Part shown: piece by piece, positions 1 through 37,582 of the stretch
Layout of the letters: every line of letters starts with the position of its first letter
How positions within the stretch are numbered: position 1 is the stretch's first letter
NCBI GenBank assembly: GCA_029257465.1
Contig: JARIBG010000099.1
Span: forward strand, 1 to 37,582
Direction: 5' to 3'
From: Arthrobacter sp.
GTDB lineage: Bacteria; Actinomycetota; Actinomycetes; Actinomycetales; Micrococcaceae
Length of the DNA: 37,582 nt
Made by a program: the position numbers and the translations under genes
The notes under the pieces: model-generated
Seen by the model: the letters and a program-made list of their open reading frames with translations, nothing else
Database searches by the model: none
Told to the model about the DNA's origin: nothing

Positions 1-58
1 GCCAGGATCCGCCGGGCTGCGGATGCTCCCGTCGGGGCTGGACGGCGGTGTGGCTCAC
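1..58 (-). CDS. 5' end of an unidentified minus-strand gene (possibly protein O-mannosyltransferase)
   Basis: Only about 19 codons are inside the window, from a GTG read leftwards (first residues VSHTAVQPRREH). The start is supported by a TACCAT -10 box exactly 6 nt before the GTG, nearly identical in layout to the rsmA start at 9055. The peptide is too short to identify. In Arthrobacter relatives the gene divergent from rsmI is commonly a dolichyl-phosphate-mannose-protein mannosyltransferase, so that is the guess from context. No domain can be seen here. Confidence 0.4.
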   Translation of the reverse strand, partial: MSHTAVQPRREHPQPGGSW

Positions 59-64
59 CCTGAC

Positions 65-70
65 ATGGTA
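65..70 (-). promoter_or_regulatory. -10 box of the leaderless minus-strand gene at the left edge
   Basis: TACCAT on the minus strand, followed by 6 nt and then GTG at 58. The predicted transcription start coincides with the start codon. No clear -35 box is visible. The rest of 59-211 is the divergent promoter region with rsmI and shows no further gene. Confidence 0.4.
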
Positions 71-199
71 CCGGCGCAGCCGCGGCAGCCACGGCAGGTC
101 CGACGCGGTCGCGGCGGGATGCGACAGGCGCTGCCGAATGCTTGGTCCTACCGGCGGGCTCGCCGCAGGACAGCTCCGAGGGTCGATGGGGCTGCAGGA

Positions 200-205
200 T
201 AGGCT
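200..205 (+). promoter_or_regulatory. -10 box of leaderless rsmI
   Basis: TAGGCT lies 6 nt before the GTG at 212, so the transcript is predicted to begin at or next to the start codon. There is no Shine-Dalgarno sequence before this GTG, which fits leaderless initiation, a common mode in actinobacteria. Confidence 0.45.
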
Positions 206-211
206 GGTGCG

Positions 212-1228
212 GTGAAGCAGCCACCCCATGCCGCCGGACAGGACGGGTCCGCCGTGCCAGAGCCGGAGCCAGAGCCAGAGCTAGAGCCGGAGACCGGTCA
301 GCCGGACGGGACCGGAACAGCCGAGCCGGCCGATGCGCAGCCGGGCACCTCGCGCCCGATCACGGCCTACCGGGGTACGGCGGGCGATGACAGCGGTCGG
401 GGGCGCGTGGTCCTGGCCGCCACACCGATCGGCAACGCGGGGGACGCGACCGAGCGACTGATCGGGCTCCTGCACAGCGCCGACGTCGTCGCCGCCGAGG
501 ACACGCGCCGCCTCCACCGCCTCGTGCAGGCCCTCGACGTGCACCCGACCGGGCGGGTGATCAGCTATCACGAGCACAACGAGGAGGAGCGCACACCCGA
601 ACTCCTCGACCTCGTCCGGGACGGCGCTACCGTCCTGGTGGTCACGGACGCCGGGATGCCCGCGGTGTCGGACCCGGGCTACCGCCTCGTCGAGGCCGCC
701 GTCGCCGAGGGGCTCGATCTCACCGTCGTCCCCGGCGCTTCGGCGGTTCTGGCGGCGCTGGCGCTGTCCGGACTCCCGACCGACAGATTCTGCTTCGAGG
801 GTTTCCTGCCCCGTAAGGCGGGTCTGCGGGCGGGCCGACTCGCCGATCTCACCTCCGAGCGGCGCACCATGGTGTTCTTCGAGGCACCCCACCGGCTCGA
901 GGCGATGCTGCGTTCGCTGCAGCAGGAGTTCGGCTCGGACCGCCCGGCCGCCGTGGCACGCGAGTTGACGAAGGTGCACGAGCAGGTGATCCGGGGAACG
1001 CTCCTGGATCTGCTGCAGTGGGCGCAGGAGTCCGAGGTGCGCGGTGAGATCGCCGTCGTCGTCGGAGGTGCTCCGGACGCTCCTGATTCCCGGCCGGAGG
1101 ATCACGTCTCCGAGGTCGCCGTCCTGCTCGAGGGCGGTATGCGGCTCAAGGACGCCGTTTCAGCCGTGTCCGCCGAGAAGCGCGTCAGCAAGCGCGAGCT
1201 CTATGCGGCGGTGATCGCCTCCCGCTGA
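212..1228 (+). CDS. rsmI: 16S rRNA (cytidine(1402)-2'-O)-methyltransferase RsmI
   Basis: RsmI 2'-O-methylates C1402 in the decoding centre of 16S rRNA, using S-adenosylmethionine. The tetrapyrrole-methylase fold is clear from about residue 65: VVLAATPIGNAGDAT near the start, AEDTRRLHRL, DAGMPAVSDPGYRL and the VPGASAVLAALALSGLP stretch, followed by the FEGFLPRK motif. The product is 338 aa, about 50-60 longer than usual, because of an acidic, proline-rich N-terminal extension (PEPEPEPELEPE near residues 17-28). The GTG start is chosen because a TAGGCT -10 box sits 6 nt upstream. A later start near residue 60 would give a normal-sized enzyme, but I see no ribosome binding site there. It stands alone, divergent from the edge gene. 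Confidence 0.93.
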   Translation: MKQPPHAAGQDGSAVPEPEPEPELEPETGQPDGTGTAEPADAQPGTSRPITAYRGTAGDDSGRGRVVLAATPIGNAGDATERLIGLLHSADVVAAEDTRRLHRLVQALDVHPTGRVISYHEHNEEERTPELLDLVRDGATVLVVTDAGMPAVSDPGYRLVEAAVAEGLDLTVVPGASAVLAALALSGLPTDRFCFEGFLPRKAGLRAGRLADLTSERRTMVFFEAPHRLEAMLRSLQQEFGSDRPAAVARELTKVHEQVIRGTLLDLLQWAQESEVRGEIAVVVGGAPDAPDSRPEDHVSEVAVLLEGGMRLKDAVSAVSAEKRVSKRELYAAVIASR

Positions 1229-1242
1229 TGCGTCCTGTGCAA

Positions 1243-1263
1243 GGGCCCAAGCGGAACGGGCCC
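1243..1263 (+). terminator. possible weak terminator after rsmI
   Basis: GGGCCC at 1243-1248 can pair with GGGCCC at 1258-1263 over a 9-nt loop. There is no T-run after it, so an intrinsic terminator is only a possibility. Confidence 0.25.
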
Positions 1264-1275
1264 CTGTGGTGCAGC

Positions 1276-1310
1276 GTCCAGTGGACAGTGGTACGGGCCG
1301 GGGTTAGCGT
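1276..1310 (+). promoter_or_regulatory. sigma-70-type promoter of the aldehyde dehydrogenase gene with overlapping dyad
   Basis: A -35 box TGGACA (1282-1287) is followed after 17 nt by a -10 box TAGCGT (1305-1310), giving a start near 1317 and a leader of about 50 nt. A perfect short dyad, GTCCA-G-TGGAC at 1276-1286, overlaps the -35 box and could be a repressor operator. The operator role is inference. Confidence 0.5.
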
Positions 1311-1366
1311 GAGCGGGAATGCCCCTCACGGGCACATCCGCCGAAATCTTCGTGAAGGAGCTCAGT

Positions 1367-2848
1367 ATGGCTGTCACCATCGACCAGGAGAACGCGTTGC
1401 TCGGGAAGGTCCCTACGGGACTGTTCATCAACGGTGAGTGGCGGCCCTCCTCGTCGGGAGCCACCTTCGACGTCCAGGACCCGGCGACGGGCAGCACGCT
1501 GCTCACGATCGCCGACGCGACGGCCGAGGACGGCATGGCCGCCCTCGACGCCGCCGTCGCGGCGCAGGCGGGGTGGGCTGCCACGGCTCCTCGCGAGCGC
1601 GGTGAGATCCTGCGCCGCGCCTTCGACCTGGTCACCGCACGCGCCGACGAGTTCGCGCTGCTGATGACGCTCGAGATGGGCAAGCCGCTCGCCGAGTCAC
1701 GCGGGGAGGTGACCTACGGTGCGGAGTTCCTCCGCTGGTTCTCCGAGGAGGCCGTGCGCGCATCGGGCCGGTACTCCATGGCACCCGACGGCAAGTCGCG
1801 GCTGCTGGTGAACAAGAAGCCCGTGGGGCCGTGCCTGCTCATCACGCCGTGGAACTTCCCCCTGGCCATGGCGACGCGGAAGATCGCACCGGCCATCGCG
1901 GCCGGGTGCACGATGGTCCTCAAGCCCGCGGCCCTCACACCACTGACCTCCGCCCTCTTCGCCGCGGTCCTGCAGGAGGCTGGTCTCCCGGCCGGGGTGC
2001 TGAACATCGTGACCACCACCCAGGCCGGCAGCGTCACGGGCCCGCTCATCGAGGACTCCCGGCTGCGCAAGCTCTCCTTCACCGGGTCCACGCCGGTGGG
2101 GCGCAGTCTCCTCGCGGCGGCGTCGGCCAATGTGCTGCGGACGTCGATGGAGCTCGGCGGCAATGCACCGTTCGTGGTCTTCGAGGACGCGGATCTCGGG
2201 GCTGCCGTCGACGGCGCCATGCTGGCCAAGCTGCGGAACATGGGGGAGGCGTGCACGGCGGCGAACCGGTTCATCGTCCACGAGTCCGTGGCCGAACGCT
2301 TCGCGGACGCCCTCGTGGAGCGCATGGAGACCATGACGACGGCGCGCGGTACCGAGGACGACTCGAAGCTCGGTCCGCTCATCGACGGCAAGAGCCGCGA
2401 CAAGGTCCACGAACTGGTGTCCGCTGCCGTGGCCGACGGCGCACGGGCGGCCACCGGCGGGGAGCCGGTGTCCGGCGACGGATACTTCTACCAGGCCACG
2501 GTCCTCATGAACGTGGCCCGCTCCTCGAGGATCCTGCAGGAGGAGATCTTCGGGCCGGTCGCGCCGATCGTCACATTCACCACGGAGGACGAGGCCGTGG
2601 AGCTGGCCAACGACACCGAGTACGGTCTGGTGGCCTACGTCTTCACGCGCGATCTGAACCGGGGGCTGCGCATCGGCGAGCGGCTCGACGTCGGCATGAT
2701 GGGCCTGAACGCCGGTGTGATCTCCAATGCCGCGGCCCCCTTCGGCGGGGTCAAGCAGTCCGGTCTGGGCCGCGAGGGCGGCGCTGAGGGCATCGAGGAA
2801 TACCTGTACACGCAGTACGTGGGCATCGCGGATCCGTCTGCGTCCTGA
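1367..2848 (+). CDS. gabD: NAD(P)-dependent succinate-semialdehyde dehydrogenase (aldehyde dehydrogenase family)
   Basis: This family oxidises succinate semialdehyde to succinate, the last step of 4-aminobutyrate breakdown. The 493-aa product has the full aldehyde dehydrogenase fold: PWNFPLAMATRKIAPAIAAG in the cofactor domain, FTGSTPVGR, the general-base glutamate in MELGGNAPF, and the catalytic cysteine in GEACTAANRF. The C-terminal PFGGVKQSGLGREGG is typical of the SSADH branch. I chose ATG 1367 because AAGGAG (1355-1360) lies 6 nt upstream. An in-frame ATG at 1319, about 8 nt after the -10 box, would add 16 residues as a leaderless form and cannot be excluded. The gene is monocistronic and converges with the transglutaminase gene, 14 nt away. 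Substrate specificity is from family resemblance only. Confidence 0.88.
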   Translation: MAVTIDQENALLGKVPTGLFINGEWRPSSSGATFDVQDPATGSTLLTIADATAEDGMAALDAAVAAQAGWAATAPRERGEILRRAFDLVTARADEFALLMTLEMGKPLAESRGEVTYGAEFLRWFSEEAVRASGRYSMAPDGKSRLLVNKKPVGPCLLITPWNFPLAMATRKIAPAIAAGCTMVLKPAALTPLTSALFAAVLQEAGLPAGVLNIVTTTQAGSVTGPLIEDSRLRKLSFTGSTPVGRSLLAAASANVLRTSMELGGNAPFVVFEDADLGAAVDGAMLAKLRNMGEACTAANRFIVHESVAERFADALVERMETMTTARGTEDDSKLGPLIDGKSRDKVHELVSAAVADGARAATGGEPVSGDGYFYQATVLMNVARSSRILQEEIFGPVAPIVTFTTEDEAVELANDTEYGLVAYVFTRDLNRGLRIGERLDVGMMGLNAGVISNAAAPFGGVKQSGLGREGGAEGIEEYLYTQYVGIADPSAS

Positions 2849-2862
2849 TGGGTCGATCCGGG

Positions 2863-5289
2863 TCAGCGGCGGGTACCGGAGCGGCTGCCGTGCCACAGTG
2901 ATCGCGGGAGCAGGCGGGCCCTGATCCTCGCGGACCGGGAGGTGCTGCGGCGCAGTGCCCCGGTGACGGCGACGACGTCGTCCCAGCCCTGCGCCGGGCG
3001 TATCCGCGGCACGGTGGTGGTCATCCCGGAATTCGCGGTCCGGTGCTCGTCGACGGTAGCCACCGCGGATGCCGCGTACCGTTCCCGGTCCGCGTACTCG
3101 GCCTGCTCGTAGGCGGACCGCAGCCGCGAGAGCGAGTCCGCCGATCGATCATCGAGTCCTGCCTCCGCGGCCAGGCGCCCGGCGAAGATCCTGGGCGTCT
3201 CCGTCGGTCCCACCGGGTACCCGTAGTCGTCGGCGGTCTCCGTCGTCTCCGCCCACGCCAGCAGCGCCGCCTTCCGGCCTCCGTCCGACCGGCTCACGGC
3301 AAGGTGCCTGGAGCGTGTCCTGACCGAGCGGAGGACGAGGGGCAGCAACGCCAGCGCCAGAGCCCCTGCACCGGCGAGGAGCAGGCCGACCGGGGAGCGG
3401 ACGCCGTCGCCGGCGGAACGGCCCGACGCGGCGGGGTCCGTCGGTTCGGCGGTTGCACCCGAGGGATCCAGGGCTTCCCGTGCTCCGCCGGGATTGAGCG
3501 CGTCGGAGTCGTCGGCGCTCGCCGCTCCCGGGACGAACGTCTGCTGCGCGTAGCTCGGTACGACCCCGCGCGAGGGCGTGGGCTCGAAACGGACCCAGCC
3601 CACGCCCTCGAAGTACAGCTCGGGCCAGGCGTGGGCGTTGCGGGAGTCGACGGCGAACTCCTGGAGCTCCAGACCGCCCGGTCCCTCGTCCGTCTCGCCC
3701 GTCGCGGTCCCCGGAGTGTAGCCGATCGCCACACGGCTGGGGATGCCGGCGACGCGGGCCATCACCGCCATGGTCCCGGCGTAGTGCACGCAGTACCCCG
3801 ACCTCTCCTCGAGGAAGCGTGCCATCACGCTCATGCCGCTGGTGTCGTACCCGCCCTCCACGGGCGCCTCCACCGAGTAGGTGAACCGGGGACCGCGGAG
3901 GAAGTTCTGGATGGCCAGGGCCTTGTCGTAGGGATTGACCAGATCCCCGGTGACATCGGCGGTCGTGCCCAGGACGATCTCCGGGGTGTCGCCGGGGAGT
4001 TCGGAGAACACCTCCGGGACGGCCGTGTCGTCGGAGGGCCGGATGTCCCCGAGCCCCTCCCTGGTGGGCATCACCGAGCGGCTCCGGACGAGGTAGTCCT
4101 GGCCTGCCGTCGAGCCTCCGTCCGTTGCGATGATGGACAGATTCGCCGGGTCCCAGGACCAGTTGCCGGCAAGATCGATGACACTCTCGGGCGCATAGGG
4201 CGACAGGAGCCAGGGACTCGCGTAGCTCTTCGTCCCGATGTGGGTGTAGATCGTCGCTCCGGTCGTGGTCTCGGGTGCACCCCGCTCGGCTCCGATCCGG
4301 GTCACACCGCCCTCGCGGTCGTTGATCCGCTGGTCCGGCTCCCACCGGCTGCCGCTGAAGTCCTCGAGGGTCACAGCCCGCAGGTACACCGGGGTCTGCG
4401 AGTTCGTGGCGTAGGTGATGCGCCCGAAGCCGGAGGGGTTCCGCAGATCGTTCCCGAGCGTCACGGCGGGGTTCAGACCGGTGGCGGTACCCCAGACGCT
4501 CAGTCGTGAGCCCTGCGGGAAGGCGCCGGAGGTGAAGCCGGGGATCACCAGGGGCAGCACCACGGTCACGCTGAGTGCGGCGGCGCCGATGACGGCGCTG
4601 CGACCGACGAAACCGGAGGAGGCCCGCGCGCCGTCGCTGACGAGCCGGTTCTCACGCCACTGCGCTGCGGCGAGGACCAGGAGATAGCCGAGGACCGTGA
4701 CGACGAACGCGGACATCCCGACACCCATCGGTTTCACGATGGCGGGCGGGATCATGACGATGAGCAGCGCGAAGCCGCTGACGGCCGGTATGCGCAGCGT
4801 CGTCGAGAGGAAATCGACGAGGATGGCCACCACTCCGAGCGCCGCGCAGATCACCAGCAGCATCCCAGGGCCCGCCACGACGGGAACCACCTCCGAGACG
4901 ACCGTCTCCGAGGCCTCGGCGAGCAGGCGCCCGAGCTCGCGCCGGGCCCCCGGTCCGGGAACCACACCCAGGACGCTCTGGTGCGGGAGGAACTGCGCGG
5001 TCAGGGCTCCCATGAGGGCGACGACGCCGGCGAGGCTCGCAAGCACCCCGCCGGGACGCAGCGCGCGCACGAGGGCCACGAGGAGCAGCACCGGGACGAT
5101 CGTGCGGATCACGGGTCGCAGCCAGGTCCAGGGCTCGACCACGCCGTTCAGACTCGTCGCAGCTGCAAGGACGGCGAGCAGGGTCGCGGTCGTGACCAGC
5201 CACTGCCAGGGATCGACCGGGCGGGTGGCGCGTTCCTGAGGTGGCGCGGGAGCGGGACCCGGCGCCGGCCGGGAGAGTGTGGAGGTCAT
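2863..5289 (-). CDS. TgpA-like transglutaminase-domain membrane protein (DUF3488)
   Basis: An 808-aa membrane protein, third gene of the moxR operon. The N-terminal 250 residues hold about seven hydrophobic segments, the first near residue 29. Then comes a large external region with a transglutaminase/protease-like core, one more membrane helix (SPVGLLLAGAGALALALLPLVL) and a cytoplasmic tail. Catalytic Cys500 (RSGYCVHYAG) and His553 (NAHAWPELY) are present. The third catalytic position is Glu569 (RFEPTP), 16 residues after the histidine, where TgpA has Asp. Its ATG overlaps the stop codon of the DUF58 gene (ATGA), so translation is probably coupled. MoxR-DUF58-transglutaminase operons are widespread in actinobacteria and their biological role is unsettled; a cell-envelope role is likely. 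Confidence 0.88.
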   Translation of the reverse strand: MTSTLSRPAPGPAPAPPQERATRPVDPWQWLVTTATLLAVLAAATSLNGVVEPWTWLRPVIRTIVPVLLLVALVRALRPGGVLASLAGVVALMGALTAQFLPHQSVLGVVPGPGARRELGRLLAEASETVVSEVVPVVAGPGMLLVICAALGVVAILVDFLSTTLRIPAVSGFALLIVMIPPAIVKPMGVGMSAFVVTVLGYLLVLAAAQWRENRLVSDGARASSGFVGRSAVIGAAALSVTVVLPLVIPGFTSGAFPQGSRLSVWGTATGLNPAVTLGNDLRNPSGFGRITYATNSQTPVYLRAVTLEDFSGSRWEPDQRINDREGGVTRIGAERGAPETTTGATIYTHIGTKSYASPWLLSPYAPESVIDLAGNWSWDPANLSIIATDGGSTAGQDYLVRSRSVMPTREGLGDIRPSDDTAVPEVFSELPGDTPEIVLGTTADVTGDLVNPYDKALAIQNFLRGPRFTYSVEAPVEGGYDTSGMSVMARFLEERSGYCVHYAGTMAVMARVAGIPSRVAIGYTPGTATGETDEGPGGLELQEFAVDSRNAHAWPELYFEGVGWVRFEPTPSRGVVPSYAQQTFVPGAASADDSDALNPGGAREALDPSGATAEPTDPAASGRSAGDGVRSPVGLLLAGAGALALALLPLVLRSVRTRSRHLAVSRSDGGRKAALLAWAETTETADDYGYPVGPTETPRIFAGRLAAEAGLDDRSADSLSRLRSAYEQAEYADRERYAASAVATVDEHRTANSGMTTTVPRIRPAQGWDDVVAVTGALRRSTSRSARIRARLLPRSLWHGSRSGTRR

Positions 5290-6803
5290 GATCGGCCCCT
5301 GTGAGATCGATCTTCGGAGCTGCCCGATGTACCCGATGTGCCCGATGTGCCCGATGTGCCGTGCTGGGTCCGGTCCAGTCCCGCCCAGATGACCGGCAGG
5401 ACGGCTTTGGGGGAGGCTGCCGTCGCGTACCAGCCGGCGTCGCGCAGGATGTCCAGCTGTCGTCGTGAGTCCTCAGGGCGCTCTGTGGCGATGATGGCGT
5501 AGGAGACCGAGCCGTGGTCGACGGCGGAGGCCAGCGCCCGCGCCTCGGTGTCGGTGAGGACCCCGAGGACGGCGAGGAGCGGCCCGCGATGCCCGGTGGC
5601 GGCCAGTCGGTCCAGCAGCTCGTCCCCGAAGGCTGCGTGGGCACTGCCCGGGGCCGCCGCCTCCGCCTGCGCCCGCCCGCGCCCGGCCCGCCCTGACCGC
5701 TTGGAACCTCCCGGACGCCTGGAGTGAACCGCGGTGCTGCCGGCGTGGTCGGGACGGTGTGGGCGACGCCCGGTCTCGGGTGCCAGGTCGAGGGCGGCGA
5801 GACCCTCGGCGATGCCACCGATCGCACCCGCGCCCTGATACTCCTCGTCTGAGGGGAAGGGTGCGGAGGCTGAGCGCAGCAGAGCGGGGGCGCCGTGCTG
5901 ATCGAGGAAGCGCACGGCGTAGTTGCGCTCGAGGAGGTGGGCGCTGACCGACATGACAGCGGTGACGGCCCACTCGAACGTCGGCGACGTGGTCAGCTCA
6001 TCGTTCTCGGGCGCTGTGCTGAAGGCAGCGCTGAAGCCGGTCCTGAAACTGTCCTGGCGCTGATCCATCAGGAGCGTCGCCTGCGGTGTCGTGACGGATT
6101 CCTCCTGGCGCACCATGAGTTCGCCGTGCCGTGCGGTCGCTGCCCAGTGGACGCGCCGCATCGAATCGCCGTGCCGGTACTCACGCGTCATGACGTCGTC
6201 GTCGCTGGGATTGGCCTGCCGTCGGGTCAGGGCGGGACCGTCGGCGCCACGCGATCCGGACAGGGTGGAGCCCAGGAGCTCCACGGGCGCCGGGGTGACC
6301 ACGAGCTTCCCGGTGCCTCCGAGCACATGGCGGCTCGTCACGAGGCCGAAGGGATCCATGAACTCAGCAGTGACCGGGCCGATGGCGAAGAGGCCGCGGG
6401 TGGCGCAGCGGAGCCGGTACTCGTAGCGACTGACGCCCTCGCGCGTCGGGTTGCGGGAGGGGTAGGAGAACCTCGGTGCCTCCCCGAATCGTGCGGGAAG
6501 CTGCTCCTTCATCGAGATCCGCGCTCCGCCCGCCACGGACGCCGTCAGTTCCAGACCCACCGTCGTCGTCGCCCCGACCTCCATGGACTCCGGCTGGAAG
6601 CTCCGTGCGATGGTGAACCGCGGCTTGACGATCCGCAGGACCACCATGGAGGCGACCGGAAGACTCAGGAGCAGGACCCCGACATAGAGCAGGTCCCGGC
6701 GGCCGAGCGTCTGGGCGAACAGGAGCGCCACGACCGCGGTGAGGACGAAGCCCCAGCCGCGCCGGGTGAGGACGCGGGCCCGAAGCATGCCAGGACGTGC
6801 CAT
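5286..6803 (-). CDS. DUF58 domain-containing membrane-anchored protein
   Basis: About 505 aa from the ATG at 6803. Two hydrophobic stretches near the N-terminus (GWGFVLTAVVALLFAQ and LLYVGVLLLSLPVASMVVL) anchor it. The DUF58 signature REYRHGDSMRRVHWAATARHG is intact in the middle. DUF58 proteins usually accompany MoxR ATPases and may adopt a von Willebrand A-like fold. The start at 6803 is chosen for a good ribosome binding site (GGAAGG, about 7 nt away). An in-frame ATG at 6830 lacks one, and the longest reading, from 6947, would overlap moxR. The C-terminus ends in a GTSG tandem repeat encoded by a 9-bp DNA repeat. The gene overlaps the next by four bases. Confidence 0.87.
   Translation of the reverse strand: MARPGMLRARVLTRRGWGFVLTAVVALLFAQTLGRRDLLYVGVLLLSLPVASMVVLRIVKPRFTIARSFQPESMEVGATTTVGLELTASVAGGARISMKEQLPARFGEAPRFSYPSRNPTREGVSRYEYRLRCATRGLFAIGPVTAEFMDPFGLVTSRHVLGGTGKLVVTPAPVELLGSTLSGSRGADGPALTRRQANPSDDDVMTREYRHGDSMRRVHWAATARHGELMVRQEESVTTPQATLLMDQRQDSFRTGFSAAFSTAPENDELTTSPTFEWAVTAVMSVSAHLLERNYAVRFLDQHGAPALLRSASAPFPSDEEYQGAGAIGGIAEGLAALDLAPETGRRPHRPDHAGSTAVHSRRPGGSKRSGRAGRGRAQAEAAAPGSAHAAFGDELLDRLAATGHRGPLLAVLGVLTDTEARALASAVDHGSVSYAIIATERPEDSRRQLDILRDAGWYATAASPKAVLPVIWAGLDRTQHGTSGTSGTSGTSGSSEDRSHRGRS
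5323..5359. repeat. 9-bp tandem repeat, about four copies, in the 3' end of the DUF58 gene
   Basis: The unit CCGATGTGC (plus strand) recurs about four times, the first copy with one change. On the coding (minus) strand it encodes repeated Gly-Thr-Ser. The unit is a multiple of three, so copy-number change would lengthen or shorten the tail without a frameshift. Confidence 0.85.
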
Positions 6804-6867
6804 CAGCTGCCCTTCCGGCTCGTCAGGCATCTGCCGGGAGCAGGGAGATCTACCGTGGTCAGAAGCA

Positions 6868-7893
6868 TCAGCGTCGCTGGGTCTCCCGGGCCACGGGCAC
6901 CCGGGAGAGGACATCGGCCACGATGCTCGATGCCGTGTCGCCCGCACTGGTGGCCTTCCGATCCAGGAGGAGACGGTGCGCGAGGACGGCGTCGGCCATG
7001 CCTGCGATATCGTCCGGGAGGACGAAGTCGCGACCGTCCAGGGCTGCCCCTGCCTTGGCAGCCCTCAGCAGTTGCAGCAGGGAGCGGGGGCTGGCCCCGA
7101 GCCTGAGCCCGGGGTGCTCACGCGTGGCCTGCCCGATCGCCACGGTGTAGTGCTTCACGGACGGGGAGACGAAGACGCTGCGGACCTGCCGCATCATGCC
7201 GGAGACGTCCGAGGCATCCGCCACGGGCTGGATGCGCTCGAGCGGACTCACGGACTGGTGGGACTCCAGCATGTCGGCCTCGGCGCGGGCATCCGGGTAC
7301 CCCATGGAGATCCGGGCCATGAAGCGGTCGCGCTGGGCCTCCGGCAGCGGATAGGTTCCCTCCATCTCGATCGGGTTCTGTGTGGCCACGACCATGAAGG
7401 GATCGCCGAGCGGGTGGGTGCGACCGTCGACGGTCACCTGGTGTTCCTCCATGCATTCGAGCAGGGCGGACTGCGTCTTGGCGGACGCGCGATTGATCTC
7501 GTCACCGATCACGATGTTCGCGAAGACCGGGCCGGGCCTGAACTCGAACCGGCGCGAGTCCTGGTCGAAGATCGACACCCCCGTGACGTCGGAGGGCAGC
7601 AGATCCGGAGTGAACTGGATGCGGTTGACGGTGCAGTCGATGGTCCGCGCCAGCGTCTTGGCGAGCATGGTCTTGCCCACGCCCGGCACGTCCTCGAGTA
7701 ACAGGTGGCCCTGAGCGAGGAGGACCGTGAGAGCCAGCCGGGCGGCGACCGGCTTGCCGTCGATGACCGTCTCGATCGCACCGAGGATGCGGGTCGTGAT
7801 GTCCTGGAACGCCCTGTCCGGCCCTGCCGTGGTGAGCAGGGACGCCGGCTCCGGTGTCTCCTGCGTCTCGGCGATGTCGGGTCGGGCGTCCAT
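6868..7893 (-). CDS. MoxR-family AAA+ ATPase
   Basis: A 341-aa chaperone-like ATPase. Walker A is in LLLEDVPGVGKTMLAKTLAR, Walker B in VIGDEINRASAKTQSALLECMEE, and the family sequence VATQNPIEMEGTYPLPEAQRDRF follows. The C-terminal helical lid (GASPRSLLQLLRAAKA) is present. MoxR proteins are thought to help assemble or activate protein complexes, often with DUF58/VWA partners. The partner here is the DUF58 gene 64 nt downstream. The ATG at 7893 has GGAAGG about 7 nt upstream. It is the first gene of a three-gene operon divergent from tatD. I found no convincing promoter in the 146-nt gap (7894-8039) on this strand. Confidence 0.92.
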   Translation of the reverse strand: MDARPDIAETQETPEPASLLTTAGPDRAFQDITTRILGAIETVIDGKPVAARLALTVLLAQGHLLLEDVPGVGKTMLAKTLARTIDCTVNRIQFTPDLLPSDVTGVSIFDQDSRRFEFRPGPVFANIVIGDEINRASAKTQSALLECMEEHQVTVDGRTHPLGDPFMVVATQNPIEMEGTYPLPEAQRDRFMARISMGYPDARAEADMLESHQSVSPLERIQPVADASDVSGMMRQVRSVFVSPSVKHYTVAIGQATREHPGLRLGASPRSLLQLLRAAKAGAALDGRDFVLPDDIAGMADAVLAHRLLLDRKATSAGDTASSIVADVLSRVPVARETQRR

Positions 7894-8026
7894 GGGTACC
7901 TTCCGGGCGGGCGGCTGCTGCGGTATCGCTGCAGCCGCTACTGCACGATCAGGTGCTGACCGGCTGACTGATCCAACAGAGTACTAGCTCAACACGCCCG
8001 CAGTGAGATAAGTTCCGCGCCCTGAC

Positions 8027-8032
8027 TAGGCT
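8027..8032 (+). promoter_or_regulatory. -10 box of leaderless tatD
   Basis: TAGGCT is followed by 7 nt and the ATG at 8040. The transcription start is predicted at or beside the ATG. There is no Shine-Dalgarno sequence in the short interval. Confidence 0.45.
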
Positions 8033-8039
8033 TGGCACC

Positions 8040-9008
8040 ATGCCCACCAGCGCTGCGCCGTCCCCGCGCCCCTTCCTTCCCGGCGAGACACCGGAGTTCT
8101 ACCTGCCATCGGAACCGCCCGCCGGAGCCACCGATGCCCCGGCTGAAACCGGAGCCTCGGCGCGTCGATCGCACCGCAGGGGCGGCTACCCGCCGCTGCC
8201 GCAGCCGCTGCCCGTCCCGGTGATCGACAACCACACGCACTTCGACTTCCCCGATGGAGCGGTCGCGGTGTCGATCGAGCAGGCACTCGATGCCGCGGAG
8301 GCCGCAGGGGTCACCCGGGCGGTGCAGGTGGGCACCGATCTGGTGTCGTCGCGCTTCACGGCCGGCGTCGTCGCACAGGACCCCCGTCTTCTCGGGGCGG
8401 TCGCGCTGCATCCCAACGAGGCACCCCTGCTCGCGGAGGCCGGCACGCTCGATCAGTCCCTCACGGAGATCGAGGAGCTCGCCACCGGTGAGCGCATCAG
8501 GGCCCTCGGGGAGACCGGGCTCGACTACTTCCGCACCGGGGAGGACGGCTGGGACAGTCAGCTGCTGTCCTTCCGCAGCCATCTCGATATTGCCAAGCGA
8601 CTGGGGAAGGCCCTGCAGATCCACGACCGCGACGCGCACGACGACGTCGTCGCCACCCTCCTGGCCGACGGCGCACCGGATCGGGTGGTGCTGCACTGCT
8701 TCTCGGGGGACGCGGAGCTGGCCCGCCGGTGCAACGAGCAGGGCTGGTACATGTCTTTCGCCGGAACACTGACCTTCAAGAACGCCGCGAATCTGCGTGA
8801 GGCCCTCCTGGTCGCCGATCCTGCGCTCGTACTCGTCGAGACCGACGCGCCCTTCCTGACGCCGCATCCACACCGCGGGCGCCCCAACGCCTCCTATGTC
8901 ATGCCGACCACCGTCCGGGCGATGGCGGAGATCCTCGACTCCCAGCTCGACCCGCTGTGCGCCCGCTTGACGAGGAACACAGAGGCGGTCTACGGACACT
9001 GGGGGTGA
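8040..9008 (+). CDS. tatD: TatD-family metal-dependent deoxyribonuclease
   Basis: A 322-aa TIM-barrel hydrolase. Metal ligands are visible: His65 and His67 in NHTHFDF, the glutamate in LGETGLDYF, the histidine in [17 protein letters not shown], and [14 protein letters not shown] near the end. TatD proteins are Mg-dependent exonucleases active on DNA, with proposed roles in DNA repair and D-aminoacyl-tRNA processing. The first 55 residues, rich in Pro and Ala, are an extension beyond the usual TatD start. The ATG at 8040 is supported by the -10 box 7 nt upstream, as for its neighbours. It leads a string of housekeeping genes, 46 nt before rsmA. Confidence 0.9.
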
Positions 9009-9042
9009 GACGGCAGCGCTCCGGGACGCCCGTGCCGACCGA

Positions 9043-9048
9043 TACCAT
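9043..9048 (+). promoter_or_regulatory. -10 box of leaderless rsmA
   Basis: TACCAT lies 6 nt before the GTG at 9055. This matches the layout at the window's left-edge gene (TACCAT, 6 nt, GTGAGC). Confidence 0.45.
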
Positions 9049-9054
9049 GACACT

Positions 9055-9960
9055 GTGAGCACCCCCTCCACTGCAGGTCGGCCCGCACCCCTCCTCGGAG
9101 CAGCGGACATCCGCGCACTGGCGGCGGACCTGGGGGTCCGCCCCACCAAGACCCTCGGCCAGAACTTCGTGATCGACGGCAACACCATCCGCCGGATCGT
9201 CGCAGCCGCCCAGCTGGGGTCCGAGGAGACGGTCCTCGAGGTGGGGCCCGGGCTCGGGTCCCTCACCCTCGGTCTGCTCGACGCCGCCGAGCGCGTCGTC
9301 GCCGTCGAGATCGATCCCGTGCTGGCAGGAAAACTCCCCGACACCATCGCCCGTTGGCGGCCCGAGCGGGTCGCGGCCCTCGATGTGGTCCTCGCGGATG
9401 CACTCCGGGTGACGGCCCTGCCGCACGAGCCGACCGCACTCGTGGCCAATCTGCCGTACAACGTGGCCGTTCCCGTGGTCCTGAATCTCCTCGGGCGCTT
9501 CCCGTCGCTCCGGCACGGACTCGTCATGGTCCAGGACGAGGTGGCGGACAGGCTCGCCGCTCCTCCGGGATCGAGAACCTATGGCATCCCCTCCGCGAAG
9601 TCCGCCTGGTACTCGTCCATGACGAAGGCCGGCGTGATCGGCATGAACGTGTTCTGGCCGGCGCCCAGGATCGCTTCCGGCCTCGTGCGTTTCGTCCGGC
9701 GCGAACCCCCGACCACCCGCGCCTCCCGCGAGGAGGTCTTCGCCGTCGTCGACGCCGCCTTCGCCCAGCGCAGGAAGACGCTGCGCGCAGCGCTCGCCGG
9801 CTGGGCGGGATCCCCGGTACTCGCCGAACAGGCGCTGCGGGCCGCCGGGGTGGACCCGACCGCCAGGGGCGAAGTGCTGGACATCGCCGCGTTCGCGCGC
9901 ATCGCCGAGGCGCGGGTGCACGCGCCGGCCGAGGCGCAGAACGATGCCGGTACCGACTGA
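9055..9960 (+). CDS. rsmA: 16S rRNA (adenine(1518)-N6/adenine(1519)-N6)-dimethyltransferase
   Basis: RsmA (KsgA) dimethylates two adjacent adenines near the 3' end of 16S rRNA during 30S maturation. The 301-aa product shows [18 protein letters not shown], the SAM-binding [16 protein letters not shown], the acidic loop [10 protein letters not shown], and the catalytic NLPY motif in [14 protein letters not shown]. Length is normal. The GTG is placed by the leaderless promoter and by the conserved N-terminus. It lies between tatD and ispE, the common actinobacterial arrangement. A resuscitation-promoting factor gene, which sits before rsmA in some relatives, is absent. Confidence 0.95.
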
Positions 9961-9970
9961 CCCGGTGGGC

Positions 9971-9976
9971 TAAATT
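9971..9976 (+). promoter_or_regulatory. -10 box of leaderless ispE
   Basis: TAAATT is followed by 7 nt and the ATG at 9984. It sits only 11 nt after the rsmA stop, so ispE appears to have its own promoter in addition to read-through from rsmA. Confidence 0.45.
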
Positions 9977-9983
9977 GGGAACC

Positions 9984-11012
9984 ATGGTTCCGGGCAGAAC
10001 AGTCGATCTCCGCTTGCGCGCGCGCTCCGTGCGGGTCCGCGCCCCGGGGAAGATCAACGTCGCGCTGCGGGTCGGACCACTGCGTGAGGATGGCTACCAC
10101 GGCATCGCCACCGTGTTCCTGGCCGTGTCCCTCTTCGAGGAGGTCACCGCGTTCCAGACAAGCGGCGACGGCGTCAGCGTGAGCGTCAACGGCAACGTCA
10201 GCGTCGATGGCTCCGGCGTCAACGGCTCCGGCCTCGGTCGTGTCGACGGCAGCGGAGCGCTCGAGCCGGCCCCCGGATCCGTTCCGCTGGACCGCACCAA
10301 TCTGGCCGTCAGAGCTGCCGAGCTGCTCGCGGAGGTCAGCCCGGGCCGCACCGGCGTTCACCTCGACATCACCAAGAGGGTTCCTGTCGCCGGCGGGATG
10401 GGCGGTGGGTCGGCCGATGCGGCTGCGGCGCTGCTCGCCTGCGATGCGCTCTGGGGCAGCGGCTTCTCGCGGGACGAACTCGCCAGGATCGCCGTCGACC
10501 TCGGTGCGGATGTGCCGTTCGCGCTCGTCGGCGGGACCGCCGTCGGGCTCGGAGTGGGCGACCGCCTGACCCCGGCCATCTCGAAGACACCCCTGCACTG
10601 GGTGCTGGTGAGCTCCGACGACGGACTCTCCACGCCCGAGGTCTACCGCACCCTCGACGCGATCAGGTTACGCGACGGTATCGAGGCCGATCCGCGCCCC
10701 GCGATCGACCCGGCGGTCCTCGGGATGATGCGCGCCGGCGATGCGCCGGGCCTCGCGCCCCTGCTCCACAACGACCTGCAGGAGGCGGCGCTCGAACTCG
10801 CGCCACGATTGCGAGATATCCTTGAGACGGGACAGGACGCCGGCGCCCTGGCCGGTATTGTCTCCGGATCCGGTCCCACGATCGCCTTTCTCACCCACAG
10901 CTCCGGCCACGCCGCCGAACTGCAGTCCCTCCTGGAAGCCGAGGGACTCCGGGCTCGTGCCGTGCACGGACCCGCACACGGCGCGCGGCTGGCGCCGGAG
11001 CCCGCGGGCTGA
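9984..11012 (+). CDS. ispE: 4-diphosphocytidyl-2-C-methyl-D-erythritol kinase
   Basis: IspE phosphorylates 4-diphosphocytidyl-methylerythritol in the MEP isoprenoid pathway. The 342-aa product is a GHMP kinase: VRAPGKINVALRVG at the N-terminus, the ATP-binding PVAGGMGGGSADAAAALLACDALW, and GIVSGSGPTIAFL near the C-terminus. Residues 62-98 form an insertion of low-complexity Ser/Val/Gly/Asn-rich sequence (SVSVNGNVSVDGSG and similar) not expected in the family. ATG 9984 is the only start next to the conserved N-terminus and follows a -10 box by 7 nt. The isoprenoid precursor supply also feeds the polyprenyl phosphate used by the sugar transferase at 28407, though that link is general. Confidence 0.93.
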   Translation: MVPGRTVDLRLRARSVRVRAPGKINVALRVGPLREDGYHGIATVFLAVSLFEEVTAFQTSGDGVSVSVNGNVSVDGSGVNGSGLGRVDGSGALEPAPGSVPLDRTNLAVRAAELLAEVSPGRTGVHLDITKRVPVAGGMGGGSADAAAALLACDALWGSGFSRDELARIAVDLGADVPFALVGGTAVGLGVGDRLTPAISKTPLHWVLVSSDDGLSTPEVYRTLDAIRLRDGIEADPRPAIDPAVLGMMRAGDAPGLAPLLHNDLQEAALELAPRLRDILETGQDAGALAGIVSGSGPTIAFLTHSSGHAAELQSLLEAEGLRARAVHGPAHGARLAPEPAG

Positions 11013-11037
11013 GTCCCCAAACGAAAGCAGTATCTCC

Positions 11038-12858
11038 TTGGCACATCTGATCGGCGCGGAGAATCTCGGCGTCGCCTTCGTCACCCGTACCATCCTGGAT
11101 TCGGTCTCCCTCGGCATCGAGGAGGGCGACCGCATCGGCGTCGTCGGCCGCAACGGCGACGGGAAGTCGACCCTGCTGCGCCTGCTGGCGCAGCGTAGTA
11201 CCCCCGACACGGGCCGCGTCACCAAGCGCCGCGACGTCTCCGTCGGCTATCTCGACCAGTCGGACGTGCTCGACGGCGATCTCGAGGTGGGCCGGGCTAT
11301 CGTCGGCGACCAGGCCGACCACGAGTGGGCCTCGAACCCCCGGATCCGCGACGTCATGGGCGGGCTCGTCTCCGAGGTGGACTGGCACGCCCGGGTCTCC
11401 TCGCTCTCCGGCGGACAGAAACGGCGGGTGGCGCTCGCGAAGCTGCTCATCGCGGACGACGACGTCATCATGCTCGACGAGCCCACCAACCACCTCGACG
11501 TGGAGGGCGTGGCCTGGCTCGCGCGTCATCTCAGGCAGCGCTGGCGGGCGAACGAGGGCGGCATGCTCGTGGTCACCCACGACCGCTGGTTCCTGGACGA
11601 GGTCTGCAACCATACGTGGGAGGTCCACGACGGCGTCGTCGACGACTTCGAGGGCGGTTATGCCGCCTACGTCCTGGCACGCGCCGAACGCGACCGCATG
11701 GCCTCCGTGGTCGAGTCCAAGCGCGTCCAGCTCGTCAAGAAGGAACTCGCCTGGCTCCGCCGGGGCGCTCCGGCGCGGACCGCGAAGCCGAAGTTCCGCA
11801 TCGAGGCGGCCAACGAGCTGATTGCCGACGTGCCGGAGCCGCGTGACTCCCTGGCGCTGAGCAAGATGGCCATGTCACGGCTCGGGAAGGACGTCCTGGA
11901 TCTCGAGGACGTCAGCCTGACGATCACGGACGGCGAGGGCCGGGAGCGCGAGCTCCTCGACAGGATCACGCTGCGCCTGGCTCCCGGGCAGCGCCTGGGT
12001 CTCGTCGGAGTCAACGGTTCCGGCAAGACCACGCTGCTGCGCCTGCTCAACGGTGACATCGCACCCACATCCGGGAAGTACAAGAGGGGCAAGACGGTTC
12101 AGACCGCCGTGCTGTCCCAGGAGGTCCGTGAGCTCGACGACGTCAGGGACAGCCGGGTCATCGAGGTCATCGAGTCCGAGAAGCGGGTCTTCGCCGTCGG
12201 TGGCAAGGAGGTCTCGGCCAGTCAGCTCGTGGAGCAGCTCGGCTTCACGAACGAGAAGCAGTGGACCCGGGTGAGTGAACTCTCCGGAGGTGAGCGACGT
12301 CGACTCCAGCTGCTGCGCTTGCTGGTGGGTGAGCCGAACGTCCTGATGCTCGACGAGCCCACGAACGATCTCGACACGGACACCCTCTCGGCCATCGAGG
12401 ACGTGCTGGACGGTTGGCCGGGCACCCTCGTGGTCGTCTCCCACGACCGCTACCTGCTGGAGCGTGTCACCGACTCGCAGATGGCGCTCCTCGGCGACGG
12501 GAAACTGCGCGACCTGCCCGGTGGTGTGGACCAGTATCTCGAGCTGCGCGAGGCCGCCGGGCCATTGACCGCCACCGGCAGGGCGGCCTCGCCGGCCGTC
12601 AGCGGCGGTTCGGGCGGCAGCTCGACCGAGGCGGAGCTTCGCCAGGCACGCAAGGACCTCACACGGATCGAGCGGCAGATCACGAAGGTGGACACGCAGA
12701 AGGGGAGGCTGCAGCAGCAGATGGAGGAGGCCGGCGGCGGCCATGACACCGACTTCAGCCACCTCGCCGGGATCAACGGGCGTTTGCAGGAGTTGCAGGC
12801 GGAGATCGAGGGTCTCGAGGCCCAGTGGATGGACGTAGCGGAGGTCCTGGGGGAGTAG
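11038..12858 (+). CDS. ABC-F family ATP-binding protein (Uup/EttA type)
   Basis: About 606 aa with two nucleotide-binding domains and no membrane segments. The first has Walker A GRNGDGKSTLL, signature LSGGQKRR and Walker B VIMLDEPTNHLD. The second has GVNGSGKTTLL, LSGGERRR and VLMLDEPTNDLD. A charged linker joins them, and a C-terminal coiled coil (ELRQARKDLTRIERQITKVDTQ) resembles Uup. ABC-F proteins act on the ribosome as translation factors or antibiotic protection factors; Uup-type members are also linked to DNA transposon excision. The TTG start at 11038 is chosen because homology begins immediately (LAHLIGAENLGVAF). No ATG or GTG precedes it in frame nearby, and the longer frame overlaps ispE. 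Confidence 0.88.
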   Translation: MAHLIGAENLGVAFVTRTILDSVSLGIEEGDRIGVVGRNGDGKSTLLRLLAQRSTPDTGRVTKRRDVSVGYLDQSDVLDGDLEVGRAIVGDQADHEWASNPRIRDVMGGLVSEVDWHARVSSLSGGQKRRVALAKLLIADDDVIMLDEPTNHLDVEGVAWLARHLRQRWRANEGGMLVVTHDRWFLDEVCNHTWEVHDGVVDDFEGGYAAYVLARAERDRMASVVESKRVQLVKKELAWLRRGAPARTAKPKFRIEAANELIADVPEPRDSLALSKMAMSRLGKDVLDLEDVSLTITDGEGRERELLDRITLRLAPGQRLGLVGVNGSGKTTLLRLLNGDIAPTSGKYKRGKTVQTAVLSQEVRELDDVRDSRVIEVIESEKRVFAVGGKEVSASQLVEQLGFTNEKQWTRVSELSGGERRRLQLLRLLVGEPNVLMLDEPTNDLDTDTLSAIEDVLDGWPGTLVVVSHDRYLLERVTDSQMALLGDGKLRDLPGGVDQYLELREAAGPLTATGRAASPAVSGGSGGSSTEAELRQARKDLTRIERQITKVDTQKGRLQQQMEEAGGGHDTDFSHLAGINGRLQELQAEIEGLEAQWMDVAEVLGE

Positions 12859-12971
12859 GGTTCCTGCCCGGAACTCCGGAAAGTGCCGCTGGGTCGCTGC
12901 CGGTCCGACTCCGTGGCAAACTGGATAACCGTGCGCAGGTGACGCCGGTAGCAGGGTGCACCACAGCACGG

Positions 12972-13043
12972 TCCGCCCTGGTGTAATGGCAGCACCCCAG
13001 CCTTTGGAGCTGTGGAGTATAGGTTCGAATCCTATGGGCGGAA
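12972..13043 (+). tRNA. tRNA-Gln (anticodon UUG)
   Basis: A full cloverleaf can be drawn. The seven-pair acceptor stem is TCCGCCC (12972-12978) with GGGCGGA (13036-13042). The anticodon loop CTTTGGA (13002-13008) has anticodon TTG at 13004-13006. The T-arm is ATAGG-TTCGAAT-CCTAT. The discriminator is A13043 and no CCA is encoded. The outermost anticodon-stem pair (12997 with 13013) is a C-U mismatch; the other four pair. It lies between the ABC-F gene and glmU. Confidence 0.95.
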
Positions 13044-13118
13044 CGGCGACAGCCCCGGTATCGCTGCCCCGCAGGACGCGGGACCGGCCAGCAGAGAATA
13101 GGCAGGAGTTCCCACGTC

Positions 13119-14633
13119 GTGAGCCCCCAGAGCGCAGATCCGACAGAACGGTCGCAGGGAACGGCGGGCGGGCCGGCGGCGGTGATCGTCCTGGCAGCCG
13201 GTGCGGGTACCCGGATGAAGTCGCGCACCCCCAAGATCCTGCACGGCATCGGGGGGCAGTCCCTGGTGGGACATGCGCTCCGTGCAGCGCGTGGCGTCGC
13301 ACCCCGGGACCTCGTCGTCGTCGTCCGCCACGAACGCGACCGCGTCGCGGAGCACGTGGCCGCCATCGACGACTCGGTGCTCCTGGTGGACCAGGACGAC
13401 GTCCCCGGGACCGGGCGTGCTGTCCAGGTGGCCCTCGACGCCCTCGATGGACGCGGTGGACCCACCGAGGGCACCGTCGTCGTCTCGTACGCCGATGTGC
13501 CGCTGCTGGAAGGTGCGACACTCCGTTCCCTCGTCGAGACCCATGAGCGGCAGGGCAACGCCGTCACGGTGCTCACCGCCGAACTCGACGATCCGACCGG
13601 CTACGGGCGGATCGTACGGGACGCAGACGGCACCGTCACCTCCATCGTCGAGCACAGGGACGCCGACGCCGACCAGCGGGCCATCGCGGAGGTCAACTCG
13701 GGGATCTACGCCTTCGACGCGGCAGCTCTCCGCTCCGGTCTCGGACGCATCGATGCCGACAACGCGCAGGGTGAGCTCTACCTCACCGATGTCCTCGGGG
13801 TTGCCCGTGCTGCCGGCGGCCGCGTGGCCGGTCTCGTCGTGGAGGATCGCTGGCAGGTGGAGGGGATCAACGACCGGGTGCAGCTGGCCGGTCTGGGAGC
13901 CGAACTGAACCGCCGGACCCTCGAGCGCTGGATGCGGGGCGGGGTCACCATCGTCGATCCGGCCAGCACCTGGATCGATGTCTCCGTCGAACTCGCCGAG
14001 GACGTGACGATCCTTCCCGGCACGCAGCTGCACGGCGGTACCACTGTTGCCCGGGACGCCGTGATCGGTCCCGATACCACCCTGACCGACGTCGTCGTCG
14101 CCGAGGGCGCCCACGTCCTCCGTACGCAGGGCAGCGGGGCGCGCATCGGGGCAGGTGCCAGTGTCGGTCCCTTCACCTTCCTCCGGCCGGGGACCGTGCT
14201 CGGGGAGGAGGGGAAGATCGGTGCCTTCTACGAGACGAAGAACGTCGTCGTCGGCCGCGGGTCGAAGCTCTCCCACCTGGGGTACGCGGGCGATACCGAG
14301 ATCGGTGAGTACACCAATATCGGCTGCGGCAACATCACCGCCAACTACGACGGCGTGAACAAGCACCGGACCTCGATCGGGTCCCACGTCCGGACGGGCT
14401 CCAACACCGTCTTCGTGGCACCGGTATCCATCGGAGACGGAGCCTATACGGGCGCCGGCGCCGTCGTCCGCGAGGATCTCCCCGCCGGCGCACTCGGGCT
14501 CAGCGTCCCGGTCCAGCGCACCATCGAGGGCTGGACCGAGTCCAGGCGGCCGGGCACTGCCGCGGCCGACGCGGCGCGATCCGCCACGGCAGCAGGTTTC
14601 CCAGCAGAACCAGACGAAGGCGGACAGGCATGA
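13119..14633 (+). CDS. glmU: bifunctional UDP-GlcNAc pyrophosphorylase / glucosamine-1-phosphate N-acetyltransferase
   Basis: GlmU acetylates GlcN-1-P and then transfers UMP to give UDP-GlcNAc, the precursor for peptidoglycan and many surface polymers. In the 504-aa product the N-terminal uridylyltransferase has VIVLAAGAGTRMKSRTPKIL (residues about 23-42). The C-terminal left-handed beta-helix acetyltransferase domain includes GPFTFLRPGTVLGEEGKIGAFYETKN and NIGCGNITANYDGVNKH. The GTG start is preceded by AGGAG (13104-13108), 10 nt away. Its stop overlaps the prs start (ATGA at 14630), so the two are coupled. The last 40 residues are Ala- and Pro-rich. Confidence 0.95.
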   Translation: MSPQSADPTERSQGTAGGPAAVIVLAAGAGTRMKSRTPKILHGIGGQSLVGHALRAARGVAPRDLVVVVRHERDRVAEHVAAIDDSVLLVDQDDVPGTGRAVQVALDALDGRGGPTEGTVVVSYADVPLLEGATLRSLVETHERQGNAVTVLTAELDDPTGYGRIVRDADGTVTSIVEHRDADADQRAIAEVNSGIYAFDAAALRSGLGRIDADNAQGELYLTDVLGVARAAGGRVAGLVVEDRWQVEGINDRVQLAGLGAELNRRTLERWMRGGVTIVDPASTWIDVSVELAEDVTILPGTQLHGGTTVARDAVIGPDTTLTDVVVAEGAHVLRTQGSGARIGAGASVGPFTFLRPGTVLGEEGKIGAFYETKNVVVGRGSKLSHLGYAGDTEIGEYTNIGCGNITANYDGVNKHRTSIGSHVRTGSNTVFVAPVSIGDGAYTGAGAVVREDLPAGALGLSVPVQRTIEGWTESRRPGTAAADAARSATAAGFPAEPDEGGQA

Positions 14634-15610
14634 GCGAGATCACGGCACGCGGCGAGAAGAAACTGGTCCTGGCTTCCGGGCGCGCCCATCCTGAACTGGC
14701 CGAGGAGATCGCCTCCTGGCTCGGCACCGAGCTGCTCCCGGTCTCGGCCTACGACTTCGCGAACGGTGAGATCTACGTGCGCTCCGGGGAGAGCGTCCGC
14801 GGCACGGACGTCTTCGTGATCCAGGCGCATCCGGCCCCGCTCAACAACTGGCTGATGGAACAGCTGATCATGGTGGACTCGCTCAAACGTGCCTCGGCGA
14901 AGCGCATCACCGTCGTCTCGCCCTTCTACCCCTATGCGAGGCAGGACAAGAAGGGGCGCGGCCGCGAACCGATCTCGGCCCGTCTGGTCGCGGACATGTA
15001 CAAGACGGCAGGCGCGAATCGGCTCATGTCCGTGGATCTTCACACCTCCCAGATCCAGGGCTTCTTCGACGGCCCCGTCGATCACCTGATGGCCATCCCG
15101 CTGCTCGCGGACTACATCCGCACCAGGGTCGACGCCGAGAACATCACGGTGGTCTCGCCCGACACCGGTCGGGTCCGCGTGGCCGAGCAGTGGGCTGAGC
15201 GGCTCGGTGGTGCACCGCTGGCCTTCGTGCACAAGAGCAGGGATCTGACCATGCCCAATCAGGCGGTGTCAAAGCAGGTGGTGGGGCAGGTCGAGGGGCG
15301 CACCTGTGTCCTCATCGACGACATGATCGACACCGGCGGAACCATCTCGGGGGCCGTGCAGGTCCTGAAGAACGCCGGGGCCAAGGACGTCATCATCGCC
15401 GCCACGCACGCCGTGTTCTCCGATCCCGCGGCCCGCCGGCTCGCCGAGTCCGGGGCCCGGGAAGTGGTGGTCACGAACACCCTGCCCATTCCCTCGGAGA
15501 AGCGCTTCCCGCAGTTGACGGTCCTCTCGATCGCACCGCTGATCGCTCGCGCCATCCGCGAGGTGTTCGACGACGGCTCGGTCACCAGCCTGTTCGACGG
15601 CATCGCCTGA
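14630..15610 (+). CDS. prs: ribose-phosphate pyrophosphokinase
   Basis: Makes phosphoribosyl pyrophosphate from ribose 5-phosphate and ATP, for nucleotide, histidine and tryptophan synthesis; in actinobacteria PRPP also feeds decaprenyl-phosphate arabinose. The 326-aa product has the class I features: FANGEIYVRSGESVRGTDVF, the PFYPYARQDKKGRGREPISAR loop, and the PRPP-binding VLIDDMIDTGGT motif. It starts at the ATG overlapping the glmU stop. It is the last gene of the housekeeping block before the first LAL regulator pair. Confidence 0.96.
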   Translation: MSEITARGEKKLVLASGRAHPELAEEIASWLGTELLPVSAYDFANGEIYVRSGESVRGTDVFVIQAHPAPLNNWLMEQLIMVDSLKRASAKRITVVSPFYPYARQDKKGRGREPISARLVADMYKTAGANRLMSVDLHTSQIQGFFDGPVDHLMAIPLLADYIRTRVDAENITVVSPDTGRVRVAEQWAERLGGAPLAFVHKSRDLTMPNQAVSKQVVGQVEGRTCVLIDDMIDTGGTISGAVQVLKNAGAKDVIIAATHAVFSDPAARRLAESGAREVVVTNTLPIPSEKRFPQLTVLSIAPLIARAIREVFDDGSVTSLFDGIA

Positions 15611-15613
15611 GGG

Positions 15614-15637
15614 CTGCGGGGCCAGGTAGTCCCGCAG
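15614..15637 (+). terminator. hairpin after prs, possible terminator
   Basis: CTGCGGG (15614-15620) pairs perfectly with CCCGCAG (15631-15637) over a 10-nt loop, 3 nt after the prs stop codon. No T-run follows, as is often the case in high-GC actinobacteria. Confidence 0.4.
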
Positions 15638-15701
15638 GGCGAAGCGAGTAGGCGATGACCGGCATACGTAGCAGATCAGGGTAGATCCCGGTCACGGAAC
15701 C

Positions 15702-15743
15702 GTAGTGCCCACTCGTGCCACGTCTCGATCGTCTTCCTACGCT
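15702..15743 (+). promoter_or_regulatory. LAL-cluster promoter box A (before the first LAL pair)
   Basis: GTAG-tgc-CCAC-TCGTG at 15702-15717, then 20 nt, then the -10 box TACGCT at 15738-15743. There is no -35 consensus. An extra half-site-like CACGG lies 4 nt upstream, and an inverted CGAGTAG is at 15645-15651. The transcription start is expected near 15750, about 35 nt before the LAL1 ATG. Confidence 0.65.
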
Positions 15744-15784
15744 TCTCGGCAAGGAATCAGCACACGCTGGGAAGCCGGTCTCGT

Positions 15785-18253
15785 ATGCCACTGCAGGATG
15801 CCCTCCCCGTCACGTCCCTCCGGTCGCCTGCCCGATCAGCGCGCGAAAGCACCGGGGTCGGGCCGGGAGGAGCAATTCGTCCGGGCTTGGTCGGTCGAGG
15901 CGGACAGTCGATAGCGGTCCTGGATGCCCTGCAGCGTGCGGGGTCGGCAGGAGCCGTGGTGGTGGGTGCTCCCGGATCGGGGAAGTCCGCATTCCTGCAC
16001 CACGTCGAGCGTGGTCTGACGACGGCGCATCTCGTGCGGGTCCGGCCGCTCCGATGTTCCAGGACGGCGCCCTATCGCGACCTGGGGTTCCTGCTTCCGG
16101 AATATCCGGAAGCAGGAACCCCGCTGCATCCGGCGCTCGTGTCCAACGTCGTCCTGCAGCGGGTGCGCAAGGACGCCGGTTCCAGGAACGTCGTCCTCAT
16201 GATCGACGACGCGGAGCAGCTCGATGCCCTGTCGTCCGCCGTGATCGGTCAACTGATCCAGGACCGAGCGGTCCGCGCCCTCCTGACCGTGACGGATCCG
16301 ACCCGCCTGGACCCCTCGTTGCTGGCCCTCTGGCGATCCGGTTCCCTGGACCGGACGGATCTCACCGCGCTGTCCTTCGATCAGACCTGGCTGCTGGCAG
16401 AGGCCCGGCTCGGAGCTCCCCTCAGCAGGGAGGGCGTCGAAGCCCTGGCGGAGGCGGCGGGTGGGAGCCCCCGCACCATCTGCAGCCTGATGCAGGATCT
16501 GGTCCGGCGCTCGGTCCTCACCAGGCGGGATGACGTCTGGGTGCTCAGCGGGGATGTGTCTCAGGTCGGGTACGACGTCGATGCTGTTCTCGCCGCCGGC
16601 CCTGCCCTGTCCGCGCATCAACGGGACATCGTCCTCCTGCTGGCGCTCCTGGGCTCTGCTGTGTGGGCGGATCTGGCTCTGCTCTTCGATGCGTCGGACA
16701 TCGACGGCCTCGAAGCCGCCGGAGTTCTCCAGGTCGACAGTGGCCGAGCACCGCGTGTGAGCCTGGTGTCCCACGCTCTGGCATCAGTGCTGGCGGACTC
16801 GGTGTCGGCGCCCGATGCCGAGCGACTGTACGCCACACTCACCGACAGCGCCGGCGCCTTGAGAGACCTCCGCTCCGACCCGGCACGGCATGTCCTGTGG
16901 CGGCTCCGGGCTGGCAGGGCCGTGTTGCCGGAGCAGGTGGGTCGCGTGGCCCGCGCCCTGAACGACGACGGCGAGTACGGGCGCGCCCGCGCTCTGCTCG
17001 CTCTCCTCGGCCAGGCGCGCAGCTCCGTCACGCTCACGTACTACGGACTTGTCGCCGCAGTGGGCCTGGGGCATCACGAGGAGGCCTCGGACCTCGCGAC
17101 CGCGCTCACGGCTATGGAGGAGCAGCCCGAGCGGAGGGAGATGGTCGACTGCAGGATCGAGTGCTCGCGGCTGCAACGCCTCAGCTCGGTCCCGGCCGCC
17201 GCGGCAATCCTCGAGGAGGAGACCGCCCGGATCACGAGCTGGACACTCGACGCCGTCGTGGCCCGGGACTCGACCACGGTGATCGAGCTGGAGCAGCTCC
17301 AGAGGCGCCTCCGAGCTGCGCGGGCAGAGCTCGACGCATTCGAGGGACGCTTCCGGGAGAACCTGGAAGCACTGCCCTTGCTGGTCCGCCTCGATCCGCC
17401 CGAGACACTCGGCGCGGAGGAGCGTCGACTGCAGCTGACCGCGCAGTCGCTCCTTCTGGAGGCGAGGATCGCCACGGGCCAGGACGGCGAAGGGGAGCTG
17501 GCCCGCTCGCTCGTGCGGCACGTGAGGTACCCCGGGACCTCCTACCGCGATGCTGATGGTGCACTGCTGCGCATCGAACTCGCGTACCTGTTCACGGGTG
17601 GTCGGAGTGATCCCGGATCGTGGGGCCCGAGCCCGAGAGCAACCGGCTGGTCCTGGGAGCACGGATCACTCGCTCAGCTCTTCGAAGGCCTGGATCTCCT
17701 GGCAAGGAATCGCCTACCCGACGCGGGCGCTGTTCTTCGACCTGTGGTCCAGCAGCTGCGGGTCACGGACCCGCACGGAGTCCTGGTCGTCGCTGCGGCG
17801 GCTCTTATTCTCTGCTGCGAACAGGAGGGTTCTTCGCAGCGGATGATCACGCGGCTTCCCCTGGCGGACGCAGGCGGGAGCTCCTGGATGGTGCGGGGCG
17901 CGGCCCGGTCCTACCGCGCCCAGTCCTTCTCCCGCAGGCCGAGCCGGAGCGATATCGCGGACAAGGCTCATCATGCTGTCGCTGACGGTCCCGAACCTGT
18001 TCGCCCCGACCGAGAACGACGGGCGCACCTGCAAGAGGAACCGGCGGGCGACACTCGCCTCGGGGCGCTGACGAACCGCGAGCGGGAGATCGCCCTGCTC
18101 GCCTCCACAGGGAAAGCCAATCGTGATATCGCGCGAACAGTCTTCCTGTCGGTCCGGACGGTCGAAGGACACCTGTATCGGGTGTACTCGAAAATCGGTA
18201 TCAGCACCAGGGCTGAACTCCGCGCTGTCCTGCGGCCGGACGACGCCCGGTGA
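15785..18253 (+). CDS. LAL-type LuxR-family transcriptional regulator 1
   Basis: An 822-aa STAND-ATPase regulator. Walker A GAPGSGKS is at residues 61-68 and the Walker B-like NVVLMIDDAEQLD follows. A long helical, TPR-like middle contains no membrane segment. A C-terminal LuxR helix-turn-helix spans about 762-818 (LTNREREIALLAS, then SVRTVEGHLYRVYSKIG). Members of this family bind a ligand and ATP, oligomerise and activate transcription; the ligand here is unknown. GGGAAG lies 10 nt before the ATG. The gene is behind promoter box A and overlaps LAL2 by four bases (GTGA). A perfect 18-bp inverted repeat lies at codons about 100-113. It is paralogous to LAL2, LAL3 and LAL4 in architecture. Confidence 0.87.
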   Translation: MPLQDALPVTSLRSPARSARESTGVGPGGAIRPGLVGRGGQSIAVLDALQRAGSAGAVVVGAPGSGKSAFLHHVERGLTTAHLVRVRPLRCSRTAPYRDLGFLLPEYPEAGTPLHPALVSNVVLQRVRKDAGSRNVVLMIDDAEQLDALSSAVIGQLIQDRAVRALLTVTDPTRLDPSLLALWRSGSLDRTDLTALSFDQTWLLAEARLGAPLSREGVEALAEAAGGSPRTICSLMQDLVRRSVLTRRDDVWVLSGDVSQVGYDVDAVLAAGPALSAHQRDIVLLLALLGSAVWADLALLFDASDIDGLEAAGVLQVDSGRAPRVSLVSHALASVLADSVSAPDAERLYATLTDSAGALRDLRSDPARHVLWRLRAGRAVLPEQVGRVARALNDDGEYGRARALLALLGQARSSVTLTYYGLVAAVGLGHHEEASDLATALTAMEEQPERREMVDCRIECSRLQRLSSVPAAAAILEEETARITSWTLDAVVARDSTTVIELEQLQRRLRAARAELDAFEGRFRENLEALPLLVRLDPPETLGAEERRLQLTAQSLLLEARIATGQDGEGELARSLVRHVRYPGTSYRDADGALLRIELAYLFTGGRSDPGSWGPSPRATGWSWEHGSLAQLFEGLDLLARNRLPDAGAVLRPVVQQLRVTDPHGVLVVAAAALILCCEQEGSSQRMITRLPLADAGGSSWMVRGAARSYRAQSFSRRPSRSDIADKAHHAVADGPEPVRPDRERRAHLQEEPAGDTRLGALTNREREIALLASTGKANRDIARTVFLSVRTVEGHLYRVYSKIGISTRAELRAVLRPDDAR
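16084..16122. repeat. perfect 18-bp inverted repeat with 3-nt loop inside the LAL1 coding sequence
   Basis: Left arm 16084-16101 and right arm 16105-16122 are exact reverse complements, separated by ATA. The frame stays open through it (it encodes GFLLPEYPEAGTP). It follows the stretch aligned with the conserved PYGALAPLL region of the paralogues. Confidence 0.97.
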
Positions 18254-20775
18254 GCTGTACCGTCCCGCCTTCCGCATTCCCCTATCCGAGCAGAATGAAC
18301 CTGCTCGGCGAGCTCAGCGATGCACTGCAGGTGCGGTCCGCCTGCGGAGTCTTCGTCCACGGCGGCCCCGGCATGGGTAAGACGGTGCTGGCACACCTTC
18401 TCGAGGAGTCCGTGGAGGGCTTCCTCTCCTTCCTCATCACGGCGACGCCGACACTCAGGGATATTCCCTACGGTGCACTCGCACCCCTGCTCGTCGATGC
18501 GACACCAGAGGACCTGATGTCCCCGGCAGCGGTCCTGCGCGTTGTCCTGTCCTTCGTCCGACGCCGCTCGTCCACGCGCCGCGTCCTGATCATCGTCGAC
18601 GACCTCCATCTCCTTGATGGTGACAGCACCCTTCTGCTGACACAGCTGGTGAGCTACCGCGCGATCATGATCACGGGATTCGCTCCGTCGGCTGCCGTGC
18701 TGAGCCGGGAACTGGCATCCCTCGCCGACGATGGCCTGGTGGAGCTTTGTGCCATGGAGCCGCTGACCGAGCTCGACGTCCTCATACTGTGTCGGCAGCG
18801 GCTGGGCGAGAACACCGCCCTCGGCGTGGGCCGCCGACTACGTGAGGAATCAGCAGGCAATCCGCTGTTCCTCCCGGGGATCCTCGATGAGGCCCTCCGG
18901 GACGGATCCCTGGCAGTCGTGGACGGGGTCTGGGTGCTGAAGGACACCGAGCTGAGCATTCCGGCACTCCTCACGCAGGTCGTGACATCCATCGTTGCGC
19001 AGCTCGACGCACCCGAACGCTCCGCGCTCGAGGTACTCGCCCTGTCCGAGGTGGTCAGCCTTCCCGATCTGATCCGTCTGAGCAGCGAGGACGCTGTGCT
19101 GTCACTGCTTCGGAACGGTCTCGTCCGAATCCTGCCGAGTACGTGGATGAAGGATCTCGGAAGCTGCACCTTTCCCGGGCGAATCATGCGAACCGCCATT
19201 CCCACGGGACGGAGGTGCTCCCTGCTCCGGGAGGTGGGGTCGAAGCTCTTCGAGGACAGGACATTGCCGGCGCGACGACGGATCCGTCACGGGATCTGGG
19301 CGCTCGAATGCGCTCAGGCCGTGCCCGCTGAGTGGGAGCTCGAACTTGCGGCGCTGGCCTTGCAGAACAGCGACCCTCGTGCGGCTCTGAGGCTCATCGG
19401 CGACATCCGCTCCCCGGAGTCGGCGGTCGGCGCAGCCGTATACCGCGCCGTCGCCCTGTTCGAGCTGTCCCGACTCGGCGAATCCCGACAGGTGAGTACC
19501 GGTCTCCTCGAGCGCGCAGCAACCCCACAGCTGGTGACGGCTATGGTTTCCCTCGAACAGCGGCAGGCGGTGGCTGCACCACAAGGAACCGGGCGCCCGT
19601 CCCATATCCTCGAGCGGATCTCCAGAACACTCGTGAACCGGACGGGGACCTCCCGGGAAGAGGTGGAGAAGACTCCCGACCTCGTGATCGCCAGGGCATC
19701 GGAGGCGAACGTCCTGGGACGGTACGCAGAGACGATCCAGGCACTGGATCCCGTGTTCGAGGAACAACCGGGCGATCTCCGCCGGCTCACGATGGCGCAC
19801 GCCCTCCTCGCGGAAGCACTCGGTGCCAGTGGCAGGACCGATGAGGGTCTCGAGCACAGTTCGGTGGCTCTCACCCTCGTCGACGAATATCCGGAGCTCA
19901 TCTCGGATCTTCACCGGGCCGTGGTCTTCCGCCATCTGAGTCTCCTGGTGCACAGCGGTGGTCTTGCTGCGGCCGAGGAGGTACTCGGCAACCGCGCGTT
20001 CGGTATCGAGACCGAATACGCCTTCTGCAGTGGGAGCATCGCCGTCCTGGATGCGGCGATCGATGCACGGAGAGGACTGTTCAGAAGCGCACTGGCGAAG
20101 ATCGGTCCTGCTCTGGTGTCCCTGCGTCGATCCGACCACGATGCGCTCCTGGGTTACGCGCTGGGTATCGGGGCCTGGGCAGCAGCCGTGAGCGGTGATG
20201 CCGAGCAGCTGGTTCTGTGGTCCGGCGAGTTCGCGTCGTCCGTGTCACGTACGGCTGCTCAGTCTGCGCTGCGCGGAGAGGCGCTGATCACCGCAGCATC
20301 GATCCTGCATGGCTCGGGCAGTACCACCCCGGCTCTGGTCGATCTCGCGCGTACCGCCAGGGAGCGCCGGTGGTACACCGCCGAGAAGGACATCCTCCAG
20401 CTCGCCGTCGCTCTCGGCGACGACAGCTCCCCGGCCCTGCTCGCAACGATGGCCGGAAATCCCCGGGGAGCAGAACCACGTGTGCTCCGCCCTCTCGCGC
20501 GTCGTCGTCGGGCATCGATCGACGGGGATCCGGTCACGGAGCAGGCGAACCCGGGTGCCCCCTACTCTCTGACATCCCGTGAGCGCGAGATCGCCGTCCT
20601 GGCATCCGATGGTCGGTCCAACAGGGCGATCGCCCGGCGACTGGTGGTGTCATCGCGCACGGTGGAGGGTCATCTGTACCGGGTCTTCGCCAAGCTCGGT
20701 ATAGCGCGACGCGAGGACTTGGCAGCGTATACGAAGGATCTGCCGCGAGGCGGGTCCGCCGGCGGGTGCACGTAG
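18250..20775 (+). CDS. LAL-type LuxR-family transcriptional regulator 2
   Basis: An 841-aa paralogue of LAL1. Walker A GGPGMGKT is at residues 38-45 and Walker B in RRVLIIVDDLHLLD. A long repeat-rich helical middle follows, with the LuxR helix-turn-helix at about 774-828 (LTSREREIAVLAS, then SSRTVEGHLYRVFAKLG). The GTG start overlaps the LAL1 stop codon (GTGA), which indicates translational coupling. An in-frame ATG at 18295 would remove 15 residues that appear to align with the start of the other ATPase domains, so GTG is preferred. A second copy of the cluster promoter box lies 40 nt after its stop codon. Confidence 0.87.
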   Translation: MSCTVPPSAFPYPSRMNLLGELSDALQVRSACGVFVHGGPGMGKTVLAHLLEESVEGFLSFLITATPTLRDIPYGALAPLLVDATPEDLMSPAAVLRVVLSFVRRRSSTRRVLIIVDDLHLLDGDSTLLLTQLVSYRAIMITGFAPSAAVLSRELASLADDGLVELCAMEPLTELDVLILCRQRLGENTALGVGRRLREESAGNPLFLPGILDEALRDGSLAVVDGVWVLKDTELSIPALLTQVVTSIVAQLDAPERSALEVLALSEVVSLPDLIRLSSEDAVLSLLRNGLVRILPSTWMKDLGSCTFPGRIMRTAIPTGRRCSLLREVGSKLFEDRTLPARRRIRHGIWALECAQAVPAEWELELAALALQNSDPRAALRLIGDIRSPESAVGAAVYRAVALFELSRLGESRQVSTGLLERAATPQLVTAMVSLEQRQAVAAPQGTGRPSHILERISRTLVNRTGTSREEVEKTPDLVIARASEANVLGRYAETIQALDPVFEEQPGDLRRLTMAHALLAEALGASGRTDEGLEHSSVALTLVDEYPELISDLHRAVVFRHLSLLVHSGGLAAAEEVLGNRAFGIETEYAFCSGSIAVLDAAIDARRGLFRSALAKIGPALVSLRRSDHDALLGYALGIGAWAAAVSGDAEQLVLWSGEFASSVSRTAAQSALRGEALITAASILHGSGSTTPALVDLARTARERRWYTAEKDILQLAVALGDDSSPALLATMAGNPRGAEPRVLRPLARRRRASIDGDPVTEQANPGAPYSLTSREREIAVLASDGRSNRAIARRLVVSSRTVEGHLYRVFAKLGIARREDLAAYTKDLPRGGSAGGCT

Positions 20776-20814
20776 TCCGATCCGGGCAATCGAGTAGCCG
20801 CGACGCAAAGTCGC

Positions 20815-20856
20815 GTCCGAACTACTCGTGCTCGCCCGGAGGTCCACTCCTAGTGT
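20815..20856 (+). promoter_or_regulatory. LAL-cluster promoter box B (before a structured non-coding region)
   Basis: GTCC-gaa-CTAC-TCGTG at 20815-20830, then 20 nt, then the -10 box TAGTGT at 20851-20856. An inverted copy of the half-site, CGAGTAG, is at 20791-20797. A CGCGAC/GTCGCG hairpin lies between them. The transcription start is expected near 20863. Confidence 0.6.
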
Positions 20857-20862
20857 TGTCAC

Positions 20863-20999
20863 TGTCGAAGGGGTGTTCGTCGAGAATGCCCTCTTCGCCC
20901 CACAGACTGGGTCGGCGGCGTAGGAGTTCTCCTGAGACCAGAACTTCGTCCCCAGCCGCCGCCGACCCTCACACTCCGGCTCGCACATACCGTGAGCCG
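20863..20999 (+). ncRNA. candidate structured small RNA driven by promoter box B
   Basis: Downstream of box B there are nested stems. GTCGGCGGCG (20911-20920) pairs with 20957-20966, enclosing AGTTCT (20925-20930) with AGAACT (20940-20945). A second hairpin pairs CGGCTC (20977-20982) with GAGCCG (20994-20999). An alternative pairing, CTCAC (20968-20972) with GTGAG (20992-20996), competes with it. A 42-codon reading frame from ATG 20885 overlaps the structure but is Arg/Ser/Pro-rich and looks non-coding. The 3' end is not defined, so the transcript might run into rplY. The stem bases are exact; the RNA itself is inferred. Confidence 0.4.
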
Positions 21000-21060
21000 C
21001 GGATCTCCCGGTGATCGAAGCGCCCGGAACCGGCGCATCCTCGCATCGCCCGGTCTGCGG

Positions 21061-21066
21061 TAGCAT
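21061..21066 (+). promoter_or_regulatory. possible -10 box for rplY
   Basis: TAGCAT about 180 nt before rplY. No clear -35 box is seen. The stretch 20776-21248 otherwise holds promoter box B, the candidate small RNA and the rplY leader, and no convincing protein gene. Confidence 0.3.
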
Positions 21067-21084
21067 GGTAGGTAATGCCTAGGC

Positions 21085-21189
21085 GAGGGAGCGGGCCGGA
21101 ACTACACGTGCCGGCGGCGTTCCGTGATCGACGGTGGCTGACGTCCCGACTGGTTTCCGGACGACTGACCCGCGCGAACACGTTCCCTC
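21085..21189 (+). promoter_or_regulatory. possible structured leader of rplY
   Basis: GAGGGA (21085-21090) can pair with TCCCTC (21184-21189), and the adjacent GCGGG (21091-21095) with CCCGC (21169-21173). Inside, CGTCC/GGACG forms a short hairpin. This could be a ribosomal-protein autoregulatory leader. The fold was made by eye and is one of several possible. Confidence 0.25.
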
Positions 21190-21248
21190 CCAGCAGCGTC
21201 CAGAGTTCGCGCCCAGAGCGCGAAGTCGCATCATCCTGAGGAGAAACC

Positions 21249-21899
21249 ATGTCCGAGCAGAAGCTCTCAGCCCATGTCCGCACCGAGTTCGGTAAGGGTG
21301 CGGCTCGTCGTGCTCGCCAGGCGAACATGATCCCGGGAGTCGTGTACGGCCACGGCGCCGACCCGATCCATGTGCTGCTCCCCTCGAAGGCCACCACGCT
21401 CGCGGTCCGGACGGCGAATGCACTGCTGACCCTGGATATCGAGGGCGCGGACCATCTCGCACTGGTCAAGGACATCCAGCGCGACCCCATCAAGCAGATC
21501 GTCGAGCATCTCGACCTGCTGACCGTCCGTCGCGGCGAGAAGGTCGAGGTGGACGTCGCCATCCATGTCGAGGGTGAGCCTGCTCCGGAGGTCGTGTCCA
21601 ACCTCGAAGCCAGTACCGTCCTGGTCGAGGCCGACGCCACGCGCCTGCCCGAGGCGCTCACCGTGAGCATCGAGGGTCGCCAGATCGGTGAGCACGTGTT
21701 CGCCTCGGACATCGAGCTCCCCTCCGGCGTCACGCTCCTCACCGATCCCGAGACGCTCGTGGTCAACCTCATGGCACCCGTGGTGCAGGATCTCGGAGAC
21801 GTCGAGGAGACCGACGTCGACACCGAGGCCGTGGCCGAGGGAGCGACAGCCCCGGACGCCGACCAGGACGCCGTCATCACCGACGCCGACGAGCGGTAA
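21249..21899 (+). CDS. rplY: 50S ribosomal protein bL25 (general stress protein CTC type)
   Basis: A 216-aa, long (TL5/CTC) form of bL25. The N-terminal 5S rRNA-binding domain is recognisable from SAHVRTEFGKGAARRARQANMIPGVVYGHG. The C-terminal beta domain follows (VDVAIHVEGEPAPEV, LPSGVTLLTDPETLVVNL). The tail is acidic, rich in Asp and Glu. A strong AGGAG (21239-21243) precedes the ATG by 5 nt. It sits 10 nt before pth, a common actinobacterial pairing. The pair is flanked on both sides by LAL regulator pairs. Confidence 0.95.
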   Translation: MSEQKLSAHVRTEFGKGAARRARQANMIPGVVYGHGADPIHVLLPSKATTLAVRTANALLTLDIEGADHLALVKDIQRDPIKQIVEHLDLLTVRRGEKVEVDVAIHVEGEPAPEVVSNLEASTVLVEADATRLPEALTVSIEGRQIGEHVFASDIELPSGVTLLTDPETLVVNLMAPVVQDLGDVEETDVDTEAVAEGATAPDADQDAVITDADER

Positions 21900-21909
21900 G
21901 CAGGTCCCG

Positions 21910-22494
21910 GTGTCCACAGACACCTGGCTCGTGGCCGGGCTCGGGAATCCCGGGCCCGGCTACGCAGGCAATCGGCACAATGTGGGTCAGATGGTTCTTG
22001 ATCTCCTCGCGGACCGCGTGCAGGGAAGGTTCTCGTCCTCGAAAGCGCAGGCAGTCACGCTTGAAGGGCGCCTCGGCATCGGAGGCCCGCGCGTCGTTCT
22101 GGCCAAACCACTTACCTTCATGAATCTCACTGGTGGACCGGTCTCCACCCTGGCACGGTTCCATGGCATCGCGCCGGACCACGTGATCGCCGTGCACGAC
22201 GAGATCGACATCACGGCCAACACCCTTCGACTCAAGCTGGGCGGGGGCGAGGGTGGGCACAACGGTCTGCGGGACATCACCAGGGCTCTCGGCACGAAGG
22301 ACTACTACCGGGTGCGCGTCGGGGTAGGACGGCCCCCGGGTCGCCAGGATCCCGCCGACTTCGTCCTCAGGGACTTCGGCACTGCCGAGAAGAAGGACCT
22401 GCCTCTCCTGCTCGACGACGCGGCGGACGCCGTCGAACTACTGATCACCGACGGACTCCTCGCCGCACAGCAACGATTCCATCCTGCGAAGTAG
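21910..22494 (+). CDS. pth: peptidyl-tRNA hydrolase
   Basis: Cleaves peptidyl-tRNAs released by stalled ribosomes, recycling tRNA. The 194-aa product has the hallmark motifs: GLGNPGPGYAGNRHNVGQMVLD with the catalytic histidine, AKPLTFMNLTGGPV, VHDEIDI, and GGGEGGHNGLRDI. GTG 21910 is chosen because homology starts at once (STDTWLVAGLGNPG). Longer forms would run into rplY. It is probably co-transcribed with rplY. In many actinobacteria mfd lies downstream; here the second LAL pair does. Confidence 0.95.
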   Translation: MSTDTWLVAGLGNPGPGYAGNRHNVGQMVLDLLADRVQGRFSSSKAQAVTLEGRLGIGGPRVVLAKPLTFMNLTGGPVSTLARFHGIAPDHVIAVHDEIDITANTLRLKLGGGEGGHNGLRDITRALGTKDYYRVRVGVGRPPGRQDPADFVLRDFGTAEKKDLPLLLDDAADAVELLITDGLLAAQQRFHPAK

Positions 22495-22512
22495 CCTGAA
22501 GAAGGCGGGGCC

Positions 22513-22538
22513 GACCCGCGACGAATCAGCGCCGGGTC
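22513..22538 (+). terminator. inverted repeat after pth, possible weak terminator
   Basis: GACCCG (22513-22518) pairs with CGGGTC (22533-22538) over a 14-nt loop, without a T-run. It lies in the 90-nt gap between pth and LAL3. The gap also holds GATAAT (22565-22570), a possible -10 box for LAL3, and no copy of the cluster promoter box. Confidence 0.25.
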
Positions 22539-22584
22539 CGTGCGGTAGCGCGATACAGTGAGCCGATAATGCAAGCGTCGCAGG

Positions 22585-25320
22585 GTGGTAGCGCACGATG
22601 GGGAAGACTTACGCGGGTTCGATGATGCTGAGCGGGCCGAGGTCTCATCGGATCCAGCCGTTCATGGGCCGGCTTCCATGAGGGCCGTCAGCGAGCGCTG
22701 GCCCTTTTCCGGACGTCAGGTCGAGGTAGCTGCGGTCGAGGCCTCGCTCAGCGGCGACGGGCCAGGTGGCGTCGTTCTCGTGGGTCCTCCCGGAATAGGC
22801 AAGACGAGGATCGTCCAGCAGATGGTGGACGGCGCTGCCGACACCGTCGATCACGTGTATCTCCGCGGTGCGGCAGCCCACTCCGCCGTGCCGTACGCCG
22901 CACTCAACGTGCTACTGGCTGAACTCGACGAGGGGATCGCGGGTAGTCCTGTCCTGGTGCTGGGGGCACTGCAGCGCACGTTCGGCGGCGGCGACCCCCG
23001 TCGTCGGACCCTGATGCACATCGATCAGGTGGAGGACGTCGACGAACTCTCCGCAGCGGTGATAGCCCAGCTCGCGCGGGTGGGAGTGGTCCGCCTGGTT
23101 CTCACGTGCAGGAACCTGCTGCAGGCGCCCGAAGCGTTCCTCGAGCTGTGGAAGGACGGGCTCCTGGACCGGCTCGACATCGAGCCGCTCACGCTCGGGG
23201 CCACGACGGAACTGCTCTCACGTGCGCTCGAGGCGTGTATCTCCTCTTCAGCGGCACGAGAGCTCTGGACCTCGAGCCGGGGCAATCCGAGATACCTCCA
23301 GGCAGCGACGAAGGCGGACGTGGCAGCCGGGAAGCTCTTCTGCCACGATGGCGTCTGGGTGGCACAGCAAGCACCAGGACTACGGTCCGCGCCCTCGGTC
23401 GATGACCGGGCCCTCACCGAGCTCATCGCACTACCCGCCGACGAGCGCGCCGTGGTCGAGGTACTCGCGGTTGCCGGGCCGCTGCCCGTGCGGATCCTTC
23501 TGCAGGCGGTGCAGGCGGATTCCCTCGACGCCCTGCAGATCCGCGGCATGCTGAAGCCCGCTACCGGCGACGTCCCGGCACTCGGTCTCTCCTTCGATGT
23601 GTTCGGCGACGTCGTCCATGGTCGGTTCCTCTCCACCGCTGGCCTGTTTGCGTTGGAGACGCTGAACCGACTCCGGGATGAGCCGGGTATGCCTGCGCGG
23701 GGGCGGACGGCACTTGCAGCCTGGGCTCTCGGGAGAGGATTCCCGACCACGGACCCCGACCTGGTGTCCCTGGCCCGTCTGGCGAACGATCACGGACTGG
23801 ACCAGCTGGCAGGCCGTTTCCTGGACGCCCTGCAGACAGGGCGAACCACCAGCAGCGCGTTGATCGAGGGTGCGCGGCAGGAGTGGCTCGACGGTCGCAC
23901 AGCGGACGCCCTGGCAACCCTCGAACCTCTCCTCACACCCGGGCCCACCCACGAGATCGCGCTACCCGAGTGGGTTCGGGCCCGACTCCTCGTCTCCCGT
24001 CTGCTAGCGGGAGTGCCCGGCAGGGAGAAGGAGATGGCAGCCCTGCTCGACGACGTGCGGGCACAACTCCAGCGCGAGACCGCCGCTCCCGAGGATCTTC
24101 AAGGGGAGCTTGCTCTGGCCGGACTGGAAGCTCACGCTTTCGAGGGTGAACTGGACCGCGTGTGCGAGTACGCACCGGGAATCCTCGCGACGTCGGGGCA
24201 GGACAGCCGATGGACCATCCGGATCCGGGGTCTTCTCGGCCTCGCCCAGACGGGCGTGGGCGCGCAGGAACAAGCCATCAGGACGGCGGAGAACGTCGTT
24301 GCGCGTCTGAGAGATGCTCCAGCGGGCCTGATCGAGCACGAGTATGAGCGCGCGACTGCGCATCTGTTCTGGGCCCTGTTCATGGCCGGCTCCTGGGACG
24401 AGTGCTTCGACATGCTCGCGGATCGACGTGATCGATCCAGGACCCCGTTCACCGGGGAGGACGACCCCCTGGACACCGCTGAGGGAGTCGTCCTCTCCTA
24501 TCTGGGCAGGAGCAGCGAGGCGTTGCCGAAACTCGTACCGGCACTCAGCCAGCTCCGGGTGAGGGACAGGCACGGGCTCCTGCCGCTCGCGGAAGCAGCA
24601 GCGGCCTACTCCCACGCGCTTGACGGCGACCCCGACGAGGCCGTCCGTCACCTGCGCGCGATCGACCTCAACCCTCAGCGGTACTCCTGGTCCCTGCGTG
24701 AAGCCGTGCTGTACTTCCGGCTGCTGACCGAGGCCTGGCTGGAGACCCCGGATGCTGCCGCTGTCCACTTCCTGCAGCACGCCCGTCAGCTGGAAAGCAC
24801 CGGTAATCGGGGAGTGGAGCTCCTCTTCCTGTGTCAGGCGGTGCAGCTCGGGCGCTATGAGGCAGCGGATTCCCTTGCAGCTTCGGCCGCAGCCTCGCAG
24901 GGTCGAATGGCACATCTTGCCGGGAAGCTGGCCAAGGGCCTCTCATCGGGTGATCCGGACTCCTTGAAACAGGCGGCGTTCGAGGCGCTCGAGCTCGGCA
25001 ACAACAATCTCGCGGGGGATCTCGCGAGCCTGAGCATCGATCATCTCTCCGACGCGGACGACCCGATGATCCGGGTACACGCCGAACAGATCCTGCGGAG
25101 GACCTCGACACCGGCCCGCCGTCACGTACGGCATAAACTCCTCAGTGCGAGGGAACGTGCGATCGCCCGCAAGGTGGCCCAGGGCGTGCCGAACAAGGAG
25201 ATAGCTCAGCAGGAACACATCTCGCCGCGCACGGTCGAGGGCCACGTGCACCGGATCATGTCCAAGCTCGGGTTGTCCAGCCGCAAGCAGCTCTCGCTGA
25301 TCTTCGGGCGGGAGCAGTGA
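22585..25320 (+). CDS. LAL-type LuxR-family transcriptional regulator 3
   Basis: The largest of the four paralogues, 911 aa. Walker A GPPGIGKT is at residues 67-74. The Walker B strand (RTLMHIDQVEDVD) has a single acidic residue rather than the usual pair. The helical middle resembles the others, and the LuxR helix-turn-helix is at about 853-907 (LLSARERAIARKVAQG, then SPRTVEGHVHRIMSKLG). The GTG at 22585 is the first in-frame start after the possible GATAAT box; ATG 22678 (MRAVSERWPFSGRQ) is an alternative, as the first 31 residues look unconserved. It overlaps LAL4 by four bases (GTGA). No cluster promoter box precedes it, so this pair may be expressed separately and control the boxes. Confidence 0.86.
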   Translation: MVAHDGEDLRGFDDAERAEVSSDPAVHGPASMRAVSERWPFSGRQVEVAAVEASLSGDGPGGVVLVGPPGIGKTRIVQQMVDGAADTVDHVYLRGAAAHSAVPYAALNVLLAELDEGIAGSPVLVLGALQRTFGGGDPRRRTLMHIDQVEDVDELSAAVIAQLARVGVVRLVLTCRNLLQAPEAFLELWKDGLLDRLDIEPLTLGATTELLSRALEACISSSAARELWTSSRGNPRYLQAATKADVAAGKLFCHDGVWVAQQAPGLRSAPSVDDRALTELIALPADERAVVEVLAVAGPLPVRILLQAVQADSLDALQIRGMLKPATGDVPALGLSFDVFGDVVHGRFLSTAGLFALETLNRLRDEPGMPARGRTALAAWALGRGFPTTDPDLVSLARLANDHGLDQLAGRFLDALQTGRTTSSALIEGARQEWLDGRTADALATLEPLLTPGPTHEIALPEWVRARLLVSRLLAGVPGREKEMAALLDDVRAQLQRETAAPEDLQGELALAGLEAHAFEGELDRVCEYAPGILATSGQDSRWTIRIRGLLGLAQTGVGAQEQAIRTAENVVARLRDAPAGLIEHEYERATAHLFWALFMAGSWDECFDMLADRRDRSRTPFTGEDDPLDTAEGVVLSYLGRSSEALPKLVPALSQLRVRDRHGLLPLAEAAAAYSHALDGDPDEAVRHLRAIDLNPQRYSWSLREAVLYFRLLTEAWLETPDAAAVHFLQHARQLESTGNRGVELLFLCQAVQLGRYEAADSLAASAAASQGRMAHLAGKLAKGLSSGDPDSLKQAAFEALELGNNNLAGDLASLSIDHLSDADDPMIRVHAEQILRRTSTPARRHVRHKLLSARERAIARKVAQGVPNKEIAQQEHISPRTVEGHVHRIMSKLGLSSRKQLSLIFGREQ

Positions 25321-28001
25321 CTCGCTCCGAGGTCGCCGTACAGCTGGTCGGCAGAGAGCGCTCCCTGGAGGACACCACCACGGCGCTGCTCGACCCGAAC
25401 GGCTTCGGTGCAGTGCTCGTCGGGGAAGCCGGAGTCGGCAAAACGGCCCTCGCGCAGGTCGCCCTGGACCAGTTGGACTGGACAGCGCCCGTCCTTCCGG
25501 TCACCGGCGGCTCAGCACTTCGCAGGATCGCCTTCGGCGCCTTCGCTCCCTATCTGCACTCTCTTCCCCTTACCGATGTCGATTCACCGGTCGCTGTGCT
25601 TCGCGCCGTCATGGACCATCTGGCAGCACAACGGACCGATCGTGCGCAGCTCCACCCGCCGTTGCTCGTCGTCGACAATGCTGACGACCTCGACGACAGC
25701 TCGAGTGCCCTGCTAGCCCAGCTCATCAGCGCTCGTCGTGCGAAGGTGCTCGTCATCGTGCGCGACCTGCAGGCTGCTCCCGCCGAGTTCCAGCACCTCA
25801 GCACCGACAACCTGCTGACCCGCATCGATCTTGCACCACTCGACGTCGATGAGGTCGCAGTCCTGTGCGCGCAGCTGCTCGGCGGTCGGGTGCTCACGTC
25901 GTCCACGCACACTCTGGCTGTGGCGACCGGAGGCAACCCGAGACTGCTGCGGGCCGTCCTGGAGTGCGGGGAAGCGGAGGGGTATCTGGAGCAGCACGAC
26001 GACGTGTGGTCCCTGCGACCGGACAGGTGGGTCGTCACCGCGCGCGTCGGAGATGTGGTCCGTGCGCACCTGCGTTCACGGAGCGCATCGGAGCTGTCCC
26101 TGCTGGAGCTCATCGCCCTCACCGAACCGATCACCCTGGAGGTACTGGCGCAGGATGACGGGTTCGAGGAGGAGGTGCTCGAGCGGCTCAGGAACGCTCG
26201 CCTGGTCGTCGTCGGACATGGACCGGAGCACGTCGTCTCCCTCGAGCCTCCGCTGTTCGGGGAGGTGCTGCGCCACCGGCTGCCGCTGGCACGGAGTGTC
26301 ATCACACGGCGGCGGATCCTGGACCTGCTGCCTGGTGAAGCACAGTCCTCGGAGAGCTTTCTTCGCACGGTCTCGTGGCGACTGGAGTGCGGCGAGAGTG
26401 TCGACGACAGGATACTTCTCCGCGCGGGTTCGCTCGCCAATGGTTTATCCGACTACACATTCTCCCTCAGGGCGGCACGCGCGGTAGCAGCGCCAGACCT
26501 GCGCGGGCATGCGCTGATCGAGCTCGCCCGCGCCCATGCGGGGCGCGGAAGCCTCGCCGATGCGCAGGACCTCGCCCGAGAGGCACTCGATCTCTCCAGA
26601 GACCTGCGTGTCATCGCGGACGGTATGCTCCTGTCCTTCGAGCTCGGGCTGAGATCTGGCGCATCATCCGAGGATCTGCATCACGTCGTCGAGCGCTGGA
26701 AGTCGGTGGTCGCAGATCTCGATGCACGGCCAGGGGCGCATCGGGTGGGTACGGATCCTGCATGGGCCCGCCTCGGGCCCGTCATCCTCGAATGCCGGGT
26801 TCGCCTCCTCGAGGGGCGGCTCGACGGGCTGGAGGAGGAACTGCGCGACCTGCTCTCCGCTCGTTCCGCAACCGCCGAGTCCCGTGTGGGTTGCCTCATC
26901 CTGCTGGGCGAACTGCTCGGTGTTCTCGGGCGGTCCGCTGCGGGCATCGTGCACTCGCAGGAGGCGCTGGACATCATCGACGCCGAGGGTGCGTCGCTGC
27001 TGGTCTACCGGACCTTCGCGGTCGAGCGCCACCTGTTCCTGCTCACGATCAGCGGTCTCCATGCAGAAGCCGGCACCTTTCTCGACGCTTTCCTCCGTGA
27101 AAATCCTCGCACTGTCCCTCACCTCGCGGTCTGGAGTGACCTGATCGGCGGTATCGTCGCCCTGCGTGCCGCCCGGAACCGGGAGGCGCGCGATCGCCTG
27201 CTGCTCGCCGCCGCAGCGCTGAGGCAGTACGGCGATTCTCACGTGGCCGCCCTTCCGATCGGTATGGCAGCCTACGCGTGTGCCCTGGCAGGGGAGACGG
27301 ACTGGGCCACGGCCCTCATCGATGACTTCAGGCGGAACGCCGGAGGTGGGTCGGTACCCATCCGGCTCCGCGGCGAGATCTTCGTCACGGCGACCGCCGC
27401 CCTGATCGAAGGCACAGGACGGGCGCGTGCCGAGCTACTCGACCTGGCGGCGGCAGCGGACAGGGGGCAGCTGAAGGAGCTGGCTGGTACTGCTCTTCGA
27501 CTGGTGCTGCTCCTCGGGGACAGCAGAGCCCTCGATCCACTCCTGGATCTCCTGCCCGGTCTGGAGGAATCCGAGACATCCGTGCTGCTGAACTTCGTAA
27601 GAGCCGCAGCGGTGAAGGACACCGACGCGATGGTGGACGCGGCCTCTGCCGCCGGGGAGCTCGGTGACATCGCGCTCGAGTTCGCGGCCTTGACCCTCGC
27701 GCACCGCTTCATCGACGAGAAGGGCTCCACCCGGCAGTCCCGTACCATCCGGCGACGGCTGCTCACGATGGCCGAACAGCGGGAGGGGCATGTGCCGCCA
27801 CCCCTCGCTGCTGCGCCGTCCTCGAACACCCCTCGCCTGACCCCCACCGAGCAGGCCATCGTCGATCTCGTCAAGGAGGGCTACTCGAACCGTGACATCG
27901 CTGATGCGAAGGAGGTGTCCGTCAGAACCGTGGAGGGTCACCTCTACCGCATCTTCGCGAAGTTCGGCGTCAGTCGCCGCGAGGACCTCCGCGAGCGATG
28001 A
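25317..28001 (+). CDS. LAL-type LuxR-family transcriptional regulator 4
   Basis: An 894-aa paralogue. Walker A GEAGVGKT is at residues 36-43, Walker B in PPLLVVDNADDLDD, and the conserved RRIAFGAFAPYLHSL stretch follows. The long helical middle carries TPR-like repeats. The LuxR helix-turn-helix is at about 841-894 (LTPTEQAIVDLVKEG, then SVRTVEGHLYRIFAKFG) and ends the protein. The GTG start overlaps the LAL3 stop codon (GTGA), so the pair is translationally coupled, the same arrangement as LAL1-LAL2. It lies immediately before the polysaccharide cluster. Confidence 0.87.
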   Translation: MTRSEVAVQLVGRERSLEDTTTALLDPNGFGAVLVGEAGVGKTALAQVALDQLDWTAPVLPVTGGSALRRIAFGAFAPYLHSLPLTDVDSPVAVLRAVMDHLAAQRTDRAQLHPPLLVVDNADDLDDSSSALLAQLISARRAKVLVIVRDLQAAPAEFQHLSTDNLLTRIDLAPLDVDEVAVLCAQLLGGRVLTSSTHTLAVATGGNPRLLRAVLECGEAEGYLEQHDDVWSLRPDRWVVTARVGDVVRAHLRSRSASELSLLELIALTEPITLEVLAQDDGFEEEVLERLRNARLVVVGHGPEHVVSLEPPLFGEVLRHRLPLARSVITRRRILDLLPGEAQSSESFLRTVSWRLECGESVDDRILLRAGSLANGLSDYTFSLRAARAVAAPDLRGHALIELARAHAGRGSLADAQDLAREALDLSRDLRVIADGMLLSFELGLRSGASSEDLHHVVERWKSVVADLDARPGAHRVGTDPAWARLGPVILECRVRLLEGRLDGLEEELRDLLSARSATAESRVGCLILLGELLGVLGRSAAGIVHSQEALDIIDAEGASLLVYRTFAVERHLFLLTISGLHAEAGTFLDAFLRENPRTVPHLAVWSDLIGGIVALRAARNREARDRLLLAAAALRQYGDSHVAALPIGMAAYACALAGETDWATALIDDFRRNAGGGSVPIRLRGEIFVTATAALIEGTGRARAELLDLAAAADRGQLKELAGTALRLVLLLGDSRALDPLLDLLPGLEESETSVLLNFVRAAAVKDTDAMVDAASAAGELGDIALEFAALTLAHRFIDEKGSTRQSRTIRRRLLTMAEQREGHVPPPLAAAPSSNTPRLTPTEQAIVDLVKEGYSNRDIADAKEVSVRTVEGHLYRIFAKFGVSRREDLRER

Positions 28002-28022
28002 GGTGTGGTAGCAGGTAGCACA

Positions 28023-28038
28023 ACCCCCTACCGGGGGT
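28023..28038 (+). terminator. GC-rich hairpin after LAL4
   Basis: ACCCCC (28023-28028) pairs with GGGGGT (28033-28038) over a 4-nt loop, 21 nt after the LAL4 stop. No T-run follows. A second small dyad, AGTTC/GAACT, lies at 28060-28076 just upstream of promoter box C. Confidence 0.4.
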
Positions 28039-28090
28039 GACCGTGAGTACTGCGCAGGTAGTTCACATAAAGAACTTCTAGCACGAACGC

Positions 28091-28132
28091 GTAAACCTTA
28101 CTCGTGTGCCGGTGATGAGTGCTTCCTAGGCT
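28091..28132 (+). promoter_or_regulatory. LAL-cluster promoter box C (before the sugar transferase operon)
   Basis: GTAA-acc-TTAC-TCGTG at 28091-28106, then 20 nt, then the -10 box TAGGCT at 28127-28132. The inner part is a perfect dyad. An upstream CACGA (28082-28086) mirrors the TCGTG with a 4-nt offset. The start is expected near 28139. Confidence 0.65.
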
Positions 28133-28138
28133 GGGAGG

Positions 28139-28406
28139 ACGAAAGCTTCCAGATCGAAGCTGGGGAAATCTTGAAGAATCGGGTCTCACTCATGGACCGA
28201 CCAGTCTGCGGCACTCGCCGTCACCGTCGAATACGTACTCCTCGTACGCTCCTCGGATCGACGGTCGTTTCTGCATCAGCCAGGCCGCTCCGGCAGACGG
28301 AGCAGGCGAACCCACATCCCTATGAGACCGGGGCCCGTCCTCAGCTGTCGGCTCTTTCGCCGAAACCTGTGCGACGCGGTGTCCTACTGCCGGCGAGGGG
28401 CGTGCT
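28139..28406 (+). promoter_or_regulatory. long structured leader of the polysaccharide operon
   Basis: Between the predicted transcription start and GTG 28407 lie about 265 nt without a clear gene. AGCTTC (28144-28149) pairs with GAAGCT (28156-28161). A nested stem pairs CGTCGA (28225-28230) with TCGACG (28258-28263), enclosing CGTAC (28234-28238) with GTACG (28244-28248). A 72-codon frame from ATG 28192 ends in TGA at 28408-28410, overlapping the next start codon. It is Arg-rich with codon use unlike its neighbours, so it is either a translated leader or chance. Confidence 0.4.
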
Positions 28407-29894
28407 GTGACGCAAACACATAGCGCTACCAGCCGGTCCACGGCGATCCCGTACGTCTCATGGGTTCACAAACCGCTAGCCGCATCCGGCATTGCGTGGC
28501 GGCGCCGGTACCAATTCTCCCTTCTCGCAACCGACTCCGTCCTCGTCATCGGGATCCTGCTGCTGACCGTGAACCTCGTCACCCTCGACCAGAACGTCCG
28601 GCACATCACGAATGTGCTCGCCCTCGGCGGGGCGATTGCCGCGGCTTGGATGGTGATGATGGTCCTCTTCCGGACCAGGGATCCGCGCATCGTGGGCACG
28701 GGCGCCAGCGAGTACAAGAAGGTCATCCGCGCGAGCACTGCAACTTTCGCCGCTACCGCGGTGGTCGTCGTCCTTCTGGACCTGGAGCACTTCCGCAGCC
28801 TTCTCGTCGTCGCCTTCCCCGCAGGGACGGTACTTCTCTTGTGCGCCCGCTGGTTGTGGCGCCAATGGCTGATCCGGCAGAGCCATCTTGGTCACTACCT
28901 TTCGAAGGTCGTCGTCGTCGGAAGGGCGGCAGATGTGCGGTACGTCACTGCGCAACTCGAGAAGAAATCGGGCGCGGCCTACGCCGTCGTGGGGGTGGTC
29001 TACGAGGGCAAGGGCGACGCGGTGGCACTGCATGCCGGAAGGCGTGTCCCGGTCGTCAATGGTCTGCGCCGAATAGAGGACCTGGTACTGCAGACGGGCG
29101 CTGATTCGGTCATTGTTGCCGGACACCTCCGCAAGGGCAGTGCCTACATCCGCGAGCTCGGATGGCGGCTGGAACGCACCTCGACCGAGTTGGTCCTCGC
29201 CTCCACGCTGACGAACGTCGCGGGTCCGCGCATCACGATGCGCCCTGTCGAGGGACTTCCCCTCATGCACGTGGAATTACCGCAGTTCACCGGCGGGCGT
29301 CATGTACTGAAGCGGATGATGGACATCGTCGTCTCGTCGGGAGTACTTCTGCTCCTCGCACCGCTGTTCCTCGTCATGACTGTCCTGATCCGGCGGGACA
29401 CACCGGGTCCTGCCATTTTCACCCAGGAGCGAGCCGGCAAAGCGTCGGCCGCTTTCGCCATGTTCAAGTTCCGCTCTATGGTGACGACTGCTGAGGAGGA
29501 GCTCGAGCTCCTCAGGGAGCAGAACGAAGGCAGTGGTGTCCTCTTCAAGATGAGAGAGGATCCAAGAGTTACCCGGGTGGGCAGATTCATCAGGAGATAC
29601 TCGCTCGACGAGCTTCCCCAGATGTGGAACGTGCTGCGTGGCGACATGTCTCTCGTAGGTCCGCGTCCACCACTGTTGAGCGAAGTGTCCGGCTACGAAC
29701 AGCACACGCATCGCCGCCTCCTCATCAAGCCCGGCCTCACCGGACTGTGGCAGGTCAGCGGACGATCCGACCTCGACTGGGACGAGAGCGTCCGGCTGGA
29801 CCTGTGGTATGTGGAGAACTGGTCGGTGATCGGAGACCTGATCATCATGTGGCGCACGTTCAAGGTCGTGTTCACCTCTGCGGGCGCCTACTGA
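28407..29894 (+). CDS. polyprenyl-phosphate sugar-1-phosphate transferase (exopolysaccharide priming enzyme)
   Basis: A 495-aa membrane enzyme of the WbaP/WcaJ/CpsE type that starts polymer synthesis by loading a sugar phosphate onto undecaprenyl phosphate. Four N-terminal membrane segments (about residues 36-150) precede a Rossmann-like middle (VVVVGRAADVRYVTAQL). One membrane hairpin (MMDIVVSSGVLLLLAPLFLV) leads into the catalytic domain: QERAGKASAAFAMFKFRSM, RVGRFIRRYSLDELPQMWNVLRGDMS, VGPRPPL and the PGLTGLWQVSGRS signature. The GTG start follows GAGGGG by about 7 nt. The sugar used cannot be read from the sequence. First gene of the cluster, behind promoter box C. Confidence 0.92.
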   Translation: MTQTHSATSRSTAIPYVSWVHKPLAASGIAWRRRYQFSLLATDSVLVIGILLLTVNLVTLDQNVRHITNVLALGGAIAAAWMVMMVLFRTRDPRIVGTGASEYKKVIRASTATFAATAVVVVLLDLEHFRSLLVVAFPAGTVLLLCARWLWRQWLIRQSHLGHYLSKVVVVGRAADVRYVTAQLEKKSGAAYAVVGVVYEGKGDAVALHAGRRVPVVNGLRRIEDLVLQTGADSVIVAGHLRKGSAYIRELGWRLERTSTELVLASTLTNVAGPRITMRPVEGLPLMHVELPQFTGGRHVLKRMMDIVVSSGVLLLLAPLFLVMTVLIRRDTPGPAIFTQERAGKASAAFAMFKFRSMVTTAEEELELLREQNEGSGVLFKMREDPRVTRVGRFIRRYSLDELPQMWNVLRGDMSLVGPRPPLLSEVSGYEQHTHRRLLIKPGLTGLWQVSGRSDLDWDESVRLDLWYVENWSVIGDLIIMWRTFKVVFTSAGAY

Positions 29895-29979
29895 TGTGCC
29901 CGCCCTCAGTCCAACCTTCCGTTCACCACGCATGACTGCAGGTATGACTGCGGCTGGTACAAGCAGTAAAGGAAGTTCC

Positions 29980-30426
29980 ATGGGAATCCGAATCGGCTAC
30001 GCGGCAGGTGCCTTTGACCTGTTCCACATAGGTCACCTCAATCTCCTACGCCACGCGAAGAGCGAATGCGACTTCCTGATCGCGGGTGTCGTCTCGGACG
30101 AACTGCTCGAGACGAAGAAGGGCAAGCGGCCGGTCATCCCTCTGATCGAACGGCTCGAGATCGTCCAGAGCGTGCAGTTCGTCGATCGGGCCGTGGCCGA
30201 AACCGCTCCTACAAAACTCGATATGTGGAAGCAACTGGGATTCAACGTGTTCTTCAAGGGCGACGACTGGAAGGGAACAGTACAGGGGTTGGCACTCGAG
30301 GAGACCTTTGCGGGGGTAGGCGTCGAGATCATCTATTTCCCCTACACCGTCCACACCTCGAGCACTGTTCTGAGGCGGACCCTGGAGCTCCTCAACGCTT
30401 CTCCCGCCCACGAAACCGCCCTCTGA
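29980..30426 (+). CDS. cytidylyltransferase-like nucleotidyltransferase (TagD family)
   Basis: A 148-aa protein of the glycerol-3-phosphate cytidylyltransferase / PCT superfamily, which makes CDP-activated alcohols for teichoic acid-like polymers or lipid head groups. The nucleotide-binding HxGH motif is in GAFDLFHIGHLNLLRHAK, followed by FLIAGVVSDE and a KGDDWKGT segment. The C-terminal RTxGISTT motif of true TagD is replaced by VHTSSTVLRRTLE, so the substrate is uncertain. ATG 29980 is chosen for the AAAGGAAG ribosome binding site about 6 nt upstream. It suggests that the polymer carries a phospho-alcohol unit. Confidence 0.82.
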   Translation: MGIRIGYAAGAFDLFHIGHLNLLRHAKSECDFLIAGVVSDELLETKKGKRPVIPLIERLEIVQSVQFVDRAVAETAPTKLDMWKQLGFNVFFKGDDWKGTVQGLALEETFAGVGVEIIYFPYTVHTSSTVLRRTLELLNASPAHETAL

Positions 30427-30485
30427 TCCATTACGGTGCGAGCGCTACGCAACGGCGTTCGTACGTCGAAGACTGGGAGTCCATC

Positions 30486-31655
30486 ATGCCTGTGCCATCT
30501 CGTTCGAAGCCTTTACGCATAGCCCTCATGGGTACCAGGGGAGTCCCTGCACGCTACGGCGGTTTCGAGACAGCGGTCGAGGAAGTGGGTCAGCGCCTTG
30601 TCGCCCGCGGACACGAGGTCGTCGTCTACTGCAGGTCCGGGAAGGGTACGCAGCGTCAGGCCGAGTACAGGGGCATGAAGCTGGTTCACCTGCCGTCGCT
30701 GAGGACCAGATCGCTGGAGACTCTCAGCCATACGGCGCTTTCGGTCGGACATCTGTTCTTCAGGCGGGCAGATGTGGCAATCGTCTTCAATTCCGCGAAT
30801 TCACCCTGGTTGCCGGTGGTGCGGGCAGCCGGTGTCCCCGTCGCTACCCATGTCGATGGACTCGAATGGAAGCGTGCCAAGTGGGGGCCGGTGGGTAAGA
30901 GGTACTATCGCATCGCAGAATCCCTGGCTGTCCGCTGGTCTGATGCGCTGATCGCCGATGCAGCGGGTATCCAGGACTACTATCGGGCCGAGTTCGGCGT
31001 CGAGAGCACTTACCTCGCGTACGGCGCGCCGATCCTCGAAGGACATGCGGCAGACCGTCTCTCGGAGCTGGACCTCACGCCGGGGAACTATCACCTCGTC
31101 GTTGCCCGTTTCGAACCCGAGAACCACGTTCATGTGGTCGTCGAAGGCTTCGTCCACAGCGGAGCTTCGTTGCCTCTCGTTGTCGTAGGTTCGGCGCCGT
31201 ACTCGGACGGATACACGCAGCACGTGATCTCCCTCGGCGATGAACGTGTTCGTTTCGTCGGTGGGCTGTGGGACCAGGAGTTGCTGGACCAGCTATACGC
31301 CAACGCCCGCATCTACTGGCACGGGCACTCGGTGGGCGGAACCAACCCGTCCCTCCTACGGGCGATGGGGGCAGGAACCGCGACCAACGCGTTCGACGTC
31401 AACTTCAACCGTGAAGTGCTGGGTCTCAATGGCGAATACTTCACCGACGCCGCTGACATCCCGGCGCTCGTGCACGCCGCGGAGGCTTCGGAATCGGAGA
31501 CGCTCCTGCGAGGCAAGAAGGTGCAGTCGGACGCCCTCGCCTACGACTGGGATCGTGTTGCGGAGGGCTACGAGCGGCTGTGCAGGGAACTCGCGGACCG
31601 GCGCGGTGGTAAAGGCCGCCGGTCCGGGGCCTTCCCGCTCATCGAAACTACCTGA
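30486..31655 (+). CDS. family 4-like glycosyltransferase with DUF1972-type N-terminus
   Basis: A 389-aa GT-B enzyme. The N-terminus LRIALMGTRGVPARYGGFETAVEEVGQRL is characteristic of DUF1972 glycosyltransferases, often annotated as rhamnosyltransferases. HVDGLEWKRAKWG, the linker LVVARFEPENHVHVVVEGF and HSVGGTNPSLLRAMGAG are the donor- and acceptor-site motifs. It probably adds a second sugar to the lipid-linked primer. GGGAG precedes the ATG by about 5 nt. It follows the cytidylyltransferase by 59 nt and is likely in the same transcript. Donor and linkage are unknown. Confidence 0.87.
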   Translation: MPVPSRSKPLRIALMGTRGVPARYGGFETAVEEVGQRLVARGHEVVVYCRSGKGTQRQAEYRGMKLVHLPSLRTRSLETLSHTALSVGHLFFRRADVAIVFNSANSPWLPVVRAAGVPVATHVDGLEWKRAKWGPVGKRYYRIAESLAVRWSDALIADAAGIQDYYRAEFGVESTYLAYGAPILEGHAADRLSELDLTPGNYHLVVARFEPENHVHVVVEGFVHSGASLPLVVVGSAPYSDGYTQHVISLGDERVRFVGGLWDQELLDQLYANARIYWHGHSVGGTNPSLLRAMGAGTATNAFDVNFNREVLGLNGEYFTDAADIPALVHAAEASESETLLRGKKVQSDALAYDWDRVAEGYERLCRELADRRGGKGRRSGAFPLIETT

Positions 31656-31729
31656 GGGCAGGCACCGGGTGCGCTCCGATCATCAGGTGGACCCGCGACG
31701 GTCCCGACCCAACGTCCATACCGAATCAG

Positions 31730-31771
31730 GTAGGCACTACTCGTGCGTGGCACCTCGGTACTTTCTAGGAT
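31730..31771 (+). promoter_or_regulatory. LAL-cluster promoter box D (before the lipoprotein-flippase-PKD operon)
   Basis: GTAG-gca-CTAC-TCGTG at 31730-31745, then 20 nt, then the -10 box TAGGAT at 31766-31771. The inner dyad is perfect. The start is expected near 31778. The leader then carries GGTCTC at 31813-31818, 2 nt before the ATG, as in the LAL1 leader. Confidence 0.65.
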
Positions 31772-31820
31772 ACTCGCAGCTTGTCCGTCCGCCCCGGGCG
31801 CACCAGAAGATTGGTCTCAC

Positions 31821-32498
31821 ATGAACGACCCCCGCCGAATCGGCAGGTTGCGCTCGACCCAGGCGGCAGCCGTCGCCGTGATGCTCGCCGTCCTCGTCGT
31901 CGGCTGCAGCGGTGACCAGGACAGCGAGGAGGAACCAGTGGCATCCTCCTCAGCGCCGGCATCGGCGTCGGCCGACCCTGTGGATCCGCAGCCCGCACCG
32001 GAACCCTACGAGTCCGGTGGACCGGCCGGTGGACCGGCGTTCGAGCCCACCTCGACGGGTGCCCCGCTCGTGGACAGAGGGCAGGCACCCGCGACCCGTC
32101 AGGCGACGGTGCCACCGGCCACTTTCGCCGAGGACGCCATTTGGAGCGATGGCCTCGAAGCAACGACGCGGGGTTTCACGCGAGGTACCATCACCGCGAC
32201 CGGCGTCGGAGCCGTCTCGGGTGCGCCCTACGTGACCATCGAGGTCGAACTGCAGAATCTGTCAGAGACCGGTATCGCACTGGATTCGGTCGTACCGACC
32301 CTCCTGATCTCGGGTGTCCCCGCAGCACCGACCTACGACGTGCCGGAGGTGGCAGATCTCTCGGGAGTGCTCGAACCGGGAGCCAGGGTAACGGGCACCT
32401 ATGGATTCCAGATCGATCCCGACGTCGATGAGGGTACGTTCTACCTTGACGTGGACGCCGATCATGCCGTCGCCAGCTTCAGCGGTTCCTTCGGATGA
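31821..32498 (+). CDS. secreted lipoprotein, DUF4352-like
   Basis: A 225-aa lipoprotein. A twin-arginine-free signal peptide ends in the lipobox VVGC with Cys29. A Ser/Ala/Pro/Glu-rich linker runs to about residue 100, followed by a beta-rich domain (YVTIEVELQNLSETGIALDSV) resembling the telokin-like DUF4352 fold. Function is unknown; such domains are often ligand- or surface-binding. ATG 31821 is chosen because it gives a clean signal peptide and follows the shared GGTCTC leader element; upstream residues in the same frame look unrelated. The stop overlaps the flippase start (ATGA). Confidence 0.8.
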   Translation: MNDPRRIGRLRSTQAAAVAVMLAVLVVGCSGDQDSEEEPVASSSAPASASADPVDPQPAPEPYESGGPAGGPAFEPTSTGAPLVDRGQAPATRQATVPPATFAEDAIWSDGLEATTRGFTRGTITATGVGAVSGAPYVTIEVELQNLSETGIALDSVVPTLLISGVPAAPTYDVPEVADLSGVLEPGARVTGTYGFQIDPDVDEGTFYLDVDADHAVASFSGSFG

Positions 32499-33763
32499 GG
32501 GTCATGGCACAGCGGGTCCTCCCGGCCGCACTCGCAGCAGTGGCGCAAGGCACGCAGGCCGTGGGCAGCATGGTCCTGATTCTGGTTGCCAGCAGGTTCC
32601 TGGAGGTGGAGGGCCTCGGGCTGTTCAGCCTCCTGTACGGGTTCCTGGTCTTGGCATCGGGACTGGTCAGCGGTTTCGTGGGAGACAGCTCCACGGTGTT
32701 GGACAGGGGCGACCGGCGCATCAGAGGGGCTCTCGAAGCCTGGTTCCTGATTCTAGCCGGGTCCGCGTCCACACTGATCGCGGTCGCAGGTCATCTTCTC
32801 GGCTTCACCGGCTCCCTGCAGTTCCTGATCATCGGGCTGGCAGGGTTCGCGTTCATCAGCGAGGAGATCCTCCGCCGCCAACTGATGATCGTCCTGAAGT
32901 TCGGGCGAGTGACGCTGGTGGATCTGGCAATGATCCTCGGGACGGCGACCACCTTGCTGGCTGCGGCACAGGATGGTCTGCGGCTTTTCGACTTCCTTGT
33001 GTCGATCCTGATCGGCCAGACCATCGGAGCGCTGACCGGCATCGTCCTGCTTCCCCGGTCCGAGCGGTATCTGGTCGGCATCGGGAGCGCCGACCTTCGC
33101 GCGGTCGCGGGCTTCGGGCTCTGGAGGGCGGCTCAGCACAGCCTGAGGCCGGCCCTGCTCACCAGTCTCCGTTTCATCGTCATCGCGGTCGTGGGTCTTG
33201 CCGCAGCGGGTGAACTGGAGGTGGCGCGAGTGTATGCCGCGCCGGCACTGATCCTTGTGGGAGGCCTCGCCTCCTTCCTGCTTCCCTCGTACGCACGGGA
33301 CTCCTCGAGACCGCTCCATGAACTCGTCGGGCGCGCAGACCGGAGCGTCCTGGCGCTGACGGTGTTCACGATCCTCGGTTCCGTTGCCGCACTGCTCCTG
33401 CTGCCGGTGGTCGGGCCGCTCCTCACCGGACGACTACCCGATACGGTGGCCGTCACCGGCTGGCTGTGCCTGTCACTGGGGATCGGCACGAGTATTCCGT
33501 ACGGCTCGCTCGCAGCAGTACGCGGCAGGGCGTCCTCTGTGTTCGCGGTGCGCCTGAGCGAGACGGTCCTGTCACTGGCCCTCGCAGCCGGGGTCGTCCA
33601 CCTGACAGGGTCCTTCGTTCTCGCTCCGCTGTGCGCAGCGGTCAGCTCGGTGATCGGAGCGATCTTCCTCCGTCTGGTCATCCTGGCTGAACCGAAAGCC
33701 GTCGGATACTCATCCGTTCCATCCACCGTTGTCATGAGAAGAAAGTCCGAGACGCATGTCTGA
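32495..33763 (+). CDS. Wzx-like polysaccharide flippase (MATE/MOP superfamily)
   Basis: A 422-aa, highly hydrophobic protein with about 12 predicted membrane segments, starting with AALAAVAQGTQAVGSMVLILVAS and ending near LVILAEPKAVG. The layout and the arginine-bearing loops fit the polysaccharide exporters that move lipid-linked repeat units across the membrane. It would act after the sugar transferase and glycosyltransferase. The ATG at 32495 overlaps the lipoprotein stop; an in-frame ATG at 32504 is an alternative. Its 3' end overlaps the next gene by 8 nt. No polymerase (Wzy) gene is visible before the window ends. Confidence 0.8.
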   Translation: MRVMAQRVLPAALAAVAQGTQAVGSMVLILVASRFLEVEGLGLFSLLYGFLVLASGLVSGFVGDSSTVLDRGDRRIRGALEAWFLILAGSASTLIAVAGHLLGFTGSLQFLIIGLAGFAFISEEILRRQLMIVLKFGRVTLVDLAMILGTATTLLAAAQDGLRLFDFLVSILIGQTIGALTGIVLLPRSERYLVGIGSADLRAVAGFGLWRAAQHSLRPALLTSLRFIVIAVVGLAAAGELEVARVYAAPALILVGGLASFLLPSYARDSSRPLHELVGRADRSVLALTVFTILGSVAALLLLPVVGPLLTGRLPDTVAVTGWLCLSLGIGTSIPYGSLAAVRGRASSVFAVRLSETVLSLALAAGVVHLTGSFVLAPLCAAVSSVIGAIFLRLVILAEPKAVGYSSVPSTVVMRRKSETHV

Positions 33764-36700
33764 GCCCACAGCAGCGACCTCCACCCGATCTCGTTCCAGG
33801 CTGACCCAGCGCATGACAAGGGCGATCGCCGCCCTCGGCGCCGGTGTCATGTTCGCCGCGTCATTCGCCGTGGTCCCTGCTCGGGCGGCAGATCCCTCTG
33901 TCGCGGCCCCTCCGGAAACGCTTCCGACGACAGTGAGCGCGGATCTGTTGGTGGCTCCGCAGATCAACGGGGTCGTCTGGTCCACGGCGGTCGACGGGAA
34001 CACAGCGTACGCGGTGGGCAGCTTCACGCGTGCGCGTCCGGTGGGAGTGCCGGTCGGCGGTGCCGGAGAGGTGATCCGTAACAATGCCATGGCCTTCAAT
34101 GTCGACACGGGAGCGATCCTCCCCTGGAATCCGGATCTGAACGCCCAGGCGCGGGTGATCGAGCTGACGAACGACCGCAAGCAGGTGTTCGTCGGTGGTG
34201 ACTTCACGACCGTCAGCGGCCAGGCCCGGAGCAAGATCGCCTCCTTCACCACCGCCACGGGCACTCTCGACGGGTTCAAGACGTCAGTCTCCGGGAGCGT
34301 CTACGGCATGGCCGTGACGGCGGATCGGGTCTTCTTCGGCGGTTCCTTTGCTAGCGCAGGGGGACGGTCGAGGTCGAATGTCGCAGCAGTCTCACGAACT
34401 ACGGGTACTCTTCTTCCCTGGGCGCCGGCCGCCGAAGGGATGGTTCAGTCGATCGTTGCCGCGCAGGACAACAGTCGCGTGGTCCTGGGCGGGCGGTTCC
34501 AGCAACTCAACGGTGCGCGCCAGATCGGTATCGGGGCGGTCGACGGCGTCAGCGGCGCCACTGAGCAGTGGTCCAGTACACCGATTCCCGAAGCCGTCGG
34601 CACGAGCTCGTCGGAGGTGACCCAGCTGATTCTCCGGGACGGGGTCGTCTATGCAGGGGCAAACGGCAATGGGGGCCACTGGTTCGACGGGCGCTTCGCC
34701 GCCGACTTTGCGACGGGGGATCTTGTCTGGCTCGACAACTGCTACGGCTCCACGAGCGACATCTCGGTGATGGGGAGCATCATGTACAGCGTCTCCCACG
34801 CCCACGACTGCGCGTCGGTGGGAAGTTTCCCCGAGGAGACGCCCACCATCTGGCGCCGTGCCCTTGCGGAGACGATCTATGCAACGGGTAAGGATCAGGC
34901 TCCGCCAGGGAGCAACAGCTCCTACTCGGGCCAGCCGACTCCCACCCAGCTGCACTGGTACCCGTCGCTCAATACCGGCTTCTACACGAACCAGTTCCAG
35001 GGCGGCTGGGCGATGGACAACAACGGGTCGAAGATCGTGGTGGGCGGTGAGTTCACCAAGGTGAACGGTGTGGCCCAGCAGGGTCTTGCGGTCTTCGGTT
35101 CGAGGGCGGTGGCGCCGAACAAGGTGCGGCCCGAGTACACGGCGGACCTGAAACCGACGGCGATCTCCCTCCAGCCGGGCTCAGTGCGCGTCGCCTGGCC
35201 CACCACCTGGGACTACGACGACGAGACGCTCACCTACGAACTCCTGCGGGACAACAGCCTCACGCCGATCGCTACGCTCGACCAGGCGTCCAGCTGGTGG
35301 CGGGTCAAGACCATCGGACATGTCGACGGTGGGCGAACCGCCGGTGCGACACATACGTACCGGGTCCGGGTCAAAGATCCCTCGGGCAACGAATACATCG
35401 GGCCGAGGTCCGATCCCGTCACCGTCGGGGCGGGAACACGAAATGCCTATTCGGATCTGGTCGTCGCGGACGGTGCAAGCTCGTACTACCCGCTGAACGA
35501 GCGCACGGGCAGCTCCTTCATCGACAACATCGGCTTCAACGACGCGACGGCAGGCACAGGTCTGACACGCGATGTGGACGGCTTCATGCCCTCGACGACG
35601 GCGACCCGATTCGACGGCACTACCGGAGCTTTCGGTGCGACCAGAACTGCAGAACCAGCTCGTGACACCTTCACCGTCGAGGCCTGGGTCCGCACCGAGA
35701 CCACGACCGGAGGCAAGATCGTCGGATACGGCAGTTCGCCGACCGGTAATTCCGGCAGTTACGACCGGCACGTGTACATGTCCAATGACGGGCGTATCAC
35801 CTTCGGTGTATACACCGGAGCCACAGAGACCATTCGTAGCGAACGGGCCTACAACGACGGGCAGTGGCACCTGATCACGGCGTCGCTGGGGGCCGATGGG
35901 ATGAGTCTCTACGTCGATGGTGTCCGTGAGGGAACACGGTCCGATGTCACGACAGGTCAGGCGTACAAGGGTCACTGGAGGATCGCGGGGGACAACCTGA
36001 CCGGTTGGCCCAACACACCCTCCTCCAGTCGATTTGCCGGCGATATCGACGAGGTGGCCATCTATCCGACCGTGCTCGACCGCCGGGTCGTGCTGAACCA
36101 CTTCACCGCGAGCGGCAGAACTGCCGACGTGCTGCCGGCACCGACTGATGCCTATGGCAAGGCTGTCGACCAGGACGATCCCGCTCTCTTCTGGCGTCTC
36201 GACGACTCGGGATCGGGCAACGCGGCCGACTCGTCCTCCTCGAGGACCGAGGGACTGGTGAGCGGTAACGTCACTCGCGGGACTGCCGGGGTGGTCAAGG
36301 GGTCCGCGACGAAGGCCTACACCTTCGACGGCTCGAGCGGTGTGACCGTTGCCGGCCGTTCCACCGACAACCCACGGGTCTACTCCACGGAAGCCTGGTT
36401 CAGAACCGACACCACCCGCGGCGGAAAGATCATCGGCTTCGGCAACGCGAACAAGGGCTTGTCGGGGAGTTACGACCGGCATGTCTACATGGAGGATTCG
36501 GGAAAGCTCATCTTCGGGACCTACACGGGGCAGACCAACACGATCCAGACAGCGAAAACCTACAATGACAATGCCTGGCACCATGTGGTGGCCAGTCAGT
36601 CGGCGCAGGGGATGAAGCTGTATGTCGACGGAGCAGTGGTCGGCACGAACGCCCAGACCGGTGCGCAGGCGTACACGGGATACTGGCGGATAGGTGGAGA

Positions 36701-37582
36701 CCGCACCTGGGGCTCCAAGAGTGCGTTCTTCAAGGGCTCCATCGACGAGGTCGCCATTTACTCCCACGAGTTGTCCGCCGAACGGGTGAAAGCGCATCAC
36801 GACATCGTCGTGCCACCCAATCAGCTCCCGGTCCCCGCGTTCACCTCGGAGGTCGATGATCTCAACGTGGTGCTCGATGGCGGTGGCAGTACGGATCCGG
36901 ACGGCTCGATCAGCCGGTGGAGCTGGTCCTTCGGCGACGGCGACACAGTGGAAGGCGCACGGGTCCAGCACGCGTACGCGAAAGCCGGCGCGTACGAGGT
37001 CACGCTCACGGTCACCGATGACCGCGGTGGGAAGGCGACCACCACCAGGACGATCACGACCATGGCGCCCAACGCGCTGCCCGTCGCGGACGTCCAGACG
37101 ACGCAGTCCGGCCTGTCCGTCCAGTTCGACGGCACAGGATCGCAGGACCCCGACGGTACGATCGCCTCCTTCGGTTGGGACTTCGGCGATGGCACGACGG
37201 CGGACGGACCTACGTCCACACACGTGTTCGGACGCGACGGAACGTACACCGTGACCCTCGTCCTGGTCGATGACCGGGGCGGGAGTACGAGTTTCGAGCG
37301 CCAGATCCAGGTGAGCAACGCCGCGCCGAAAGCAACCTTCGAAGGATTGGGCATCGGACTGGATGCACACTTCGACGGATCCGGCTCGAGCGACGCGGAC
37401 GGTACCGTCGACAGCCACAGCTGGGACTTCGGTGACGGCACGACCGGATCCGGTGCCGTCGTCGATCACCGCTACGTGTCTGCTGGTTCGTACGAGGTGA
37501 CGCTGACGGTGACGGATGACAAGGGTCTGACGGGACGTTCCGCCTCGACCGTCGACGTCACGAAGTCCAACCAGTCTCCGAC
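33756..37582 (+). CDS. large secreted multidomain protein (propeller-like, FN3, two LamG, PKD repeats), 3' end cut off
   Basis: Open from ATG 33756 to the window edge, at least 1275 codons with no stop. A signal peptide ends at PARA (residue 44). Residues about 60-450 form repeated NxGVVW / VFVGGDFT / VVLGGRFQQLNG units like a beta-propeller. An FN3-like domain follows (about 465-558), then two LamG/concanavalin-like domains (about 577-787 and 810-1015), each with a GSYDRHVYM motif. PKD domains start near residue 1028 (SWSFGDGD, GWDFGDGTT, SWDFGDGTT). It overlaps the flippase by 8 nt. Such proteins often bind carbohydrate at the cell surface; a role with the exported polymer is inference. Confidence 0.85.
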   Translation, partial: MSEPTAATSTRSRSRLTQRMTRAIAALGAGVMFAASFAVVPARAADPSVAAPPETLPTTVSADLLVAPQINGVVWSTAVDGNTAYAVGSFTRARPVGVPVGGAGEVIRNNAMAFNVDTGAILPWNPDLNAQARVIELTNDRKQVFVGGDFTTVSGQARSKIASFTTATGTLDGFKTSVSGSVYGMAVTADRVFFGGSFASAGGRSRSNVAAVSRTTGTLLPWAPAAEGMVQSIVAAQDNSRVVLGGRFQQLNGARQIGIGAVDGVSGATEQWSSTPIPEAVGTSSSEVTQLILRDGVVYAGANGNGGHWFDGRFAADFATGDLVWLDNCYGSTSDISVMGSIMYSVSHAHDCASVGSFPEETPTIWRRALAETIYATGKDQAPPGSNSSYSGQPTPTQLHWYPSLNTGFYTNQFQGGWAMDNNGSKIVVGGEFTKVNGVAQQGLAVFGSRAVAPNKVRPEYTADLKPTAISLQPGSVRVAWPTTWDYDDETLTYELLRDNSLTPIATLDQASSWWRVKTIGHVDGGRTAGATHTYRVRVKDPSGNEYIGPRSDPVTVGAGTRNAYSDLVVADGASSYYPLNERTGSSFIDNIGFNDATAGTGLTRDVDGFMPSTTATRFDGTTGAFGATRTAEPARDTFTVEAWVRTETTTGGKIVGYGSSPTGNSGSYDRHVYMSNDGRITFGVYTGATETIRSERAYNDGQWHLITASLGADGMSLYVDGVREGTRSDVTTGQAYKGHWRIAGDNLTGWPNTPSSSRFAGDIDEVAIYPTVLDRRVVLNHFTASGRTADVLPAPTDAYGKAVDQDDPALFWRLDDSGSGNAADSSSSRTEGLVSGNVTRGTAGVVKGSATKAYTFDGSSGVTVAGRSTDNPRVYSTEAWFRTDTTRGGKIIGFGNANKGLSGSYDRHVYMEDSGKLIFGTYTGQTNTIQTAKTYNDNAWHHVVASQSAQGMKLYVDGAVVGTNAQTGAQAYTGYWRIGGDRTWGSKSAFFKGSIDEVAIYSHELSAERVKAHHDIVVPPNQLPVPAFTSEVDDLNVVLDGGGSTDPDGSISRWSWSFGDGDTVEGARVQHAYAKAGAYEVTLTVTDDRGGKATTTRTITTMAPNALPVADVQTTQSGLSVQFDGTGSQDPDGTIASFGWDFGDGTTADGPTSTHVFGRDGTYTVTLVLVDDRGGSTSFERQIQVSNAAPKATFEGLGIGLDAHFDGSGSSDADGTVDSHSWDFGDGTTGSGAVVDHRYVSAGSYEVTLTVTDDKGLTGRSASTVDVTKSNQSP
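35485..36800 (+). repeat. tandem duplication of the LamG domain in the large secreted protein
   Basis: Two consecutive LamG-type domains are similar in protein and DNA, most clearly at 35703-35785 and 36418-36500 (GGKIxGxG, then GSYDRHVYM). The copies have diverged enough to indicate an old duplication. Confidence 0.75.

Follow-up and report, generated by a model that had tools for sequence, protein, structure and literature searches.

Four promoters of a single predicted type in an Arthrobacter sp. contig probably form a regulon that is activated by LAL regulators and produces its own antisense hairpin RNA. This reading, which we hold with fair confidence, rests on the promoter architecture shared by the four sites and on complementarity between the loop of the RNA and a tag at the start codons of the other transcripts. 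We lean slightly towards a fuller account, new to description, of a two-layer regulon found in several genera of the family of Arthrobacter. One promoter type, fired by LAL regulators, would yield both messages and an antisense hairpin RNA, and the hairpin module would act in trans on GGUCUC start-codon tags and, where it lies within a leader ORF coupled to the priming enzyme for the polysaccharide, in cis.

A repeated operator and its likely readers

The window, that is, the whole analysed stretch of 37,582 nucleotides (contig JARIBG010000099.1, assembly GCA_029257465.1), contains four sites:

15702..15743, + strand: site 1, operator GTAGTGCCCACTCGTG, 20 nt, -10 box TACGCT; one mismatch to the family pattern; predicted promoter of LAL1-LAL2
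20815..20856, + strand: site 2, operator GTCCGAACTACTCGTG, 20 nt, -10 box TAGTGT; predicted to drive the hairpin RNA, which relatives also have downstream of the matching site
28091..28132, + strand: site 3, operator GTAAACCTTACTCGTG, 20 nt, -10 box TAGGCT; predicted promoter of the leader ORF and sugar-transferase operon
31730..31771, + strand: site 4, operator GTAGGCACTACTCGTG, 20 nt, -10 box TAGGAT; predicted promoter of the lipoprotein operon

A preliminary description of this DNA had reported these sites, and in all four we confirmed ACTCGTG, exactly 20 nt and TANNNT. The left-hand consensus it gave, GTAR-N3-YTAC, fits sites 3 and 4 exactly but not the other two: site 1 has GTAG-TGC-CCAC and site 2 GTCC-GAA-CTAC. 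The operator is a palindrome, ACGAGTA-N5-TACTCGT, with a looser left half, followed at a fixed 20 nt by the -10 box. Rather than lacking -35 boxes, as had been claimed, the sites may have a poor one, supplied by the GTG (GTGnnn) that ends the operator, 17 nt from the -10. As had been stated, the window has no further copy: no fifth site was found with one mismatch allowed in TACTCGTG and spacers of 18-22 nt. Overall, the earlier observations are partly confirmed and the interpretation drawn from them is partly supported by the sequence.

The pattern TACTCGTG-N20-TANNNT occurs three times in the assembly (2.43 Mb, 83.7% complete), always within the window and on one strand, and the reversed pattern once. 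With up to two mismatches in the 14 fixed positions, the assembly yields seven matches (reversed control, two); those with no or one mismatch are the four sites only, and the other three carry two. Among relatives, GTA-N5-TACTCGTG-N20-TANNNT was found in 10 of 35 sampled Micrococcaceae genomes and in none of 361 from other families of the order, with no match for the reversed control; a larger family set gave 90 matches in 63 of 295 Micrococcaceae genomes, against a single reversed match. The spacing is kept as well, at 20 nt in 26 of 33 matches among 38 genomes of the window's genus when spacers of 12-28 nt were allowed. Fourteen fixed positions are few, and four GC-rich promoters could in principle look alike by chance, but the assembly scan, the constant spacing, the family-limited distribution and the excess over reversed matches all speak against this, and the family-wide counts refute it, leaving it a negligible probability. 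Genomes are not phylogenetically independent in any of the cross-genome counts given here, and the 90 site matches, the spacing tally, the 50/55 start-codon count, the 15/17 leader overlaps and the cross-tables of LAL genes, sites and RNA were counted by hand.

In relatives the site recurs upstream of LAL genes and of the exopolysaccharide sugar transferase. Upstream regions of sugar-transferase homologues outscored all 700 shuffles in 27 of 35 cases in a matrix scan, although the matrix was trained partly on the scored loci and six pairs are duplicates, leaving 21 distinct regions of the 27. These recurrences, together with the restriction to one family among 396 genomes of the order, support the proposal of one small regulon. 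Exact patterns, used in place of a genome-wide matrix, did not match unrelated promoters at a similar rate, and with them the site proved to be conserved in LAL-bearing relatives.

Four LAL genes lie beside the sites:

15785..18253, + strand: LAL1, AAA_16 and LuxR-type HTH, 822 aa
18250..20775, + strand: LAL2, LuxR-type HTH; AAA_16 0.1 bit below cut-off, AAA_22 above; 841 aa
22585..25320, + strand: LAL3, true start probably slightly downstream; directly upstream without a site
25317..28001, + strand: LAL4, AAA_16 and LuxR-type HTH, 894 aa

LAL regulators are common in actinobacteria, and few of their operators are known. The four proteins resemble them in length (about 820-910 aa), in an ATPase-type N-terminus and in a C-terminal LuxR HTH (GerE above cut-off in all four, AAA_16 in three, LAL2 qualifying through AAA_22), and they are likely activators of linked operons. 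They differ in that four stand together with RTVEGH in common, accompanied by a palindromic operator of fixed spacing and by a predicted co-regulated RNA; no operator of this kind is known for LALs or appeared among the literature matches listed. Because RTVEGH in the recognition helix is common to all four, any of them may be the one that binds. None of the four sites in the window belongs to LAL3-LAL4.

We consider it likely, from position and co-occurrence, that the palindrome is bound by the LAL regulators encoded beside the sites. In 79 family genomes, picked by genus with site holders known beforehand, so that the proportion of site holders cannot serve as a sampling estimate, all 20 exact-site genomes carry LAL matches. 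A first query found LAL matches in 48 of the 79 and a second in three of the remaining 31; none of the 28 genomes without a match by either query has the exact site. The operator is thus conserved alongside LAL genes, and this co-occurrence, with the sites at LAL genes, supports the earlier naming of LAL regulators as likely readers. Autoregulation of a LAL operon, proposed at the same time, is likewise supported by the position of site 1 before LAL1-LAL2 and by the recurrence of LAL-upstream sites in relatives.

The palindrome might instead be read by a different regulator common to the family, such as a response regulator or a BTAD protein, with the LAL genes as mere targets alongside the polysaccharide genes. 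In relatives, BTAD, ANTAR and LAL genes away from the main cluster also have sites upstream, 8 of 19 LAL-positive genera lack the exact site, and LAL binding to the palindrome is itself a prediction. On the other hand, the exact site is missing from all LAL-negative genomes of the set and stands at LAL operons in several genera, and a dyad operator suits a LuxR-type HTH. For the SARP-LAL regulator PimR, the sequences bound by the SARP domain are reported to be heptameric direct repeats (PMC5930380), whereas the operator here is a palindrome and so lacks the SARP type of arrangement. We therefore regard this alternative as improbable.

The position of the operator suits the preferred LAL reading. 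In class II activation by LuxR/NarL-type regulators the site is centred near -42. Here, as judged from sequence only, the dyad is centred near -43, as had been suggested, overlaps the poor -35 and keeps a fixed distance to the -10, the arrangement of a class II promoter. Centred near -43, a LAL dimer would work as a class II activator and so compensate for the poor -35.

A predicted hairpin RNA and its complementary start-codon tag

The preliminary description had noted a structured non-coding region after site 2; it is a conserved, covarying hairpin.

20863..20975, + strand: predicted small RNA, both ends inferred; a variable 5' stem-loop, then the conserved hairpin
20910..20967, + strand: conserved hairpin, P1 of 11 bp, P2 of 6-8 bp, loop with UGAGACC, internal CCCCAG; 72.3 bits, E 2.9e-13, the window row being part of the model

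Both sides changed in 12 of 17 pairs, with 91 such cells against 25.4 in shuffles and at most 15 in slid controls. One alignment of the hairpin (A2) comprised 41 of 45 distinct copies, omitting L026, L041, L071:7215 and L109; invariance of GAGACC and CCCCAG in it is no proof of conservation, because both were required when the copies were gathered. The hairpin is present in 138 of 295 Micrococcaceae genomes and in none of the 361 from outside the family, and within the 79 genomes all 40 RNA-positive ones have LAL matches. Loop GAGACC is kept in all 30 copies that plain similarity to the window retrieved, the preceding letter varying, and in only 6 of 30 lower-scoring matches from 18 genomes of distant genera; the 138 hairpin genomes are therefore not all of one loop type. 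No tandem repeats were found near the RNA. Neither the window nor the loci of eight relatives matched an Rfam family at its gathering threshold; Actino-ugpB RNA and the other families share with the hairpin the character of a short GC-rich actinobacterial RNA but score far below threshold (best match in the region 15.7 bits, against 42.5).

Site 2 could simply be the promoter of rplY-pth, since rplY, about 390 nt further on, is the first gene to follow it on this strand of the window. In relatives, however, up to several kilobases separate site 2 and the hairpin from rplY (3.8 kb in L038, 5.5 kb in L112), and a separate conserved block directly precedes rplY (about 21047-21139 in the window), which makes this explanation very unlikely.

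The three coding transcripts all carry a tag at their first start codon:

15777..15782, + strand: GGTCTC tag of LAL1, 2 nt before the ATG (15785)
28182..28187, + strand: GGTCTC tag of the leader ORF, 4 nt before the ATG (28192)
31813..31818, + strand: GGTCTC tag of the lipoprotein gene, 2 nt before the ATG (31821)

Loop GAGACC is the exact reverse complement of this tag. Within 150 nt of the -10, GGTCTC occurs in 53 of 135 site copies, the top of 4096 hexamers, whereas permutations of its letters average 6.3 and the next highest reaches 16; it is absent in the other 82, including most of the g10-type and other distal targets. A start codon follows 0-5 nt after GGTCTC in 50 of 55 site-linked cases, against 280 of 1618 for GGTCTC anywhere, so that the hexamer in general has no start-codon association (17%; permuted hexamers, median 16%). 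Six further places in the window combine GGTCTC with a start, all within other predicted genes (frames of 55-264 aa).

The hairpin might do no more than terminate transcription or bind a ligand or protein, and GGTCTC might be a separate translation signal. The hairpin often lies 3' of LAL operons or within leader ORFs, conservation extends to CCCCAG in addition to the loop, distant genera retain the hairpin with other loops, and the loop-tag duplexes of the three window targets are energetically unremarkable, with 5-12% of random 45-mers from the window pairing equally well. Against this stand the exact complementarity of loop and tag, the tie of the tag to the same promoters and the lack of any general start linkage. 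Furthermore, none of nine LAL-bearing loci with other loops in distant genera has GGTCTC at the LAL start, while three of seven GAGAC-loop loci there do (all of one genus) and four do not. The loop-tag correspondence across distant genera is thus suggestive, if thin; complementarity to target start regions is conserved in closer relatives and not in distant genera with other loops. Taken together, we judge the separate-element explanation unlikely and prefer base pairing between RNA and tag.

The leader ORF and predicted control of polysaccharide genes

The sugar-transferase transcript opens with a 72-aa leader ORF that the preliminary description had overlooked:

28192..28410, + strand: leader ORF of 72 aa; 4-nt overlap (GTGA) between its TGA stop and the GTG start of the transferase
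28301..28353, + strand: within the leader ORF, a possible cis copy of the hairpin that has decayed, UGAGACC kept, several pairs broken; a weak match (19.9 bits, E 0.037; next window match 19.2 bits)
28407..29894, + strand: exopolysaccharide polyprenyl glycosylphosphotransferase, TIGR03025 above cut-off
29980..30426, + strand: cytidylyltransferase-like protein
30480..31655, + strand: GT4-type glycosyltransferase, start approximate

The operon behind site 4 comprises the following:

31821..32498, + strand: putative lipoprotein (name from the preliminary description), without Pfam match
32495..33763, + strand: "flippase" (name likewise), without Pfam or NCBIfam match
33756..37582, + strand: LamG and PKD domain protein, open at the contig end

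Two of the gene sets behind the sites are likely to serve surface polysaccharide synthesis. The leader ORFs found overlap a transferase start by 4 nt in 15 of 17 cases, counts that rest on candidate starts and have an estimated chance rate of about one in five, and lie 1 nt away in the other two, so that the leader overlaps or abuts the main start in all 17. Most relatives with such an ORF have the hairpin inside it.

In the proposed mechanism, LAL regulators would induce LAL1-LAL2, the polysaccharide operon, the lipoprotein operon and the hairpin RNA together. The hairpin loop would then pair with the GGUCUC tag at the start codons of the three coding transcripts, and the duplex would mask the ribosome-binding and start region and lower translation, although the sign of control by the RNA is a guess. 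On the LAL1 message, pairing would give feedback on LAL1. Block of the leader ORF at its tag would also block the sugar transferase, since the leader overlaps the transferase start by 4 nt. In relatives, the hairpin inside the leader ORF could act in cis.

The hok/mok/Sok system of plasmid R1 offers a partial parallel: the main gene there is reported to depend on translation of a leader ORF, to whose start an RNA is complementary (PMC4147584). The likeness lies in predicted complementarity to a leader start. The differences are that there is no toxin system, the RNA is not encoded opposite its target, several targets are predicted, and RNA and targets share a promoter type. A type I toxin-antitoxin locus of the hok/sok kind was rejected, the main gene encoding an exopolysaccharide glycosylphosphotransferase and not a small membrane toxin. 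In a literature search outside which most subscription journals fell, no paper was found with both TACTCGTG and Arthrobacter, and no account of the regulon or the RNA appeared among the matches listed at the level of titles and abstract openings; the phrase 'binding site' does not occur in the accessible part of the UMCV2 luxR paper (PMC9659744).

Comparison alone has yielded an operator, a spacing rule and targets, making a LAL regulator directly testable, and an RNA family absent from Rfam 15 that co-occurs with LAL regulators and comes with ready-made predicted targets. Control of surface polysaccharide in Arthrobacter-type bacteria can thereby be tested at the level of DNA as well as of RNA.

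As a separate observation on the LAL genes, TTGGGG precedes the start in 24 of 275 LAL frames compared with 9 of 638 other frames; it may pair with CCCCAG of the RNA or be a Shine-Dalgarno sequence.

A predicted promoter element found only in the Micrococcaceae among sampled genomes of the order

The four copies of the promoter element claimed in the preliminary description lie where it placed them, each comprising ACTCGTG, 20 nt and TANNNT, while its consensus GTAR-N3-YTAC is exact in two of them and inexact in the other two:

15702-15743, before the LAL1-LAL2 pair of large AAA/LuxR-HTH regulators
20815-20856, before a predicted hairpin RNA
28091-28132, before a leader ORF and the sugar-transferase operon
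31730-31771, before the lipoprotein operon

A search of the entire assembly (2.43 Mb in 187 contigs, 83.7% complete) found the pattern TACTCGTG-N20-TANNNT at three places, all within the window and on one strand. An assembly scan allowing up to two mismatches in 14 positions recovered only the four sites at zero or one mismatch and three more at two, compared with two matches for a reversed-pattern control. No copy was found directly upstream of LAL3-LAL4 (22585-28001), despite the membership of this pair in the cluster.

Copies from relatives indicate that GTAR-N3-YTAC is the inner portion of a larger element. Across 67 copies, for which the search itself imposed GTA, the TACTCGTG core (to within one letter) and TANNNT but left the remaining columns free, the fuller element reads ACGAGTA-N5-TACTCGT, followed by G, a pyrimidine, TTCC and a -10 box like TAGGCT at a distance of exactly 20 nt. 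The right half is better kept than the left, because GTA is missing on the left of many copies whose right half is exact. The -35 box had been described as absent; GTG at the end of the right half falls where a -35 hexamer separated from the -10 by 17 nt would start, and a -35 therefore looks embedded in the operator end. When spacers of 12 to 28 nt were permitted across 38 genomes from the genus, 20 nt accounted for 26 of 33 matches. By eye, the distance is still 20 nt in some Arthrobacter and Pseudarthrobacter loci whose -10 is TTNACT or TTAATT.

The full pattern was detected in 10 of 396 genomes of the order, all 10 within the family of the window (35 sampled), and in none of the 361 genomes outside it; the control gave none. 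The 295 family genomes yielded 90 matches, spread over 63 genomes in 11 of 32 genera, compared with one control match. Because the sequences are related, counts of this kind, here and below, overstate independence.

LAL regulators and the genes behind the sites

Among 79 genomes picked over 32 genera, a first LAL query (E<=1e-20) matched 48 and a second matched 3 of the other 31. All 20 genomes with the exact site are LAL-positive and none of the 28 negative with both queries carries it, which supports the LALs, as a group of four, as candidate readers of the site. In the first loci, the recognition helix is RTVEGH or RTIEGH in 48 of 52 LAL frames and RTVDWH in four.

In relatives, the element is placed at LAL pairs that follow prs, downstream of LAL pairs, and ahead of both the sugar transferase and the lipoprotein operon. 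The transferase in the window belongs to the exopolysaccharide polyprenyl glycosylphosphotransferases, and a strong site stands in 27 of 35 regions upstream of sugar-transferase homologues, a partly circular count with 21 distinct regions among the 27. The remaining eight comprise two with a site at 21 nt (L098, L105), three with diverged forms (L075, L116, L118) and three that are other copies on the opposite strand (L036, L039, L125). A Pfam scan of 20 distal targets in relatives, with genes called by a simple script, matched GT2 and GT4 glycosyltransferases, a polysaccharide deacetylase, BTAD and ANTAR regulators, a Gfo/Idh oxidoreductase, another sugar transferase, a LAL and a PQQ-repeat protein, among others; one LamG match fell below the cut-off and six proteins had no match.

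A predicted, conserved hairpin RNA

Five relatives' loci (L034, L038, L108, L112 and L125) match the window at 91-96% identity over a block of about 75 nt 3' of the site at 20815-20856, and others at 78-86%, with diverging flanks. The block is predicted to fold into a long hairpin (z -3.2). Both sides have changed in 12 of 17 pairs, and double-change cells number 91 versus 25.4 in shuffles and at most 15 in slid versions, the structure having been derived from the same rows as those tested. No Rfam family matched the RNA at threshold. GAGACC, in the loop, and CCCCAG are kept in all 30 copies recovered by plain similarity to the window. Searching with a model gave hairpin matches in 138 of the 295 family genomes (16 of 32 genera) and in none of the 361 outside. 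Of the 79 genomes, 40 are RNA-positive, and every one of these has a LAL match with the two queries combined; the single one missed by the first query carries a LAL pair immediately upstream of the RNA. One good copy is present in the window's genome, and the transferase leader there holds a possible decayed one (E 0.037).

Distant genera retain the outer stem and C-rich strand, often with a different loop (for example, L212, L215, L216, L221 and L223); GAGACC is kept in 6 of 30 hairpin matches from 18 lower-scoring genomes. LAL starts in distant genera with other loops often carry TTGGGG, either a complement of CCCCAG (with one G-U pair) or a Shine-Dalgarno sequence. A tandem pair of hairpin copies lies 5' of a site at L157:1375-1496. 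Separately, a block before rplY (about 21047-21139) is conserved in relatives, had no Rfam match at threshold and is probably the rplY promoter and leader.

The GGTCTC tag and a proposed regulatory circuit

The top hexamer within 150 nt of the -10 box is GGTCTC, with 53 occurrences across 135 distinct site copies (permuted letters: mean 6.3, next highest 16), followed by GTCTCA with 41; GGTCTC is missing from 82 of the copies. A start codon follows GGTCTC by 0-5 nt in 50 of 55 cases near sites versus 280 of 1,618 occurrences anywhere in longer loci. All three site-borne coding transcripts of the window carry this tag, the fourth being, by prediction, the RNA itself:

15777, GGTCTC tag of the LAL1 transcript
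28182, GGTCTC tag of the leader ORF transcript
31813, GGTCTC tag of the lipoprotein transcript

Six more places in the window combine GGTCTC with a start codon, all inside other predicted genes.

An ORF of 72 aa follows the tag at 28182 and ends with a stop codon overlapping the transferase GTG. Such leader ORFs out of the transferase frame number 17, the window's included; 15 share exactly 4 nt with a possible transferase start, two lie 1 nt away, and 14 contain the hairpin. A few loci show a fusion of leader and transferase, or carry the tag at the reading frame of the transferase itself. One sugar transferase with an in-frame fused leader ORF (L116:13196) retains the hairpin inside.

Read in reverse complement, the tag matches GAGACC in the hairpin loop. 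Loop-tag pairing energies do not stand out, and a loop-versus-tag comparison in distant genera gave 3 of 7 versus 0 of 9, which are thin numbers. Most likely, LAL dimers would bind near -43 and activate each of the four promoters, as position and co-occurrence suggest, and the RNA would then pair with the tags, as complementarity and conservation suggest, reducing translation of LAL1, the leader plus transferase, and the lipoprotein. That translation would fall, not rise, is a guess based on where the tag sits. The proposed RNA would work as Sok does on mok-hok (PMC4147584), although the window's system is no member of that group.

A record labelled Vibrio cholerae 35D (L076) holds an Arthrobacter-like LAL pair and is likely a contaminated assembly, and a contig labelled as an Acidobacteria MAG (L122), with LAL genes, the site and the GGTCTC tag, is likely misbinned.
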